From the NCBI RefSeq assembly GCF_039539005.1, contig NZ_BAABCP010000001.1, forward strand, positions 2,232,001-2,296,000: a stretch of 64,000 bases of DNA, given 5' to 3'. Source of the stretch: Microbacterium soli (GTDB taxonomy: Bacteria > Actinomycetota > Actinomycetes > Actinomycetales > Microbacteriaceae). Position 1 is the stretch's first letter; the number at the start of each line of letters is the position of its first letter. Below are positions 1-64,000 of the stretch, piece after piece. The notes beneath the pieces are model-generated. The model saw only the letters and a program-made list of their open reading frames with translations. It was not told the DNA's origin and searched no databases. Both the position numbers and the translations under genes were made by a program.

Positions 1-56
1 CACCTGCCGGGCCCATAGAATCCGGATCACATGGCGTCTGCTCGAGGAGGCATCCC

Positions 57-1055
57 ATGCAGGACATCCGGTTCAAGCCCGAGCGATCGCAGTACGTCTA
101 CACGTTCGGCGGGGCGGAGCCCGCCCTGCGCATCACCCCGGGAACCGTGCTGAGACTGTGGTCGGAGGACGCCTTCAACTTCGCGCTGCGGTCCACATCC
201 GATCTGCCCGACAGGCTCGACATGAGGTACGTGAACCCGCAGACCGGGCCGTTCTACGTCGAGGGGGCCGAGCCGGGGGACACCCTCGCGCTGCACATCG
301 TCGATCTCACCCCCGCGCGCGGCTTCGGCGCCTCCACGACCATCCCGTTCTTCGGAGGGCTGACCGGGACCGATCGCACGGCACTGCTGCAGGAGGCGCT
401 CCCGTCCGCGACGTGGATCTACGAGGTGGACAGCGCGCGGCAGACCGTCGGGTTCCAGTCCCGATTCGGCGATCTGGAGATCGCGCTCCCCATCGAGTGC
501 ATGCTGGGCACGGTCGGTGTCGCCCCGGCAGCCGGGGAGGTGCGCACGAGCCTCGTCCCGGAGCGGTTCGGTGGGAACATGGACACCCCGGAGATGAAGG
601 TCGGCACGACCGCGTACCTGGGTGTCAACGTCGAGGGCGCGATGTTCTCCATCGGCGACGGGCATTACCGTCAGGGCGAGGGGGAGGCCTGCGGCACGGC
701 CGTGGAGGGCGCCATGGACTCCGTCATCATCGTCGAACTCATCAAGGGGTCGGCACCGGCCTGGCCGCGGCTGGAGACGGACGATCACTGGATGGTGGTG
801 GGATCGTCCCGGCCCATGGAGGACTCCTGGCGGATCGCGCAGGTGGAGATGGTGGACTGGCTGGGCGAGATGTTCGGGCTGCATCGGATGGACGCCTACC
901 AGCTGCTCACCCAGATCGCGCTGGCACCCATCGCCAACGTCGTGGACGCCAACTACAGCGTCGTCGTGAAGGTGCGCAAGTCGCTCCTGCCGTCGAGCGA
1001 GGCCTTCGACGGCATGCATCGGCGGCTTCGCGAAGCAGCAGCGGAGGCCCGCTAG
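57..1055 (+). CDS. Acetamidase/formamidase family protein
   Basis: 332-residue protein resembling the FmdA/AmdA acetamidase/formamidase family, cytoplasmic hydrolases that release ammonia from short amides such as formamide. The family-like block GDGHYRQGEGEACG lies near residues 199-212, and the length suits the family (about 300-410 residues). There is no signal peptide. The ATG is preceded by GAGGAGG at 44-50, well spaced, which fixes the start. An SDR gene follows 32 bp downstream on the same strand, so the two are probably cotranscribed. The true substrate is unknown; many family members in catabolic loci act on other amides or cyclic imides. The promoter lies outside the window. Confidence 0.85.
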   Translation: MQDIRFKPERSQYVYTFGGAEPALRITPGTVLRLWSEDAFNFALRSTSDLPDRLDMRYVNPQTGPFYVEGAEPGDTLALHIVDLTPARGFGASTTIPFFGGLTGTDRTALLQEALPSATWIYEVDSARQTVGFQSRFGDLEIALPIECMLGTVGVAPAAGEVRTSLVPERFGGNMDTPEMKVGTTAYLGVNVEGAMFSIGDGHYRQGEGEACGTAVEGAMDSVIIVELIKGSAPAWPRLETDDHWMVVGSSRPMEDSWRIAQVEMVDWLGEMFGLHRMDAYQLLTQIALAPIANVVDANYSVVVKVRKSLLPSSEAFDGMHRRLREAAAEAR

Positions 1056-1087
1056 CACGGCGGGATCCGGGACTCGAGGAGGAGCAC

Positions 1088-1849
1088 ATGGATCTGCAGC
1101 TCAAGGGGAAGACCGCCATGATCACCGGGGCGACCCGAGGCATCGGGCGCGCCACCGCGCAGCTGTTCGCGGAGGAAGGGGCGAACGTCGCCTTCTGCGC
1201 ACGTGATGCCGAGAGCGTCGCGACAGTGGAGGCCGAGCTGCGCGAGACGGGCGTGAAGGCCGCGGGCACCGCCCTGGACGTGGCGGATGCCGCAGCCCTG
1301 CGCGCCTGGGTGGAGAGCACCGCGGCGGATTTCGGCGGGATCGACATGGCCGTGGCGAATGTCAGCGCTCTGGCCATCCCCGACACCGAGGAGAACTGGG
1401 AGACGTCCTTCCGGGTGGATCTGATGGGGACGGTGAATCTCGTCAAGGCGGTCCTCCCGCATCTGGAGCGCAGCACTGTGCGCTCCGTGGTCGCCATCTC
1501 CAGCGTGTCCGGGCGAGAGGCGGACTTCGCCTCTGGCCCATACGGGACCATGAAGACGGCCATCATCGGCTTCATGGCCGGGGTGGCGCTCCAGGTCGCC
1601 GACAAGAACATCCGGGTGAACACGGTCTCACCGGGCAACACCTACTTCCCCGGAGGCGTCTGGGAGGGCATCGAGGGAGGCGATCCCGCGCTCTTCGAGT
1701 TCGCGATGGGGCTCAACCCCACAGGGAGGATGGGCACCCCGGAGGAGATCGCCGCGGGGGTCGTGTTCGTCTCGAGTCCGCTGGCGAGCCGTGTGAGCGG
1801 CTCCAACTTCCTCATCGACGGCGCACTGACCCGCGGCATCCAGTTCTGA
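1088..1849 (+). CDS. SDR family NAD(P)-dependent oxidoreductase
   Basis: 253-residue classical short-chain dehydrogenase/reductase. The dinucleotide-binding motif TGATRGIG is at residues 13-20, the catalytic Ser lies in ISSVSG and the Tyr/Lys pair in YGTMK. The usual NNAG structural motif is altered to ANVSA. The family transfers hydride between NAD(P)H and alcohol/ketone substrates; the substrate here cannot be read from sequence. The start was chosen at ATG 1088 because GAGGAG (1077-1082) sits just upstream; the frame is open further upstream through the amidase gene in another reading frame. Likely in an operon with the amidase-family gene. Confidence 0.9.
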   Translation: MDLQLKGKTAMITGATRGIGRATAQLFAEEGANVAFCARDAESVATVEAELRETGVKAAGTALDVADAAALRAWVESTAADFGGIDMAVANVSALAIPDTEENWETSFRVDLMGTVNLVKAVLPHLERSTVRSVVAISSVSGREADFASGPYGTMKTAIIGFMAGVALQVADKNIRVNTVSPGNTYFPGGVWEGIEGGDPALFEFAMGLNPTGRMGTPEEIAAGVVFVSSPLASRVSGSNFLIDGALTRGIQF

Positions 1850-1868
1850 GTGCCCGATGTCCGTCTCC

Positions 1869-3284
1869 TCAGGGCCGACCGTACGCCTCGAGGAGACGCA
1901 GCCAGACCTCGCTCATCGTGGGGAAGGCGGGCACGGCGTGCCACAGCCGGTCCAGGGGGATCTCGCCCACCACGGCCATGGTCGCCGCCTGCACCAGCTC
2001 CGCGACGTCGGGTCCGACGAACGTCACTCCCACGATCACCCGCCTGGCCTCGTCGATCACCGCACGCGCCCGTCCTTGATATCCGGGGCGGTGCAGGAAG
2101 GACCCGGCGAGGAGCCCGAGGTCGTAGTCCACGACGCGGGTGCGCAGGCCGGACTGCTCGGCCTCGCGTGCGGTGAGGCCGACGGCGGCGATCTCCGGCG
2201 AGGTGAAGACCACCTGCGGCACGGCCGCGTGGTCGGCGGTGGCGACGTGCGTCCCCCATGCCTCGTCCGACACCGCGGAGCCGGCGGCACGCGCGGTGAT
2301 CACGTCGCCCGCGGCCCTGGCCTGATACTTGCCCTGGTGGGTGAGCAGTGCCCGGTGGTTCACATCGCCCACGCCGTAGAGCCAGTCGAATCCGTGCACG
2401 CGCAGCGTGTCGTCGACGTCCAGCCAGGCGCCGGGTTCCAGCCCGATGTTCTCCAGCCCGAGGTCCTGCGTCGACGGCCCCCGCCCGGTGGCCACGAGCA
2501 GCTCCGCGGCGGTGATGACTCCCGTGCTGGTCGTGATCGAGACGCCGTGCTCGTCGCGATCCACGCGCTCGGTGGACGTGTCGGTGTGCACGGTGACGCC
2601 GTGCTCGCGCAGCCCCTCCACGAGGCGCTCCCCGGCGAACGGTTCCAGTCCGCCGAGCAGTCCGTGCCGGGCGATGACCGTCACCGCGCTGCCGAAGCTC
2701 GCGAACGCGGTGGCCATCTCGGCGGCGACCACGCCTCCGCCGATGATGGCGAGGCTGTCCGGCACCTCGTGCGCGCTCGTGGCCTCGCGGCTGGACCACG
2801 CGCGCGCCTCGGCCAGGCCGGGGATGTCGGGTCGGACGGCGACCGAGCCGGTCGCGACGGCCACGGCGTGGCGGGCCGTGATCACGGTCTGCTCGCCCTC
2901 GGCATCCGTCACCGTCACCTCGCGCACGCCGCTGAGGCGGCCGTGTCCGCGGATGAGCTCGATGCCCGCGCTGTCCAGCCAGGCGACCTGGCCGGCGTCG
3001 GACCAGCCGTCGGTGATGACATCGCGTCTCGCGAATGCCGCCGCGGCGTCGAGTCGCCCGGTCACGGCTTCCGCCGCGCCGGGCACGGCGAGGGCGGCCT
3101 CCAGGGCGTGGCCCGGACGCAGCAGGGCCTTGGACGGATCGCAGGCCCAGTACGAGCACTCGCCGCCGACCAGTTCGGCTTCGATGATGATGGTCTCCAG
3201 TCCGCCCTGCACGGTCCTGTCGGCGACGTTCTCGCCGACAGGACCCGCGCCGATGACGATGACGTCGGTCTCCCTGCTGTTCAT
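1869..3284 (-). CDS. FAD-dependent pyridine nucleotide-disulfide oxidoreductase family protein
   Basis: 471-residue flavoprotein of the dihydrolipoamide dehydrogenase/mercuric reductase superfamily. The FAD-binding GAGPVG is at residues 12-17, the redox-active pair Cys43/Cys48 in GGECSYWACDPSK, a second Rossmann motif IIGGGVVAAE near residue 178, and the FAD-contacting YGVGD near residue 313. In the C-terminal segment the family's catalytic His-Pro-Thr is FPT (Phe454), while Glu459 is kept and another His lies at 449. It is therefore unlikely to be a classical lipoamide or glutathione reductase. It follows the VOC gene by 32 bp on the same strand and is probably transcribed from the promoter at about 3815-3841. 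Substrate unknown. Confidence 0.88.
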   Translation of the reverse strand: MNSRETDVIVIGAGPVGENVADRTVQGGLETIIIEAELVGGECSYWACDPSKALLRPGHALEAALAVPGAAEAVTGRLDAAAAFARRDVITDGWSDAGQVAWLDSAGIELIRGHGRLSGVREVTVTDAEGEQTVITARHAVAVATGSVAVRPDIPGLAEARAWSSREATSAHEVPDSLAIIGGGVVAAEMATAFASFGSAVTVIARHGLLGGLEPFAGERLVEGLREHGVTVHTDTSTERVDRDEHGVSITTSTGVITAAELLVATGRGPSTQDLGLENIGLEPGAWLDVDDTLRVHGFDWLYGVGDVNHRALLTHQGKYQARAAGDVITARAAGSAVSDEAWGTHVATADHAAVPQVVFTSPEIAAVGLTAREAEQSGLRTRVVDYDLGLLAGSFLHRPGYQGRARAVIDEARRVIVGVTFVGPDVAELVQAATMAVVGEIPLDRLWHAVPAFPTMSEVWLRLLEAYGRP

Positions 3285-3316
3285 GGGTTCTCCTGATGTC
3301 GGGGATCGGCGACGGT

Positions 3317-3760
3317 TCAGCGCCCGGGGGCGCGGGTGACGACCTGCTGGATCGTCCACTCGTTGCCGTCGGGGTCGGAGAACGACGCGAAGGTGCCGTA
3401 GCTGTCGACGTCGGGATGCGGGCCCGCGACGCGGTTGGTCTCGCCGGCCCAGTGGAAGACGCCGTCGGCGTCGTGCCACAGTTCACTCACCACGGCACCC
3501 GCGGCGATGAGTTCGCGACGGGTGGCGTCGAGGTCCGCTGTGACGAGGTGCAGGCCCGTCGAGGACCCGGGCTCGGCGTCGGTGAGCCCGTCGCCGAAGA
3601 TGATCGATGCCTCGGAGCCCGGAGGAGTGACCTGCACCACGCGCAGTCCGCGGTCGGTCGAGAAGTCGGCGTCCAGGCGGAAGCCGAGTCCGGTGTAGAA
3701 GTCCTTCGCACGGTCGACGTCCGCGACGGGGATGACGGCGATCTCGAGCTTGAGGTCCAT
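3317..3760 (-). CDS. VOC family protein (glyoxalase/bleomycin-resistance/dioxygenase fold)
   Basis: 147-residue single-domain vicinal-oxygen-chelate protein. It starts with the typical LEIAVIPVADVDRAKDFYTG first strand and ends with FSDPDGNEWTIQQV, the usual second-module signature. Such proteins bind a metal or small ligands and may isomerise, detoxify or sequester them; no specific function can be assigned. Start at ATG 3760, preceded on the minus strand by AGAGAAGAAG; longer starts would run through the promoter. First gene of a likely operon with the flavin reductase-like gene 32 bp downstream. Confidence 0.88.
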   Translation of the reverse strand: MDLKLEIAVIPVADVDRAKDFYTGLGFRLDADFSTDRGLRVVQVTPPGSEASIIFGDGLTDAEPGSSTGLHLVTADLDATRRELIAAGAVVSELWHDADGVFHWAGETNRVAGPHPDVDSYGTFASFSDPDGNEWTIQQVVTRAPGR

Positions 3761-3791
3761 GATCTTCTTCTCTCTGTTCACGACCGGTACA

Positions 3792-3849
3792 TCACCGGTT
3801 CGAATGGTGACAGAGTACGAGGAAAATACGTCACCTGTCAAGCTGGTGA
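3792..3849 (-). promoter_or_regulatory. Promoter of the VOC/reductase operon with two TCACC-N9-GGTGA operators
   Basis: On the minus strand, TTGACA (plus positions 3836-3841) is followed after 18 nt by TACTCT (3812-3817), a plausible sigma-70-type promoter. Two palindromes with identical arms and 9-nt spacers, TCACC-N9-GGTGA, lie at 3792-3810 and 3831-3849. One covers the -35, the other falls just downstream of the -10. This layout is expected for a repressed operon. The cognate regulator is not identified; the neighbouring CGNR protein is one candidate. Confidence 0.6.
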
Positions 3850-3877
3850 CGATACGGTCGAGACGATCCGCGCGGAG

Positions 3878-4420
3878 CTATCTGGCGGCCTTCTTGCGCT
3901 CGCGGTAGGCCTTCGCCTTCATCCGGCTCCCGCAGGTGGCCATGGAGCACCACTCGCGTCGGTGGCCGCGGGAATGATCCAGATACACCTGCGTGCACCC
4001 CGGGCGAGCGCATTCGCGCAGCAACGCGGCCTCGTTCCCGCCGGCGATCTCGATCGCCTCCCGGGCGAGTGCCGACAGGGCCTGTCGCGTGTCGCCCGTG
4101 CGGCGGATGCCGTTCTCGTGCAGCGTCATGGTCACGGAGGCGCTCGCGGCGGCCGTGTTGACGGTGTCGACGGCATCCGTCGGCGGTGTCTCGCCGTGCA
4201 TGAGCGAACGCATGAGGGCGTAGATCGCCTCGCGCAGCTCGACGGCCACTGCGACCTCCGCGTCGGAGGGCCCGGCCGCTCGTGTGAGCAGGCCGGATTC
4301 GAGGAACCAGGCATCCAGGTCGTCGGGGGAGTTCAGTCTCTCGACGGTGCCGTCTCGGCGCGCCTCCAGCGTGCCGACGAAGTCGAGGACGCGGGTGCCG
4401 CAGGGGAAGTCATGAACCAC
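3878..4420 (-). CDS. CGNR zinc finger domain-containing transcriptional regulator (ABATE-type)
   Basis: 180-residue protein with an N-terminal stress-induced (ABATE) domain and a C-terminal CGNR zinc finger. The four putative zinc ligands are Cys137, Cys142, Cys158 and Cys163, ending in CGSRMKAKAYRERKK; the family signature Asn is Ser here. The basic tail is expected to bind DNA. Starts with GTG 4420, divergent from the ABC-F gene with a 59-bp gap. Its gene is followed by the VOC promoter, so it could control that operon or itself; this is inference. Family members are generally uncharacterised. Confidence 0.85.
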   Translation of the reverse strand: MVHDFPCGTRVLDFVGTLEARRDGTVERLNSPDDLDAWFLESGLLTRAAGPSDAEVAVAVELREAIYALMRSLMHGETPPTDAVDTVNTAAASASVTMTLHENGIRRTGDTRQALSALAREAIEIAGGNEAALLRECARPGCTQVYLDHSRGHRREWCSMATCGSRMKAKAYRERKKAAR

Positions 4421-4479
4421 GTCACCACTCTAAGCAGTGCCCATCGGGAGAGTGCGCAGCGACTACGCTGGAACCCGAC

Positions 4480-6288
4480 ATGGCACATCTTCTCGGCGCC
4501 GAAGCGCTCCATCTCGAGTACCCCACGCGCGTCGTCTTCGACTCGGTCACCCTCGGTGTGGAGGAGGGGGATCGCATCGGCATCGTCGGTCGCAACGGCG
4601 ACGGCAAGTCGAGCCTGCTGGGGATGCTGGCGGGGCGCCGTGAGCCGGATGCCGGGCGGGTGACCGTGCGCGGCGGGACGACCATCGGCGTGCTCGACCA
4701 GGCCGACGCGCTCGACGACTCCCTCACCGTCGGCAGGGCGGTGGTCGGTGACGCCCCCGAGCACGAATGGGCGGGAGACGCGAGAGCGCGCGACGTCATC
4801 GCAGGGCTGGTCGCAGACCTCGACTGGGACGCATCCGTGGCAGCCCTGTCGGGAGGGCAGCGCCGCCGGGTGGCTCTCGCGAGTCTGCTCACCGGGGACT
4901 GGGACGTGCTGGTGCTGGATGAGCCGACCAACCATCTCGATGTCGAGGCCATCACCTGGCTGGCGGGCCATCTGAAGACGCGGTGGGCCCGCACCGCGGG
5001 CGCGCTGCTGGTCGTCACGCACGACCGCTGGTTCCTCGACGAGGTCTGCACCACGACCTGGGAGGTGCACGACAGGACCGTCGAACCCTTCGAGGGCGGC
5101 TACGCGGCATACATCCTCCAGCGCGTGGAGCGCGACAGGATGGCCGCGGCCGCGGAGGCCAAGCGGCAGAACCTCGCCCGCAAGGAGCTCGCGTGGCTGC
5201 GCCGTGGCGCGCCGGCCCGCACGAGCAAGCCCAAGTTCCGCATCGATGCGGCCAACGCGCTCATCGCGGATGTGCCGCCGATCCGCGACTCCGTCTCGCT
5301 GCGGTCCCTGGCGGTCTCCCGACTCGGCAAGGACGTCGTCGACCTGCTCGACGCCGGGGTCTCCTACGACGGGCGGGCCGTGCTCGAGGACGTCGAGTGG
5401 CGCATCGCGCCGGGGGAGCGCACCGGCATCCTGGGCGTCAACGGCGCGGGCAAGTCGACGCTGCTCGGGCTGGTCGCGGGGACCGTGCAGCCCACGGCAG
5501 GACGGGTCAAGCGCGGCAAGACCGTGCAGGTGCGCACGCTCACCCAGCGCATCGACGAGCTCGAGGCGCACTGGGACGACCCGGTGCGCACCGTCATCGG
5601 CGGATTGCGCACCTCGTACACGTTCGGGTCCGGCTCCACGGCGACCGAGCTCACCCCGGGACAGCTGCTGGAGCGGCTCGGGTTCAGCTCCGCCCAGCTG
5701 TCCACGCGCGTGAAGGAGCTCTCCGGCGGCCAGCAGCGCCGCCTGCAGCTGCTGCTCGTGCTGCTGGATCAGCCGAACGTGCTCATCCTCGACGAGCCGA
5801 CCAATGACATGGACACCGACATGCTGGCTGCGATCGAGGACCTGCTGGACTCCTGGCCCGGCACGCTGCTGGTGGTGTCGCACGACCGGTACTTCCTGGA
5901 GCGCGTGACGGATCAGCAGTACGCGATCCTTCCGGGGCCCGGCGGTGCGGGCAGGCTGCGGCATCTGCCCGGCGGCGTGGACGAGTACCTGAAGCTGCGG
6001 GCGGTGCAGGATGCTGTGCCTGCACCATCCGTGCGAACTCCGGATCGGAAGCCGTCTTCCGTGTTCTCCGGGGCTGAACAGCGCGCGGCCGAGAAGGAGC
6101 TCGCCTCCCTCGAGCGGCGCGCGCATCGCCTGCGGCAGCAGGCGGCCGAAGCCCGCACGGGGCTCGCCGATCTGGATCAGTCCGACTATCAGCTGCTCGG
6201 AGACGAGATGGCGAAGATCGCCGCGATCGAGGACGAGGCCGCGAGCCTGGAGGAGCGCTGGCTGGAGCTTTCGGTGCTCCTGGAGTGA
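4480..6288 (+). CDS. ABC-F family ATP-binding cassette protein
   Basis: 602-residue soluble protein with two ABC ATPase domains and no membrane segments, typical of ABC-F proteins that act on ribosomes (translation factors or antibiotic-resistance proteins). Walker A motifs GRNGDGKSS (residues 37-45) and GVNGAGKST, signatures LSGGQRRRVALA and LSGGQQRRLQLL, and Walker B stretches ending DEPTNHLD and DEPTNDMD are all intact. A charged linker sits between the domains and a helical Arg/Glu-rich segment forms the C-terminal 70 residues. Single gene with its own short upstream region. Whether it protects against an antibiotic or is a housekeeping Uup-like factor cannot be told from sequence. Confidence 0.93.
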   Translation: MAHLLGAEALHLEYPTRVVFDSVTLGVEEGDRIGIVGRNGDGKSSLLGMLAGRREPDAGRVTVRGGTTIGVLDQADALDDSLTVGRAVVGDAPEHEWAGDARARDVIAGLVADLDWDASVAALSGGQRRRVALASLLTGDWDVLVLDEPTNHLDVEAITWLAGHLKTRWARTAGALLVVTHDRWFLDEVCTTTWEVHDRTVEPFEGGYAAYILQRVERDRMAAAAEAKRQNLARKELAWLRRGAPARTSKPKFRIDAANALIADVPPIRDSVSLRSLAVSRLGKDVVDLLDAGVSYDGRAVLEDVEWRIAPGERTGILGVNGAGKSTLLGLVAGTVQPTAGRVKRGKTVQVRTLTQRIDELEAHWDDPVRTVIGGLRTSYTFGSGSTATELTPGQLLERLGFSSAQLSTRVKELSGGQQRRLQLLLVLLDQPNVLILDEPTNDMDTDMLAAIEDLLDSWPGTLLVVSHDRYFLERVTDQQYAILPGPGGAGRLRHLPGGVDEYLKLRAVQDAVPAPSVRTPDRKPSSVFSGAEQRAAEKELASLERRAHRLRQQAAEARTGLADLDQSDYQLLGDEMAKIAAIEDEAASLEERWLELSVLLE

Positions 6289-6388
6289 GCCGCTGAAGGT
6301 GCCGAGTCGTCCGCATGCCCCGGGATGCCCGTGGGGGTGACGGGCGTCTTCGACGAGTGCATCACGGGGTGTGAGGACGGCGTGCGAC

Positions 6389-6471
6389 TCGACGCTCGTC
6401 ATGTTCTGGTCTATTCTGAGGACATATGAGCAACTATGTTGCTCATATGGCAACCACATATGAAAGGTTGC
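6389..6471 (+). promoter_or_regulatory. IclR-cluster promoter and operator 1 (ThDP enzyme gene)
   Basis: Proposed -35 TCGACG (6389-6394), 17-nt spacer, -10 TATTCT (6412-6417). Downstream lies operator GTTGC-N7-GCAAC at 6438-6454, with a further GCAAC half-site at 6430-6434, exactly 20 bp before the right arm. The region also forms a perfect 12-bp inverted repeat with 3-nt centre at 6423-6449 (arms start CATATGAGCAAC), and a third inverted repeat GCAACC/GGTTGC at 6450-6471. The same -35-to-half-site distance (41-42 bp) recurs at 9520 and 10794. The position over the start of transcription suggests repression. Confidence 0.7.
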
Positions 6472-6504
6472 TGATCCGCGGACTGGACACACGGAGGTGT
6501 TCTT

Positions 6505-8193
6505 ATGCTTGTCGCCAAACTGCTCGCACGTGAACTTGCTGAGGCGGGTGCTGCTTTCGTCTTCGGCATCCCCGGCAAGGAGTCCTTGCGCTTCTGCGCC
6601 GAGCTCGCAGAGGTGGGCATCACTTTCGTCGGTGCACGGCACGAGACGCAGGCGGTCATGATGGCCGACGGGTATTGGCGGGCGACGGGCCGCATCGGCG
6701 TGGCTCTGGTCGCACAGGGCGCCGGGCTGTCGAACGCCATCGGGGGTATGGCGTGCGCCGCGCGAGCGCGGAGCGGCGTGGTGGTCGTCACCGGTGATCT
6801 GCTGAAGGCGGATGCGGCGACGGGGCCGAGCTCTGAGGCGTTGATGGAACTGAAGGGGATCAACACCAGGGTCGCCTGTGAGTCCGTGTTCGTGGACTAC
6901 GTGCGACCCGCGTCGGGAGAGGCGGCGCACGCCGAGATCCGAGCTGCCTTGACTCGTGCGCGTGCCGGCCGGACGGTCGCGCTGGCCTTCCCCAGCGACA
7001 TCTTCTCGGCGGAAGCGGTCGAGCAGCAGGAGCTGCCCGCGTACGACGCGCAGGCAGAGGCCGCCGCCCCGTCGCCCGACGATGTCGAGATGATCGCCGA
7101 GCTCTTGACGAGCGGGTTCACAGCGCGACGCCCCTTGGTCATCGCAGGAAAGGGCGCCGTTCGCTCGGGGGCCATTCCCGCCATCCGCCGATTCGCTGAG
7201 GCGACGGGAGCGCTGCTGGCGACCAGCCTGCCCGCCCGCTCCTCGTTCGCGGGCGACCCGTTCAACGTCGGCGTCTGCGGCACGCTGTCGACGTCCGTGG
7301 GCAGCGGACTGATCGCACGCGCTGACTGCGTCATCGCGTTCGGTGCGTCGTTGAACCCGTTCACGACTTACGGCCAGTCCGTGTTCGCCAAGGATGCCCA
7401 GATCGTGCATGTCGACATCAACGAGGCCGCGCTGGGCAAGTACCTCGTGCCCGCCATGGGGGTGGTCGGGGATGCGGGTCTGACTGCCGAGGCGCTCACC
7501 ACCGCCGTCCTGTCGCGGGGTGGGCGTCGTGAGGGCTATCGCAGCGCTGAGATCGCCGCGCAGCTGGCGGAGTTCGACCCTGCCGCCGAGTTCACCGATC
7601 AGAGCACCGACGAGTTCATCGATCCGCGCACGCTGATGGTCGAACTGGACAGGGTTCTCCCCTCCGCCCGCACGCTCGTCGTCGACGCGGGACTGCACCT
7701 GCACAACGCGTGCTCGTTCCTGCAGGTCGAACGCCCGGAGGACTTCATCTTCCCCGTCGACTCGCTCGCGATCGGGCTCGGGATGGGCGCCGCCGTCGGA
7801 GCCGCGTTCGCCCGCGTCCGAGATCTCACCGTGCTCGAGGTCGGCGACGGCGGGCTGATGATGGCGCTGGGAGATCTCGACACCGCCATCCGGCATCGGC
7901 TTCCCATCGTCGTCGTCGTCAGCAACGACGAAGCATGGGGAGCCGAGGCCCAGCACCTCAACCTCCTCGGGGAATCCGATGACTTCGTCCGCCTTCCCAC
8001 GCCGTCCCTGGCGGAGCTGGCGGTGGCGATGGGCGCGGAGGGATACACCATCCGTTCGCGTGGAGACATCGAGGTCGTCGCGGATCGGCTGCGCGAGCCG
8101 CTCTCCGGCCCCATCGTCCTGGATTGCCGGGTCCATCCGGACATACAGCCGGAGTCATTCGAGTTCGACTACGCCGGCGTGTTCGCCAAGTAG
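6505..8193 (+). CDS. Thiamine diphosphate-dependent enzyme (acetolactate synthase/decarboxylase-like)
   Basis: 562-residue ThDP enzyme of the acetolactate synthase/benzoylformate decarboxylase superfamily. The N-terminal Pyr domain carries the cofactor-activating Glu47 in GARHETQAVMMADGY; a central Rossmann-like domain follows; the C-terminal PP domain has GDG near residue 447 and ND about 30 residues later, the Mg-ThDP motif. Such enzymes decarboxylate 2-oxo acids or carry out carboligation. First gene behind the operator-bearing promoter at 6389, with GGAGGT at 6493-6498 as ribosome-binding site. Its place in the IclR island suggests a catabolic 2-oxo acid decarboxylase rather than valine/isoleucine biosynthesis. 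Substrate unknown. Confidence 0.85.
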   Translation: MLVAKLLARELAEAGAAFVFGIPGKESLRFCAELAEVGITFVGARHETQAVMMADGYWRATGRIGVALVAQGAGLSNAIGGMACAARARSGVVVVTGDLLKADAATGPSSEALMELKGINTRVACESVFVDYVRPASGEAAHAEIRAALTRARAGRTVALAFPSDIFSAEAVEQQELPAYDAQAEAAAPSPDDVEMIAELLTSGFTARRPLVIAGKGAVRSGAIPAIRRFAEATGALLATSLPARSSFAGDPFNVGVCGTLSTSVGSGLIARADCVIAFGASLNPFTTYGQSVFAKDAQIVHVDINEAALGKYLVPAMGVVGDAGLTAEALTTAVLSRGGRREGYRSAEIAAQLAEFDPAAEFTDQSTDEFIDPRTLMVELDRVLPSARTLVVDAGLHLHNACSFLQVERPEDFIFPVDSLAIGLGMGAAVGAAFARVRDLTVLEVGDGGLMMALGDLDTAIRHRLPIVVVVSNDEAWGAEAQHLNLLGESDDFVRLPTPSLAELAVAMGAEGYTIRSRGDIEVVADRLREPLSGPIVLDCRVHPDIQPESFEFDYAGVFAK

Positions 8194-8300
8194 GCCGGGA
8201 TGCGAGCGGTGGAGCATCCGACCCAGAGCGCCTGCGGTCCTCGATCCTGGTGCGCTCAGAGAATCGGAGCATGCGTCCCGGCCCCGGTGAAGGGAGGTTC

Positions 8301-9374
8301 ATGATGACGATATGGGTTGTCGGAGCCGGTGCGATCGGCTGCATGGTCGGCGCGAGGCTCGCACAGTACGAGGACGTCGTGCTGGTGGACGGATGGAAGG
8401 AGCACGTCGACGCGATCAACGCTGACGGACTGCGGGTCGACTACCACGATGAGACGGTCACCGTGCGCAGCAGGGCCGTCGAGTTCGATGCCCTGGATGC
8501 CGTCGAGGAGACGCCGGACATCGTCCTGCTGAGTGTCAAGTCGACCGACACCGAAGGCGTCTTGCGAAAGATCGTGCACAGGCTGGGGCCGGAGTCCGCG
8601 GTGGTGTCCGTGCAGAACGGGATGAACGAGGAAGCCATCGCCGGCGTCGTCGGTGCGGAGCGCACGATCGGTGCGATGGTGACGGGCGACTCCGCGATCA
8701 TCGCGCCCGGTCATGCAGCGGCACGGATGGCGAAGCGCCGACTCGTCATCGGAGAGCTCGACGGGCGTGACACCCCCCGCATCCGCGCACTCGCCGAGCG
8801 TCTTTCGCAGTCGCTGCCGACGACCTGGACGGACAACATCATGGGCCAGTTGTGGACGAAGCTGGTCCGCAACTGCATGTTCAACGCTCTGGGTGCGCTG
8901 ACGGGCCTTGAGGCCAACCGCATCGCAGGGCATCCGGTCGCTCGCTCCGTCGCATTCGCGCTCGCGCGGGAGGCCATCCGGGTGGCTCTCGCCGAGGGCA
9001 TGACCCTGGACCCCGTGCTCCTGGGATCCGACGTCGCCGGATTCCTCGCCGAACCCGGTTCGGAGGCGGCTGAACGGGCGGCGCAGGAGTTCGAGAGGCT
9101 GTTCACGGCGTTGCCGAGCGTCAAGTCGTCGATGCTCCAGGACGTTCTGCGCGGACGGAGGACCGAGGTCGATCATCTCAATGGATTCGTCGTCGCCAAG
9201 GGGCGGACCTCGGCCGTGAGCACTGCGGTGAACGAGAGGGTCGTGGCTCTCGTGCATCAGGTCGAGAACGGGTCGCTCGAGCGCGGCGTCGATGTGCTGG
9301 GCGGTCCGCTCGTGGAGGACGAGGGTCTGCTCGGCGAGCGTGCGATCCTCGACCGCTTGCCTGCGGCGGGCTGA
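8301..9374 (+). CDS. Ketopantoate reductase-like (ApbA/PanE family) dehydrogenase
   Basis: 357-residue NAD(P)-dependent 2-hydroxy/2-oxo acid dehydrogenase-like protein. The N-terminal Rossmann motif is GAGAIG (residues 8-13), then SVKSTDT and SVQNGMNEE, both typical of ApbA/PanE proteins; the family Lys lies in QLWTKLVRNCMFNALGAL. True PanE proteins are usually about 300 residues, and the catabolic context argues against a role in pantothenate synthesis. The start at ATG 8301 is supported by GGGAGG at 8292-8297. It lies 107 bp after the ThDP gene and is followed by a strong hairpin, so these two probably form one transcription unit reducing or oxidising a 2-oxo acid intermediate. Confidence 0.85.
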   Translation: MMTIWVVGAGAIGCMVGARLAQYEDVVLVDGWKEHVDAINADGLRVDYHDETVTVRSRAVEFDALDAVEETPDIVLLSVKSTDTEGVLRKIVHRLGPESAVVSVQNGMNEEAIAGVVGAERTIGAMVTGDSAIIAPGHAAARMAKRRLVIGELDGRDTPRIRALAERLSQSLPTTWTDNIMGQLWTKLVRNCMFNALGALTGLEANRIAGHPVARSVAFALAREAIRVALAEGMTLDPVLLGSDVAGFLAEPGSEAAERAAQEFERLFTALPSVKSSMLQDVLRGRRTEVDHLNGFVVAKGRTSAVSTAVNERVVALVHQVENGSLERGVDVLGGPLVEDEGLLGERAILDRLPAAG

Positions 9375-9379
9375 CGGAC

Positions 9380-9454
9380 GGTCGCCGACCGGCCGTCCCG
9401 GGCGTCGGGTGCGGGCTCTTCCGCCGTGACCGCCGGGACGGCCGTTCGGCGACC
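9380..9454 (+). terminator. Long hairpin terminator after the ketopantoate reductase-like gene
   Basis: 22-nt arms 9380-9401 and 9433-9454 pair with one mismatch around a 31-nt loop. It separates the ThDP/reductase unit from the next promoter at 9520. No U-tract is evident, as is common in high-GC actinobacteria. Confidence 0.65.
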
Positions 9455-9519
9455 CCTCACGTCCGATTCCGAGGGGTGGTCGCGCCTCTCAGGCACTTCC
9501 CATCCGCCGTGTCGGATGG

Positions 9520-9586
9520 TTGACAGACCGTTGATGGCCTGCATATCATTTTGTCGTGTACGCAAACCTGATGCGTATACGGCAAC
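9520..9586 (+). promoter_or_regulatory. IclR-cluster promoter and operator 2 (TTT binding-protein gene)
   Basis: TTGACA (9520-9525), 18-nt spacer, TATCAT (9544-9549). Operator copies follow: TTTGT-N7-GCAAA at 9550-9566 and GATGC-N7-GCAAC at 9570-9586, right arms exactly 20 bp apart. The first right arm starts 42 bp after the -35, matching the 6389 and 10794 promoters. The remaining leader to 9716 is about 160 nt and holds no gene I can recognise; together with the hairpin at 9380-9454 this accounts for the 342-bp gap between genes. Confidence 0.75.
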
Positions 9587-9716
9587 AAATAGAGAATGTG
9601 ATCGGCGAGATGCTGAGCCCACAATTTCGAAACCGAGCAGTTCGTCGACGTCGATAGCTGAAGCCCGGTGCATCGCACTGAGCGAAGGATTTCGTTCGAA
9701 TGAGGAGGAGTTCATC

Positions 9717-10715
9717 GTGAGATGGAAGAAGAGTAGGTTCGGACGCGGCCTGATGGCCGCAGCCATGCTCACCGTGGCCGGTGTCATCGCCGCCGGGTGC
9801 ACGTCCGGGCCGAGCACGGGTGGGGGGACAGAGGGCGCGTCGGACTATCCGACTCGCAATATCGAGATCATGGTCGCCTTCGAGGGCGGGACCTCGGACA
9901 CCGTGGCGCGGATGCTGGCGCAGTACGCGAGCGCGGAGTGGGGTGTCAACGTCGATGTCGTGAACAAGGCCGGAGGGAACACGGTGCCGGCGAACCTCGA
10001 GCTCCAGGGGGATGAGCCGGACGGGTATTCCCTGATGTTCCATGCGATCGGCAGTTCGTCGCTGCTTCCGAACCAGCTGGGGGACGACCTTCCGTTCGAT
10101 GTGATGAACCAGACGTTCATCTCGCGCCTGAGCAGCAACACGATGCTCTTCCTCACGTCACCGGACTCGCCGTTCGAGACGCTGCAGGATGCCGCGGATG
10201 CCGCGAAGGCGGATCCGGAGCACTTCACCTGGTCGGCCACCGGTGTCGCCGAGATCCCCATGCTGCAGTTCTTCCGGTCCATCGGCGTCGACCCTCAGAA
10301 GACGAAGTCCCTGATCCAGGACGGCAGCGGTGATGCGATCGTCCTGGCGAACCAGGGTGATGCGGACCTGGTGATCGCCGCCGTGGGACCGTCGCTCGGT
10401 CCGGTGGAGGGCAATGTCGTCAAGCCGCTCGCGATCGCGGATGACCGCTGGCCGGGGCTCGATGTGCCCACCACGACGGAGGCCGGCTTCCCCGAGGTGC
10501 AGATCACCTCGTGGCTGGGGCTGGCGGGGCCGAAGGGGCTTCCGGACGACGTCGTGTCGGCCTGGGAGGAGCTCATCGAGAAGATGCTCGACGAGCCGGA
10601 CATCCAGGAGCAGCTGGAGAACGTCGCGTCGCGGCCGGCGTTCATGAACTCCAAGGACTTCACTGCGCATGTCCAGAGCGAGATAGAGGAGTTCGGTTCC
10701 CTGTACGAGGACTGA
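9717..10715 (+). CDS. Tripartite tricarboxylate transporter (TctC/Bug family) substrate-binding lipoprotein
   Basis: 332-residue extracytoplasmic solute receptor of the TctC/Bug family, which delivers carboxylates to the TctA/TctB membrane complex. Starts at GTG 9717 after GAGGAGG (9702-9708). A basic N-terminus, hydrophobic stretch and lipobox AAGC place the lipidated Cys at residue 28. The family-like opening YPTRNIEIMVAFEGGTSDT follows the linker, and a C-terminal LAGPKGLPDDVV segment is typical. TctA and TctB are encoded separately at 19215-21315 on the other strand, under a related operator. The ligand is probably an organic acid that feeds the surrounding enzymes. A 46-bp palindromic terminator follows. 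Confidence 0.88.
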   Translation: MRWKKSRFGRGLMAAAMLTVAGVIAAGCTSGPSTGGGTEGASDYPTRNIEIMVAFEGGTSDTVARMLAQYASAEWGVNVDVVNKAGGNTVPANLELQGDEPDGYSLMFHAIGSSSLLPNQLGDDLPFDVMNQTFISRLSSNTMLFLTSPDSPFETLQDAADAAKADPEHFTWSATGVAEIPMLQFFRSIGVDPQKTKSLIQDGSGDAIVLANQGDADLVIAAVGPSLGPVEGNVVKPLAIADDRWPGLDVPTTTEAGFPEVQITSWLGLAGPKGLPDDVVSAWEELIEKMLDEPDIQEQLENVASRPAFMNSKDFTAHVQSEIEEFGSLYED

Positions 10716-10730
10716 GCGCGTTCGCTGTCG

Positions 10731-10776
10731 GAGGCGATCGGCCGGGTGTGCTCGAGCACACCCGGCCGATCGCCTC
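10731..10776 (+). terminator. Perfect 46-bp palindromic terminator after the TTT binding protein
   Basis: Positions 10731-10776 read identically on both strands (centre CTCGAG), giving a long GC-rich hairpin followed by TTCTCT. It lies 15 bp after the stop codon and 17 bp before the next -35. Confidence 0.85.
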
Positions 10777-10793
10777 TTCTCTGCGCCGTCGCC

Positions 10794-10859
10794 TTGACAG
10801 AGCGAGGATACCTCGATAGCGTATTGACATCAGCGCAAACAGGTTGCAAATACGGCAAC
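10794..10859 (+). promoter_or_regulatory. IclR-cluster promoter and operator 3 (epimerase operon)
   Basis: TTGACA (10794-10799), 17-nt spacer, weak -10 TAGCGT (10817-10822). Operator GTTGC-N7-GCAAC at 10843-10859 and a half-site GCAAA at 10835-10839, right arms 20 bp apart, starting 41 bp after the -35. This matches promoters 1 and 2. A TATAAT at 10861-10866 lacks a suitably spaced -35 and is less likely the real -10. Confidence 0.7.
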
Positions 10860-10929
10860 ATATAATGCTCTGACGTGACGGATGCCGACGGCCCGTCGCA
10901 AGAACCGATCGACGAGGAGTGGAGTTCGC

Positions 10930-11925
10930 ATGTCCGTGATGCTGACCGGAGTCGGTGCTGTCGGGTCCCATGTCGCGCGGGAACTGCAGGCACAGGGTCA
11001 CGAGATCGTGATCTTCGACAAGTCGCCGAACCTTTCGTTCATCGGCTCGATCGCCGACATCACCGATGTTCCCGTCGTCGTGGGTGACGTGAACGACCAG
11101 GAAGCGCTGTCGGCGGCGGTTCGGGAGCACAAGGTCGACACGATCCTGCACCTCGCGGGCTTCCTGACCAAGACTCTTCGCGCCCACCCCTTCGCCGGTG
11201 TGAGCCTGAACATCGGAGGCACCGGTTCGGTGCTCGAGGTCGCGCGGAACACCGGTGTCCGGCGTGTGGTCCTCGCGAGCACTCGCGGCGTCAACCAGAT
11301 CGCCGCCGCCCCCGAATCCGGCGATGTGCTGCCGGAGGACTTCCAGATGCGGGTGATCAGCGACCGGCCGCGGACGATGTACGAGCTCAGCAAGCTGACC
11401 TGCGAGCACCTGGGACTGCTGTACGCGGACACCTACGACATGGAGTTCGTCGCGCTGCGTCTGGGCGGCGGGTTCGGCCCGACGCCCGGGGAGCCGGCGG
11501 GCCTGACGGGAACCGTGGTGCGCCCGCTCGTGTACGGAGCGGTGGCAGGGGGGCCGGTCGAGATCACGGATCCGTCGCTGACCTACGCGGGAAACCACGA
11601 GTTCATCTACTTCAAGGATGACGCCGTCGCGTTCGCGCTGGCCTGCACGCGACCGAACCTGTCGCAGCGGGTCTACAACATCCGCATGGACCGGACGTAC
11701 ACCTATGACCAGGTCGTCGAGACCATGCAGAAGATCTTCCCGGACACGGAATTCAAGATCTCCGCGACGAATTCGGGCTCCATGACCCAAGGGCGTGCAC
11801 CCCGCGATGACAATGCGTCGACGGAGGCCGCGTACAACGAATTGGGGTGGCGTCCGCAATACGATCTGGAATCCGGCGTGCGTGATTGGGTTCGCTGGAT
11901 CGAGAAATACGACATTTCCCGATGA
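10930..11925 (+). CDS. NAD-dependent epimerase/dehydratase (extended SDR), paralogue 1
   Basis: 331-residue extended SDR. Its nucleotide-binding loop is TGVGAVGS near residues 6-13, a GxGxxG spacing rather than the GxxGxxG usual in this family. Catalytic residues are visible as Ser in LASTRG and Tyr/Lys in YELSK. Related enzymes epimerise nucleotide sugars or oxidise sugar acids and lactones. Start at ATG 10930 after GAGGAGTGGAG. First gene of the run 10930-18324 behind operator 3; a second, related epimerase lies at 12370. Substrate unknown, but the context suggests a hydroxy acid or lactone rather than a UDP-sugar. Confidence 0.87.
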   Translation: MSVMLTGVGAVGSHVARELQAQGHEIVIFDKSPNLSFIGSIADITDVPVVVGDVNDQEALSAAVREHKVDTILHLAGFLTKTLRAHPFAGVSLNIGGTGSVLEVARNTGVRRVVLASTRGVNQIAAAPESGDVLPEDFQMRVISDRPRTMYELSKLTCEHLGLLYADTYDMEFVALRLGGGFGPTPGEPAGLTGTVVRPLVYGAVAGGPVEITDPSLTYAGNHEFIYFKDDAVAFALACTRPNLSQRVYNIRMDRTYTYDQVVETMQKIFPDTEFKISATNSGSMTQGRAPRDDNASTEAAYNELGWRPQYDLESGVRDWVRWIEKYDISR

Positions 11926-11955
11926 TTCATGGACACGAGATTGAAAGGTGCGAAG

Positions 11956-12324
11956 ATGAGTGACGTTTACGCCAAGGCGGAAGAAATCGTCCAAACCTAC
12001 CGCGGAGAATCCGGAACCCTGGGAAAGGGGATCAGCGGGCAAATGGCGCCGGAAGTGGAGCGGCGCAAGGATGAACTGCTCTGGGGAACCATCTGGGCGG
12101 ACCCCGCGATCGACATCAAGACGCGATCGTTGTGCACGATCAGCGCGCTGATGGCGTTGGGGATCGAGGAACAGCTGCTGAACCACTGCCGGTGGGCGCT
12201 GCACCTCGGCGTGTCCCGGGAGGCGCTCATCTCCCTCGCCAGCCAGATGATGGTGTACGCCGGGCTTCCGCGGGGGCACAACGCCATGCGCATCGTGAAG
12301 GAAGCGCTCGACAGCGCCGACTGA
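11956..12324 (+). CDS. Carboxymuconolactone decarboxylase (CMD) family protein
   Basis: 122-residue all-helical CMD-family protein. Family features include ERRKDELLWGTIW near the N-terminus, DIKTRSLCTISALMALG, and the HCRWALHLGVSREAL segment that carries the candidate active-site Cys and His residues. True gamma-carboxymuconolactone decarboxylase acts in the protocatechuate branch of the beta-ketoadipate pathway, but many homologues have other or unknown roles, and no ring-cleavage dioxygenase is encoded here. Start at ATG 11956 after GAAAGG. Lies between the two epimerase genes in the same operon. Confidence 0.85.
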   Translation: MSDVYAKAEEIVQTYRGESGTLGKGISGQMAPEVERRKDELLWGTIWADPAIDIKTRSLCTISALMALGIEEQLLNHCRWALHLGVSREALISLASQMMVYAGLPRGHNAMRIVKEALDSAD

Positions 12325-12369
12325 GCAGACACATCACATTCACTGCGGAAAGATCGAAGGAGTTCTGAA

Positions 12370-13368
12370 ATGACCGTACTCATCACTGGTGGCGTCGGGG
12401 CCATCGGAAGCAACGTCGCGAGAATGCTCGTCCAGCGGGGCGAGAAGGTCGTGATCTTCGACAGGATCCTGCCGAAGCCCGACAACACCATCATCGGCGG
12501 CTTCGGAGACCAGGTGGTCGCGGAGACGGGCAACGTCTCCGATCTCGCGACCATGCTCAACGTCGTCACTCGGCACGAGGTCGACGGCATCATCCACTGC
12601 GCGGCCATGCTGCCACCGATCGAGAACGACCTCCACCCGCTCGAGGCGATCCAGACGAACATCGTCGGAACCGCCAACCTCCTCGAGCTCGCCCGTTCGC
12701 TCAAACTGCGGCGCATCCTCGTCGCGAGTGCGGCGGGTGTGATGGGCCGTCCGTCCGATCTGAAGAAGCCTCAGGGCGAGACCGACATCTCTCTCCCGCT
12801 GGGCGGCATCTACCCGCTCACGAAGCTCACCTGCGAGCAGCTCGTGTACGCGTACCGGTCGCTGCACGGTGTGAACGCGACGGCCTTCCGCCCGCGCAAC
12901 GTCTATGGTCCAGGAGCCAACCCGCGCATCCAGCCGCTGTTCGAGGCCTTCTTCGAGGCGCTGAGCGGCAAGGACGTCATTCGTGAGCAGGGTGGCGACT
13001 CCGTCTTCGACTACACGTACGTCAAGGACATCGCGCTCGGCATCACCAACCTGTACCTGCATGACGGTGAGGGCCTCTACCACACCTATGGACTGTCCCG
13101 GGGCAGGAGCACGACGATGTCCGAGGCGTTCGAGGCGCTGCAGGCTGCGTTCCCCGAGCGCACCATTCGTATCGGCGACGGCCCCTGGAAGGGGGTCGTG
13201 GAGGGCGGCAAGGAGTTCCAGATCACAACCCACCCGGCCGAGATGCCGCCGCTGGACATCAGCCGTGCCGCGAAGGACTTCGGATTCGCGCCGGCGTGGG
13301 ACATCCATCGTGGCCTGGCCGATTGGCGCCGTTGGTTCGACACCGGCGAGTGGGGCTCGGAGGCCTGA
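12370..13368 (+). CDS. NAD-dependent epimerase/dehydratase (extended SDR), paralogue 2
   Basis: 332-residue extended SDR with the standard GxxGxxG loop in ITGGVGAIGS (residues 5-14), Ser in VASAAG, and Tyr/Lys in YPLTK followed by LTCEQL. It resembles paralogue 1 across its length (VVIFD, KLTCE, similar C-terminal DW motifs), indicating an old duplication. Start at ATG 12370 after GAAGGAG. Encoded between the CMD gene and the first cyclase-family gene. Two related dehydrogenase/epimerases in one pathway suggest consecutive steps or stereoisomeric substrates. Confidence 0.88.
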   Translation: MTVLITGGVGAIGSNVARMLVQRGEKVVIFDRILPKPDNTIIGGFGDQVVAETGNVSDLATMLNVVTRHEVDGIIHCAAMLPPIENDLHPLEAIQTNIVGTANLLELARSLKLRRILVASAAGVMGRPSDLKKPQGETDISLPLGGIYPLTKLTCEQLVYAYRSLHGVNATAFRPRNVYGPGANPRIQPLFEAFFEALSGKDVIREQGGDSVFDYTYVKDIALGITNLYLHDGEGLYHTYGLSRGRSTTMSEAFEALQAAFPERTIRIGDGPWKGVVEGGKEFQITTHPAEMPPLDISRAAKDFGFAPAWDIHRGLADWRRWFDTGEWGSEA

Positions 13369-13401
13369 GCGAGGACGGTCCGTACGGATCCGAAGAGGAG
13401 C

Positions 13402-14085
13402 ATGAACGTGAAGAAGGTTGTCAACATCAGTCTCGCGCTGGGCAGTGACTATCTGCACAATACGCCGGAGGGCGTGAAGAACGTGCAGATGTCATTCGAG
13501 ATCATCAAGGATTATCCGGGAGGTGTGGGTCAGCAGGTGCGGGCCGTGACCATGCGGCTTCACCATGGAACGCATGTCGATGCGCCCATGCACTTCGTCC
13601 CGGGCGGCAAGGCGATCGATGATTTCCCCCTGGAGACTTTCGTCGGCGAAGCCGTGCTGGCCGACCTCACCCCGTACGTGGGGGAGAACGAGGCGGTGCA
13701 GCCCGAGCACCTCCAGGCGGCGCTGAAGGGGCGGTCCATCACCGGCAAGCGCCTGCTGATGCGAACGGACTGGAACGCGCACTACGGCGAGCCGGACTAC
13801 CTCGAGCGGGCTCCGTACATCGGCCCGGCCGCGGTCGATTGGGTGGTCAGCCAGCGTCCGGTCCTCGTCGGCTACGACTACGCCCACTCCAAGGACGCGC
13901 CGGACACCCCCCGTGAGGTGTATGCGCTCAAGTCCTTCCTGGAGAACGACATCCTCACGATGGGATACATCCGAAACCTCGACCAGCTTCCTGCCGATGG
14001 CAAGCTGACGCTGGTTGCGGCGCCGTTGGCGTTCGAGCAGGTCGAGGCCAGCCCCATCCGCGCCGTCGTCATCGTCGAGGACTGA
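13402..14085 (+). CDS. Cyclase family protein (kynurenine formamidase/isatin hydrolase-like), paralogue 1
   Basis: 227-residue member of the cyclase superfamily of metal-dependent hydrolases, which includes kynurenine formamidase and isatin hydrolase. The metal-binding signature HGTHVDAPMH spans residues 55-64 (His55, His58, Asp60 and His64 as likely ligands). Family members hydrolyse amide, imide or lactone bonds, frequently in ring opening. Start at ATG 13402 after GAAGAGGAG. A second cyclase-family gene lies at 15208. A perfect 18-bp hairpin follows at 14113-14164. Confidence 0.87.
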   Translation: MNVKKVVNISLALGSDYLHNTPEGVKNVQMSFEIIKDYPGGVGQQVRAVTMRLHHGTHVDAPMHFVPGGKAIDDFPLETFVGEAVLADLTPYVGENEAVQPEHLQAALKGRSITGKRLLMRTDWNAHYGEPDYLERAPYIGPAAVDWVVSQRPVLVGYDYAHSKDAPDTPREVYALKSFLENDILTMGYIRNLDQLPADGKLTLVAAPLAFEQVEASPIRAVVIVED

Positions 14086-14112
14086 CGGCGCCGGCCACCA
14101 TCCGCTGCCGTC

Positions 14113-14164
14113 CGATCGGCCGCGGGAGCGCACCCGCCCGGCGGCCCGCTCCCGCGGCCGATCG
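14113..14164 (+). terminator. Internal hairpin within the epimerase-dehydrogenase run
   Basis: Perfect 18-nt arms (14113-14130 and 14147-14164) around a 16-nt loop, in the 148-bp gap between the first cyclase gene and the FAH gene. It may terminate or attenuate transcription of the downstream half of the cluster, or protect the 3' end of the upstream message. No GTTGC-N7-GCAAC operator was seen between it and the next gene. Confidence 0.6.
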
Positions 14165-14233
14165 CGATCCGCCGGGGACGGCCTCCGGCAGGGACATGCA
14201 TCGCAGTTGTGAAGTCAATCGAAGGAGTTCCTC

Positions 14234-15211
14234 ATGAAACTGGTCACCTATCATCCGGTCGTCCCGCAGTACGTGGGAACACGGCTCGGAGTGTATGTCG
14301 ACGGCAGCATCGTGGACGCGAATTACGCATACGCTCTGAGCAGGCATCGTGCCGGAGAGGACGTCGCCGACCGGTCGCTCGTCGACGCGCAGGTCCCGAC
14401 CTGCATGCGCCGTCTGCTGGCGGGCGGCGACATCGCGCTCGAGCGGGTTCGGGAGGCGGTGGATGAAGCCGTGCGGATCGGCGCGGAGTCGGGTGCGGCC
14501 GGAGAGCGGCTGCGTTTCGGCGAGAGCGAGGTTCGGCTCCGCGCGCCGATCTCCCGCCCCGGCAAGATCCTCGCAGCGGGGAAGAACTATGCGGATCATG
14601 CCGCTGAGACGGCCGGGTCCTCGCCGGCACCCGCCGAGGAGAACCCCATACCGCGGGGCTTCGTGAAGGTGAGCTCGTCGGTGGTCGGCCCAGGGGACGA
14701 AGTCGCCATCCCGTCGGTGACCTCGCAGCTGGACTACGAGGTCGAGCTCGCCGTGGTCATCGGCAAGCGCGGCCGGTACATCAAGCGCGAAGACGTCTAC
14801 GACCACATCGCCGGATACACCATCCTGAACGACATCAGCGCCCGTGACATCCAGTTCCACGAGTCGGAGAAGGGCAACCATCTCATCGGCAAGAACATGG
14901 ACGGACTCGCCCCGATGGGCCCGTGGCTGGTGACCCGGGACGAGATCAGCGATCCGATGAAGCTTCAGGTGAGCATGGCGGTCAACGGCGAGGTCCGCCA
15001 GAACGCGAACACGTCGACGATGATCTGGGACATCCCGGCGCTCGTCGAACGGTGGTCATGGGGCACCCTCGAACCGGGTGACGTCATCGCCACAGGGACG
15101 CCGGCCGGTGGTGCGCTGAGCGGGAAGTACCCGTATCTGCGTCCGGGCGACGTCATGTCGGCATCGGTCGACGGTCTCGGAACCCTCGTGACACCGCTGG
15201 TGGCGGAATGA
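14234..15211 (+). CDS. Fumarylacetoacetate hydrolase (FAH) family protein
   Basis: 325-residue FAH-superfamily enzyme. The first motif is AAGKNYADHAAE near residue 114; the metal-binding Glu pair lies in DYEVELAVVIGKRG, followed by NDISARDIQFHESEKG and KNMDGLAPMGPW. The last two blocks resemble ureidoglycolate lyase and 2-hydroxyhepta-2,4-diene-1,7-dioate isomerase-type enzymes. Members hydrolyse, decarboxylate or hydrate 2-oxo or 1,3-diketo acids with Mg or Ca. Start at ATG 14234 after GAAGGAG. Its stop overlaps the start of the next cyclase gene (ATGA), indicating translational coupling. Confidence 0.9.
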   Translation: MKLVTYHPVVPQYVGTRLGVYVDGSIVDANYAYALSRHRAGEDVADRSLVDAQVPTCMRRLLAGGDIALERVREAVDEAVRIGAESGAAGERLRFGESEVRLRAPISRPGKILAAGKNYADHAAETAGSSPAPAEENPIPRGFVKVSSSVVGPGDEVAIPSVTSQLDYEVELAVVIGKRGRYIKREDVYDHIAGYTILNDISARDIQFHESEKGNHLIGKNMDGLAPMGPWLVTRDEISDPMKLQVSMAVNGEVRQNANTSTMIWDIPALVERWSWGTLEPGDVIATGTPAGGALSGKYPYLRPGDVMSASVDGLGTLVTPLVAE

Positions 15212-15867
15212 ACGCCGCGCACGGCGCCGGCGGCGTGGTGATCGACCTGTCGTTGCCCTTCGACCCCGACGTGTACCCGTCGTTGGATCTGACGGTGACG
15301 CACGAGGCCGACGGCACGCGCCCCGGGGGCATGGAGTTCCGCTTGGGGAACCACATCGGCACCCATCTGGATGCCCCCTCCCATCTCGTTCCCGGCGCCG
15401 CCACGATCGATCAGCTGCCGCTGGAGCTGTTCGTCGGCGAGGGGGTCGTGCTCGATCTCCCGCGTGGTGAGAACGAGGCCGTGACGGCCTCTGATCTGGA
15501 GGGGACCGACATGGTCCGTGCCGGCGGCGACATCGTCTTCGTCGGCACGGGCTGGGATGCTCGGGTCGGACAGCCCGAGTACGCCAGCCATCATCCGTAC
15601 CTCAGCGAGGACGCAGCGCACTGGCTGGTCGAGCACGAGGTCCGCATGGTGGGGATGGACGTCCAGAGCGTGGATCTCGGGCACTCGCTGCGCGCCGAGG
15701 GATTCCGCTACACCTCGCTGAGGATCCTGCTGGAGGCGGGGATCCCCGTGCTGCACAGCATCGCCAGGCTGGGCGAGGTCGGGACCCGGCGATGCATGCT
15801 CGCGGCCGCGCCGATCGGGTTCCTCGGAGCCGACGGCGCACCCGCTCGTGCATACGCGCAGTATTGA
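15208..15867 (+). CDS. Cyclase family protein, paralogue 2
   Basis: 219-residue metal-dependent hydrolase of the cyclase superfamily. The signature HIGTHLDAPSH is at residues 49-59 with His49, His53, Asp55 and His59 as likely ligands. It is related to the protein at 13402 (both carry the LPLELFVGE / FPLETFVGE block after the signature) but is diverged, so the two probably act on different intermediates. It overlaps the FAH gene by four bases (ATGA) and is followed closely by the alpha/beta hydrolase gene. Confidence 0.87.
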   Translation: MNAAHGAGGVVIDLSLPFDPDVYPSLDLTVTHEADGTRPGGMEFRLGNHIGTHLDAPSHLVPGAATIDQLPLELFVGEGVVLDLPRGENEAVTASDLEGTDMVRAGGDIVFVGTGWDARVGQPEYASHHPYLSEDAAHWLVEHEVRMVGMDVQSVDLGHSLRAEGFRYTSLRILLEAGIPVLHSIARLGEVGTRRCMLAAAPIGFLGADGAPARAYAQY

Positions 15868-15901
15868 CCACATCGACCACGTTCCCAAGGAGGATGAAGA
15901 C

Positions 15902-16840
15902 ATGCTGACCAGAGAAGAGATCGTCGGACTATCGCCTGCCACGCCGCAGGATGTGCATTTCTACAGCGCCGGTCACAAGATCCGCGCATTCTGGTATCCA
16001 CCGGCCAATGGGGACCAGAACGCTCCGGCGATCGTCTGCGGACATGGCTTCTCGGGGATGATCGGGCTCCAGATGGTCGGGGTGCCCGAAGCCCTGAGCC
16101 TCGCCGGGTACGGGGTGCTCACCTACTACAGCCGCGGTATCGGCGAGAGCGAGGGTCCCCGCGGTCGTGTCATCCCCCGGGAGCAGGTGGAGGACATGCG
16201 CAATGCCGTGACCTACGTGCAGAGCCGCGATGACGTCGATCCGGATCGGATCGGCGTGTTCGGCAGCGCATGGGGGTGCAGCATCGCGGTCGCCGCGGCC
16301 GCCGAGGACGAACGGATCAAGGCGCTGGTCGGCACGGTCGGGATCGGCGATTGCGAGCGCTGGCTTCGCAGTGAGCGTCCGCGCTGGGAGTGGAAGGCCT
16401 TCCTGGATCGGATCGCGGAGGATCGGCAACGGCGAGTGCTGACGGGGAAGTCGGAGGTCGTGAACCCCAACGAGATCCACATTCCGGATCGTGCCGCATC
16501 GGAAGCGAGGGACCGGCAGTGGCGGGAGTTCTGCGAGAAGTCCGGATACGACGGCTACCCGCTCGAGACGGCCGAAGCGGTCATCGAGTTCAAGCCCGAG
16601 GAGATGGTCGCGCGCATCGCGCCGCGAGCTGTGATGTTCGTGCATATGAGCGAGGACATGACGGTCCCTCCGGAAGAGTCGAAGAGCCTCTATGAGAAGG
16701 CCGGTGAGCCGAAGAAGCTGCTGATCCCGAAGGGACCGCACTATGACATCTTCTGGTTCCGCAATCCTGAGGTCTTCGCAGATTTCATGGTCGATGCCAT
16801 CGACTGGCTCGACACGCATGTGAAAGGAATCGAATCATGA
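15902..16840 (+). CDS. Alpha/beta hydrolase fold protein with Ala at the nucleophile position
   Basis: 312-residue alpha/beta hydrolase related to dienelactone hydrolase/X-Pro peptidase-like proteins. The oxyanion region is VCGHGFSG; the nucleophile elbow reads GSAWG (residues 121-125), so the central position normally held by Ser or Cys is Ala123. A candidate acid (in SEDMTVP) and base (in KGPHYD) are present. Start at ATG 15902 after AAGGAGG at 15887-15893. It overlaps the aldehyde dehydrogenase start by four bases (ATGA). It may be a non-hydrolytic lyase, a binding protein, or an inactive relative; alignment would be needed to exclude an atypical nucleophile. Confidence 0.83.
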   Translation: MLTREEIVGLSPATPQDVHFYSAGHKIRAFWYPPANGDQNAPAIVCGHGFSGMIGLQMVGVPEALSLAGYGVLTYYSRGIGESEGPRGRVIPREQVEDMRNAVTYVQSRDDVDPDRIGVFGSAWGCSIAVAAAAEDERIKALVGTVGIGDCERWLRSERPRWEWKAFLDRIAEDRQRRVLTGKSEVVNPNEIHIPDRAASEARDRQWREFCEKSGYDGYPLETAEAVIEFKPEEMVARIAPRAVMFVHMSEDMTVPPEESKSLYEKAGEPKKLLIPKGPHYDIFWFRNPEVFADFMVDAIDWLDTHVKGIES

Positions 16841-18324
16841 CGACATCGACGGGTTCGACGATGCAGAGGTTCGAGTTGTGGATCGACGGCGAGTTCGTCC
16901 CTGCGAAGAGCGGGCGCACGTTCGAGCGGCACAACCCGTACGACGGCTCCCTGGCGGCCGTGTTCGCCAATGCGGGGGAGGACGACGCACAGCGGGCGAT
17001 CGACGTCGCCCGCGAGGCGTTCGACAACGGACCCTGGCGTCGCACCAGCGCCAACGAGAGGTTCCAGATCCTCAGCCGTGCCGCGCAGATCCTCAGGGCT
17101 CGCGAGGATGAGTTCGCCCGGCGCATGGCGGTGGAGTCGGGAAAGGCGATGCAGGTCGGTCGCGGCGAGCTGCGCACCGCGGTGCGCACCTTCGAGTATT
17201 ACGCCGGCGCGGCGCTCGACATCGAGGGGTCCTCCATCGTGGACCGCGTCGAGGACGGATTCGGGATGGTGCTCAAGGAGCCGGTCGGCGTCGTCGCCAT
17301 CATGTCCTCCTGGAACTTCCCGATCGTCAACCCGACGGTGAAGATCGCCGCTGCCCTGGCAGTGGGATGCACGATCGTGTGCAAGCCCTCGCATCGGTGC
17401 TCGGGGCCCGTGATGCTTCTCGCCGAATGTCTCGCCGAGGCGGGGGTGCCCGCCGGGGTGTTCAACGCTCTCACGAGCGACATCGATCGCGGCGGCCTTG
17501 TCGGCTCCATCATGGCGACGTCGCCGAAGGTGGACAAAGTGGCGTTCACCGGCTCCTCGCGGACGGGTGCGACGGTCATGAAGGCGGCGGCCGACACCAA
17601 CAAGCCCGTTGTCCTGGAACTGGGCGGAAAATCCGCGAACATCGTGTTCGCGGATGCCGACCTCGACCTGGCTGCGCGCGTGTCGGTGCGTGCCTTCACG
17701 AACAACTCCGGCCAGCAGTGCTCTGCGGGGACGCGTCTCCTCGTGGATTCCCGTGTGCACGATGAGTTCCTCCAGAAGCTCATCGAGTACGCGTCGAGCA
17801 CTGAGACGGTCGGCGATCCGCTCTCGGAGGACACCACCATGGGCCCTCTCGTCGACCAGCAGCACTTCGACAGTGTGGTGGAGTACATCTCTCTGGCCGC
17901 GCAGGAGGGAACGGTCGTCGCCGGCGGCGTCCCCTCGGACGAGGACGCTTCCCGCCTGCTCGTGAGGCCCACGATCGTGGATGGCGTGGACAATTCCGCG
18001 CGGATCGCTCAGGAGGAGATCTTCGGCCCGGTGCTGTCCGTCATCTCCTTCGACTCCGAGGCGGATGCCATCCGCATCGCCAATGATTCGGACTACGGCC
18101 TTGCGGGCGGGGTGTGGACCCGCTCGATCGATCGGGCACTGCGTGTCGTGCGGGGAGTCCGCACCGGCAAGATGTTCGTCAATGGCTACAACAATGTGGG
18201 GATCGATGATCTTCCGCATGGCGGCTACAAGCGGAGCGGGATCGGCCGCGAGCAGGGGCGGATGGGCCTGGAGGAGTACCTGGAGGCGAAGACCGTACAG
18301 ATCAAGCTGGCGCCGGAGAGCTGA
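16837..18324 (+). CDS. NAD(P)-dependent aldehyde dehydrogenase
   Basis: 495-residue aldehyde dehydrogenase of normal length. NAD-binding SWNFPIVNPTVKIA near residue 152, FTGSSRTGA, catalytic Glu in LELGGKSANIVF near residue 262 and catalytic Cys in GQQCSAGT near residue 296 are intact. It oxidises an aldehyde to the acid in the cytoplasm, a fitting last step after ThDP-dependent decarboxylation of a 2-oxo acid. Translationally coupled to the hydrolase gene by an ATGA overlap. Last gene of the plus-strand run; a shared terminator separates it from the convergent iclR-type gene. Confidence 0.93.
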   Translation: MTTSTGSTMQRFELWIDGEFVPAKSGRTFERHNPYDGSLAAVFANAGEDDAQRAIDVAREAFDNGPWRRTSANERFQILSRAAQILRAREDEFARRMAVESGKAMQVGRGELRTAVRTFEYYAGAALDIEGSSIVDRVEDGFGMVLKEPVGVVAIMSSWNFPIVNPTVKIAAALAVGCTIVCKPSHRCSGPVMLLAECLAEAGVPAGVFNALTSDIDRGGLVGSIMATSPKVDKVAFTGSSRTGATVMKAAADTNKPVVLELGGKSANIVFADADLDLAARVSVRAFTNNSGQQCSAGTRLLVDSRVHDEFLQKLIEYASSTETVGDPLSEDTTMGPLVDQQHFDSVVEYISLAAQEGTVVAGGVPSDEDASRLLVRPTIVDGVDNSARIAQEEIFGPVLSVISFDSEADAIRIANDSDYGLAGGVWTRSIDRALRVVRGVRTGKMFVNGYNNVGIDDLPHGGYKRSGIGREQGRMGLEEYLEAKTVQIKLAPES

Positions 18325-18346
18325 TCTCACGGCGGAGTTCGACACC

Positions 18347-18377
18347 GTGGCCCTCCCGAGCATCTCGGGAGGGCCAC
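18347..18377. terminator. Bidirectional terminator between aldehyde dehydrogenase and IclR genes
   Basis: Perfect 14-nt arms (18347-18360 and 18364-18377) with a 3-nt loop, 22 bp after the dehydrogenase stop and 7 bp before the convergent IclR stop. It can serve both strands. Confidence 0.8.
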
Positions 18378-18384
18378 GAGTCGT

Positions 18385-19188
18385 TCAGCTGACGGTGTCG
18401 GACCAGATCCGTCGGGCGGCCGTGCTGGCGTCCTCGAGTTCCTTCACCAGTCGCGGGTGATCCTCGACCGAGAACCTCGTCGAGGGGTAGGAGAGGCTGA
18501 GCCCGAGTGGGAAACCGGTGACGTTCGTGGCTATGACCATGCCGATGCCGGAGATGGTCGTCTCCGTCTCCCCGGTTGACAGCGAGTAGCCGCGCTCCCG
18601 CGTCGCCTCCAGATGCCTCAGGAACGCCTCGGGATCCCGGATCGTCTCGGGGGCGGAAGCGGGAAGCAGCCCGCCGACCAGCATCGAGTTCACGATACGG
18701 CGGCGCTCCGTCTCCGGCAGCGCCGCCAGGAGGGCTTTGCCGATCGCCGATATATGGACGTAGCGGCGCTCCCCGGGGGACGCGACGACGCGCAGCATCC
18801 CACCGCCGACGCTCACCGCGAGGAAGCTCACGAAGGCACCCTGCAGGGTGCCCAGCTGGGCCGTGGCGTTCGTGCGCTCCGAGAGGTCCTGGAGGATCGG
18901 CTGGAGGGAGCTGCCGAGGTTCGCCGCTCCGAACCTCGTCCCGACCTCGAAGGCGACCGGGCCGATGAAGTAGCGGCGCGTGTCCGAGCGCAGCACGAGG
19001 AATCCCTCGGCGGCGAGAGTGGCCATCAGTCGTGAGATGACGGACTTGCTGACTCCGAGCTCATTGGCGACCTCGGTGACCGTCCAGCCGTTGTCGTGAC
19101 CGACGAACATGCGGAGGACCTGGAGGGCCCTTTGCACCGAAGAGAGTTTTCGAACCCCTTCACCGACTGGAGAAAAGTCACCGTTCAC
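18385..19188 (-). CDS. IclR family transcriptional regulator
   Basis: 267-residue IclR-type regulator. The N-terminal winged helix-turn-helix (VQRALQVLRMF, then TVTEVANELGVSKSVISRLM near residues 36-55) is followed by the effector-binding domain (residues about 95-260) with HISAIGKALLAALP and SISYP-like end segments. Starts at GTG 19188 with AGGAG upstream. It is the last gene after TctB and TctA on the minus strand, 26 bp after tctA, so it is likely made from promoter 4, which carries a match to the operator shared by the island. It is the only local-type regulator in the island and the obvious candidate to bind GTTGC-N7-GCAAC, probably as a repressor. Confidence 0.92.
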   Translation of the reverse strand: MNGDFSPVGEGVRKLSSVQRALQVLRMFVGHDNGWTVTEVANELGVSKSVISRLMATLAAEGFLVLRSDTRRYFIGPVAFEVGTRFGAANLGSSLQPILQDLSERTNATAQLGTLQGAFVSFLAVSVGGGMLRVVASPGERRYVHISAIGKALLAALPETERRRIVNSMLVGGLLPASAPETIRDPEAFLRHLEATRERGYSLSTGETETTISGIGMVIATNVTGFPLGLSLSYPSTRFSVEDHPRLVKELEDASTAARRIWSDTVS

Positions 19189-19214
19189 CGAAAAACTCCT
19201 TTTTCTGGGAATGT

Positions 19215-20720
19215 CTAGCTGGCTTCTTCCAGCATCTCCTCCCGGTGCTCAGTCGGGATGACTCTTCTCAACCTCACGGACACGGCGATTATAGCAATGG
19301 TCAGAATAAGGATGATGAGCGGGACAGGCGTGCTGACCAGCGTTCCGAGACCATTGGGAAGGCTCAGAGTCTGAGCAAGTCTGGCTTCGATCATCGGCCC
19401 GATGATAAGTCCGAGAATAAGCGGGCTGAGCGGCCAATGTGCTTTTCTCATGAGGTAGCCGATCACACCGAAGACGATGGTCACCCAGACATCGAACATG
19501 CTGTTCCGGGTCGAGTACGAGGCGATGATGCAGACGGCGAGGATCGCGGGTCCCATGTACTTGATCGGGATGACGCTGATCTTCGCCCAGAGCCCCACGA
19601 GGGGCAGGTTGAGGACGAGGAGCATGACATTGCCGATGTACATGCTGCCGATGATCGCCCAGGCGATGCCCGCATTGTCTCCGGTGAACAGGAGAGGGCC
19701 CGGCTGCAGCCCGAACATCATGAAGGCGGCCATGAGGATCGCCAGCGATGAGGTCGTGGGGATGCCGAGGGACATCAGCGGGATGAAACCCGCCTGTGCG
19801 TTCGCGTTGTTCGCGGCCTCAGGAGCTGCGACGCCTTCTATGGCTCCCCGCCCGAATCGTTCCGGATGCCGGGAGACGCGCTTCTCGAGGTCGTAGGCCA
19901 TGAACGAGGCGACGGCGGGGTTGGCGCCGGGCAGGAGGCCGAGCGGGAAGCCGAGCGCAGTGCCTCGCAGGATGCCCGCGAATCCGCGCTTGAGCTCCTT
20001 CCCGCGTGGCATCATCTTCCCCAGCGGGCCGCTGTGGAAGCTCTTGATGCCGCTCTCCGCGCTCATGAGCACTTCTGTGACTCCGAACAGGCCGACGATG
20101 ATGGGGACCAGCTCGAGCCCTTCGCGCAGCACGCCGATGCCGAACGTCATCCGCAATTGACCGCCGGAGACCTCGTCGACGCCGACGCTGATGAGGACCA
20201 TGCCGAAGGCCGCGGCGCCGATGGCCTTGATCACGGACCCCTCGTTGAGGCAGATGACCGCCACCAGGGCGAACACGAGCAGGGCGAGGTACGCCGCGGG
20301 GGTGAACGAGAGCGCGAAGCGGGCGAGGGTCGCACCGACGAGCGTCAGCAGGATGAGGCCGATTGTTCCGGCGAAGAAGGATCCCACGGCCGAGATCCAC
20401 AGCGCCTGCCCCGCGCGTCCCTTCTTCGCCATGGGGAACCCGTCGTACGTGGTGGGGATGCTGGCCACCTCGCCGGGGATGTTCGCGACGATGGCGGTGG
20501 TCGATCCCCCGTACATCGCACCGTAGAAGACGCCCGCCAGCATCGCGATCGATGCACCCGGATCTCCGAACAGGAGGGTCACCGGCAGGAGCATTCCGAT
20601 CGTGGCGGAGGGGCCGAGCCCGGGAAGGACGCCGACCAGTGTTCCGGCGAGGACGCCGATCAGCGCACTGATCAGATATGAGGGCTGGAGTGCGTCCAGA
20701 AGTCCGTTGATGATCTCCAT
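19215..20720 (-). CDS. Tripartite tricarboxylate transporter, TctA family permease
   Basis: 501-residue polytopic membrane protein of the TctA family, the large pore subunit of TTT carboxylate importers. Characteristic motifs are LPGLGPSATIGMLLP near residue 32, FYGAMYGGSTTAIVANIPGE near residue 66, and SLGIPTTSSLAILMAAFMMFG. About 11-12 hydrophobic segments are visible. Works with the TctB subunit encoded 55 bp upstream and the TctC-type lipoprotein at 9717. Substrate unknown; the family includes citrate, tricarballylate and terephthalate systems. Confidence 0.93.
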   Translation of the reverse strand: MEIINGLLDALQPSYLISALIGVLAGTLVGVLPGLGPSATIGMLLPVTLLFGDPGASIAMLAGVFYGAMYGGSTTAIVANIPGEVASIPTTYDGFPMAKKGRAGQALWISAVGSFFAGTIGLILLTLVGATLARFALSFTPAAYLALLVFALVAVICLNEGSVIKAIGAAAFGMVLISVGVDEVSGGQLRMTFGIGVLREGLELVPIIVGLFGVTEVLMSAESGIKSFHSGPLGKMMPRGKELKRGFAGILRGTALGFPLGLLPGANPAVASFMAYDLEKRVSRHPERFGRGAIEGVAAPEAANNANAQAGFIPLMSLGIPTTSSLAILMAAFMMFGLQPGPLLFTGDNAGIAWAIIGSMYIGNVMLLVLNLPLVGLWAKISVIPIKYMGPAILAVCIIASYSTRNSMFDVWVTIVFGVIGYLMRKAHWPLSPLILGLIIGPMIEARLAQTLSLPNGLGTLVSTPVPLIILILTIAIIAVSVRLRRVIPTEHREEMLEEAS

Positions 20721-20775
20721 GAATTCTGTCCTTCCCGCTTGGAGCGAACCGAGGCGTGCAGGTCGTGCCGGGCTT

Positions 20776-21315
20776 TCAGATGTTGAACAGGTCGAACAGT
20801 CCGGTGGGCATGCGCACGCGGAGCAGATAGATGAACACGAACACCAGGACCGCGGAGAGGCCGACGGTCATGATGACGAGAGGGAGGATCTTCCGGACTC
20901 CGAAGATGATGCTCGCGCTGAGGAAGAAGATCGGAGTGGCGAGGACGTAGCCGAGCACGGCGATGAGGACGCCGTAGCCCACGAGTGCTGCGATCAGCCA
21001 GAGAAGCCGAGACATGAGACCGTTTCGCACCGGAGGCGCGACGTCCTCGTCCCCGGTGCCGGCATCGTCCACGGCATCCGGCGCGGTCTTCGGGGCCTTG
21101 ACGATCAGTGTGACCAGATAGCCCACCCCGCTGGCCAGCAGGAGCACGGCGATGAGGATCAGGTACCAGCCCGGTTTCAGGACCTGATTCATTCGGAAGG
21201 CGGGGGGATTCAGCGACAGCCGAATGCCCTCGAACAGCGAGATGACACTCACGACGATGAAGATCAACGCTGTCGTGACGTCCTTGCCATCAATCGTCCG
21301 GGATCCTATGCGCAT
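20776..21315 (-). CDS. Tripartite tricarboxylate transporter, TctB family small membrane subunit
   Basis: 179-residue protein with four hydrophobic helices (residues about 15-32, 47-70, 100-128, 135-165) and a charged central loop, matching the small TctB subunit of TTT transporters. First gene of the minus-strand unit tctB-tctA-iclR. Start at ATG 21315 with AAGGGGAA upstream on the minus strand. The unit is separated by about 10 kb from its substrate-binding protein gene, but both promoters carry related operators. Confidence 0.87.
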   Translation of the reverse strand: MRIGSRTIDGKDVTTALIFIVVSVISLFEGIRLSLNPPAFRMNQVLKPGWYLILIAVLLLASGVGYLVTLIVKAPKTAPDAVDDAGTGDEDVAPPVRNGLMSRLLWLIAALVGYGVLIAVLGYVLATPIFFLSASIIFGVRKILPLVIMTVGLSAVLVFVFIYLLRVRMPTGLFDLFNI

Positions 21316-21667
21316 GTCATCGTTCCCCTTGCTTCTCGTCGCTGAGTCGGTGATTCTCGGGTTGGTGATTGCTATCCGGCTTGGTGCCGTAGAAGAAATC
21401 GGGTTGTCGCAAAAGCAACGATATCAAGAGGGTCTCGTGTCGTCAACATGGCGATTCGACACTCGCAGGCGTGCGCCGTTTCGTCGCCGGCATCGCGAGG
21501 GGACCGGCTCGGCCGTGATGGAGCCAGTCGGCGTCGCCCGAGCCGCCGCGGAGTGCGGCGTCTGCTCGGCTGATCCGGCTCGTGACGTCCTATGACGACG
21601 TGATTGGATCGGACCGGGCATGGCCGAATACCGTTTCGGGACCCCCACGAGAGGAAGAACCCGAACC
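21316..21667. other. Divergent intergenic region between TctB and metQ genes
   Basis: This 352-bp gap holds the minus-strand promoter and operator of the tctB operon (21403-21446). The half nearer metQ (21447-21667) should contain the metQ promoter and leader, but I see no clear -35/-10 pair and no recognisable SAM riboswitch or T-box. No credible small gene was found. Confidence 0.5.
21403..21446 (-). promoter_or_regulatory. IclR-cluster promoter and operator 4 (tctB-tctA-iclR)
   Basis: On the minus strand: TTGACG (plus 21441-21446), 17-nt spacer, TATCGT (21418-21423). The operator GTTGC-N7-ACAAC (21403-21419) begins inside the -10 and its right arm starts 39 bp after the -35. It is one base off the consensus GTTGC-N7-GCAAC and lacks the second copy 20 bp away seen at the other three promoters. 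Confidence 0.7.
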
Positions 21668-22576
21668 ATGTCCCGCCGTATCATCACCTTCGCCTCCATC
21701 GCCACCGCGACCGCGTTGATCGCATCGCTCGCCGGCTGCTCATCCGGTCCTGCGTCCTCCGAGCCCACCGACGAGGCTGCGGCGGAGCAGACCGTCCGCA
21801 TCGGGGTCGTCGGCAAGAGCGACGCACAGTGGCCGGCGTTCGTCGCGGCCGCGGCGGACGAGGGGATCGATGTCGAGCTCGTCGACTTCGCCTCCTACGA
21901 GCAGCCCAACCCGGCGCTGAGCGCGAAGGAGCTGGACATCAACCAGTTCCAGCACATCGTCTACCTCGCCGGCTACAACGTGGCTTCGGGCGATGACCTC
22001 GTCCCGATCGGGTCCACCGGCATCTACCCCCTGGGCCTGTACTCCCAGAAGGTCGACAGCGTCGAGGAGATCCGGCAGGGCGACACCGTCGCCGTCCCGG
22101 ATGACGCCTCGAACCAGGCCCGGGCGCTGCTCGTGCTCCAGTCCGCGGGACTGATCGAGCTCTCCAGCGGCGGCACGATCTTCTCGGACCTGTCCGACAT
22201 CGATGAGGAGCACTCGAAGGTCGAGGTCATCGCGCTGGAGGCCGCCCTCATCCCGAACTCGCTGCCGGATGTCGCTGCGGCCATCATCAACAACGACTTC
22301 GTCACCCAGGCGGGGCTGAGGTTCGAGGACGCCATCGCGCAGGACGACCCGTCGGATGCGAATGCGCTGCCGTATGTGAACATCTTCGCCACCCGTGCGG
22401 AGGACAAGGACAACGAGACGTACCTCAGACTCGTCGACATCTTCCAGAACGACCCCGCTGTGCAGGCGGGCCTCGCCGAGGCATCCGGAGACACCATCGT
22501 GCCGCTGAAGACGCCGATCGCCGATCTGGAGGCCTCGCTGGCGAAGGTGGAGAAGGACACCGAAGCGCAGGGGTGA
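21668..22576 (+). CDS. metQ: Methionine ABC transporter substrate-binding lipoprotein (NlpA/MetQ family)
   Basis: 302-residue lipoprotein of the NlpA/MetQ family. The lipobox SLAGC gives a lipidated Cys at residue 24. The family pattern is present: VRIGVVGKSDAQW, then the QPNPALSAKELDINQFQH stretch, and a late PYVNIFATRAED segment. Start at ATG 21668, preceded by GAGAGGAAG. Encoded directly before the ATPase and permease of the same importer. The family imports methionine or its derivatives; the exact ligand is not proven by sequence. Confidence 0.88.
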   Translation: MSRRIITFASIATATALIASLAGCSSGPASSEPTDEAAAEQTVRIGVVGKSDAQWPAFVAAAADEGIDVELVDFASYEQPNPALSAKELDINQFQHIVYLAGYNVASGDDLVPIGSTGIYPLGLYSQKVDSVEEIRQGDTVAVPDDASNQARALLVLQSAGLIELSSGGTIFSDLSDIDEEHSKVEVIALEAALIPNSLPDVAAAIINNDFVTQAGLRFEDAIAQDDPSDANALPYVNIFATRAEDKDNETYLRLVDIFQNDPAVQAGLAEASGDTIVPLKTPIADLEASLAKVEKDTEAQG

Positions 22577-22602
22577 CACGGTCCGAGACACAGGGAGAAC
22601 TC

Positions 22603-23643
22603 ATGTCCATCGTGTCCCTCGTCGACGTCGTGAAGACGTACCCGCCCGCCTCCAGAGGCGGGCGGGCCGTCACCGCCGTCGACGGCGTGAGCCTCGAGAT
22701 CGAGGCCGGTGACGTGCTCGGCATCATCGGGTACTCCGGGGCGGGCAAGTCGACCCTGGTGCGGTTGATCAACGCGCTCGAACCCGCCAGTTCGGGGACG
22801 ATCACCGTCGACGGCGTCGACATCACCGGGCTGCGCGAACGCGAGCTGCGCCGGATGCGCGGCGGCATCGGCATGATCTTCCAGCAGTTCAACCTGTTCG
22901 CCTCCAAGACCGTGCACGCCAACATCGCCTATCCGCTCCGCCTGGCGGGGTGGTCGAAGCCGGACATCGATGCGCGCGTCGGCGAGCTGCTGAGCTTCGT
23001 CGGGCTCGCCGACCGGGGAAGGGCGTTCCCCGAGCAGCTGTCCGGCGGTCAGAAGCAGCGGGTCGGGATCGCGCGCGCACTGGCCACCAGGCCCGCCATC
23101 CTGCTCGCCGACGAGGCGACCAGCGCACTCGATCCGCAGACCACCCACGAGGTGCTGGATCTGCTCAGGCGGGCGAACGCCGAGCAGGGCGTCACGATCG
23201 TCGTCATCACCCACGAGATGGACGTCATCCAGTCCATCGCCACGAAGGTGGCCGTCATGGAGCGTGGCCGCGTCATCGAGCAGGGCGATGTGTTCGAGGT
23301 GTTCTCCGCGCCGCGCAATCCCGCCTCGCAGCGGTTCGTGCGCACCGTCGTCAAGGGCATCCCGACCCCGGCAGAGGCCGCCGCTCTGCGACGACGCCAC
23401 ACCGGACGACTGGTGACGTTCTCGTTCCGCGACGGCGACTCCTCGCAGGCGCGGGTGTTCCTCGATCTCGCGCGGTCCGGACTGGAGTTCGAGCTCGTGT
23501 ACGGCGGCATCAACGACATCCGCGGGCGCGCCTTCGGCCATCTCACGCTCGCGATCCGCGGCGAGGGCGCCTCCGTCGACGCCGCGCTCGACCGCATCCG
23601 CACGCACGCGACCGTCACCGAGATCGGGGAGGGGGAACTCTGA
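22603..23643 (+). CDS. metN: Methionine ABC transporter ATP-binding protein
   Basis: 346-residue ABC ATPase. Walker A GYSGAGKST, signature LSGGQKQRVGIARAL, Walker B ending LLADEATSALDP. A C-terminal NIL regulatory domain (last about 75 residues, RLVTFSFRDG to the end) is typical of MetN, where it binds methionine and inhibits transport. Start at ATG 22603 after AGGGAG; an earlier ATG-less extension is unnecessary. Its stop overlaps the permease start by one base (TGATG), so the two are coupled. Confidence 0.93.
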   Translation: MSIVSLVDVVKTYPPASRGGRAVTAVDGVSLEIEAGDVLGIIGYSGAGKSTLVRLINALEPASSGTITVDGVDITGLRERELRRMRGGIGMIFQQFNLFASKTVHANIAYPLRLAGWSKPDIDARVGELLSFVGLADRGRAFPEQLSGGQKQRVGIARALATRPAILLADEATSALDPQTTHEVLDLLRRANAEQGVTIVVITHEMDVIQSIATKVAVMERGRVIEQGDVFEVFSAPRNPASQRFVRTVVKGIPTPAEAAALRRRHTGRLVTFSFRDGDSSQARVFLDLARSGLEFELVYGGINDIRGRAFGHLTLAIRGEGASVDAALDRIRTHATVTEIGEGEL

Positions 23644-24302
23644 TGGACCGCCTCAATCAGCTGTGGCCGGAGTTCTGGGACGCCGCCCTGGAGACGCTGT
23701 ACATGACGAGCTACGCGCTCGTGCTGGCCGGGGTCCTCGGCACGGTGATCGGGGTGGGACTGTACGTCACGCGGCCCGGCGGGCTCTTGCCGAATCGCCT
23801 GATCGCCGGGCTCCTCGAACTCCTGGTGAACTTCTTCCGGCCCATCCCGTTCGTCATCTTCATCGCTGTGCTGCAACCGGTCACCCGCGCGGTGATCGGC
23901 ATCGGCATCGGCACCACGGCGGGGGCGTTCGCGATCGGCATCGCGGCGGCCTTCGCCATCGGCCGCATCGTCGAGCAGCATCTCGTCTCGGTCCCTTCGG
24001 GCGTCATCGAGGCGGCGCGGTCGATGGGGGCGGGGCCGTGGCGGATCCTGCTGACCGTGGCGATCCCGGAGTCCCTGGGACCGCTGATCCTGGGCTACAC
24101 GTTCATCGTCGTGGCGCTGATCGACATGACGGCCATGGCCGGCATGGTCGGTGGCGGCGGTCTGGGAGCGTTCGCGCAGATCTACGGATTCCGTCGTTTC
24201 GAGCCGGTCGTGATGTGGGCGGCGATCGTCCTCATCGTCGTGTTCGTGCATCTCGTGCAGTTGCTGGGGACGAGGCTGGCACGGAAGACGATGCGGCGCT
24301 GA
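23643..24302 (+). CDS. metI: Methionine ABC transporter permease
   Basis: 219-residue permease with five or six membrane helices. The ATPase-contact (EAA) loop reads EAARSMGAGPWRILLTVAIPES near residues 120-141, as in MetI. Family length is about 217 residues. The start overlaps the metN stop by one base. Ends 8 bp before the convergent pseudouridine synthase stop. Confidence 0.92.
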   Translation: MDRLNQLWPEFWDAALETLYMTSYALVLAGVLGTVIGVGLYVTRPGGLLPNRLIAGLLELLVNFFRPIPFVIFIAVLQPVTRAVIGIGIGTTAGAFAIGIAAAFAIGRIVEQHLVSVPSGVIEAARSMGAGPWRILLTVAIPESLGPLILGYTFIVVALIDMTAMAGMVGGGGLGAFAQIYGFRRFEPVVMWAAIVLIVVFVHLVQLLGTRLARKTMRR

Positions 24303-24310
24303 ACTGCCGC

Positions 24311-25258
24311 TCAGCGCGTGCGGGGAGCCTCTTGGAGCACCCGGCGCGTCACGAACTCGCGCCGTCGGCCGCTGAGCGGGTCCACGAAGCGCAGTTCGCG
24401 CGCCAGCAGCTGCAGGGGCAGGGCGTGGTCGTCCGGGGCCTCGGGGAGCAGGTCGGGATAGAAGCTGTCGCCCAGGATGCCGGCGCCCAGCGCCGCGAGG
24501 TGCACGCGCAGCTGGTGCATCTTCCCCGAGCGCGGCCGCAGTCGGGTGTGGAGCACCCGCTCGTCGGCGGCCACCAGCTCGATGAGGGTCTCGGAGTTCG
24601 GGTCGCGATCGGCGTCCACCCGCACGCAGACGTGGCCGCGTCGCTTCTCGATGTGGTTGCGGTACACGAGTGGGAACGGATGCCCGTCCAGGGCGGGGGC
24701 GGCGGGATCCCATCCGTCGGGCAGCGCCGAGACCGCCTCGTAGACCTTCTCGACCTCGCGTCGCTCGAACATCAGCTGATAGGCGCCGCGCACCTCGGGT
24801 CGTACGGCGAACATCAGCAGTCCCGCCGTCGCGCGGTCCAGCCGATGGACCGGGGTGAGCTCGGGCAGACCCAGCAGGTTGCGCAGCCGGACCAGCGCGG
24901 AGTTCTGCACGTACTTGCCGCCAGGGGTGGTCGGCAGGAAGTGCGGCTTGTCCACGACGACCAGGTCATCGTCCCGATGCAGCACCTCGACCTCGAACGG
25001 GATGTGCCGTTCGACGGGAGGCTCGCGGTAATACCAGACGAACTCGTGCTCGCCCAGCGGTGTGAGACGCGTGAGGGGCGTGCCGTCGCGCGCGACGATC
25101 TCACCACGGTCGAAGCGCGCCAGCAGCCGCTCGGGCTCCAGATGGAAGAACCGCTCGGCCATGAACGCCCCGACGGTGGGCCAGGGGCCCGTCAGGGGCA
25201 GATGCAGACGCGTGGCGCCGACGCCGTCGCGCACGGGCAGGGGGGAGAGCATCGCCAT
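24311..25258 (-). CDS. RluA-family pseudouridine synthase
   Basis: 315-residue RNA pseudouridine synthase of the RluA type. The catalytic Asp lies in the motif PVHRLDRATAGLLMF near residue 140; the N-terminal part includes PHFLPTTPGGKYV. No separate S4 domain is obvious. Modifies uridines in rRNA or tRNA; which position cannot be told. Convergent with metI and followed on the same strand by the upstream MarR gene, 34 bp away. Confidence 0.88.
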   Translation of the reverse strand: MAMLSPLPVRDGVGATRLHLPLTGPWPTVGAFMAERFFHLEPERLLARFDRGEIVARDGTPLTRLTPLGEHEFVWYYREPPVERHIPFEVEVLHRDDDLVVVDKPHFLPTTPGGKYVQNSALVRLRNLLGLPELTPVHRLDRATAGLLMFAVRPEVRGAYQLMFERREVEKVYEAVSALPDGWDPAAPALDGHPFPLVYRNHIEKRRGHVCVRVDADRDPNSETLIELVAADERVLHTRLRPRSGKMHQLRVHLAALGAGILGDSFYPDLLPEAPDDHALPLQLLARELRFVDPLSGRRREFVTRRVLQEAPRTR

Positions 25259-25292
25259 CAGCGCCGCACCCCGATCATGCCTCGACGCGCGG

Positions 25293-25796
25293 TCATGGGT
25301 CGAAGCTCAGACTGAGCTTGCGCAGCAGCCCTGCCAGCCGGTCCCGCTCGGTGCGAGGGAGCGCATGCAACATCTCCGCCTCGGCGTCGACGAGGCGGGT
25401 GATGGCCGCATCCACCCGCACTCTGCCCTCGTCGGTGAGCAGGACGAGGATGCTGCGGCCGTCGCGGGGGTCGGCCTCGCGGCGCACGAACCGGCGGCTG
25501 ACAAGTCTGTCGATCCGATTCGTCATGGTGCCGCTGGACACCAGCGTCTGCTGCAGGAGCTGCTTGGGGGACAGTTTGAACGGTGCGCCCGCGCGGCGCA
25601 GTGCCGAGAGCACGTCCCACTCCCACGGCTCGATGTCGCTGCGGTGGAACACCTCGCGGCGGGCCCGATCCAGCTGCCGCGAGAGTCGATCCATCCGGGA
25701 GAGCACCTCCAGGGGGGAGAAGTCCAGGTCGGGTCGCTGCACGTTCCACGCGCTGACGATCCGATCGACCTCATCCACCTCGCTCATGCTGTCCAT
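25293..25796 (-). CDS. MarR family transcriptional regulator
   Basis: 167-residue winged-helix regulator. The DNA-binding part runs from WEWDVLSALRRAGAPFKLSPKQLLQQTLVSSGTMTNRIDRLVSRRFVRR to DPRDGRSILVLLT, the conserved beta-wing of MarR proteins. Flanking helices provide the dimer interface. A second start (ATG 25787, MSEVDE) is equally plausible. It is divergent from tRNA-Gln with only 48 bp between. It may sense phenolic or other small ligands; targets are unknown. Confidence 0.9.
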   Translation of the reverse strand: MDSMSEVDEVDRIVSAWNVQRPDLDFSPLEVLSRMDRLSRQLDRARREVFHRSDIEPWEWDVLSALRRAGAPFKLSPKQLLQQTLVSSGTMTNRIDRLVSRRFVRREADPRDGRSILVLLTDEGRVRVDAAITRLVDAEAEMLHALPRTERDRLAGLLRKLSLSFDP

Positions 25797-25844
25797 TATC
25801 CCGTGGCAGACTTGTCAGGCGGCCGCGTTCCCTCTCGGCCGTGG

Positions 25845-25916
25845 TCCGCCGTGGTGTAATGGCAGCACGACAGCCTTTGGAGCTGTGAAGTCCAGGTTCG
25901 AGTCCTGGCGGCGGAG
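25845..25916 (+). tRNA. tRNA-Gln (anticodon TTG)
   Basis: 72-nt cloverleaf. Acceptor arms TCCGCCG (25845-25851) and CGGCGGA (25909-25915) pair fully; anticodon stem ACAGC/GCTGT encloses loop CTTTGGA with anticodon TTG (reads CAA); T arm is CCAGG-TTCGAGT-CCTGG. The 3' CCA is not encoded. The start codon of glmU begins one base after the discriminator G. Confidence 0.96.
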
Positions 25917-25917
25917 C

Positions 25918-27348
25918 ATGTCGGAGAATCCACTCGCCATCATCGTCCTCGCCGCGGGTGCGGGCACCCGCATGAAATCGCGGCTGCCCAAGGTGCTGCA
26001 TCAGATCGGCGGACGTCCGCTGGTCGGGCATGTGCTGAGCACGGCGCGCGCGCTGGGCGCGCAGCACATCGAGGTCGTCGTGCGGCATGAGCGGGATCAG
26101 GTCGTCGCGGCGCTGGCGGAGCAGTATCCGGATGCCGAGATCGTCGACCAGGACGAGATCCCCGGCACCGGCCGTGCGGTGCAGGTCGCCCTCGACGCCC
26201 TGCCGGAGGACTTCGACGGTGATGTGCTGGTGCTCTCCGGTGATGTGCCGCTGCTGCAGCCCGACACACTGCGGCGGCTGATCGACGGGCACCGCGCCGC
26301 CGCGGCCGCCGCGACCGTGCTCAGCGCCCACCTGCCCGATCCGACCGGCTACGGACGCGTCATCCGCAGCGCCGACGGCGTCGTCGAGCGCATCGTGGAG
26401 CAGAAGGACGCCACCGACGACGAGGCCGCCGTCACCGAGATCAACGCGGGCGTGTACGTGTTCCGTGCACGGCCGCTGCGCACCCACCTGGCACGGGTCG
26501 GCCGCAGCAACGCGCAGCAGGAGATGTACCTGACCGACGTGATAGGCCTCCTCCGCAGCGCCGCGGAGCCTGTCGCGGCAGAGGTGGCCGATGACGCGGC
26601 GGCCACGTTCGGCGTCAACGACCGTGCTCAGCTGGCCGAGGCGGGGCGCGTGCTGAACCAGCGCATCGTGCGCCGCTGGCAGCGCGAGGGCGTGACCATC
26701 GTGGACCCCGCGACCACCTGGATCGACGACGACGCGGTGCTCGCCCCGGACGTGACCATCCTGCCCCACACGCAGCTCCTGCGCGCCACGGTGATCGCCG
26801 CGGGCGCGACGATCGGCCCGGACACGACTCTCGTGGACACCGAGGTGGGTGAGGATGCCGTCGTCAAGCGCACCGACGCGAACCTCGCCGTCATCGGCGC
26901 CCGCGCGACCGTCGGGCCGTTCTCGTATCTGCGGCCCGGCACGGTGCTCGGTGCGGAGGGGAAGATCGGCGCGTACGTCGAGACGAAGAACTCCCGGATC
27001 GGGGAGGGGAGCAAGGTGCCGCACCTGTCCTACGTCGGGGACGCCACGGTGGGGCGTCATGTCAATCTCGGCGCCGGCACCATCACGGCCAACTACGATG
27101 ACGTGCACAAACACCCCACCGAGATCGGCGACGAGGTGCACACCGGCTCCCACACCGTGCTCGTCGCGCCCGTTAAGCTGGGAGCAGGTGCGAAGACCGG
27201 TGCAGGCGCCGTCGTCCGCAAGGACGTCCCCGCGGGGTCGCTGGCCATGAGCGTCGCCCCTCAGCGGAACATCGAGGGGTGGGTCGAGAAGAACAGAGCA
27301 GGGACCGACGCGGCGGACGCCGCCGCGCGGGCACGATCGGCGGAATAG
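25918..27348 (+). CDS. glmU: Bifunctional UDP-N-acetylglucosamine pyrophosphorylase/glucosamine-1-phosphate N-acetyltransferase
   Basis: 476-residue GlmU, which makes UDP-GlcNAc for peptidoglycan. The N-terminal uridylyltransferase domain opens with the nucleotide-binding VLAAGAGTRMKSRLPKVLH (residues 11-29); the C-terminal left-handed beta-helix acetyltransferase contains VGPFSYLRPGTVLG, YVETKNSRIGEGSKVPHLSY and GAGTITANYDD. Length is normal. The ATG at 25918 lies one base after the tRNA-Gln gene, leaving no room for a normal leader outside the tRNA; translation may be leaderless after tRNA 3' processing. prs follows 9 bp downstream, an arrangement common in bacteria. Confidence 0.96.
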   Translation: MSENPLAIIVLAAGAGTRMKSRLPKVLHQIGGRPLVGHVLSTARALGAQHIEVVVRHERDQVVAALAEQYPDAEIVDQDEIPGTGRAVQVALDALPEDFDGDVLVLSGDVPLLQPDTLRRLIDGHRAAAAAATVLSAHLPDPTGYGRVIRSADGVVERIVEQKDATDDEAAVTEINAGVYVFRARPLRTHLARVGRSNAQQEMYLTDVIGLLRSAAEPVAAEVADDAAATFGVNDRAQLAEAGRVLNQRIVRRWQREGVTIVDPATTWIDDDAVLAPDVTILPHTQLLRATVIAAGATIGPDTTLVDTEVGEDAVVKRTDANLAVIGARATVGPFSYLRPGTVLGAEGKIGAYVETKNSRIGEGSKVPHLSYVGDATVGRHVNLGAGTITANYDDVHKHPTEIGDEVHTGSHTVLVAPVKLGAGAKTGAGAVVRKDVPAGSLAMSVAPQRNIEGWVEKNRAGTDAADAAARARSAE

Positions 27349-27357
27349 GCGGCAGGG

Positions 27358-28392
27358 ATGGGCCACAAGAAGAAGGCGGCGGCACGGGATCGGGAGAACG
27401 GGGTCGCCCCCGGCCTGATCGCGAAGACCAAGAAGCGACTGGTGGTCGCCGGCGGCCGTTCCCACCCGGAGCTGACCGCCGCCGTCGCCGCGGCGCTGGG
27501 CCAGGAGATGGCTCCCGTCGAGCATCGCACCTTCGCCTCCGGCGAGATCTACGCGCGGTTCGAGGTGTCGATCCGGGGCTGCGACCTGTTCATCGTGCAG
27601 TCCTTCGGGGAACCGATCAACGAGTGGCTCATGGAGACGCTCATCATGCTGGACGCGGCCAAGCGGGCATCCGCCAAGCGCATCACCGTCGTCGCCCCGT
27701 ACTACCCGTACTCCCGGCAGGACAAGAAGGGGCGCGGACGCGAGCCGATCAGCGCCCGCCTGGTCGCCGACATGCTCAAGGTCGCCGGCGCCGACCGGGT
27801 CATGAGCGTCGACCTGCACGCCGCGCAGATCCAGGGCTTCTTCGACGGCCCCGTCGACCATCTGTTCGCCAAGCCCGTGCTGCTGAAGCACTTCGAGGAG
27901 ACCCTGACGCCCGAAGACCGTGAGACGCTCACGATCGTCTCGCCCGACATGGGCCGCGTGCGAGTGGCCGACACCTGGTCGGACAGCCTCGGCGCGCCGC
28001 TGGCGATCATCCACAAGCGCCGTGACCCGAAGGTCGCCAATCAGGTCTCGGTGCACGAGATCGTCGGAACCGTGAACGATCGCACCTGTCTGCTCGTGGA
28101 CGACATGATCGACACCGGGGGCACGATCGTCAAGGCCGCGCAGGCGCTGAAGGACAACGGCGCGCGCAAGGTCATCGTCGCCGCCACGCACGCCATCTTC
28201 AGCGATCCGGCCGCCGGGCGCCTGCAGGACTCCTCGATCGACCAGGTGGTCGTCACCGACACCGTCCCGCTCGCCGAGTCCCGTCGCTGGGACGGGCTCA
28301 TCGTGCTCCCCATCGCTCCGTTGCTGGCCCGTGCCATCAAGCAGGTGTTCGAGGACGGGTCCGTGACGAGCATGTTCAACGGAGCCGCTTGA
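27358..28392 (+). CDS. prs: Ribose-phosphate diphosphokinase (PRPP synthetase)
   Basis: 344-residue PRPP synthetase with an N-terminal lysine-rich extension of about 25 residues before KKRLVVAGGRSHPELTAAVA. Conserved features are the flexible-loop DKKGRGREPISARLVADML, Mg-binding DLHAAQIQGFF, and the PRPP loop LLVDDMIDTGGTIV. It makes PRPP from ribose 5-phosphate and ATP for nucleotide, His and Trp synthesis. ATG 27358 follows GGCAGGG. Probably cotranscribed with glmU. Confidence 0.96.
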   Translation: MGHKKKAAARDRENGVAPGLIAKTKKRLVVAGGRSHPELTAAVAAALGQEMAPVEHRTFASGEIYARFEVSIRGCDLFIVQSFGEPINEWLMETLIMLDAAKRASAKRITVVAPYYPYSRQDKKGRGREPISARLVADMLKVAGADRVMSVDLHAAQIQGFFDGPVDHLFAKPVLLKHFEETLTPEDRETLTIVSPDMGRVRVADTWSDSLGAPLAIIHKRRDPKVANQVSVHEIVGTVNDRTCLLVDDMIDTGGTIVKAAQALKDNGARKVIVAATHAIFSDPAAGRLQDSSIDQVVVTDTVPLAESRRWDGLIVLPIAPLLARAIKQVFEDGSVTSMFNGAA

Positions 28393-28411
28393 ACGGCGCC
28401 GCCCTTTCGCA

Positions 28412-29962
28412 GTGATCCCGTCCCCGACCGCGCTTCGTCAGCGCGTGCTCGCCGTCCTCGGCGCGATCTCGATGTACCGGCTGGTGCTCTGCGCCCTCGT
28501 CGCGCTGGCGGTCGTGGCGCTCGGGTTCTCCCTCACCGGTCTCGTCGGCCCCACGGCGGGGGAGATCCTGGCATCCTTCGTGGTGCTTGCCGTCGTCATC
28601 TCCGCCGTCGACGCCGCAGCGCAGCGCATCCTGCGGCTGCCGTGGCGGGTGGAGTCATCACTGGTGACCGCCCTGGTCCTGCTGTTCGTGCTGCAGCCGT
28701 CGCTGAGCGCGGCCGGACTGGCGGGCACCGCCCTCGCCGGCGCCCTGGCGAGTCTGTCGAAGTACCTGATCGCCTGGCGCGGCCGTCACGTGCTCAACCC
28801 GGCTGCCTTCGGCGCCGCGGTCGTGACGGTGTTCGGGCTGGGGTCGTTCTCGTCGTGGTGGGTGGGCACTCCGGTGCTGTCGGTGGCCGTCGCCGTGCTC
28901 GGCCTCCTCGTGCTGTGGCGCACCGAGAAGGTGCGCATCGTCCTGGTCTTCCTCGTGGTGGTGGTCGTCGTCTCCGTGGTGCGGCAGGCCGTCGGGCTGC
29001 ACCGGTCCGGTGAGGGGTTCGACTCCGTGGATGCCGTCGTGTTCGCGATCTCGCACACCCCGTACCTGTTCCTCGGCGCCTTCATGCTGTCCGAGCCCCT
29101 GACGCTGCCTCCGCGGCGCTGGCAGCAGTTCATCGTCGCGGCCCTGGTGGGCGCGCTGGCAGGCTGGCCGATCCCCGTGGCGGGCCTGTTCACTCTGGGT
29201 CAGGAGCGCGCGCTGCTGCTGGGAAACGTGCTCGCCTTCGTCTTCGCCGTGCGCGGTTCGGTGCGCCTGGTGCTGGAGAAGCGCCGGATGGTCACCCCCA
29301 CCGCGCAGGAGCTCACCTTCCGGGCGCGAGGGCGGCTGAGCTTCCTGCCCGGCCAGTACCTCGAGCTGGACGTTCCGCACCGGCATCCGGATGCCCGCGG
29401 TACGCGCCGCGAGTTCAGCATCGTCTCCGCTCCCGCCGACCTGCCGACCCTGCGCATCGCGTACAAGAACGGCGACCAGCGGCATCCGTCGAGCTACAAG
29501 AGGGCTCTCGCCGCCGCGCAGCCCGGTGCGGCACTGGCTGTCACCGGGACCTGGGGCGACTTCCTGCTGCCGCGCGGGCCCTCGCCGGTGCTCATGGTGG
29601 CGGCGGGGATCGGCGTCACGCCGTTCGTCTCGCAGCTGCGTCAGCTGCAGGCGACGGGTGTGCGACGCGACATCGTGCTCGTCTACGTCGCCTCCGAGGC
29701 GGCGGAGCTCGCGTTCCGCGACGAACTGGAGGCGACGGGCGTGCGTGCCGTGGTCTTCACACGCGACGAGCCGCAGGACCTGGGGCCGGGATGGAGCTGG
29801 GCGGGCGGTGCGCGGCTGGACGCTGAAGGGCTCGAGCGCGAGGTGGCCGACATCGCCGCACGTCATGCCTTCATCTCCGGGCCACCGCGGCTGATCGCCG
29901 ACCTGGCGCCGGCCTTGCAGAAGGCACGCAGTCTCACAACCGACGCCTTCGCCGGCTACTGA
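28412..29962 (+). CDS. RnfD/NqrB-like membrane domain fused to a ferredoxin-NADP reductase-like domain
   Basis: 516-residue fusion. Residues about 20-280 form 8-9 membrane helices with RnfD/NqrB-like landmarks (GRHVLNPAAFGAA and HTPYLFLGAFMLSEPL). Residues about 290-516 form an FAD/NAD module with FLPGQYLEL, RREFSIVSAP (FAD binding) and LMVAAGIGVTPFVSQL (NAD(P) binding). Start is GTG 28412. No other Rnf subunit is encoded nearby, and the flavin-attachment SGAT sequence of RnfD was not seen. Likely an inner-membrane electron transfer protein. Its 3' end overlaps the convergent kinase gene by 7 bp. Confidence 0.85.
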   Translation: MIPSPTALRQRVLAVLGAISMYRLVLCALVALAVVALGFSLTGLVGPTAGEILASFVVLAVVISAVDAAAQRILRLPWRVESSLVTALVLLFVLQPSLSAAGLAGTALAGALASLSKYLIAWRGRHVLNPAAFGAAVVTVFGLGSFSSWWVGTPVLSVAVAVLGLLVLWRTEKVRIVLVFLVVVVVVSVVRQAVGLHRSGEGFDSVDAVVFAISHTPYLFLGAFMLSEPLTLPPRRWQQFIVAALVGALAGWPIPVAGLFTLGQERALLLGNVLAFVFAVRGSVRLVLEKRRMVTPTAQELTFRARGRLSFLPGQYLELDVPHRHPDARGTRREFSIVSAPADLPTLRIAYKNGDQRHPSSYKRALAAAQPGAALAVTGTWGDFLLPRGPSPVLMVAAGIGVTPFVSQLRQLQATGVRRDIVLVYVASEAAELAFRDELEATGVRAVVFTRDEPQDLGPGWSWAGGARLDAEGLEREVADIAARHAFISGPPRLIADLAPALQKARSLTTDAFAGY

Positions 29963-31443
29963 GTGGAAGCCAGCGGCAGTCGCACGGTGAACGTCGTGTC
30001 GCCCGGGGTGCTGGCCACCTCGATCGTCCCGCCGTGCCCCTCCACGATGGCCTTCGCGATGGCCAGGCCCAGTCCCGTCCCGCCGGTGCGGCGGGCGCGG
30101 GAGGCGTCACCGCGGGCGAAGCGCGCGAACATCTCGTCGCGCACGTCGGGATCGATCCCGGGGCCGTCGTCGTGCACGCGCAGGACGGCGTCGCCGCCCT
30201 CGACGGCCAGGGACAGGGTGATGGTGGTGCCGGTCGGGGTGTGCGTTCGCGCGTTGGCGAGAAGGTTGGCCAGCACCTGGTGCAGCCTGCCGGCGTCTCC
30301 GGAGAGCAGCACCGGGTCGCCGGGCACGTCCAGCTCCCAGACGTGCTCGGGTGCGGTGGGCTGCGCATCCGTGAGCGCCTCGACGGCGAGCTGTGTGAGA
30401 TCCACCTCGCTGCGCAAGAGCTCGCGCCCCTCATCCAGTCGCGCCAGCAGCAGCAGATCCTCGACGAGCCGAGTCATGCGCAGCGACTGCGCCTGGATGC
30501 GCTCCAGCGCCGAGGTGGTGTCCTGCATCGTCTGCGGGGACGGCGGCGCAGTGGCGTCGTCCTGCCTGAGCGCACGCAGGGACAGCTCGGAATACCCCCG
30601 GATGGAAGCCAGCGGGGTGCGCAGCTCGTGGCTGGCGTCCGCGACGAACCTGCGCATCCGCTCTTCGTTGCGCTGACGGGCGGCGAGCGACGAGTCGACG
30701 TGGTCGAGCAGGGTGTTCAGCGCCACGCCCACCCGGCCGACCTCCGTGCGGGGATCGGCCTCGTAGTCGGGCACGCGCTCGGTGATGCTCACCTCCCCGC
30801 GGTCCAGAGGCCTGCCCGCCACCCGCGTGGCCGTCGCCGCCACGGCCCTCAGCGGTCGCAGTCCCATGCTGATCGTCAGCGCCGTCGTCAGCGCCAGCAG
30901 CAGCAGGCCGCCGAGTGTGGCCAGGGCGATCACCGTGAACAGTGCACCCAGCGTCCGCTGGATCTCCGCGCGGGACAGTCCGGTGACGACGACCGTGCCG
31001 CTCTCGGTCTGCGCGATGCTCACGAGGTAGGAGCCGGCGGTGCGCAGCGACACGGTCGCGGTACCCGCACCGCGCAGCGCCTCCTTCAGGTCGAACAGAT
31101 CGCGGTCGGTCAGCGCCTGCCCTCCCGAGGCTGTGACGATCACTCCGGACGCGGCCTGGGCCGCGGGCTGCACGGCCAGCAGGAGGCCTGCGGGCACCCG
31201 CTTGCCGGCGAGGGCCTGCTCTGCGGTGAGCGTCGTGCCGGTCACCGCGGTCACGGGCTCGGCATCCGTCACCCAGCGCGCGGCGACCGCCGAGTACCCC
31301 GCCAGCTGCTCCTGGAGGCGATCCTCGAGGGTCTTGCCCAGGGTGGCGCTGGTGATGATGGCGACGATGACGAGGATGAGGGACACGAACCCGATCACCG
31401 CGGCCATCAGCCGTGCCTGCAGGCTCACCGGACGGGCGAACAC
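29956..31443 (-). CDS. Two-component sensor histidine kinase
   Basis: 495-residue membrane kinase. Two transmembrane helices (about 12-34 and 170-195) flank an extracytoplasmic sensor of about 135 residues; then HAMP, the phosphoacceptor His in FVADASHELRTPLASI near residue 270, and the ATPase with N box LLANARTHTP, G1 DDGPGIDPD and G2 GGTGLGLAIAKAI. Encoded 10 bp after its response regulator, as in TcrXY- or PhoPR-like pairs. Signal unknown. Confidence 0.94.
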   Translation of the reverse strand: MFARPVSLQARLMAAVIGFVSLILVIVAIITSATLGKTLEDRLQEQLAGYSAVAARWVTDAEPVTAVTGTTLTAEQALAGKRVPAGLLLAVQPAAQAASGVIVTASGGQALTDRDLFDLKEALRGAGTATVSLRTAGSYLVSIAQTESGTVVVTGLSRAEIQRTLGALFTVIALATLGGLLLLALTTALTISMGLRPLRAVAATATRVAGRPLDRGEVSITERVPDYEADPRTEVGRVGVALNTLLDHVDSSLAARQRNEERMRRFVADASHELRTPLASIRGYSELSLRALRQDDATAPPSPQTMQDTTSALERIQAQSLRMTRLVEDLLLLARLDEGRELLRSEVDLTQLAVEALTDAQPTAPEHVWELDVPGDPVLLSGDAGRLHQVLANLLANARTHTPTGTTITLSLAVEGGDAVLRVHDDGPGIDPDVRDEMFARFARGDASRARRTGGTGLGLAIAKAIVEGHGGTIEVASTPGDTTFTVRLPLASTQ

Positions 31444-31453
31444 GAGGCGCCTA

Positions 31454-32182
31454 CTACTGGGGGGACTTGATCATGTAGCCCACGCCGCGCACGGTGTGCA
31501 GCAGGGGAGTGCGGCCGGCGTCGATCTTCTTGCGCAGGTACGAGATGTACAGTTCCACGACCGAGGACTTCCCGCCGAAGTCGTAGCTCCACACCCGGTC
31601 GAGGATCTGCGCCTTCGACAGCACCCGGCGCTCATTGCGCATGAGGAACCGCAGCAGCTCGAACTCCGTGGCCGTCAGTTCGATCTCGTCGTCTCCGCGG
31701 GTCACCTCGTGGCTGTCCTCGTTGAGCGACAGGTCGGCGACCCGCAGCACGGACTGCTCGTCCTCCGCCTGCCCCTGACCGGAGCGGCGGATCACCGCGC
31801 GCAGTCGCGCGATGACCTCCTCGAGGCTGAACGGCTTGGTGACGTAGTCGTCCCCACCGGCGGTGAGCCCGGCGATGCGGTCGCTGACGGAGTCCTTGGC
31901 GGTCAGGAACACGACCGGGACGAGGTTGCCGGCCTCCCGCAGCCTGCGCAGCACGCTCATGCCGTCGAGGTCGGGCATCATCACATCCAGCACGAGCGCA
32001 TCCGGCTCGAAGTCCCGCGCGACCTGCAGGGCCTCCAGGCCCGAACCCGCGGTGCGCACCTCCCAGCCCTCCATGCGCAGGGCCATGGCCAGCAGGTCGG
32101 TGAGCATCGGCTCATCGTCGACGGCGAGGATCCGCAACGGCGAACCGTCGGGGCGTCGCATATCAGGGTGCTCGTGGCTCAT
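31454..32182 (-). CDS. OmpR-family response regulator
   Basis: 242-residue regulator. The receiver domain has acidic DDE near residue 20, phospho-acceptor Asp in LVLDVMMPDLDG near residue 66 and the conserved Lys in VTKPF. A winged-helix output domain follows with ELTATEFELLRFLMRN and VVELYISYLRKKID. ATG 32182 gives the usual length; GTG 32203 would add seven residues. Paired with the kinase immediately downstream. Confidence 0.94.
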   Translation of the reverse strand: MSHEHPDMRRPDGSPLRILAVDDEPMLTDLLAMALRMEGWEVRTAGSGLEALQVARDFEPDALVLDVMMPDLDGMSVLRRLREAGNLVPVVFLTAKDSVSDRIAGLTAGGDDYVTKPFSLEEVIARLRAVIRRSGQGQAEDEQSVLRVADLSLNEDSHEVTRGDDEIELTATEFELLRFLMRNERRVLSKAQILDRVWSYDFGGKSSVVELYISYLRKKIDAGRTPLLHTVRGVGYMIKSPQ

Positions 32183-32246
32183 GCGTCCAGTCTGAGTAAT
32201 CACCTATGAGATCTCTATGGAATCTGCTGTGCATCTGCTGTGGGAA

Positions 32247-32975
32247 TCAGCTCCGAGTGATCTCATCCAGCTCCTGCTCCCAGATCCTGCGCATCTCGTC
32301 GAGTGCGCGATCGGCGATGGCGACGACCGAGCGCGCCGCCTTCGCCGCATCGCCGGTCTGGATGGCCATGGCGACGTCGACATGGAACTGCAGCGCCACG
32401 AGGGCGGGGAACTGCGGCTGCAGATCATACTGGGAGCGGCCGAGCAGCACCTCCTCGACGAGGGGCTGCAGCTTGGCGAGCATCTCGTTGCCGCTGAGTT
32501 CGAGGATGCGCCGATGGAACTGGATGTCCAGGTGGAGGAACTCCTCCGCGTCGCCGCTCTTGCCCGCCGCGTAGAGTCGCGCCGAGAGTCCCACGAGATC
32601 GCCGGCCTCATTCGCCGTCGCCCGCTGCGCGGCGAGCTGGGCGGCGGCCGGCTCGATGGCGCCGCGGAGCTCCGTGAGCGAGCGCAGCTGCGCCTCGCGA
32701 CTGGGGCCGGCGAGGCGCCATCGGATGACATGGATGTCATACACGTTCCAGGAGGCGAGGGGGAGCACGCTGACGCCGACGCGGCGCTTCGCGGCGAGCA
32801 GACCCAGCGCCTGCAGTGCGCGCAGCGCTTCGCGCACGACGGGACGCGACACGCGGAAGCGCTCTTCGATGGACTCGGTCGTGAACGTGGCACCGGGCGG
32901 GATCGTGCCGTTGCAGATCTCGCGGCCGAGCGTGTCCAGCACGAGAAAGCGGAGATCGCCCAGGGGAAGGGTCAT
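32247..32975 (-). CDS. FadR-subfamily GntR transcriptional regulator
   Basis: 242-residue GntR regulator with an N-terminal winged helix (TESIEERFRVSRPVVREALRALQALGLL near residues 32-59) and a C-terminal FCD ligand-binding domain with metal/ligand residues such as DIQFHRRI. FCD regulators often sense sugar acids. It is divergent from the sugar-acid transport and dehydratase genes, and the 135 bp between them carry AT-rich palindromes likely to be its operators. Start at ATG 32975; no good Shine-Dalgarno sequence is visible other than GGCTATG context. Confidence 0.92.
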   Translation of the reverse strand: MTLPLGDLRFLVLDTLGREICNGTIPPGATFTTESIEERFRVSRPVVREALRALQALGLLAAKRRVGVSVLPLASWNVYDIHVIRWRLAGPSREAQLRSLTELRGAIEPAAAQLAAQRATANEAGDLVGLSARLYAAGKSGDAEEFLHLDIQFHRRILELSGNEMLAKLQPLVEEVLLGRSQYDLQPQFPALVALQFHVDVAMAIQTGDAAKAARSVVAIADRALDEMRRIWEQELDEITRS

Positions 32976-32984
32976 AGCCTGATC

Positions 32985-33066
32985 ATATCTTTTTGATATC
33001 GCATCTTGATAAGGCATATTTATAACGATTAAATTCTCCACTAAGCAGACGTAAAGGCACGTCTGC
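32985..33066 (+). promoter_or_regulatory. Divergent control region of the sugar-acid operon with palindromes
   Basis: AT-rich island in GC-rich DNA. Overlapping inverted repeats ATATC-N5-GATAT (32985-32999) and TATC-N7-GATA (32997-33011) look like operators for the FadR-type protein. A plausible plus-strand promoter is TTGATA (33006-33011), 17-nt spacer, TTAAAT (33029-33034). Downstream, a perfect 8-bp stem with 6-nt loop (33045-33066) lies in the predicted leader of the binding-protein gene. Confidence 0.6.
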
Positions 33067-33110
33067 GCCATGTTCCTGCAGCGAAGTCGCTCAGCACAGG
33101 AGGAATCACA

Positions 33111-34418
33111 GTGAAGTACGGATCGAAGACCGCGCGCGTTCTCGCCGTGGCATCCGCGGTGGCCCTCACCGGCGCCCTGGTCAGCTGCTCCGGCGGCTCG
33201 GACGTCGACGAGAACGCCGATGTCTCCGGCGAGACCATCCGGGTCACGCTGGTCAACCACGTCTGGACGGAGGCGTTCAAGGATCTCATCCCCGAGTTCG
33301 AGAAGGAGACCGGGGTCACGGTCGAGGTCACGCAGCTCGCGGAGGACCAGCTGTCAGACCAGTACAACGTCAAGCTCAACGCGGGCACCGACGAGATCGA
33401 CGTGATGATGTACCGCCCGCTCCAGGAAGGGAAGCTCTTCGCGGACAACGGCTACCTCGCCGATCTCACCGATCTCGTCAACTCGGACGAGTTCGACTGG
33501 AGTGACTTCCAGGACGGCCCGGCCAGCCTGACGACGTATCAGGACGCCGTTTACGGCGTGCCGATCATCACCGAGCGCACCGTGCTCGCCTACCGCAAGG
33601 ATCTCCTCGAGGCAGCAGGACTGGACGTTCCCCAGACACTCGAGGAGCTCGAGACGGCCGCAGCGACGATCCACGAGCAGAATCCGGACGTCGCCGGGTA
33701 CATCGGACGGACGGGCAAGTCTGCGGCAGTGACCCAGTTCAGCGCCTTCCTGTTCAGCTCGGGCGGCAAGTGGATCAACGACGACGGCACCTCCGCCATC
33801 GGCAGTGACGAGGCACGGGGCGCCTACGAGCTCTACGGCCGCCTCATCCACGACTACACCGACGCGACCATCAACCCGGAGATGAGCTGGGCGGAGTCCT
33901 TCGCCGTCTTCCAGCAGGGCCAGGCGGCATTCATCGCCGACGCCGACAGCCTCTACAAGAACCTCATCGATCCCGAGCAGTCGACGGTCGCCGATCAGGT
34001 CGGCTTCGCGGCGTTCCCCGCGGGCTCCGCGGGTTCCAAGCCCTACAACGTCGCGTCATGGGCGCTCGCGATCAACGAGACCTCTGCGCACAAGGACGCC
34101 GCCTGGCAGTTCATCGACTGGGCTGCGTCCAAGGAGAAGACGATCCAGATGACCGAGCTCGGCGTGACCGGTGCCCGTACCTCCGCGTGGGCGGATGAGA
34201 GCGCGATCGCGGACTATCCCGCTGATCTGCTCGAGGCCATCAAGATCAACGGCGAGAACGGCGTCGGTCAGGACCGCCCGCTCGTCATCCAGGTCGCACA
34301 GGCCCGCGAGATCGTGGGAGACCCCATCACCACGGCGATCAGCGGTGGCGATGTCAACGCGTCCGTCGATGCCGCGGACGAGGCGTTCAACGCGTTCCTC
34401 GTCGAGGACGCGGAGTAA
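33111..34418 (+). CDS. Sugar ABC transporter substrate-binding lipoprotein
   Basis: 435-residue extracellular solute-binding protein of the carbohydrate family 1 type. Starts at GTG 33111 after AGGAGGA. Lipobox LVSC gives Cys26. Downstream features include the family's YGVPIITERTVLAYRKDLLEAAG segment and aromatic residues suited to sugar binding. Encoded before two MalF/MalG-type permeases; no ATPase is encoded in the operon, so a shared MsiK-like ATPase probably energises transport, as is common in actinobacteria. Ligand likely a sugar acid, oligouronide or related sugar, inferred from the dehydratases downstream. Confidence 0.9.
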   Translation: MKYGSKTARVLAVASAVALTGALVSCSGGSDVDENADVSGETIRVTLVNHVWTEAFKDLIPEFEKETGVTVEVTQLAEDQLSDQYNVKLNAGTDEIDVMMYRPLQEGKLFADNGYLADLTDLVNSDEFDWSDFQDGPASLTTYQDAVYGVPIITERTVLAYRKDLLEAAGLDVPQTLEELETAAATIHEQNPDVAGYIGRTGKSAAVTQFSAFLFSSGGKWINDDGTSAIGSDEARGAYELYGRLIHDYTDATINPEMSWAESFAVFQQGQAAFIADADSLYKNLIDPEQSTVADQVGFAAFPAGSAGSKPYNVASWALAINETSAHKDAAWQFIDWAASKEKTIQMTELGVTGARTSAWADESAIADYPADLLEAIKINGENGVGQDRPLVIQVAQAREIVGDPITTAISGGDVNASVDAADEAFNAFLVEDAE

Positions 34419-34433
34419 GGACCGCCGTTCAGT

Positions 34434-34461
34434 GACCGCCCCGGCTCGGGCCGGGGCGGTC
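34434..34461 (+). terminator. Intercistronic hairpin after the sugar-binding protein gene
   Basis: Perfect 12-nt arms (34434-34445, 34450-34461) with a TCGG loop between the binding-protein stop and the first permease gene. It probably allows higher expression of the binding protein than of the permeases. Confidence 0.7.
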
Positions 34462-34486
34462 ATCGCCTCTCTCTACGGACGAATTC

Positions 34487-35413
34487 ATGACTGCACTTCA
34501 CACCGCCGACAGCGTCGGCCTCGGCGAGCGACTCAGCCGCTGGGCCGACAGACACCGCAAGTGGGTGTTCGCCGGGCCTGCGATCGGGTTCACCGTGCTG
34601 CTGCTCGCCGTCCCGCTGGGCTGGACGCTGTTCCTCAGCGTCACCGACTCCAAGCGCTCGGTGCGACGCGCTTTCGACTTCAACGGCATCGAGAACTATC
34701 TCGGAGCACTCACGGACTTCGAGCGTTTCTGGCCGTCCGTCGGCCGCACCGCGTACTTCACGGTCGCCGCGCTCGTCTTCGAGCTCATCTTCGGCATGAT
34801 CATCGCGCTGCTGCTGTGGAAGCCCTTCCGCGGGCAGGGCTTCATCCGCACGGTGGTGCTGCTGCCGCTGGTGGCGACACCCGTCGCCGTCGGCATGATG
34901 TGGCGTCTGCTTTTCGAGCCGAACATCGGCTTCGTCAACGAGATGCTCTCGTGGGTCGGCATCCCGCCGCAGCCGTGGCTCGCGGACCCCGCCACATCGC
35001 TGACCACGCTCGTGTTCGTGGACATCTGGCAGTGGACGCCGATGGTCGCGCTGATCCTCCTCGCCGGTCTCACCAGCCTGTCCGACGAGCCGCAGGAGGC
35101 GGCAAGGGTCGATGGTGCGAACGACTGGCAGCGATTCTGGTATGTCACCGTCCCGCTCATGCGGCCCGTCATCGTCGCAGCCGTGCTGCTGCGGGGGATC
35201 GATGCGCTCAAGACCTTCGACATCCTGTACGCCACCAAGGGCAAGGGCGGCGGTTCGTCGCACGACGTGGAGACGCTCAACGTCTACGCGTACGGGCTGA
35301 GTTTCGACTACAACGAGTACGGCCTTGCGTCGGCGGTGCTCATCCTCTTCTTCCTGATCATCCTCGCGGTGATCTGGGTGCTGCAGATGCAGAGAAAGGG
35401 CAGGGACTCATGA
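34487..35413 (+). CDS. Sugar ABC transporter permease (MalF-like)
   Basis: 308-residue permease with six predicted membrane helices. The ATPase-contact loop reads EAARVDGANDWQRFWYVTVPLMRP near residues 204-227, as in the MalF/UgpA family. Start at ATG 34487. Its stop overlaps the start of the second permease (ATGA). Acts with the binding protein at 33111 and the permease at 35410. Confidence 0.93.
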   Translation: MTALHTADSVGLGERLSRWADRHRKWVFAGPAIGFTVLLLAVPLGWTLFLSVTDSKRSVRRAFDFNGIENYLGALTDFERFWPSVGRTAYFTVAALVFELIFGMIIALLLWKPFRGQGFIRTVVLLPLVATPVAVGMMWRLLFEPNIGFVNEMLSWVGIPPQPWLADPATSLTTLVFVDIWQWTPMVALILLAGLTSLSDEPQEAARVDGANDWQRFWYVTVPLMRPVIVAAVLLRGIDALKTFDILYATKGKGGGSSHDVETLNVYAYGLSFDYNEYGLASAVLILFFLIILAVIWVLQMQRKGRDS

Positions 35414-36291
35414 CCGTCCTCGACACGCGTGCCGTCGTCGCCGGGGCATCCGCGCCGCGGATTCGCCGGCGCAGGAGGTCCCGCTGGCTCCGGACGGGCC
35501 GTTTCGTCGGTCTCGCGCTCATCGTCCTGGCCTTCCTCGGTCCGATCGTCTGGATGCTGTTGGCGAGCTTCAAGCTCAACGTCCAGATCTACGACCCGAG
35601 TCAGGCGTTCATCTTCGAGCCCACGCTGGAGAACTACGGCACGGTCTTCGACCCGCGGCGCGGCAATTACCTCGTCTACATCTGGAACTCGTTCTACGTG
35701 GCGCTGATGGCGACGGTGCTGTCCCTCGTGCTGGCGGTTCCGGCCGCGTACGCGATGAGCCGCTACATGATGAACAAGTCGGCGCTCGTGGTGCTGCTCG
35801 CGCGCATCATCCCCGGTGTCAGCCTGCTGGTGCCGTGGTACTTCATCTTCGCCCAGCTGAGGATGACCGGGGGTTTCGCACCCCTGATCCTGTCGCACAT
35901 GTTCGTCTCGCTGCCGCTGATCCTGTACATCATGATGTCGTTCTTCGATCAGCTCCCGGAGGAGCTGGAGGAGTCGGCCCAGGTCGATGGTCTCACGGCG
36001 ATCGGCGCGTTCTTCAAGATCACGCTGCCGCTCTCCGTTCCGGGCATCGCGACGGCGACGATCCTGTCGTTCATCTTCTCCTGGAACAACTTCATGTTCG
36101 CACTCGTGCTCGCCGGGCAGTCGACCAAGACACTGCCCGTGGCGATCTTCGACTTCATCGGCTACGCCTCCATCGACTGGGGAGCGCTGATGGCGGCATC
36201 CGTCGTGGTGACCACGCCCATCATGCTCATCGCACTGTTCACGCAGCGGTACATCGTCTCGGGCCTCACGGCCGGAGCGACGAAGGGCTGA
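35410..36291 (+). CDS. Sugar ABC transporter permease (MalG-like)
   Basis: 293-residue permease of the MalG/UgpE type. A basic N-terminus is followed by six hydrophobic helices. The contact loop is EESAQVDGLTAIGAFFKITLP near residues 188-208. Start at ATG 35410, overlapping the previous stop by four bases; the frame is open much further upstream but without coding character. Completes the transporter; the galactonate dehydratase gene follows 45 bp downstream. Confidence 0.93.
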   Translation: MTVLDTRAVVAGASAPRIRRRRRSRWLRTGRFVGLALIVLAFLGPIVWMLLASFKLNVQIYDPSQAFIFEPTLENYGTVFDPRRGNYLVYIWNSFYVALMATVLSLVLAVPAAYAMSRYMMNKSALVVLLARIIPGVSLLVPWYFIFAQLRMTGGFAPLILSHMFVSLPLILYIMMSFFDQLPEELEESAQVDGLTAIGAFFKITLPLSVPGIATATILSFIFSWNNFMFALVLAGQSTKTLPVAIFDFIGYASIDWGALMAASVVVTTPIMLIALFTQRYIVSGLTAGATKG

Positions 36292-36336
36292 CGGTGAGAT
36301 GCTCTGCGAAGACGAGAGGAAGACGGAGGTGCGCGC

Positions 36337-37488
36337 ATGAGCGCCGCCATCACGCGTGTCGAGACGTTCCCGGTCGCTCCGCGCTGGCTGTTCGTCCGGA
36401 TCGAGACCGCCGATGGCCTCGTCGGGTGGGGGGAGGGATCGCTGGAGGGGTACGCCGATGTCGTGCGCACCGCCGTCGATCAGTTCTCCGGGTATCTCAT
36501 CGGCAAGGATCCGGACCGCATCGAGGACCACTGGCAGGCGCTCACGAAGGGGCAGTTCTATCGTGGCGGACCCGTACTCGCCAGCGCGGTGTCCGGCGTC
36601 GACCAGGCATTGTGGGACATCAAGGGGAAGCGTCTGGGCGTGCCCGTGCACGACCTGCTCGGCGGTGCGGTGCGCGACAGCATCCGCGCCTACGGCTGGG
36701 TCGGGGGCGATGACCCGAACGAGGTCGCCGATCACATCTCGGCGCAGATCGAGGTCGGGCTCACGGCTGTGAAGATGAACGCCTCGGGCAGGATGAGCCG
36801 GAACGGCTCGGTCGCCGAACTCGACGGCGTCGTCGCTCGCGTCGCGAGCGCCCGTGAGGTGCTGGGGCCGCACCGAGACGTGGCCGTCGACCTGCACGGA
36901 CGGTTCACTCTGGCCACGGCGCGCCGCCTGGCGCCTCTGCTCGAGCCGCTGCATCCGTTCTTCATCGAGGAGCCGATCATCCCCGAGAACTCCCACGTGA
37001 TCGAGCGCATGGTGGAGGCCACCACGATCCCGATTGCGACCGGTGAGCGGCTGTACAGCCGCCAGGAGTTCCTGCCGGTGCTGCAGGCGGGTATCGCGAT
37101 CGCCCAACCCGATCTGTCGCACGCCGGCGGCATCTCAGAGGTGCACCGCATCGCGGCGCTGGCCGACACCTTCGACGTGCTCATCGCCCCGCACTGCCCG
37201 CTGGGCCCGCTGGCGCTGGCCTCGTGCCTCCAGGTGGGCTTCGCGACACCGAACCATCTCATCCAGGAGCAGTCGATCGGCATCCACTACAACAAGGGCG
37301 CCGAGGTGCTCGACTACGTCGTGGACACCGAGCCGTTGAGGTTCGTCGACGGCTCGTTCGAGCGGCTGACCGGGCCCGGCCTCGGGATCGAGGTCGATGA
37401 GAGCGCCGTCCGGGATGCCGCCGCGAGATGGCGGACCTGGCAGAACCCGATCTGGCGCCATCCGGACGGTTCGGTGGCGGAGTGGTGA
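36337..37488 (+). CDS. dgoD: Galactonate dehydratase (enolase superfamily)
   Basis: 383-residue enolase-superfamily protein very close in pattern to D-galactonate dehydratase: [19 protein letters not shown] near the start, [72 protein letters not shown] and the end [11 protein letters not shown]. Metal-binding acids (VDLHGR, FIEEP, TGER region) and the catalytic His of APHCPLG are present. It would convert D-galactonate to 2-keto-3-deoxy-galactonate. No KDGal kinase or aldolase is encoded in the window. Confidence 0.9.
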
Positions 37489-37552
37489 GCCCGCCGGTCG
37501 GCGTCATCCATCACCGCATTCGACTCCGTACTCAGAGAAAGGACACCCCGGC

Positions 37553-38791
37553 ATGATCATCGACAAGGCCGAAGTGATCGTGACCAGCCCCAACCGGAAC
37601 TTCGTGACGCTGAAGCTCACGACCGATGACGGGCTGGTCGGTCTCGGCGACGCGACGTTGAACGGACGCGAACTGGCGGTCGTGTCGTATCTGCGGGATC
37701 ACGTCGTTCCCCTGATGATCGGGCGTGACGCGCATCGGATCGAGGACACGTGGCAGTTCCTGTATCGCTCGGCATACTGGCGTCGCGGTCCGGTGACGAT
37801 GGCGGCGATCGGCGCGGTGGACATGGCGCTGTGGGACATCAAGGCGAAGGCCGCGGGGATGCCGCTGTATCAGCTGCTGGGCGGCGCATCGCGCACCGGG
37901 CTGCTGGCGTACGGGCACGCGTCGGGCAAGGAGCTGCCGGAGCTGTTCGACTCGATCCGCAAACATCAGGAGCTCGGGTTCCGGGCGATTCGCGTGCAGA
38001 CCGGCGTTCCCGGGCTGCGGGCGATCTACGGCATCGCGTCCCAGGCCGAGGCCGCCGGCGGAGGCGCCGCCCGATACGATCATGAACCCGCCCGTCGCGG
38101 TGCCCGTCCGATGGAGGAGGACTGGGACACGCGCGCCTATCTGCGTCACGTTCCCGGTGTGTTCGAGGCGGTGCGCAACGAGTTCGGTGCGGAGGTCCCG
38201 CTGCTGCACGACGGGCATCATCGGATGACGCCGATCCAGGCCGCGAAGCTGGGCAAGGCGCTCGAGCCCTTCGACCTGTTCTGGCTGGAGGACTGCACTC
38301 CGGCGGAGAACCAGGAGGCGCTGCGTCTGGTGCGGCAGCACACCACCACGCCGCTCGCGATCGGCGAGGTGTTCAACACGGTCTGGGACTTCAAGGACCT
38401 GATCCGCGACCAGCTGATCGACTACGTGCGCGGTGCAGTCACCCACATGGGCGGCATCACTCCGCTGCGGAAGACGATCGAGTACGCCGCGCAATACCAG
38501 ATCAAGTCCGGCTTCCACGGCCCCACCGACATCTCCCCCGTGGGCATGGCCGCACAGATGCACCTGGGGCTGGCGATCCACAACTTCGGCATCCAGGAGT
38601 ACATGCAGCACGGGGAGAAGACGAACCAGGTCTTCGAGCAGTCCTTCACCTGGCAGGACGGCATGCTCCATCCTGGCGATCAGCCAGGGCTCGGCGTCGA
38701 CCTGAACCAGGACGAAGCCGGCAGGTATCCGTATGAGCAGGCCTACCTGCCATACAACCGCCTCGCGGACGGCACCGTTCACGACTGGTGA
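37553..38791 (+). CDS. D-mannonate dehydratase family protein (ManD/RspA type, enolase superfamily)
   Basis: 412-residue enolase-superfamily protein of the ManD/RspA group, which dehydrates D-mannonate (and in some members D-gluconate) to 2-keto-3-deoxy-gluconate. Typical blocks are [69 protein letters not shown], and the late [19 protein letters not shown]. Start at ATG 37553, preceded by GAGAAAGGA at 37534-37542. Some members are catalytically weak, so activity cannot be certain. Pairs with the galactonate dehydratase in an operon for sugar acids. Confidence 0.88.
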
Positions 38792-38809
38792 GCAGCGTCC
38801 TCGGGACAG

Positions 38810-38853
38810 GAGAGGGGGCGAGGATCGATTCGGCTGGATCCTCGCCCCCTCTC
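38810..38853. terminator. Bidirectional terminator between ManD-family gene and gnd
   Basis: Perfect 17-nt arms (38810-38826 and 38837-38853) with a 10-nt loop, 18 bp after the dehydratase stop and 15 bp before the convergent gnd stop. Confidence 0.85.
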
Positions 38854-38868
38854 TGACATCCGATCGGC

Positions 38869-40323
38869 TCAGTGGGTGTCTTCGGCCTCGACCTCGGAGC
38901 GGTCGCCCGACCACAGGGTGTGGAAGGTGCCCTCCTTGTCCACGCGCTTGTAGGTGTGGGCGCCGAAGAAGTCGCGCTGCCCCTGCACGAGCGCGGCCGG
39001 CAGCCGGTCGGCCCGCAGACCGTCGTAGTAGGACAGCGAGGAGCTGAATGCCGGAGCGGGGATGCCCGCCTGCGCGGCCGCGACGACCACGCGACGCCAC
39101 GCCGCCTGGCCGCGGGCGAGCGCCTCGGCGAAGTAGGGCGCCGTCATCAGCACGGGGAGCTCGGGGCTCTCCGCGTACGCGTCGGCGATGCGGTTGAGGA
39201 ACTGTGCGCGGATGATGCAGCCGCCCCGCCAGATCTTCGAGACTGCCCCGAGATCGATCGTCCAGTCGTACTCGGCGGCGCCGGCGCGGATCTCGTCGAA
39301 ACCCTGCGAGTACGCGACGATCTTCGACGCGTACAGCGCGAGGCGCACATCCTCGATGAATGCGTCGACCTGGTCCTCCGGCACCTGGAAGGCCTCGGCG
39401 GGGCCGGGCAGCGACGCGGCGACGGCGCGCTGCTCGGGGTGCGAGGACAGCGAGCGGGCGAAGGTGGCCTCGGCGATCCCGGACACCGGTGTGCCCAGCG
39501 CGAGCGCGGTCTGCACGGTCCACGCACCGGTGCCCTTGGCGCCCGCCTGGTCGAGGATGACGTCCACGAGCGGCAGCGAGGTGGTGGCGTCGACCTGTCG
39601 GAGCACCTCGGCGGTGATCTCGATCAGGTACGACTCCAGTTCGCCGCGGTTCCACTCGGCGAAGATGTCCGCGATCTGCGCCGGGGTCTTCCCCGTACCG
39701 CGGCGGATGAGATCGTAGGCCTCGGCGATCAGCTGCATGTCGGCGTACTCGATGCCGTTGTGCACCATCTTCACGAAGTGGCCGGCGCCGTTGTGGCCGA
39801 TGTGCGTCACGCACGGCTCGCCCTCGGCGACCGCGGCGATGGAGCGCAGGATCGGTCCGAGCGTCACCCAGGACTCGTCGGAGCCGCCCGGCATGATCGA
39901 GGGCCCCAGCAGGGCGCCCTCCTCGCCGCCGGAGATGCCGGCGCCGACGTAGTTGATGCCCGTGGAGCGGACCGCCTTCTCGCGGCGGATCGTGTCGGGG
40001 AAGTAGGCGTTCCCCCCGTCGACGATGATGTCGCCCGGCTCGAACACCTTCACGAGCTCGTCGATCACGGCATCCGTGGGGCCGCCGGCCTTGACCATGA
40101 TGATGGCTGTGCGGGGCTTCTGCAGGCTCGCCGCGAACTCCTCGTACGAGAAGGCCGGGACGAACTGCGCCTCGGGGTGCGCGGCCACCAGCTCGTCGGT
40201 CTTGGCTCGGCTGCGGTTGAGCACCGCGACGGTGTTGCCCTCACGGCTTGCGAGGTTGCGGGCCAGGTTCGACCCCATGACAGCGAGTCCGACGACTCCG
40301 ATGTTGGCTGATGCTTCAGGCAC
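38869..40323 (-). CDS. gnd: 6-phosphogluconate dehydrogenase, decarboxylating
   Basis: 484-residue dimeric-type 6PGDH. NADP-binding GVVGLAVMGSNLARNLA near the start; substrate site GISGGEEGALLGPSIMPGG and catalytic Lys in NGAGHFVKMVHNGIEYADMQLI; the C-terminal helical domain is complete. It converts 6-phosphogluconate to ribulose 5-phosphate with NADPH in the pentose phosphate pathway. Start at GTG 40323 with GAGGAG six bases upstream; a longer frame lacks a ribosome-binding site. Monocistronic, convergent with the sugar-acid operon. Confidence 0.94.
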   Translation of the reverse strand: MPEASANIGVVGLAVMGSNLARNLASREGNTVAVLNRSRAKTDELVAAHPEAQFVPAFSYEEFAASLQKPRTAIIMVKAGGPTDAVIDELVKVFEPGDIIVDGGNAYFPDTIRREKAVRSTGINYVGAGISGGEEGALLGPSIMPGGSDESWVTLGPILRSIAAVAEGEPCVTHIGHNGAGHFVKMVHNGIEYADMQLIAEAYDLIRRGTGKTPAQIADIFAEWNRGELESYLIEITAEVLRQVDATTSLPLVDVILDQAGAKGTGAWTVQTALALGTPVSGIAEATFARSLSSHPEQRAVAASLPGPAEAFQVPEDQVDAFIEDVRLALYASKIVAYSQGFDEIRAGAAEYDWTIDLGAVSKIWRGGCIIRAQFLNRIADAYAESPELPVLMTAPYFAEALARGQAAWRRVVVAAAQAGIPAPAFSSSLSYYDGLRADRLPAALVQGQRDFFGAHTYKRVDKEGTFHTLWSGDRSEVEAEDTH

Positions 40324-40425
40324 TGAAAGCTCCTCGAGATGAGTATGGAATCTCAGGGTATCGGCTGTCGGATGCACGGGGCTGACGGTTACAGCAGACC
40401 GCGGCGATCGTCAGGGCGCGCCCGG

Positions 40426-40551
40426 TCAGTCCTTGCGGTGCGTCGCGCGGCCCATCGACAGCATCGCGCCGATCGAGGAGACGGCACCGACCACGATGAT
40501 CGCGCCGATCACCCAGAAGACGACATGAGAGAGGAAAGCGGCATCGAGCAT
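40426..40551 (-). CDS. Small single-pass membrane protein, 41 residues, function unknown
   Basis: Short frame starting at ATG 40551. It encodes one hydrophobic helix (residues about 8-33) followed by a basic tail RATHRKD, resembling small actinobacterial membrane peptides. No strong ribosome-binding site is visible. It lies between gnd and rplY and is divergent from the latter. I do not recognise a family; it could be a chance frame. Confidence 0.45.
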   Translation of the reverse strand: MLDAAFLSHVVFWVIGAIIVVGAVSSIGAMLSMGRATHRKD

Positions 40552-40741
40552 GAGAAACAGCCTACCGGGGTTTCGGGTACCATTGAGGAGTTCCTCGGCG
40601 AGGGATGCGCTGTTCCCACGCGCATCCGTTATCGACGCGGCGATGTGAGTCCTGTGGTCTCCCTTCTTCGCGTCCGCGTTCGAGGCGCCGAAACCCACGA
40701 CCACCGCACGGCCCGCCGTCGTGCGCATGAAGGAGAACATC

Positions 40742-41353
40742 ATGTCAGACGACAACAAGGTCATCGCCGAGTTGCGCACGAGCTTCGGCAAGGGCTTCGC
40801 CCGTCGGCTGCGTGCCGAGGGCAGGATCCCCGCGGTCATCTACGGCCACGGCTCCGACCCCGTGCACGTGGCTCTGCCCGGCCACCAGGTCTCGCTCATC
40901 ATCCGCCGCGCCAATGCGCTTCTCGACCTGGACATCGACGGGAAGTCGCAGCTCACGCTCGTCAAGGACGTGCAGCGCGACCCGGTGCGTCAGATCATCG
41001 AGCACATCGACCTGCTGGTCGTCAAGAAGGGTGAGAAGGTCCACGTCGAGGTTCCGCTGGTCGTCACCGGCGAGTCCTTCTCGGGCACCATCGTGACCGT
41101 GGACGTCGCGACCATCAAGCTCGAGGTCGAGGCCACCCGCATCCCGCAGCACGTCGAGGTCTCGGTCGAGGGCCTCGAGGACGGCACGCACATCACCGCG
41201 GGTGATGTCGCCCTGCCCGAGGGCGCCACACTGCTGGACGACGCCGACCTGCTGCTCATCGCCGTGTCCACCCCGGTCGCCGAGGCGGTCGAGGAGGAGG
41301 AGGCCGAGGCTCCGGCCGCGGCCGCGCCCGCAGCGGAGGCCGCTGCGGAGTGA
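40742..41353 (+). CDS. rplY: 50S ribosomal protein L25/general stress protein Ctc
   Basis: 203-residue long-form L25 (CTC type): an N-terminal 5S rRNA-binding domain ([26 protein letters not shown]) plus the C-terminal TL5 domain, ending in an acidic Ala/Glu-rich tail. Start at ATG 40742 with AAGGAGA at 40730-40736; the upstream in-frame ATG has no such site. pth follows, as in many bacteria. A 13-bp hairpin separates the two. Confidence 0.94.
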
Positions 41354-41370
41354 TCCGCTGACGACGTCTG

Positions 41371-41402
41371 AGGAGGGGGTGCGAGCGATCGCGCCCCCTC
41401 CT
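41371..41402 (+). terminator. Hairpin between rplY and pth
   Basis: 13-bp stem (41371-41383 with 41390-41402, one G-U pair) and 6-nt loop, 17 bp after the rplY stop. It may terminate most transcripts before pth. Confidence 0.65.
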
Positions 41403-41438
41403 TCACACCGTGCGGGTCGCATGTCGAGAGGAAAGAGC

Positions 41439-42020
41439 ATGGCATCCACCTGGCTGGTCGTGGGTCTGGGCAATCCCGGGCCCCGCTATGCGGCGACCAG
41501 GCACAACATCGGTCAGATGGTGGTGGACGAGCTCGCAGAGCGGCGCGGTGAGCGGTTCCGCGAGCACAAGGCCGGTGCCCGTGTCGCGGAGATCCGCCTG
41601 CGGTCGGGCGGTGACAGGCTCGTGCTGGCCAAGCTGAATTCGTTCATGAACGTCTCCGGCGCCCCGGCCGCCGCACTCGCCCGGTACTATTCGATCGATC
41701 CGGATCACATGGTCGTCGTGCATGATGAGCTCGATATCCCGTTCGACACGATCCGGCTCAAGATCGGTGGCGGGCACGGCGGCCACAACGGCGTCCGCGA
41801 TATCGCGCGCGTCCTCGGCACACCCGACTTCCTGCGCGTGCGCGCCGGCATCGGACGCCCGCCCGGTCGGCAGGATCCGGCCGACTGGGTGCTCGGGGCG
41901 TTCGGTGCGGTCGAGAGGAAGACGCTGCCGGTGTTCGTCTCCGATGCCGCGGATGCCGTGGAGCAGCTCGTCGAAGAGGGGCTGACGGCGGCGCAGCAGA
42001 CGCACCACTCCCGGGGCTGA
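41439..42020 (+). CDS. pth: Peptidyl-tRNA hydrolase
   Basis: 193-residue Pth that releases peptides from peptidyl-t[22 protein letters not shown] contains the conserved Asn and catalytic His; [16 protein letters not shown] (catalytic Asp) and [12 protein letters not shown] follow. Start at ATG 41439 after GAGAGGAAAG; ATG 41421 would add six residues without better support. Confidence 0.95.
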
Positions 42021-42050
42021 ACGACCGGCCCGGTCTCAGCGACCGGCGGG

Positions 42051-42548
42051 TCAGGGACCCGCTGTCGTTCCCAGGGCGGTGCCGACGGCGAACAGGATCC
42101 AGGCCGACAGCAGGAACCCGCCGGGGCCGATGGTCGCCAGCACGATGGCGGCGATGCCCGGCCCGCGTCCGCGTCTGCGCACGGCGGCGGTGATGCCGAG
42201 GACGAAAGCGAGGATGCCGATGACGGTGGCCGCCCAGAACAGGATCTCGATCCAGAGCACCTCGGTGCGCACCGGCGTCAGCGCCGACAGCGAGAGATCA
42301 CCGGAAGCGGTGATCAGCATGTCGAAGGGCGTCCGCGTGCCGATGCCCAGGGCCAGCAGCCCGGCGAGGAGCGGCGAGACGACGGATGCCAGCAGCGCCG
42401 CGACCAGAGCGAGCGTCCCCGTCGCGCTCGACGCCCGGGGAGCCGTCGGCGGCATCTGATACGCGCCGACGGGCGCCCGGTACCCGCCGACGGGCACCGT
42501 GTAGGAACCGGGCGGTGGCGCCTGCGGCGGCGGGAACGCGTTGCTCAC
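42051..42548 (-). CDS. Membrane protein with Pro-rich N-terminus, function unknown
   Basis: 165 residues. The first about 40 are rich in Pro/Gly/Tyr, then three or four hydrophobic helices with a short basic loop (RRRGRG) before the last two. This layout resembles small DUF4190-like proteins of actinobacteria, but no function can be assigned. GTG start at 42548. Convergent with pth and 31 bp downstream of trpS on the same strand. Confidence 0.7.
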   Translation of the reverse strand: MSNAFPPPQAPPPGSYTVPVGGYRAPVGAYQMPPTAPRASSATGTLALVAALLASVVSPLLAGLLALGIGTRTPFDMLITASGDLSLSALTPVRTEVLWIEILFWAATVIGILAFVLGITAAVRRRGRGPGIAAIVLATIGPGGFLLSAWILFAVGTALGTTAGP

Positions 42549-42579
42549 GGCATCCTCCTCTGGTCGACGCCGCAGGTGA

Positions 42580-43587
<1,008 letters not shown>

Positions 43588-43593
43588 TCAATC

Positions 43594-44508
43594 CTATTTG
43601 TCGTAGGCGTAGTCGACGATCACGGGGGCGTGGTCGCTCCAGCGCTCCGCGTAGCTGTTCGCGCGGGCGACCGTGTATCCGGAGGCGCGGGCGGCGAGCG
43701 CCGGGGTGGCGAGGTGGTAGTCGATGCGCCACCCCGTGTCGTTGTCGAAGGCCTGGCCGCGCATCGACCACCAGGTGAACGGACCGTTGACCTCACCGTG
43801 CGCGGCGCGGCCCACGTCGATCCAGCCCAGACCCTCGCCGCCGTTCTCCGACGCGAACGGGCGCGTGTCGCTGAGCTTTCCGACCATGCCCCGTCCGATG
43901 CCCTCCTGCCCGACGACGGGCTCGCCCGCCGCCCCGAGGAAGCGGTCGAAGTAGGCGCGCTCACGCGCCAGGAAGCCGGACTTGCGGACGTTGCCCCGCC
44001 AGTTCAGGATGTCCAGCGGACGGTGCCCCACGTTGAGATCCCCCGTGACGAGGGCGAGCGCGTCGTCCGCGCCCAACTGCGCCATGCGCGGCCCCATCGC
44101 GTCGAGGAACTTCCACTTCTCGTCCTGCTTGGGCGTGTCGGCCTCGCCGGAGTGCACATAGGCGCTCACCACGGTAAGAAGGCGGTCGCCGAACTCGAAG
44201 TCGGCCTCCAGCCAGCGGCCCGCCGAGTCGAAGTCGTCCGGCCCCAGCGCCGTCCGCGAGGCGACGGCAGGGCGGCGGCTGAGCACCGCGACACCGGCGC
44301 GGCCCTTGGCCGTGGCGGGATCGTGCAGGATCGACCAGCCGGGGAACGCCTCCTCCACGTGCTCGTCCTGCGCGCGCACCTCCTGAAGCGTCAGGACGTC
44401 GACGTCGGCGTCGTCGAGCCAGGAGTGCATGCCCTTGCGCACGGCGGCGCGGATGCCGTTGACGTTGACGGTGGCGATGCGCAGACTGCGGTCGTGTCGA
44501 TCGAGCAT
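43594..44508 (-). CDS. Exodeoxyribonuclease III/AP endonuclease family
   Basis: 304-residue exonuclease-endonuclease-phosphatase fold protein. Conserved active-site blocks are ATVNVNGIRAA, TLQEVRAQDEHVE (metal Glu), GDLNVGH, GWIDVGR, RIDYHLATP and SDHAPVIVDY. It cleaves abasic sites and degrades 3' ends in base-excision repair. Start at ATG 44508. Likely cotranscribed with trpS and the YihY-family gene. Confidence 0.92.
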   Translation of the reverse strand: MLDRHDRSLRIATVNVNGIRAAVRKGMHSWLDDADVDVLTLQEVRAQDEHVEEAFPGWSILHDPATAKGRAGVAVLSRRPAVASRTALGPDDFDSAGRWLEADFEFGDRLLTVVSAYVHSGEADTPKQDEKWKFLDAMGPRMAQLGADDALALVTGDLNVGHRPLDILNWRGNVRKSGFLARERAYFDRFLGAAGEPVVGQEGIGRGMVGKLSDTRPFASENGGEGLGWIDVGRAAHGEVNGPFTWWSMRGQAFDNDTGWRIDYHLATPALAARASGYTVARANSYAERWSDHAPVIVDYAYDK

Positions 44509-44517
44509 GCCACCAGC

Positions 44518-45456
44518 CTAACGAGGGCCCCCGACATCCGGCCGCACGAGGGGCTGACCTCGATCGTTCGCGCTCTGCGCGATCCACGAGGCCGCGACGA
44601 GGATCACGACGGCCACCGCGCGGCACCACAGCAGCAGCGCGACCATGACCGCGAACGTGGCCAGGAGGGGGTTACCGGGGGAGCGGGCGAACAGCAGACC
44701 CGCCCCGAGCTGCAGCACGGTCACCGCCGCACCGCCCAGCGCGGCACCCGGCCAGATGGTGCGCCAGGGCAGGGAGGTGCCGGTGAGGAACCGCACCAGC
44801 AGCGCGATGGCGGCCAGGTCGATGGCGACGACGACGATGACCGACGAACTGCGGACGATGACGTTGTACAGCGTGCTCGTGATGCCCAGCCCGAACAGGT
44901 CCAGCAGCTGCGTGAGAGCCCAGACGCCGCCCACGCTGACCGCCGCGCCCACGAGCAGCGCCAGCCCGAACGCGAGCGCGGCCGCGGCATCGGCCAGCTT
45001 CAGCAGCACGAAGCTGCGATCGTCGAACGGCAGGCCGAAGATGTCGCGCACCGCGCGTCGGGTGAACGTCACCGCGCTGATCGCCGTCCACAGCAGGACG
45101 ACGGCGGCGATGAGCCCCGTCACGGTGAACGCACCCGTGACGGATCGGGCGATCTCGCTCATCTCGTCGGGGGTGGCGATGCCGCCCTCGCCGATGATGC
45201 CCGGCAGGTAGCTGTTGGCGATGCGGATGAGCGATTGCAGCGCGGCGTCATCTCCGCTGAGCCACACGCCCACGGCCGCGAAGGCGGCGTACACCAGCGC
45301 GAACAGCGCGAACAGCGCCTGGTAGGCCATTCCCGCCGACAGCAGGAAGCCGTTGCGCTGCAGGAAGCGCCGCCACACGCGCACGGGGAACAGGGCCGCC
45401 GTGCGACGCGCGAGGACAGCAGCGCGCCCGGCTGAGTCGATCAGTCGGGCGCGCAT
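44518..45456 (-). CDS. YihY/BrkB family inner-membrane protein
   Basis: 312-residue membrane protein with about six helices and family-typical segments (QRNGFLLSAGMAYQALFALFALV near residue 38; LPWRTIWPGAALGG; WIAQ end region). The family was once annotated as ribonuclease BN but is a membrane protein of unclear role. Start at ATG 45456, 12 bp after the sdhB stop on the same strand. Confidence 0.85.
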   Translation of the reverse strand: MRARLIDSAGRAAVLARRTAALFPVRVWRRFLQRNGFLLSAGMAYQALFALFALVYAAFAAVGVWLSGDDAALQSLIRIANSYLPGIIGEGGIATPDEMSEIARSVTGAFTVTGLIAAVVLLWTAISAVTFTRRAVRDIFGLPFDDRSFVLLKLADAAAALAFGLALLVGAAVSVGGVWALTQLLDLFGLGITSTLYNVIVRSSSVIVVVAIDLAAIALLVRFLTGTSLPWRTIWPGAALGGAAVTVLQLGAGLLFARSPGNPLLATFAVMVALLLWCRAVAVVILVAASWIAQSANDRGQPLVRPDVGGPR

Positions 45457-45468
45457 GCGTCGTGCGGG

Positions 45469-46227
45469 TCAGCGGCCGCGGCGCAGGACCGCCTGCTTGA
45501 CCTCGGCGATGGCCTTGGTGACCTCGATACCGCGCGGGCAGGCCTCGGTGCAGTTGAAGGTCGTGCGACAGCGCCACACGCCCTCCTTGTCGTTGAGGAT
45601 GTCCAGACGCACGTCGGCGGCGTCATCGCGGGAGTCGAAGATGAAGCGGTGCGCGTTGACGATCGCGGCGGGGCCGAAGTACTGCCCGTCGGTCCAGAAC
45701 ACCGGGCACGACGAGGTGCACGCCGCGCACAGGATGCACTTGGTGGTGTCGTCGAAGATCGCACGGTCGGCGACGGACTGGATGCGCTCCTTGCCCTTCT
45801 CCGGGGTGGAGTTGGCGATGAGGAACGGCTGGACCTCGCGGTAGGAGTCGAAGAACGGCTCCATGTCGACGATGAGGTCCTTCTCCAGCGGCAGGCCCTT
45901 GATGGCCTCGACGTAGATCGGCTTGGAGATGTCCAGATCCTTGATCAGGGTCTTGCAGGCCAGCCGGTTGCGACCGTTGATGCGCATGGCGTCCGAGCCG
46001 CAGATGCCGTGCGCGCAGGAGCGTCGGAAGCTCAGCGAGCCGTCGATCTCCCACTTGATCTTGTGCAGCGCGTCCAGCACGCGGTCCGTGGCGTACAGTT
46101 CCACGTCGTAGTCGACCCAGCGCGGCTCGGCGTCCTGCTCGGGGTCGAAGCGGCGGATGATGAAGGTGACGAGGAACGACTGCACACCGGAATCGTTGAC
46201 CGGCACCTCTGCGACGGCGTTGGACAT
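45469..46227 (-). CDS. sdhB: Succinate dehydrogenase iron-sulfur subunit
   Basis: 252-residue Fe-S subunit. The N-terminal 2Fe-2S domain has CAHGICGSDAM; the C-terminal domain carries CILCAACTSSCPVF and CRTTFNCTEACPRG for the 4Fe-4S and 3Fe-4S clusters. It passes electrons from SdhA to the membrane subunits in the TCA cycle/respiratory chain. Start at ATG 46227, two bases after the sdhA stop. Last gene of sdhCDAB. Confidence 0.96.
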   Translation of the reverse strand: MSNAVAEVPVNDSGVQSFLVTFIIRRFDPEQDAEPRWVDYDVELYATDRVLDALHKIKWEIDGSLSFRRSCAHGICGSDAMRINGRNRLACKTLIKDLDISKPIYVEAIKGLPLEKDLIVDMEPFFDSYREVQPFLIANSTPEKGKERIQSVADRAIFDDTTKCILCAACTSSCPVFWTDGQYFGPAAIVNAHRFIFDSRDDAADVRLDILNDKEGVWRCRTTFNCTEACPRGIEVTKAIAEVKQAVLRRGR

Positions 46228-46229
46228 GC

Positions 46230-48035
46230 TCAGTACTTCCTCTCCATCGGCGGGTAATTCGTGATCACCACGGGTTTCCAGTCCAGCTTGATATGGTCGG
46301 TGGCATCCGAGGAATGCGGGTCGCCGACCAGGTACGCCATGGTGTGCTTCATGTAGTTCTCGTCGTCGCGGTTCGGATAGTCGTCGCGCATGTGGCCGCC
46401 GCGGCTCTCCTTGCGGTTGCGGGCGGCGTAGACGACGACCTCGGCGATGTCGAGCAGGAATCCCAGCTCGACGGCCTCGAGCAGGTCGGTGTTGAACCGC
46501 TTGCCCTTGTCATCGACGTGGACGTTCTTGTAGCGCTCGCGCAGCTCCTCGATGACGCCGAGGACGTGGGTGAGCGACTCCTCGGTGCGGAACACCTGCG
46601 CGCCCTTGTCCATCTCATCCTGCAGCTTCTTGCGGAGCGTTGCGACGCGCTCGGTGCCCTGGTTGGTGCGCAGGCCCTCCACCATGTCCCTCACGAAGGC
46701 CGCGGGGTCCTCCGGCAGCGGTACGAATTCGGCGTTCTTGACGTACTCGACGGCGTTGCGACCGGCGCGCTTTCCGAACACGTTGATGTCCAGCAGCGAG
46801 TTGGTCCCCAGGCGGTTCGAGCCGTGCACGGAGACGCAGGCGCACTCGCCGGCGGCGTACAGACCAGGCACGACGGTGTCGTTGTCGGCGAGCACCTGGG
46901 CGTCGTTGTTGGTCGGGATGCCGCCCATCGCGTAGTGCGCGGTGGGCATGACGGGCACGGGCTCGGTGACGGGGTCCACGCCGAGGTACGTGCGGGCGAA
47001 CTCCGTGATGTCGGGGAGCTTGGTCTCCAGGACCTCCGCGCCCAGGTGCGTGCAGTCGAGGTAGACGTAGTCCTTGTGCGGGCCGGCACCGCGGCCCTCC
47101 TGGACCTCCTTGACCATGCTGCGGGCGACGATGTCGCGCGGGGCGAGGTCCTTGATGGTCGGTGCGTAGCGTTCCATGAAGCGCTCACCGGATGCGTTGC
47201 GCAGGATCGCGCCCTCGCCGCGTGCGCCCTCGGTGAGGAGGATGCCGAGACCGGCGAGACCGGTCGGGTGGAACTGGAAGAACTCCAGATCCTCCAGCGG
47301 CAGGCCCTTGCGCCACAGGATGCCGACGCCGTCGCCGGTCAGGGTGTGGGCGTTGGAGGTGGTCTTGAAGATCTTGCCGAAGCCGCCGGTGGCGAAGATG
47401 ACGGACTTGGCGTGGAAGACGTGCAGCTCGGCCGTGGCGAGGTCGTACGCGACGACGCCGGCGACCTGCGTCGCGCCCTCGTCGTCCTTGACCGTGATGA
47501 GGTCGAGCACGTAGAACTCGTTGAAGAAGTTGATGCCCAGCTTCACGCAGTTCTGGAACAGCGTCTGCAGGATCATGTGGCCCGTGCGGTCCGCGGCGTA
47601 GCAGGCGCGGCGCACAGCGGCCTTGCCGTGCTCGGAGGTGTGGCCTCCGAACCGGCGCTGGTCGATCTTGCCCTCGGGCGTGCGGTTGAACGGCAGCCCC
47701 ATGTTCTCCAGATCGATGACCGCGTCGATGGCCTCCTTGGCGAGGATCTCCGCGGCGTCCTGATCGACGAGGTAGTCCCCGCCCTTGACGGTGTCGTAGG
47801 TGTGCCATTCCCAGTTGTCGTCCTCGACGTTGGCGAGCGCGGCGGCCATGCCGCCCTGCGCCGCGCCGGTGTGGGAGCGGGTCGGGTACAGCTTGGAGAT
47901 CACCGCGGTGCGGGCGTGCGGGCCCGCTTCGATCGCGGCGCGCATGCCCGCACCGCCTGCGCCGACGATGACGATGTCGAACTCGTGGTAGTGCACGCCG
48001 TCGCGCACGATGGAATCGGAGGTCTGAGTAGTCAC
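46230..48035 (-). CDS. sdhA: Succinate dehydrogenase flavoprotein subunit
   Basis: 601-residue flavoprotein. The FAD Rossmann motif [10 protein letters not shown] is near residue 26; His in [10 protein letters not shown] is the expected covalent FAD site; [13 protein letters not shown] and the active-site region around [12 protein letters not shown] are intact. It oxidises succinate to fumarate. GTG start at 48035. Downstream of sdhD by 21 bp. Confidence 0.96.
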
Positions 48036-48056
48036 TGTGTGTTCTGCCTTCTTCGT

Positions 48057-48500
48057 CTACTTGACCAGCGCCTGGCAGGTCTCCCACATGGCGCCGTCTT
48101 CGAGCACGCCGTTGCAGGGGTCGAATGTGAACACCACGAGGGTGCCGAGGATGATCAGGAGAGCGGCGGCCAGACCGAGCGCCCAGACCAGCACCTTGCG
48201 GACGCCTGCGTGGGTGACGTAGTCGTTCACGATGGTGCGCATGCCGTTCGCGCCGTGGATCAGGGCGAACCACAGCATCAGCACGTCCCACCACTGCCAG
48301 AACGGCGCGGCGTACTTGCCGGCGACGAAGCCGAAGTCGATGGCGTGTATGCCGCCGTCGAGCATGAGGTTGACGAACAGGTGCCCGAAGATGAGGACGA
48401 TGAGGATGACGCCCGAGCCGCGCATGAACAGCCAGCCGATCTTCTCCAGGTTGGACTTGCGCGGGCGGCGCGCGACGGACGCGGCGACCTGAGCGGACAT
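48057..48500 (-). CDS. sdhD: Succinate dehydrogenase hydrophobic membrane anchor subunit
   Basis: 147-residue anchor protein with three membrane helices. The family-typical HGANGMRTIVNDY lies near residue 92, with haem/quinone-side His residues in FGHLFVNLML. Its ATG overlaps the sdhC stop by one base (TGATG). Confidence 0.92.
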   Translation of the reverse strand: MSAQVAASVARRPRKSNLEKIGWLFMRGSGVILIVLIFGHLFVNLMLDGGIHAIDFGFVAGKYAAPFWQWWDVLMLWFALIHGANGMRTIVNDYVTHAGVRKVLVWALGLAAALLIILGTLVVFTFDPCNGVLEDGAMWETCQALVK

Positions 48501-48925
48501 CAGTTTCCTCCTCCGAACGCGAACATGAGATGACGGGGCACGAAGCCCGCCATGATCACGACCCAGACGCCGATGACGATCCAGAACAGCTGGCGCTGGT
48601 ACTTGGCGCCCTTGGACCAGAAGTCCACGAGGATGATGCGCAGCCCGTTGAACGCGTGGAAGGCGATGCCCGCCACGAGCACGACCTCCCCCAGCGCCAT
48701 GATCGGGTTCTTGTAGGTGTTGATGACCGCGTTGTACGCCTCCGGCGAGACACGGATGAGAGCCGTGTCCAGCACATGCACCAGCAGGAAGAAGAAGATG
48801 GCGACTCCTGTGATGCGGTGCAGCACCCAGGACCACATCCCCTCACGTCCGCGGTACAGCGTCCCGCGCGGCGACTTCGAAGTGGTCTCGGATATCGATG
48901 GCGTCAAGCGTGTGCTCGTGGACAC
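48500..48925 (-). CDS. sdhC: Succinate dehydrogenase cytochrome b556 subunit
   Basis: 141-residue cytochrome b subunit with three helices; GMWSWVLHRITGVAIFFF and the haem-ligand region HAFNGLRI are recognisable. Start taken at GTG 48925, which has CAGGGAG upstream; a longer frame (from 48988) lacks such a site. First gene of the sdhCDAB operon, divergent from the sugar nucleotidyltransferase gene. Confidence 0.92.
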   Translation of the reverse strand: MSTSTRLTPSISETTSKSPRGTLYRGREGMWSWVLHRITGVAIFFFLLVHVLDTALIRVSPEAYNAVINTYKNPIMALGEVVLVAGIAFHAFNGLRIILVDFWSKGAKYQRQLFWIVIGVWVVIMAGFVPRHLMFAFGGGN

Positions 48926-49079
48926 GTCGTTCTCCCTGTTCGATGCGACATCGGTCCGGTGCTCCTGCGCACGGCCGACTCCACCCATCCTATTCCCGTC
49001 ACGCGGCCGGGGCGACGAAGGGCACCCTCAGTGCGCTCCGCCCGTGATCCGCGCCACATCGGCCGATAGGTTGGAGCGC

Positions 49080-50192
49080 ATGGCGAGAATCGACGACTTC
49101 CACGCAGTGATCCCGGCGGGCGGGATCGGCAGCAGGCTCTGGCCGCTCTCTCGCGCGGACGCACCGAAGTTCCTGCACGACCTGACCGGGTCCGGGCATT
49201 CGCTGCTGCGCGACACCTGGGACAGACTGGAGCCCCTGACCGGTCCGGACCGGATCGCCGTGGTGACCGGCCGCGCCCACCGCGCGGCGGTGGAGGCCCA
49301 GCTGCCCGGCATCCCGGACGCCAACGTGTTCCTGGAATCCGAGCCGCGGGACTCGGCCGCGGCGATAGGTCTGGCCGCGGCGGTGCTGCACCGCCGCGAT
49401 CCGGACGTGATCATCGGCTCCTTCAGCGCCGACCACGTCATCCGCGGCAGGCAGGTGTTCGAGTGGGCGGTGCAGCAGGCCGTGCAGGTCGCACGCGAGG
49501 GCTACATCGTCACGATCGGCATCCCGCCCACCGAGCCGTCCGTCGGATTCGGGTACATCAAGCGCGCCGGGGAGATCGTCGTGGACGGGGCGCCGGAGGC
49601 GACGCTCGTGGAGCGCTTCGTGGAGAAACCCGACCTCGCCACCGCGAAGGAGTACATCGCCGACCGGGACCACCTGTGGAACGCGGGCATGTTCATCGCG
49701 AGGGCGAGCGTGCTCCTGGAGGAACTGTCCGTCAACGAGCCCGAGCTGCACGCGGGACTCGTCGAGCTGGCCGCGGCGTGGGACGATCGCGACCTGCGCG
49801 GCCCGGCGGTGGACCGCATCTGGCCGCGGCTGAAGAAGATCGCGATCGACTACGCGGTGGCCGAGCCCGCCGCCGAGCGGGGCAGGCTCGCGGTGATCCC
49901 CGGCCACTTCGACTGGGACGATGTCGGTGATTTCGCCTCGCTCACCAAGCTCATCAACCACGGCCGCAAGAACGACCTGGCCGTGCTGGGGCCGCGGGCG
50001 CGGGTGCTCTCCGACGCGGCCAGCGGCATCCTCGTCAGCCAGACCTCGCGCGTGATCAGCCTGGTCGGGGTGAAGGACATCGTCGTCGTCGACACGGACG
50101 ATGCGCTGCTGGTCACCACGGTCGAGAACGCGCAGCGCGTGAAGGGGGTCGTGGAGTCGCTCAAGCTCACGGGGCGCGGGGACGTGCTCTGA
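49080..50192 (+). CDS. Mannose-1-phosphate guanylyltransferase
   Basis: 370-residue nucleotidyltransferase that makes GDP-mannose. The signature PAGGIGSRLWPLSRADAPKF (residues 12-31) matches the ManC/RfbM pyrophosphorylase motif; VERFVEKPD near residue 178 is the second conserved block. It lacks the C-terminal phosphomannose isomerase domain of long forms. Start at ATG 49080 with GGTTGGAG upstream. GDP-mannose would feed cell-surface glycans. Confidence 0.92.
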   Translation: MARIDDFHAVIPAGGIGSRLWPLSRADAPKFLHDLTGSGHSLLRDTWDRLEPLTGPDRIAVVTGRAHRAAVEAQLPGIPDANVFLESEPRDSAAAIGLAAAVLHRRDPDVIIGSFSADHVIRGRQVFEWAVQQAVQVAREGYIVTIGIPPTEPSVGFGYIKRAGEIVVDGAPEATLVERFVEKPDLATAKEYIADRDHLWNAGMFIARASVLLEELSVNEPELHAGLVELAAAWDDRDLRGPAVDRIWPRLKKIAIDYAVAEPAAERGRLAVIPGHFDWDDVGDFASLTKLINHGRKNDLAVLGPRARVLSDAASGILVSQTSRVISLVGVKDIVVVDTDDALLVTTVENAQRVKGVVESLKLTGRGDVL

Positions 50193-50355
50193 GCCGTCGA
50201 TTCGTGCAGGCCGTCCCATCGGATCGACCACGATGTGTTGCGGGATTGTAACCATTTGCCAGCACAGATGCCCGGAAGATGCGCAGAAGCGTAACGGTGG
50301 GTAACTTGGAGCGACCCGCGATGTCCGCGGGACTGAACTCCTGGGGAGGCAAACA

Positions 50356-51477
50356 GTGCCCATCTCTATGACCAAGAGGATGCTCGGCGTGACCATCGCT
50401 GCCGGCGTCGCCCTCGCCCTGGCCGGCTGCGGCCAGGCCCCGACCACGGAGAAGACCGCGGACGCGGACGGCCAGTCGGTGGCGAACGACTTCAAGCCCT
50501 GCATCGTCTCCGACGACGGCGGTTGGAACGACAAGTCGTTCAACGAGTCCGCCAAGAACGGCATCGACAAAGCCGCATCCGAGCTCGGCGTGAAGGCGGT
50601 GGACGTGGAGTCCTCCTCCGAGAGTGACTACGCGCCCAACATCGACAACCTGCTGGGACAGAACTGCACCCTGATCATCTCGGTCGGGTTCAAGCTCTCC
50701 GCCGACACGATCAAGGCGGCCACCGCGAACCCCGACGTCGACTTCGCCATCATCGACGACGGTGCCGACGCCGACGAGGACGGTAAGCCGGATGCGCCGA
50801 ACATCAAGCCCATCCTCTTCGATACCGTCCAGGCCGCCTACCTCGGCGGATACGCGGCGGCGGCGTGGTCGCACCAGAACGGCGTCGACAAGGTCGGCAC
50901 CTTCGGCGGCCTGCAGATCCCGTCGGTGGCCATCTTCATGGACGGCTTCATCGAGGGCGTCCAGGGGTACAACATGGACAACAGCGTCGATGTGAAGACC
51001 TTCGGCTGGGACGTCGCCGCGCAGAAGGGTTCCTTCACCGGGGGCTTCGACGCCAACGACACCGCCAAGCAGACGGCCAAGGGCATCCTGGACCAGGGCG
51101 CGGACGTGATCCTTCCCGTCGGCGGCCCGATTTACAAGAGCGCCGCAGCGGCGATCAAGGACAGCGGCAAGGATACCCTGATGCTGGGCGTGGACTCCGA
51201 TCTCGCGGTCGCAGACTCCTCGGTCGCCGACATCACGCTGGTGTCGGTCATGAAGCGCATCGACACGGCCGTGTACGACACCGTGAAGTCGGCTTCGACC
51301 GGCAACATGGACTTCACGCCATACATCGGCACCCTCGAGAACGACGGTGTCGGGCTGTCCGGCTTCCACGACTTCGAGTCCGAGCTCCCCGAGGGGCTGA
51401 CCTCCAAGCTTGACGAGTTGAAGAAGCAGATCATCGCCGGCGACCTCAAGGTCGCGTCGGCGAACTCGCCGAAGTAG
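50356..51477 (+). CDS. BMP family nucleoside-binding lipoprotein
   Basis: 373-residue basic membrane protein (BMP/PnrA) family lipoprotein. GTG start at 50356 after GGGGAGG; lipobox ALAGC gives Cys25. The family's DDGGWNDKSFNESAKNG ligand segment is near residue 54, with ISVGFKL, FGGLQIPSV and ILPVGGP further on. Such receptors bind purine nucleosides. First gene of a seven-gene nucleoside uptake and salvage operon. Confidence 0.93.
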   Translation: MPISMTKRMLGVTIAAGVALALAGCGQAPTTEKTADADGQSVANDFKPCIVSDDGGWNDKSFNESAKNGIDKAASELGVKAVDVESSSESDYAPNIDNLLGQNCTLIISVGFKLSADTIKAATANPDVDFAIIDDGADADEDGKPDAPNIKPILFDTVQAAYLGGYAAAAWSHQNGVDKVGTFGGLQIPSVAIFMDGFIEGVQGYNMDNSVDVKTFGWDVAAQKGSFTGGFDANDTAKQTAKGILDQGADVILPVGGPIYKSAAAAIKDSGKDTLMLGVDSDLAVADSSVADITLVSVMKRIDTAVYDTVKSASTGNMDFTPYIGTLENDGVGLSGFHDFESELPEGLTSKLDELKKQIIAGDLKVASANSPK

Positions 51478-51488
51478 GACAGCAGTGC

Positions 51489-51529
51489 GATCGTTGAGCG
51501 GGGTCCGTTTCGGGCCCCGCTCAACGATC
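51489..51529 (+). terminator. Intercistronic hairpin after the BMP lipoprotein gene
   Basis: 18-bp stem (51489-51506 with 51512-51529, one G-U pair) with a 5-nt loop, directly after the binding-protein gene and before the ATPase gene. Likely reduces expression of downstream genes relative to the receptor. Confidence 0.75.
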
Positions 51530-51550
51530 TTCTGCGGATAGGGTGCAAAC

Positions 51551-53065
51551 ATGAAGCTCGAACTGCGCTCGGTCACCAAGCGGTTCGGCAGCCTCGTCGC
51601 CAACGATCACATCGATCTCGAGCTGCGCAGCGGGGAGATCCACGCGCTGCTCGGCGAGAACGGCGCGGGGAAGTCGACGCTGATGAACGTGCTGTACGGC
51701 CTGTACCAGGCGGATGAGGGCGAGATCCTCATCGACGGGGTGCCTCAGCACTTCCGCGGACCCGGTGACGCCATCGGCGCCGGCATCGGGATGGTGCATC
51801 AGCACTTCATGCTGATCCCCGTCTTCACGGTGGCGGAGAACCTCATGCTCGGGCACGAGCAGACAAGGGGCCCCGGCATCCTGGATCTCGCGGCCGCCCG
51901 CCGTAAGGTGAAGGAGGTCGCCGACCGCTTCGGCTTCCGCATCGATCCGGATGCCAGGGTCGAGGACCTGCCGGTCGGCGTGCAGCAGCGGGTGGAGATC
52001 GTCAAGGCGCTCGTGCACAACGCGCGCATCCTGATCTTCGACGAGCCCACGGCCGTGCTGACCCCGCAGGAGACCGACGAGTTCATGGCCATCATGCGCC
52101 AGCTGCGTGACGAGGGCACGGCGATCGTGTTCATCACGCACAAGCTGCGCGAGGTCCGCGAGGTCGCCGACCGCATCACCGTCGTGCGGTTGGGAAAGGT
52201 CATCGGCGAAGCCAGTCCCTCGGCATCCAACTCCGAGCTGGCGTCTATGATGGTCGGCCGCTCGGTCGAGCTGACCGTGCACAAGGACCCGGCGACCCCG
52301 GGGGAGGGCGGCCTGACCGTCCGCGACCTGCAGGTGCTCGCCGAGGACGGCTCCGTCATGGTGGACCGCATCGGCTTCGACGTGCGTCCCGGCGAGGTCC
52401 TCGCCATCGCGGGGGTGCAGGGCAACGGGCAGACCGAGCTCGCCGAGGCGATCGTGGGCCTGCAGTCCCGGGTCAGCGGGTCGATCAGGCTCGACGGCAT
52501 CGAGCTGGTGGGTCGCAGCGTGCGCGCGGTGCTCGACGAGGGTGTCGGCTTCGTGCCGGAGGATCGCCAGATCGACGGGCTGGTCGGCAGCTTCACGGTG
52601 GCGGAGAACCTCATGCTCGACCGCAGCTCCGACCGGGTCTTCCTCTCGCGCGGCACCATCCGCCGGCGTGTGCTGGATGCGTTCGCGAAGGAGAAGATCC
52701 GCGAGTTCGACATCCGCACTCAGGGCCCGGGCAGCCCCGCAGGCTCCCTCTCGGGCGGCAACCAGCAGAAGGTCGTCATCGCACGGGAGCTCAGCCGCGA
52801 ACTCAGGCTCCTGCTGGCCTCACAGCCCACCCGTGGCGTGGACGTGGGGTCGATCGAGTTCATCCACAAGCGCATCATCGCCACACGAGACGCCGGCGTT
52901 CCGGTGATCGTCGTCTCCAGCGAGCTCGACGAGGTCGTCGCACTCGCCGACCGGATCGCGGTGATGTACCGCGGGGCCATCGTCGGCGTGGTTCCCGCCG
53001 ACACGCCGCGTGATGTCCTGGGCCTGATGATGGCAGGAGTGAACCCGATGGAGGACGCCGCATGA
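51551..53065 (+). CDS. Nucleoside ABC transporter ATP-binding protein (two ATPase domains)
   Basis: 504-residue double ABC ATPase of the RbsA/MglA type. Domain 1 has GENGAGKST, the divergent signature LPVGVQQRVEIVKAL and DEPTAVLTP. Domain 2 has a Walker A-like GVQGNGQTE lacking the Lys, as usual in this family, and the intact signature LSGGNQQKVVIAREL. Energises import with the two permeases that follow. Overlaps the next start (ATGA). Confidence 0.94.
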   Translation: MKLELRSVTKRFGSLVANDHIDLELRSGEIHALLGENGAGKSTLMNVLYGLYQADEGEILIDGVPQHFRGPGDAIGAGIGMVHQHFMLIPVFTVAENLMLGHEQTRGPGILDLAAARRKVKEVADRFGFRIDPDARVEDLPVGVQQRVEIVKALVHNARILIFDEPTAVLTPQETDEFMAIMRQLRDEGTAIVFITHKLREVREVADRITVVRLGKVIGEASPSASNSELASMMVGRSVELTVHKDPATPGEGGLTVRDLQVLAEDGSVMVDRIGFDVRPGEVLAIAGVQGNGQTELAEAIVGLQSRVSGSIRLDGIELVGRSVRAVLDEGVGFVPEDRQIDGLVGSFTVAENLMLDRSSDRVFLSRGTIRRRVLDAFAKEKIREFDIRTQGPGSPAGSLSGGNQQKVVIARELSRELRLLLASQPTRGVDVGSIEFIHKRIIATRDAGVPVIVVSSELDEVVALADRIAVMYRGAIVGVVPADTPRDVLGLMMAGVNPMEDAA

Positions 53066-54339
53066 GCGACCGAGTGCCAGGAGCGGACGGCATCGCCGAG
53101 GCGCCGCGCTCGAACCAGCTGATCCGTGAGATGCTGAGAAGCTCCGTGACGACCACCGTGCTCGCGATCGTCGTGTCGATGGTGGTCGGTGGGATCCTCA
53201 TCGCCGCGACGAACGAGAACGTTCAGACCACCGCCGGCTACTTCTTCGCCCGTCCTGGCGACATGCTCGGGGCGAGCTGGGATGCCGTGTCCGGCGGCTA
53301 CTACGCACTCTTCCAAGGCTCGATCGTCAACCCCGACGCGACGTCCTTCGTGCGCTTCATCAGGCCGCTGACCAACACTCTCGGTTTCGCGGCGCCGCTG
53401 ATCGCCGCCGGGCTGGGGGTGGCGCTGGCGTTCCGCGCCGGCCTGTTCAACATCGGCGCCCGCGGCCAGATGCTCGTCGCCTGCGCGGCGGCGGCGCTGG
53501 CCACCTTCGGGCTGGAACTGCCGACGTGGATCCACCTCCCGCTGACTCTGGCCGCCGGAATCGCCGGCGGGGCGATCTGGGGCTGGATCGCCGGGCTGCT
53601 GAAGGCCCGCACGGGTGCGCATGAGGTGATCGTGACGATCATGCTCAACTTCGTCGCCCTGTATCTGGTGCGGTGGATGATCCGCACCCCCGACCTGCTG
53701 CAGAAGCCCGGCACCAACCAGCCGATCTCGGCGGCGACACCGGAGTCGGCGCAGTTCCCGCCGCTGTTCGGCGCGCAGTTCCCGCTGTTGAACTGGGGCT
53801 TTCCGACCGTGATCGTCGCTGCGGTGTTCGTCTGGTGGCTGATCGAGCACTCCAGTCTGGGCTTCCGCCTGCGCGCGGTCGGGGAGAACCCGAACGCGGC
53901 TCGGGCCGCCGGGATCAGCGTGCAGCGGATGTACGTGTACGCGATGCTCTTCGCCGGGGGACTGGCGGGGCTGGCCGGCATGAACCAGATCCTGGGCTCG
54001 GTCACCAGCGGTTTCGGCGACGGCATCGACGCGGGGATCGGATTCGATGCGATCACGGTCGCACTCCTGGGCCGCAGCCGTGCCTGGGGCACCGTGTGGG
54101 CCGGGCTGCTGTTCGGGGCGTTGAAAGCGGGGTCGTTCACCATGCAGGCCGCGCAGGGCATCCCCGTGGACATCGTGCTGGTGGTCGAGTCGATGATCGT
54201 GCTGTTCATCGCGGCGCCGCCGCTGGTGCGTACCATCTTCGGCCTGCCCAAGGACGACAGTGACCGTTCCGCCAAGGGCAGGGCCAGGGCCGCACGCCGG
54301 CGCGCGATCGTCGAGGAGAGCAAGGCGATGGTGTCATGA
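53062..54339 (+). CDS. Nucleoside ABC transporter permease 1
   Basis: 425-residue permease with about ten helices, of the YufP type. Conserved FNIGARGQM near residue 128, GAHEVIVTIMLNFVALYL, and the loop RAVGENPNAARAAGISV near residue 271. Overlaps neighbours on both sides by four bases (ATGA), so translation is coupled with the ATPase and permease 2. A long basic tail follows the last helix. Confidence 0.93.
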   Translation: MSDRVPGADGIAEAPRSNQLIREMLRSSVTTTVLAIVVSMVVGGILIAATNENVQTTAGYFFARPGDMLGASWDAVSGGYYALFQGSIVNPDATSFVRFIRPLTNTLGFAAPLIAAGLGVALAFRAGLFNIGARGQMLVACAAAALATFGLELPTWIHLPLTLAAGIAGGAIWGWIAGLLKARTGAHEVIVTIMLNFVALYLVRWMIRTPDLLQKPGTNQPISAATPESAQFPPLFGAQFPLLNWGFPTVIVAAVFVWWLIEHSSLGFRLRAVGENPNAARAAGISVQRMYVYAMLFAGGLAGLAGMNQILGSVTSGFGDGIDAGIGFDAITVALLGRSRAWGTVWAGLLFGALKAGSFTMQAAQGIPVDIVLVVESMIVLFIAAPPLVRTIFGLPKDDSDRSAKGRARAARRRAIVEESKAMVS

Positions 54340-55610
54340 TGGTCGTACTCGAGAGGGAGTCCCTCGAACCGGCGCTCGTGCGCACCCGGCACTTCAAGCT
54401 CCCGATCACACTGACCGCGGTGGTCGTGCTGCTGGGCCTGCTGTTCGCGCTGTCCCCGGTGACGGGTCAGAGCGTCTTCCGAATCGGCGACGGCACGTCT
54501 GTGGCGCTGGACGACGTGCGGTTGCCCTCCGCCGCGACGACGTGGGTCGTCTGGACGATCATCGTGCTGCTGACGGCATGGACCTGGGTGGATGCCGGGC
54601 TGTACCGCCGCCCCCGGCTGTGGCTGCCGATCGTCTACGCGCTGCTGGCCGTGTTCGCGTTCCTGACCTGGGCCGCGCAGGACGGCGGCGTCGTACCTGT
54701 CGCGGGCACGCTCGCGGGGGCGCTGTCGCTGTCGGTGCCGCTGGTCTACGGCGCGCTGGCCGGAGTGATCGGCGAGCGGGGTGGCGTGGTGAACATCGCC
54801 ATCGAGGGCCAGCTGCTGCTCGGTGCGTTCGCCGCTGTGCTCCTCTCCAGCGTCACACACAGTCCGTTCGTCGGGCTGATCGGAGCCATGATCGGCGGCG
54901 TCCTGGTGGCGTTCGTGCTCGCGGCGTTCTCGATCCGGTACCTGGTCGACCAGATCATCGTCGGCGTCGTGCTCAACGTGCTCGTGTCGGGGCTGACCGG
55001 GTTCCTCTACGGTGCGCTGCTGGCGCCGAACGAGGCGGCGCTGAACTCCGCGGCGACCTTCGACAAGTGGCCGATCCCGCTACTGGCCGACATCCCCGTC
55101 CTCGGGCCGGTGCTGTTCAACCAGACCTTCATCGTCTACCTGATGTACGTCATCGTCGCACTCGTCTCCTGGGGCCTGTACCGCACCCGCTGGGGTCTGC
55201 GGCTGAGGTCGGTGGGCGAGCACCCACAGGCGGCCGACACCGTCGGCATCCGGGTGAACCCGACGCGGTTCTGGAACGTCCTTCTGGCCGGTGCGATCGC
55301 CGGGGCGGGCGGCGCGTACTTCACGCTGGTCTCCGTCCCGCAGTTCACCAAGGACATGACCGCGGGACTCGGCTTCATCGCCCTGGCCGCAGTCATCTTC
55401 GGAGGCTGGAACCCGATCAGGGCGACGCTGGCCGCGCTGCTGTTCGGTTTCGCGACCAACCTGCAGAACCTGCTCACCGTGCTCAAGACGCCGATTCCCA
55501 GCGAGTTCATGCTGATGCTGCCGTACGTGGTCACGATCCTCGCGGTCGCGGGCTTCGCCGGGCAGATCAAATCCCCCGCGGCCGACGGCAAGCCGTACAT
55601 CAAGGCCTAG
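54336..55610 (+). CDS. Nucleoside ABC transporter permease 2
   Basis: 424-residue permease of the YufQ type. Typical GERGGVVNIAIEGQLLLGAF near residue 146, VDQIIVGVVLNVLVSGLTGFLY, and the ATPase-contact RSVGEHPQAADTVGIRVNP near residue 290. About ten helices with an N-terminal extension of some 125 residues carrying extra helices. Followed by the cytidine deaminase gene 15 bp downstream. Confidence 0.93.
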   Translation: MMVVLERESLEPALVRTRHFKLPITLTAVVVLLGLLFALSPVTGQSVFRIGDGTSVALDDVRLPSAATTWVVWTIIVLLTAWTWVDAGLYRRPRLWLPIVYALLAVFAFLTWAAQDGGVVPVAGTLAGALSLSVPLVYGALAGVIGERGGVVNIAIEGQLLLGAFAAVLLSSVTHSPFVGLIGAMIGGVLVAFVLAAFSIRYLVDQIIVGVVLNVLVSGLTGFLYGALLAPNEAALNSAATFDKWPIPLLADIPVLGPVLFNQTFIVYLMYVIVALVSWGLYRTRWGLRLRSVGEHPQAADTVGIRVNPTRFWNVLLAGAIAGAGGAYFTLVSVPQFTKDMTAGLGFIALAAVIFGGWNPIRATLAALLFGFATNLQNLLTVLKTPIPSEFMLMLPYVVTILAVAGFAGQIKSPAADGKPYIKA

Positions 55611-55625
55611 GAAGCAGGACCCGCC

Positions 55626-56024
55626 ATGACCGACATCGACTGGGATGAGCTGCGGCAGGTCGCCGCGGAGGCGATGCAGAAGGCGTACGCGCCGTACTCG
55701 CGTTACCGGGTGGGCGCCGCCGCCCTCGTCGACGACGGGCGCATCGTCGCGGGATGCAACGTGGAGAACGCCTCCTACGGGGTGACACTGTGCGCGGAGT
55801 GCGCGCTGGTCGGGGATCTGTTCATGTCCGGCGGGGGCAGACTCGTCGCGTTCGTGTGCGTGAACGGCGAGGGGCGGACCGTCATGCCCTGCGGCCGCTG
55901 CCGTCAGCTGCTGTTCGAGCACTCCAGCCCCGACATGCTCCTGGAGACGGTCTCCGGCATCCGCACGATCGACGAGGTGCTCCCCGACGCGTTCGGGCCC
56001 CGCGATCTGGAGGAGGCGCGGTGA
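55626..56024 (+). CDS. cdd: Cytidine deaminase
   Basis: 132-residue tetrameric-type cytidine deaminase. N-terminal YAPYSRYRVGAAA; zinc/catalytic CNVENASYGVTLCAECA with Glu after Cys-Ala; second zinc motif MPCGRCRQLL. It deaminates cytidine and deoxycytidine to uridines in pyrimidine salvage. ATG 55626 follows GAAGCAGGACC. Its stop overlaps the deoA start (GTGA). Confidence 0.95.
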   Translation: MTDIDWDELRQVAAEAMQKAYAPYSRYRVGAAALVDDGRIVAGCNVENASYGVTLCAECALVGDLFMSGGGRLVAFVCVNGEGRTVMPCGRCRQLLFEHSSPDMLLETVSGIRTIDEVLPDAFGPRDLEEAR

Positions 56025-57313
56025 GTGTGGAACCGTTCGACGCCGTCGACGTCATCCGCATCAAGCGCGACGGCGGCGCGGTCGCCGACGCGCCGCTGCG
56101 CTGGATGATCGACGCGTACACCCGCGGGTACGTCTCGGACGCGCAGATGGCGTCCTTCGCGATGGCCGTGCTGCAGCGCGGCATGGATCGCGACGAGATC
56201 CGCGTGATGACGGATGCGATGATCGCGACGGGCGAGCGGATGAGCTTCGCCGCCCTCGGCAAGCGCACGGTGGACAAGCACTCCACGGGCGGTGTGGGCG
56301 ACAAGATCACCCTGCCGCTGGCGCCGCTGGTGGCGTCGTTCGGGATCGCGGTGCCGCAGCTGAGCGGCCGGGGCCTCGGACACACCGGTGGCACGCTCGA
56401 CAAGCTCGAGTCGATCCCCGGCTGGCGCGCGGCGCTGAGCAACGAGGAGATGTTCGCGCAGATGCAGGGCGAGGTCGGGGCGGTCATCTGCGCGGCGGGT
56501 TCGGGACTCGCCCCCGCCGACAAGAAGCTGTACGCGCTGCGTGACGTCACCGGCACGGTCGAGGCGATCCCGCTGATCGCATCGAGCATCATGTCGAAGA
56601 AGATCGCCGAGGGAACGGATGCCCTGGTGCTGGACGTGAAGTTCGGCAACGGCGCGTTCATGCAGGACATCGATCGGGCTCGCGAGCTCGCCCGCACCAT
56701 GGTGGCGCTGGGCACGGACTCGGGGGTGGCGACGACGGCGCTGCTCACCGACATGAACACCCCGCTGGGGCTCGCGATCGGCAACGCCAACGAGGTGCGC
56801 GAATCGGTGGAGGTGCTCGCCGGCGGAGGGCCGACCGATGTGCGCGAACTGACCCTCGCCCTGGCGCGGGAGATGCTCGCCCTGGCCGGGCGGCCGGATG
56901 CCGATGTCGAGGCGGCACTCGACGACGGACGCGCCATGGACTCCTGGCGGGCCATGATCCGCGCCCAGGACGGCGATCCGGACGCCGCACTGCCCATGGC
57001 GCGGGAGACGCACGTCGTCACGGCTGAGCGCGATGGGATCGTGACCCGCATGGACGCCCTGTCCTTCGGCATCGCCGCCTGGCGCCTGGGCGCCGGGCGG
57101 GCGCGGGCGGAGGACCCCGTCATCCACGCGGCCGGCATCGACCTCGCCGTCAAGCCCGGCGACCGCGTGACCGCGGGACAGCCGCTGTTCACGCTGTCCG
57201 CGGATGATGACGCGCGCTTCGCGCGTGCGCTGGCCGCACTGGACGGCGCGTACGGGATCGGGCAGGATGCCCCGGCGCCCGCGCCCATCGTGCACGAGCG
57301 CATCACCGCGTGA
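56021..57313 (+). CDS. deoA: Thymidine phosphorylase
   Basis: 430-residue pyrimidine nucleoside phosphorylase. The phosphate/substrate motifs KHSTGGVGDKITLPLAPL near residue 83 and SGRGLGHTGGTLDKLES near residue 117 are complete; KFGNGAFM follows. It cleaves thymidine or deoxyuridine with phosphate to the base and deoxyribose 1-phosphate. GTG start at 56021 overlaps the cdd stop by four bases. Confidence 0.95.
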   Translation: MSVEPFDAVDVIRIKRDGGAVADAPLRWMIDAYTRGYVSDAQMASFAMAVLQRGMDRDEIRVMTDAMIATGERMSFAALGKRTVDKHSTGGVGDKITLPLAPLVASFGIAVPQLSGRGLGHTGGTLDKLESIPGWRAALSNEEMFAQMQGEVGAVICAAGSGLAPADKKLYALRDVTGTVEAIPLIASSIMSKKIAEGTDALVLDVKFGNGAFMQDIDRARELARTMVALGTDSGVATTALLTDMNTPLGLAIGNANEVRESVEVLAGGGPTDVRELTLALAREMLALAGRPDADVEAALDDGRAMDSWRAMIRAQDGDPDAALPMARETHVVTAERDGIVTRMDALSFGIAAWRLGAGRARAEDPVIHAAGIDLAVKPGDRVTAGQPLFTLSADDDARFARALAALDGAYGIGQDAPAPAPIVHERITA

Positions 57314-57345
57314 GAAACCCGCCGCCCCATCATCACGGAGATCCC

Positions 57346-58461
57346 ATGAGCATCGACCAGCACGACGACATGACGGTGCAGGGGGCGTCCCTGCGCGACC
57401 TGCCCAAGATCTCGCTGCACGACCATCTCGACGGCGCGCTGCGCCTGTCGACGATCCTCGACCTCGCCGCCGACGCGGGCGTCGACGTCCCCGCGACGGA
57501 TGCGCCCGGGCTGCGACGCTGGTTCGCCGAGCGCAGCCGCTCCGGCTCTCTCGTGGAGTACCTGACGGCGTTCACCCTCACCACCGCCGTCATGCAGACC
57601 GAGGAGGCGCTCACGCGCATCGCGCGCGAGTACGTCCTGGACCTCGCCGAGGACGGCGTCATCCACGGCGAGGTGCGCTGGGCGCCCGAGCAGCATGTGC
57701 GCGGCGGACTCACCCCCGAGCAGGCCGTCGCCGCCGTCGGACGCGGCATCGCGGAGGGGGAGGACGAGGCCGAGGACACCGGGTACAGCATCCGCGTCAC
57801 GCAGATCCTCTCCGCCATGCGGCAGGACGACCGCTCCCTGCAGATCGCCCGGCTGGCGGTGGCCAACCGCGAGCGCGGCGTGGTCGGGTTCGACATCGCC
57901 GGGCCCGAGGACGGGCATCCCGCCTCCGCGCATCGTGCGGCATTCGACTATCTGGCAGCCGAGTTCCTCCCGGTCACCGTGCACGCCGGCGAGGCGGCGG
58001 GCCCCGCATCCATCCGCTCCGCGCTCATCGACGGGCGCGCGCTGCGCCTGGGGCACGGCGTGCGCATCGCGGAGGATCTGCAGCTCGTGGGCCGGGAGGG
58101 GGACGAGGTGCAGGTGCAGTTCGGGGATCTCGCGCGCTGGGTGCGCGACAGGGAGATCCCGCTGGAGCTCTCGCCCACCTCGAACCTGCAGACCGGTGCG
58201 ATCGCGCAGTGGGGCGACGAGTTCGCCGACCACCCCTTCGACCTGCTCCATCAACTGGGCTTCTCCGTCACCGTGAACACCGACAACCGCACGGTCAGCG
58301 GCACGACCCTCACCCGGGAGCTCGGGCTGCTCGTGGACGCGTTCGACTACGACCTCGACGACCTCGAGGAGTTCCAGTTCAACGCCGCCTCCGCCGCGTT
58401 CCTGCCCGTGGAGGAGCGCGAGGAGCTCGTGGAGATGATCGCCGACGGCTTCCGGCGCTGA
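57346..58461 (+). CDS. add: Adenosine deaminase
   Basis: 371-residue adenosine deaminase of the amidohydrolase fold. Zinc His pair in ISLHDHLDGALR, third His in VTVHAGEA with the catalytic Glu two residues later, LSPTSNLQTG, and metal Asp in VTVNTDNRTVSGT (NTDN instead of the NTDD of many homologues). Start at ATG 57346 with CACGGAG upstream; GTG 57310 overlapping the deoA stop would add 12 residues and remains possible. Last gene of the nucleoside operon. Confidence 0.92.
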   Translation: MSIDQHDDMTVQGASLRDLPKISLHDHLDGALRLSTILDLAADAGVDVPATDAPGLRRWFAERSRSGSLVEYLTAFTLTTAVMQTEEALTRIAREYVLDLAEDGVIHGEVRWAPEQHVRGGLTPEQAVAAVGRGIAEGEDEAEDTGYSIRVTQILSAMRQDDRSLQIARLAVANRERGVVGFDIAGPEDGHPASAHRAAFDYLAAEFLPVTVHAGEAAGPASIRSALIDGRALRLGHGVRIAEDLQLVGREGDEVQVQFGDLARWVRDREIPLELSPTSNLQTGAIAQWGDEFADHPFDLLHQLGFSVTVNTDNRTVSGTTLTRELGLLVDAFDYDLDDLEEFQFNAASAAFLPVEEREELVEMIADGFRR

Positions 58462-58481
58462 GCCGAAGCCCAGCCGGCGAC

Positions 58482-59639
58482 TCAGCCGGCGGCCACCTCG
58501 GCGGCCCGCGCGACGAACGCCTCACGGACGGCGGGGAACAACGGATGCCCGGCGTCGAGCCCCGTCACCTCGGAGGCCAGCGACTCGGCGTCCTCGGCGC
58601 GCAGCCGCGCCTGCAGCGTCGCCGACTCCTCATCCGTGGGCACGTCGAAGGCCAGCGCGGCCCGGACGGCCACCAGCAGTGCGTCGACGCTGAGCCCCCG
58701 CTCGACGGCCTCGGCGGCCGGCCCGATGAATCTCTCGTGGCGGGACAGCTTGCGCAGCGGCTGACGGCCCACGCGCTGCACGGTGTCGGGGAGCGCCGGG
58801 TTCGCGAAGCGGCGCAGGATGGTCGCCCGGTACTCGGCCAGCTCGGCGGGGTCCAGCCCGTGCTTGGCCGACAGCAGCGCGGAGGTCTCCTCCAGCGCGG
58901 CGGCGACCTGGGCGGTGATGCCGTCATCGGCGAGCGCATCGGAGATGCGCTCGATGCCCGCCTGTGCGCCGAGGTACGCGGTCGCGGCGTGACCGGTGTT
59001 GACCGTGAACAGCTTGCGCTCGATGTACGGCGCGAGGTCGTCCACGAAGTGCGCACCGGGGATGTGCGGGGGCGTGTCCCCGAAGGGCCCGCGCTCGATG
59101 GCCCACTCGTAGAACGGCTCCACGGTGACGTCGATGCCGGCGCCTTCGGGCTGGCCGGGGACGATGCGGTCCACGGCGGTGTTGGCGAACACGGCACGGG
59201 CCGACAGGACCCCCCATTCGTCGCCGGCGCGCTCGGTGATCTCCGCGCGGAGCAGGTCGGTCGCGCCGATCGCGTTCTCGCAGGCCATGACCTGCAGGGG
59301 CGCGGCGCCCGGGTCGCGACGACGCAGTGCGTCGAGGATCGGAGCCGCCACGAAGCGCAGCACGGTGGGCCCCACCGCGGTGGTCACGACATCGGCATCC
59401 GCGATCTCGGCGACGAGCCCGCCGGGATCGGCCGCGCTGTCGATGGCGCGGAAACCGGTGACCCGTGTGTCGGCGCCGCCCTCGCCCACTTCGTGCACGG
59501 TGTAGTCGTCCGCGGCGTTGATGGCGTCGACCAGCGCGGTGGCCACGTCCGAGAACACCAGCTCATAGCCGCCCTGATGCAGCAGCAGGCCGACGAAGCC
59601 GCGCCCGATGTTCCCTGCGCCGAAGTGGACGGCCTTCAT
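58482..59639 (-). CDS. mtlD: Mannitol-1-phosphate 5-dehydrogenase
   Basis: 385-residue polyol-type long-chain dehydrogenase. [20 protein letters not shown] at the N-terminus is the diagnostic NAD site; [16 protein letters not shown] near residue 204 contains the catalytic Lys and His region. It oxidises mannitol 1-phosphate to fructose 6-phosphate. ATG overlaps the mtlF stop (ATGA). Last gene of the mannitol PTS operon, convergent with add. Confidence 0.95.
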
Positions 59640-60070
59640 GACTCGTTCACCGCCGAGAGCAGCTCGAACAGCTCCTCGGGCGTGGCGGCGGCGTTCAGCC
59701 GCGCGACGTCGTCCTCGTCGGAGAAGAGGATGGCGATCTGGGAGAGGATCTCCAGGTGGCCGCCGTCCTTGCCGGCGATCCCGATCACGAACGTCGCGTT
59801 CTCGCCGGCCCAGTCGACGCCGCCGTCATAGCGGGTCACACTGAGTGCGGAGGAGAGCATGGCGTCCTTGGCGTCGTTGGTCCCGTGCGGGATCGCCAGG
59901 CCGTTGCCCATGAAGGTCGAGGCGGTCAGCTCGCGCTGGCGCATCGCCTCCAGGTAGTCGTCGGTCACCGCACCGGCGGCGACGAGCTGTCCGGCGGCCT
60001 CGCGCAGGGCCTCGTCCTGCGTGGCGGAGCCGGGGTGGATGCGGACGCGATCCAGGGTGAGAACGCTCAT
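59636..60070 (-). CDS. mtlF: PTS mannitol-type EIIA component
   Basis: 144-residue EIIA of the mannitol/fructose class. The phosphorylatable His lies in [14 protein letters not shown] near residue 63. It receives phosphate from HPr and passes it to the IIB domain of the IICB permease at 60127. Start at ATG 60070, with AAAGGACTTCTC upstream. Overlaps mtlD by four bases. Confidence 0.93.
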
Positions 60071-60091
60071 GAGAAGTCCTTTCGTGGTGAT

Positions 60092-60119
60092 GGCGGGCCG
60101 GGCGCGCGCCCGGCCCGCC
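60092..60119 (-). terminator. Palindromic hairpin between mtlA and mtlF
   Basis: Perfect 28-bp GC palindrome (two 14-nt arms) in the 56-bp gap between the permease and EIIA genes. It may lower or fine-tune expression of mtlF and mtlD relative to upstream genes, or stabilise the upstream mRNA end. Confidence 0.6.
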
Positions 60120-60126
60120 GGTCTGT

Positions 60127-61665
60127 CTACGATTCCTTCTGGTCCCGGACCATGTCCACGACCTCGTCGTACTTCGGCGAGTTCATGAAGTTGTCCACGG
60201 ACACATGCAGCGAGTCCGGCGACTGCGCCTTCGCGCGGTCGGTCAGCTGCTGCTGGGTGATGACCAGATCGGCCGTGCCGTCGAGGTTCGCGATCGCCTG
60301 GTTCGTGACCGAGACGCCCTCGATGCCCGCCTTCTTGATCTTGTTGCGCAGCACGCTCGCGCCCATCGCGGAGGAGCCCATGCCCGCATCGCAGGCGAAC
60401 ACGATGCTCTCGATGCGCCTGGTGGCCACGGCTGCCGGCGCGGCGGCGCTGGCAGCGAGGTTCGACAGGGTGCTGGAGGACTTGCCCTTGTTGCTCTCGG
60501 TCTGTGCGATGGCCGCGGCGAACGCGGCATCGCCGTCGGCGGCGAGGTCGCGCTTGCGGCTGGCGAGCAGGAACAGGGAGCAGACGATGAACGTGACCGC
60601 GGCGGCGAGGATCACCGACAGGATCACCCCCACGTGGCTGCCGGGTGCGATCTGGATGAGCACCGCGAAGATCGAGCCGGGAGCGGCGGGTGCGACCAGA
60701 CCGGACTGGAAGATGACGTTGGTGAGCACGCCCGTCGCACCACCGGCGATGAGGCCGACGATGAGGGACGGCTTGGCCAGCACATACGGGAAGTACACCT
60801 CGTGGATGCCGCCGAGGAACTGGATGATGGCCGCTCCGGGGGCGGTGGCGCGGGCGGCGCCCACGCCGAACACGGTCAGCGCCATCAGCATGCCCAGGCC
60901 GGGTCCGGGGTTCGCCTCGATGAGGAACAGCAGGCTCTTGCCGGTCTCGGCGGACTGCTCGCTGCCCAGCGGTGTGAACACGCCGTGGTTGATGGCGTTG
61001 TTCAGGAACAGCACCTTGGCGGGCTCGACGATGATGCTCGCCAGCGGCAGCAGCTGGGTGTCCACCAGCCAGCCGACGGCGCTTCCGAGCAGGTCGGTGA
61101 CCCACTTCATGACCGGTGCGAGCCAGAAGAAGGAGGCCAGCGCCGTGACGAAGGCGATGAAGCCGGCCGAGAAGTTGTTCACCAGCATCTCGAAGCCGGG
61201 CTTGATCTTGTCCTGCCAGGGCTTCTCGAACCACTTCAGGATGAGGGCGGAAAGGGGGCCGGCGATCATGGCACCGAGGAACATCACGGTGCCCTCGGCC
61301 CCCACGATCACGCCGAACGCCGCGACCGCGCCGGTGACGCCGCCGCGGACGTCGTAGACCATCCGACCGCCGGTGTAGGCGATCAGCAGCGGCAGGAGGT
61401 AGTTGATGATGGGGCCGACGAGGCCCGTGTAGTCCACGTCGCCGATGGTTCCGCCGCCGAGGACGGCGGAGTCCGCCCAGCGCCAGGCCTCGACGGGGCC
61501 GTCGTTGCCGACCCAGCCCTGGTCGATGAACAGGGCCGTGATGAGGCCCCAGGCGATGAAGGCGGCGATGTTCGGCATGATCATGCCGGAGAGGAATGTG
61601 CCGAACTTCTGTACGCGGACGCGGAATCCGCCCGGCTGCTGCACGGCAGGTGACGTCGTCGTCAT
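60127..61665 (-). CDS. mtlA: PTS mannitol transporter EIICB component
   Basis: 512-residue permease. An N-terminal IIC domain with eight or so helices (FGTFLSGMIMPNIAAFIAWG, PIINYLLPLLIAYTGG, MLVNNFSAGFIAF) is followed after about residue 375 by a IIB domain with phosphocysteine motif VFACDAGMGSSAMGAS. The IIA domain found in E. coli MtlA is separate here (mtlF). Imports mannitol as mannitol 1-phosphate. Confidence 0.95.
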   Translation of the reverse strand: MTTTSPAVQQPGGFRVRVQKFGTFLSGMIMPNIAAFIAWGLITALFIDQGWVGNDGPVEAWRWADSAVLGGGTIGDVDYTGLVGPIINYLLPLLIAYTGGRMVYDVRGGVTGAVAAFGVIVGAEGTVMFLGAMIAGPLSALILKWFEKPWQDKIKPGFEMLVNNFSAGFIAFVTALASFFWLAPVMKWVTDLLGSAVGWLVDTQLLPLASIIVEPAKVLFLNNAINHGVFTPLGSEQSAETGKSLLFLIEANPGPGLGMLMALTVFGVGAARATAPGAAIIQFLGGIHEVYFPYVLAKPSLIVGLIAGGATGVLTNVIFQSGLVAPAAPGSIFAVLIQIAPGSHVGVILSVILAAAVTFIVCSLFLLASRKRDLAADGDAAFAAAIAQTESNKGKSSSTLSNLAASAAAPAAVATRRIESIVFACDAGMGSSAMGASVLRNKIKKAGIEGVSVTNQAIANLDGTADLVITQQQLTDRAKAQSPDSLHVSVDNFMNSPKYDEVVDMVRDQKES

Positions 61666-61701
61666 GATGTCATCTCTTTCTGGTTGGGATTCGGGAATGG
61701 G

Positions 61702-63357
61702 TCAGATCTGCGCGGCGGCCTGCGCGGCCGCGCGCGCCGCGGCCGCATCGTCGGCGTCCGCCGCTGCGGCGGCGATGCGCCGGGCGTCGTCGAGACTGTG
61801 CTGGGAGAGGGACCGGCGCACGTCGGCCAACGCGGCGGGGGCCATGGACAGGCTCGTCGCGCCGAGACCGACGAGCACGACGGCCAGCAGCGGGTCGGCG
61901 GCGGCCTCGCCGCAGATGCCGACGGGCTTGCCCGTGCGCGCTCCGGCGTCACCCACCTCGCGCACCAGCCGGAGCACAGCGGGATGCCAGGGGTCCTGGA
62001 ACGACGCCACCGATCCCAGCAGCCGGTCGGCGGCCATCGTGTACTGGGTGAGGTCGTTGGTGCCGATCGAGGCGAAGTCCGCGTGCGCGAGGACCCGATC
62101 GGCCAGCAGGGCGCTGGCGGGCACCTCGACCATGACCCCGGCGGTCTTCAGCCCGTACTCGCGGGCGAGGGCCGTGAAGTACGCGGTCTCCTCGACCGTG
62201 GTCACCATCGGGGCCATGACCCACAGGTCGGCCGCGGTGGCGGCATCCGCCTCGGCGAGGGCGGTGAGCTGCTCGCGCAGGATGTCCTCGCTGGCGCGCA
62301 GGGCGCGCAGCCCTCGCAGGCCCAGCGCCGGGTTCTCCTCGTGCGCGTCGTTGAGGAACGCCAGCGGCTTGTCCGCGCCGGCGTCCAGCATCCGCACGAC
62401 GACCTTCCTGCCCTCGAAGGGCCGCAGCAGCTCGATGTAGGCCTCCCGCTGCTGCTGGATCGTCGGCGCCTGCGCGGAGGACAGGAACAGGAACTCGGTG
62501 CGGAACAGGCCCACGCCCTCCGCCCCGCGCGCCACGGCGTCGGCGGCGTCGCCCGGCTTGCCGAGATTGGCCAGCAGCGCGATCGCCGTGCCGTCGGCCA
62601 GGGCGCCGGGGGTGGCGGGCGCGGCGCCGGCGGCGGCCCGGGCGGCGATGCGCTCGGCAGCCACGGCGAGCTCGGCCTCCGTCGGGGAGTCGTTCACGGT
62701 GCCGGCGGCGGCGTCGACGATCACGGTCCGGCCGTCCTCGAGGGAGGACGCGTCGGCCGCGCCGACGACGGCGACGATGCCCTTCTCGCGGGCGAGGATG
62801 GCGGTGTGCGAGGTCGGCCCGCCGTCGGAGGTGATCAGCGCCAGCACCTGGTCCAGGTCCAGCAGCGCCGTGTCGGCGGGGGCGAGGTCGCGGGCGACGA
62901 GGACGAACGGATGCCCGGGGTCGGGCACGCCGGGAGCGGGGACGCCCTGCAGCCGGGCGAGCACGCGCTGGGCGATGTCCTCGAGATCCGCCGCGCGCTC
63001 GCCGAGATAACCCCCCACGGCCTCGAGGGTGGCGCGGAACCCGGCGAAGGCGTCGTGCACGGCCCACTCCGCCGTCGTGCCCTCATCGATGCGCGTGTCG
63101 ATCTCATCCATCAGTGTGGGGTCCTCGGCGATCATCGCCTGGGCCTCGAGCACCTCCGCGGCAGCGCCCCCGGCGGAGTCCGCCCGCTGCTGGAGGTCTG
63201 CGGCGACGGCCGTCACGGCGCTGCGCACGCGCTCGCGCTCGGCCGCCGCACCCGCCGTGCTGTCGGTCCTCTCCGGGGCGGGCAGGGCCTCGGTCATGCG
63301 CACGACCGGGCCTGTGGCGATGCCCTGCCCGATGCCGACGCCGCGCAGGGTGCTCAT
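61702..63357 (-). CDS. ptsI: Phosphoenolpyruvate-protein phosphotransferase (PTS enzyme I)
   Basis: 551-residue EI. Phospho-His lies in GGPTSHTAILAREKGI near residue 181; the PEP-binding barrel has GVGLFRTEFLFL, SIGTNDLTQYTMAADR and the catalytic Cys in GICGEAAADPLLA. It starts the phosphorelay from PEP to HPr. Its ATG overlaps the HPr stop by four bases. Having EI and HPr inside a mannitol operon implies that the general PTS proteins are induced with this sugar, unless other copies exist elsewhere. Confidence 0.94.
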   Translation of the reverse strand: MSTLRGVGIGQGIATGPVVRMTEALPAPERTDSTAGAAAERERVRSAVTAVAADLQQRADSAGGAAAEVLEAQAMIAEDPTLMDEIDTRIDEGTTAEWAVHDAFAGFRATLEAVGGYLGERAADLEDIAQRVLARLQGVPAPGVPDPGHPFVLVARDLAPADTALLDLDQVLALITSDGGPTSHTAILAREKGIVAVVGAADASSLEDGRTVIVDAAAGTVNDSPTEAELAVAAERIAARAAAGAAPATPGALADGTAIALLANLGKPGDAADAVARGAEGVGLFRTEFLFLSSAQAPTIQQQREAYIELLRPFEGRKVVVRMLDAGADKPLAFLNDAHEENPALGLRGLRALRASEDILREQLTALAEADAATAADLWVMAPMVTTVEETAYFTALAREYGLKTAGVMVEVPASALLADRVLAHADFASIGTNDLTQYTMAADRLLGSVASFQDPWHPAVLRLVREVGDAGARTGKPVGICGEAAADPLLAVVLVGLGATSLSMAPAALADVRRSLSQHSLDDARRIAAAAADADDAAAARAAAQAAAQI

Positions 63358-63632
63358 GCCGCCTCATCGTGGTCGGTGGTGAGCACCTCGGCGAGCTCGT
63401 CCAGCACGGCCTCGGCGTTCTCGCCGTCGGCGGTCAGCACCACGTGATCGCCGAAGTCGATGCCGAGGGCGACGACGGCGAGGATGCTGGCCGCGTTGAC
63501 GGGCTCGCCGGAGTCCTTGGCGATGGTCACCGGGATGCCCGACTCCTTCGCCTTCTGCGCGAAGAGCTTGGCGGGGCGCGCGTGCAGTCCGTGCGAGGAT
63601 CCGACGCGGACGGTGCGGGAGATGGCGGTCAT
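63354..63632 (-). CDS. ptsH: HPr family phosphocarrier protein
   Basis: 92-residue HPr. Active-site His in SSHGLHARPAKL near residue 16; Ser in VNAASILAVVALG near residue 49 corresponds to the regulatory Ser46 position. Coupled by four-base overlaps both to the upstream IIB-like gene and to ptsI. Confidence 0.94.
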   Translation of the reverse strand: MTAISRTVRVGSSHGLHARPAKLFAQKAKESGIPVTIAKDSGEPVNAASILAVVALGIDFGDHVVLTADGENAEAVLDELAEVLTTDHDEAA

Positions 63633-63952
63633 GGGGTGTCCTTCCGGTCGTGCGGCGCGGCCATCGCGTCGCGGAGGAGGCGCAGCGTGCGGCTGCCGTC
63701 GAAGTCGGTGAAGGAGTCCTCGGGGAGGACGATGACGCGGACGCGGGAGGCCAGCGACGCGCGGATGGTGTCGGCGTGATCGGCGATGTGCGGCCCCACC
63801 AGCACCGCATCGATCCCCACGGCCGAGCGCGCGGTGCGCTCGGTGCCCGCCTCGGCCGTCCAATCCAGCCCGGCCGCCGACGCCGCGCCGGACAGCCGCT
63901 GCGCGACGAACGTGCTGGACGCGCCGGCACCGCAGACGACGAGAATCCGCAT
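63629..63952 (-). CDS. PTS lactose/cellobiose-type EIIB-like protein
   Basis: 107-residue single-domain protein that begins MRILVVCGAGASSTF, the phosphocysteine loop (Cys8) of lactose/chitobiose-class IIB proteins. No matching IIC or IIA of that class is encoded in the operon, and the mannitol permease has its own IIB. It could be a regulatory phosphoprotein or serve a permease elsewhere. ATG 63952 is preceded by AAAGGAGG, which decides the start. First gene of the operon seen; its promoter lies at or beyond the window end. Confidence 0.8.
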   Translation of the reverse strand: MRILVVCGAGASSTFVAQRLSGAASAAGLDWTAEAGTERTARSAVGIDAVLVGPHIADHADTIRASLASRVRVIVLPEDSFTDFDGSRTLRLLRDAMAAPHDRKDTP

Positions 63953-64000
63953 CGATCCTCCTTTCACGATTCCATGACAGCGGAGTTCCCAGCGTTCTTC

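Follow-up and report, generated by a model that had tools for sequence, protein, structure and literature searches.

Operators of IclR-family regulators are described by two consensuses, GTTYC-N7-GRAAC (group 1) and GRAACA-N1-TGTTYC (group 2), in a comparative study that covers 181 orthologous groups and predicts three boxes for 32 of them (Suvorova and Gelfand 2021, PMC8222616). When we overlaid the two printed consensuses, the group-2 palindrome overlapped a group-1 palindrome of the GTT-11-AAC type, giving GRAAC-N3-GTTYC-N7-GRAAC. According to the same study, the best-known three-box sites are those of PcaU, PobR and HmgR, which combine the palindrome with a direct half-site outside it; PcaU needs this half-site to bind (PMC8222616).

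A second close parallel is PheR, the IclR repressor of the phn operon in Sphingobium sp. SHPJ-2, which protects a 44-mer across the start site (-21 to +23) in a manner dependent on GCAACG; the change to GCAAAG is tolerated, while ACAACG weakens binding (PMC13273656). Our own parsing of the 44-mer, CGTGC-TATACAT-GCAAC-GC-GATGC-ACCATAT-GCAAA, separates boxes 1 and 2 by 2 bp and matches 13 of 15 box bases of the element described below, a score equalled by 1 of 20,000 base shuffles with gaps of 2–4 allowed; at a 3-bp gap, that of the element, the footprint matches only 9 of 15. Since one of four subfragments sufficed for a shift (PMC13273656), PheR provides no argument that the outer boxes are needed.

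Genes, promoters and boxes of the cluster

We analysed a 64,000-bp stretch of the Microbacterium soli genome (the window), in which four putative operators precede a set of catabolic and transport genes. The first stands ahead of genes for a thiamine-pyrophosphate (TPP) enzyme of the acetolactate synthase / benzaldehyde lyase superfamily (6505–8193, plus strand) and an ApbA/PanE-type, ketopantoate reductase-like dehydrogenase (8301–9374, plus strand; 8307–9374 in the domain scan). The second precedes tctC, coding for the solute-binding protein of a tripartite tricarboxylate transporter (9717–10715, plus strand), and the third a run of eight co-directional genes (10930–18324, plus strand), presumably one operon, which encode in order an NAD epimerase, a carboxymuconolactone-decarboxylase-like protein, a second NAD epimerase, a cyclase, an FAA hydrolase, another cyclase, an alpha/beta hydrolase and an aldehyde dehydrogenase. 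The fourth lies ahead of tctB (20776–21315), tctA (19215–20720) and iclR (18385–19188; HTH_IclR and IclR_C domains), all on the minus strand. All three transporter subunits, TctA (PF01970), TctB (PF07331) and TctC (PF03401), scored above cut-off. In IclR regulogs, COG3181 and COG3333, which we take to be TctC and TctA, are listed with a functional link to aromatic metabolism genes. A Vibrio tripartite tricarboxylate transporter is the subject of another paper (PMC13390454).

P1 (6389–6417, plus strand, TCGACG-17-TATTCT), putative and weak by consensus, presumably drives the genes for the TPP enzyme and the reductase-like protein; P2 (9520–9549, plus strand, TTGACA-18-TATCAT) matches 11 of 12 consensus bases; P3 (10794–10822, plus strand, TTGACA-17-TAGCGT), also putative, has a weak -10; and P4 (21418–21446, minus strand, TTGACG-17-TATCGT with an extended TG) presumably drives tctB-tctA-iclR. 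A promoter scan of 6200–22000 found P2 and P4 and missed P1 and P3, and is weak evidence, because it returned 3 sites against 1.4 (sd 1.6) in shuffles. Directly ahead of P3, a perfect GC-rich palindrome of 46 bp followed by TTCTCT (10731–10776, plus strand), read by eye and absent from the terminator scan, is likely the tctC terminator.

The original prediction held that these four promoters share GTTGC-N7-GCAAC or a one- or two-base variant. Direct reading of the coordinates and a count of mismatches confirmed that the motif is there: as a 17-bp group-1 palindrome of the GTT-11-AAC type it is exact at 6438 and 10843 and has one mismatch at 9570 and at 21403, so that variants do occur, though never with two changes. 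A further arm was said to precede the last arm by exactly 20 bp in the plus-strand promoters, and it does, as GCAAC at 6430 and GCAAA at 9562 and 10835. Together these boxes form GCAA(C/A)-N3-G(T/A)TGC-N7-GCAAC, present as O1 (6430–6454, plus strand, GCAAC-TAT-GTTGC-TCATATG-GCAAC, 15 of 15 box bases), O2 (9562–9586, plus strand, GCAAA-CCT-GATGC-GTATACG-GCAAC, 13 of 15) and O3 (10835–10859, plus strand, GCAAA-CAG-GTTGC-AAATACG-GCAAC, 14 of 15). Boxes 1 and 2 of O1 lie within a longer perfect palindrome (6423–6449).

The placement of the arm 41–42 bp after the -35 is numerically right (41, 42 and 41 bp from the start of the -35), but the more regular distance is to the other hexamer. With the hexamers as named above, box 1 of O1–O3 begins 13 nt beyond the last base of the -10 at each plus-strand promoter, which indicates that the operator is phased to the -10 and not to the -35; at the fourth promoter, box 1 of the three-box form described below begins 11 nt beyond it. 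The predicted start sites lie about 7 nt past each -10. The near-identical O1–O3 and the degenerate fourth site, O4, lie just downstream of, or over, the putative -10 of P1–P4.

Where the original prediction went astray was in confining the extra arm to the plus strand. We built a matrix from O1, O2 and O3 and ranked the window's 127,952 positions; leaving out each site in turn, we recovered every omitted one at rank 3, behind the two training sites. The full matrix placed its next best match, fourth in rank, at 21383–21407 on the minus strand, so the fourth promoter also carries the extra arm, in degenerate form, which had been missed. This register scores 14.6 bits, against a best of 11.0 in 101,612 further bases of the genome, and came from the matrix rather than from the motif first proposed: the register implied by the two arms originally named (21395–21419, plus strand) ranks only 46th. 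Read in the orientation of its promoter (21407–21383, minus strand), the site is ACAAC-N3-ATTTC-N7-GCACC, and an additional, perfect GTTGC box lies upstream at 21415–21419, where it overlaps the final two bases of the P4 -10. O4 in full is thus a four-box site (21383–21419, minus strand, GTTGC-TTTTGCG-ACAAC-CCG-ATTTC-TTCTACG-GCACC, 16 of 20 box bases), made up of two tandem degenerate palindromes with centres 20 bp apart.

In box order and spacing the element coincides with our overlay of the published consensuses (PMC8222616). The group-2 palindrome, formed by the third box with the middle one, is exact as GCAAC-N3-GTTGC at 6430–6442 and partial, counted over boxes 1 and 2, at 9562 (8 of 10), 10835 (9 of 10) and 21407–21395 (7 of 10), and O1–O3 each have ATA in the middle of the 7-bp spacer, in agreement with the W3 of the published consensus. 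The box core, in contrast, is GTTGC/GCAAC where the study prints GTTYC/GRAAC, with G at position 4 instead of Y and C at position 14 instead of R. The published box is a family average, and the GCAACG core of PheR shows that an IclR protein does bind a box of this kind. The base tolerance of PheR agrees with the GCAAA boxes of O2 and O3 and with the ACAAC of the weak O4. As far as the available text of PMC13273656 allows the comparison, the PheR operator shares the GCAAC core, GCAAC, GATGC and GCAAA boxes, the 7-bp spacer, placement at the start site and, in our parsing, a weak upstream fourth half-box; it differs in its 2-bp gap between boxes 1 and 2 (3 bp here) and in serving one promoter rather than four. 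The box sequence of PcaU differs from that seen here, e.g. TTTGTTCGATWATCGMACAMA (PMC8222616).

A very improbable reading is that the palindromes work at the RNA level, as hairpins of the 5' leaders that affect attenuation or mRNA stability, rather than as DNA operators. Leaders 1 and 2 do fold better than all 200 shuffles (z -4.2 and -3.5). Leaders 3 (z -1.7; 11 of 200 shuffles as good) and 4 (z -0.4; 63 of 200), however, carry the element or part of it and do not stand out from the shuffles in this way; hairpins were rejected as the shared feature. What the sites have in common is box sequence and spacing, not a stem, and any long palindrome yields such hairpins.

Frequency of the element and search for relatives of the cluster

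Because GTTGC-N7-GCAAC is its own reverse complement, places were counted accordingly. With at most two mismatches there were 25 in the window, compared with 27.7 on average over 100 shuffles, and with at most one, 46 in the genome against 139 for a reversed control; showing no excess over either, the bipartite motif alone was rejected as evidence. Four of the 46 genomic places nevertheless fall within 15,058 bp, where 0.22 would be expected (P about 9e-5), and it is this clustering of the motif, not its frequency, that exceeds chance.

The three-box pattern, the degenerate letters of which were chosen after the sites had been seen, has three exact matches in the 3,116,214-bp genome, all in the cluster, none with one mismatch and 41 with two, a total of 44 against 125 for the reversed control; it had no match in 300 Markov simulations of 64 kb. 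Equal frequency at unrelated promoters, the outcome that would have counted against the original prediction, did not occur in this genome-wide search, in which exact three-box sites were found only in the cluster. Across 98 congener genomes the pattern matched four times, never twice in the same genome, whereas the reversed control matched 11 times. Two of these (G1535 and G1502) are the same sequence, which in G1535 lies within long open frames; another (G1512) is inside an open frame, near its start, and the last (G1485) falls where an open frame begins, one that by eye resembles a recombinase. None of the three matches examined (G1535, G1512 and G1485) seems related.

These counts bear on the idea that the sites arose by chance, or by duplication of a promoter segment without regulatory meaning. 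In its favour, the bipartite motif is no commoner than chance, nor is the three-box pattern commoner than the reversed control at two mismatches or among congeners. We nonetheless regard it as scarcely credible, given three exact matches in one cluster with none elsewhere in the genome or in the simulations, and at most one in any congener. The spacers between boxes and the flanks also vary from site to site, so the sites are not recent copies of one segment.

Protein searches of family, order, class and phylum genome samples, in which only the best few candidates per genome (at most 5–8) were scored, found no orthologous cluster. The regulator was seen in its own genome only in the family (1 of 299), class (1 of 394) and phylum (1 of 396) samples, and in 3 of 396 genomes of the order sample, which added only two proteins with 37–38% identity; the locus of one of them (L090, 3.7 kb) has a different gene setting. 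Genome contigs gave 76 stretches in a protein pattern search, none a relative, and protein relatives that were 23–37% identical among the best 80 of 167. Plasmid searches returned 1362 records for the regulator, all below 60% identity, and no match for two cluster enzymes (E 1e-40 and 1e-60). There is thus no phylogenetic footprint for the operator, since none of the sampled genomes yielded an orthologous cluster. Among the matches listed, no open-licence PMC paper describes the cluster.

The IclR protein and its proposed mode of control

The 267-aa product of 18385–19188 matches PF09339 (52.4 bits, cut-off 22) and PF01614 (97.6 bits, cut-off 24), its nearest PDB sequences are IclR-type proteins, and its gene is the sole regulator gene in the cluster. 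Regulators 71%, 57% and 51% identical to it are encoded on other contigs. The best-scoring regulator model was that of BhcR, likewise an IclR-family regulator (NCBIfam NF045644, 128.6 bits over 15–256); the score is far under the curated equivalog cut-off of 350, so that by this model the protein is not a BhcR.

Judged from the sequence, the best explanation is that the shared element is very probably the operator of this IclR protein, presumably an autoregulated repressor released by a pathway ligand; repression by PheR is likewise relieved by a ligand (PMC13273656). The original assignment of the element to IclR draws support from the three-box geometry, the likeness to the PheR footprint, the sole regulator gene and the confinement of exact sites to the cluster; binding by IclR we infer. 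In dimeric or tetrameric form the protein would bind along a single face of the DNA, the arms being 20 bp, or about two turns, apart, and so block RNA polymerase at all four promoters; through the fourth, weaker site it would also hold down its own production. Induction may come from the transported carboxylic acid or one of its metabolites: with either bound to the C-terminal domain, IclR would leave the DNA and uptake and catabolism would be switched on together. On this model, the four transcription units preceded by operators would make up the cluster.

An improbable alternative is that the operator is real and belongs to another regulator, either a different IclR-type protein of the genome or a member of another family. 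Of the 30 HTH_IclR matches in the genome, 11 besides the cluster protein are strong (E up to 1e-7) and could include the binder, and genes for a CGNR/ABATE protein (3878–4420) and a MarR protein (25293–25796) are only a few kb away from the cluster. Taking the 11 strong paralogs and leaving out the 18 weaker ones, we found no significant enrichment of the generic three-box geometry upstream of their genes, either against all background tiles (2 of 11 versus 28 of 540), which include the window's own sites and the paralog regions, or against low-GC tiles (2 of 11 versus 8 of 61), and geometry cannot assign an IclR-type operator to one paralog. By eye, two of the paralog upstream regions (L100 and L102) contain palindromes in tandem at a distance of 20 bp, and a third (L098) has a GATGC-N7-GCATC palindrome, none of which we counted as proof. 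Against another regulator, the box sequences of these three differ from those of the element, exact sites are confined to the cluster, where iclR is the sole regulator gene, and the promoter that presumably serves the iclR operon carries the fourth site. A binder from a different family is further opposed by the three-box layout, a published trait of the IclR family (PMC8222616).

It is also conceivable, if decidedly doubtful, that IclR activates transcription from these sites, or both activates and represses it, in the manner of PcaU and PobR, which include activators and with HmgR provide the best-known three-box sites. One PDB entry near the cluster IclR is named p-hydroxybenzoate hydroxylase transcriptional activator. 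At three promoters, however, the site falls beyond the putative -10, and at the fourth it overlaps that hexamer; a protein bound in these positions would obstruct RNA polymerase. PheR, with a similar footprint and placement, is a repressor (PMC13273656).

Under repression by the cluster IclR, the four-promoter switch adds a clean new case to a familiar type of control, in a regulon well bounded by its putative operator, regulator, transporter and enzymes. Uses of the operator include regulon mapping, ligand discovery and tests of why some IclR proteins use three boxes; beyond these, the cluster represents ordinary local control of catabolic genes. The operators form a graded set, from 15, 13 and 14 of 15 box bases to the four-box site with 16 of 20. 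Tentatively, and with rather low expectation, we suggest that IclR could use overlapping dimer registers (boxes 1 and 2, or 2 and 3) differently at each promoter, so that the transporter, the enzymes and IclR itself would each respond to the one inducer at a different threshold. If this were true, the proposed alternative dimerization of IclR proteins would become directly testable within one regulon.

A three-box element confined to the cluster

The original prediction placed GTTGC-N7-GCAAC (the two-arm motif) at four promoters of the catabolic gene cluster at ~6.3-21.5 kb, and direct reading of the sequence confirmed its site coordinates. We found that the three plus-strand sites have in common GCAA(C/A)-N3-G(T/A)TGC-N7-GCAAC, a pattern of three 5-bp boxes. 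These putative operators are O1 (6430-6454), ahead of the genes for a TPP enzyme and an ApbA-type reductase; O2 (9562-9586), ahead of tctC; and O3 (10835-10859), ahead of an eight-gene enzyme run. Since tctC is followed on its 3' side by a perfect 46-bp palindrome (10731-10776; missing from the terminator scan's list), a separate transcription unit probably starts at O3.

The two-arm motif by itself was not in excess, either in the window (allowing two mismatches, 25 matches vs 27.7 in shuffles) or in the genome (allowing one, 46 vs 139 for a reversed control). Four of these 46 genome matches, however, lie within 15 kb of one another, where 0.22 would be expected. A genome-wide search for the three-box pattern, whose degenerate letters were picked post hoc with the sites already known, returned three exact matches in 3,116,214 bases, all of them inside the cluster, and none of 300 first-order simulated versions of the window contained the pattern. 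Elsewhere in the genome there were no matches at one mismatch and 41 at two, and the total of 44 at up to two mismatches was not in excess of the reversed control (125). Across 98 other genomes of the genus, the pattern was matched four times, once per genome (reversed control, 11); two of these matches are identical in sequence, and none of the three whose settings were inspected is comparable to the cluster. A leave-one-out matrix test, which is independent of the pattern's degenerate letters, placed each held-out site immediately below the two used for training, at 23.9, 25.7 and 29.5 bits for O1, O2 and O3 (next-best 12.6, 17.3 and 16.4). The non-chance signal is the clustering together with the third arm, not the two-arm motif alone.

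A matrix built from O1-O3 was then run on all 127,952 window positions on both strands. Its best score after the three sites themselves (14.6 bits, against a maximum of 11.0 in 101,612 further bases of the genome) fell on the minus strand at 21407-21383, ACAAC-CCG-ATTTC-TTCTACG-GCACC, oriented in the same way as the fourth promoter, which precedes tctB-tctA-iclR. Together with a perfect GTTGC at 21419-21415, this forms a tandem pair of degenerate palindromes whose centres are separated by 20 bp (O4); the plus-strand register set by the two arms first described there (21395-21419) ranks only 46th. Thus, while the extra arm reported for the three plus-strand promoters holds, the implied lack of one at the fourth does not: all four have it, the fourth weakly, with 16 of 20 box bases matched.

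Placement relative to the promoters

At the putative promoters P1, P2 and P3 (6389, 9520 and 10794), box 1 starts 13 nt past the end of the originally assigned -10 hexamer. As this distance is constant despite -35/-10 spacers of 17, 18 and 17, the operator appears to be in phase with the -10 and with the presumed transcription start. A promoter scan detected P2 and P4 (21446, minus strand) and did not detect P1 and P3; because the hexamers of these two are weak and their start sites putative, the constant spacing is no more than suggestive. At P4 the corresponding distance is 11 nt, and the additional upstream box shares bases with the -10.

A perfect inverted repeat (6423-6449; 12-bp arms, 3-bp centre) contains boxes 1 and 2 of O1 and would also fold into a hairpin once transcribed as part of the leader; a 9-bp hairpin is likewise present in leader 2. 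RNA hairpins were ruled out as the shared feature, since they are significant in leaders 1 and 2 only.

The cluster's IclR protein as putative binder

When all 14 genes called within 6.3-21.5 kb were scanned against Pfam, the only regulator was the IclR protein (18385-19188), whose gene is in the operon presumably transcribed from P4. Outside the cluster, one on each side, are genes for a CGNR/ABATE and a MarR protein. As it is the cluster's sole regulator and the sites share the three-box layout of its family's operators, the IclR protein is strongly inferred to bind the elements, in support of the original assignment.

Suvorova and Gelfand (PMC8222616) distinguish two types of IclR-family site, GKTYCRYW3-4RYGRAMC and TGRAACA-N1-2-TGTTYCA, and predict three boxes of alternating direction for 32 orthologous groups, one box pair matching the first type and the remaining pair matching the second. 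Overlaying both consensuses gave GRAAC-N3-GTTYC-N7-GRAAC, a layout with the same spacing as the window sites (GTT-11-AAC subgroup), although the window box core has G for Y and C for R relative to the family average. By analogy, this departure has an experimental precedent in PheR (PMC13273656), an IclR repressor that protects 44 bp (-21 to +23) in which the GCAACG core is essential, and that its ligand releases. We parsed the footprint as CGTGC-TATACAT-GCAAC-GC-GATGC-ACCATAT-GCAAA, on which the window box model scores 13/15 if boxes 1 and 2 are set 2 bp apart, a score that 1 of 20,000 base shuffles attained with gaps of 2-4 allowed; imposing the 3-bp gap seen in the window lowers the score to only 9. 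One of four PheR subfragments was enough for binding. Replacing GCAACG by GCAAAG was tolerated, in agreement with GCAAA in O2 and O3, while ACAACG was weaker, in agreement with ACAAC in the weak O4.

The genome has 30 HTH_IclR matches, 11 of them others at E up to 1e-7, upstream of which a generic three-box rule was not significant (2/11 vs 28/540 background tiles or 8/61 low-GC tiles). By eye, AT-rich tandem palindromes with centres 20 bp apart lie upstream of two other IclR genes, at L102 (G000:C1:574070-574110) and L100 (G000:C1:1651745-1651785); their boxes, of TGTTC/GAAC and ATTTC/GCGCAAT type, are unlike the cluster's, and these palindromes are putative operators for the two paralogs. 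The L098 site (G000:C1:1083926-1083950), which is among the 41 two-mismatch matches, consists of a perfect GATGC-N7-GCATC palindrome plus a weak third box; it differs from the cluster in box sequence and precedes another IclR HTH by ~110 bp. At L104 (G000:C1:1569784 and 1569834), two copies of GTTGCTGTATGCGCA lie 50 bp from each other, surrounded by additional GCAAC/GTTGC half-sites.

Possible control, substrate and distribution

These analyses confirm and sharpen the shared-operator observation and support the IclR reading; the kind of control is already known. Bound at these positions, just past the -10 or overlapping it, IclR would obstruct RNA polymerase; arms spaced by 20 bp would suit two DNA-binding domains on one helix face, and a ligand derived from the transported carboxylate or a breakdown product may release the protein. 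O1-O4 may be best used as a graded natural operator set for the alternative-dimer idea.

Family matches of the cluster enzymes are broad and indicate no single substrate. GTT-11-AAC-type sites are reported in PMC8222616 to accompany sugar and sugar-acid genes more often, and aromatic ones less often, which gives no more than a weak hint. The enzymes encoded at 6505-18324 (a TPP enzyme, an ApbA-type reductase, two NAD epimerases, two cyclases, an FAA hydrolase and an aldehyde dehydrogenase) fit no nameable pathway.

In overlapping sets of 299 genomes from the family, 394 from the class and 396 from the phylum, the IclR regulator was found only in its own genome at E cut-offs of 1e-40 or 1e-45. 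The cluster's first NAD epimerase, sought in 398 genomes of the family with an E cut-off of 1e-90, was likewise found in one, its own. An order sample (396 genomes, 1e-30) added two proteins with 37-38% identity to the regulator. The cluster looks accessory, and has a GC content of 65.3% vs 68.1% for the window. A word-based search of 5.8 billion proteins (E up to 1e-30) gave nine regulator matches, the window's own included, the nearest other protein being 71% identical.
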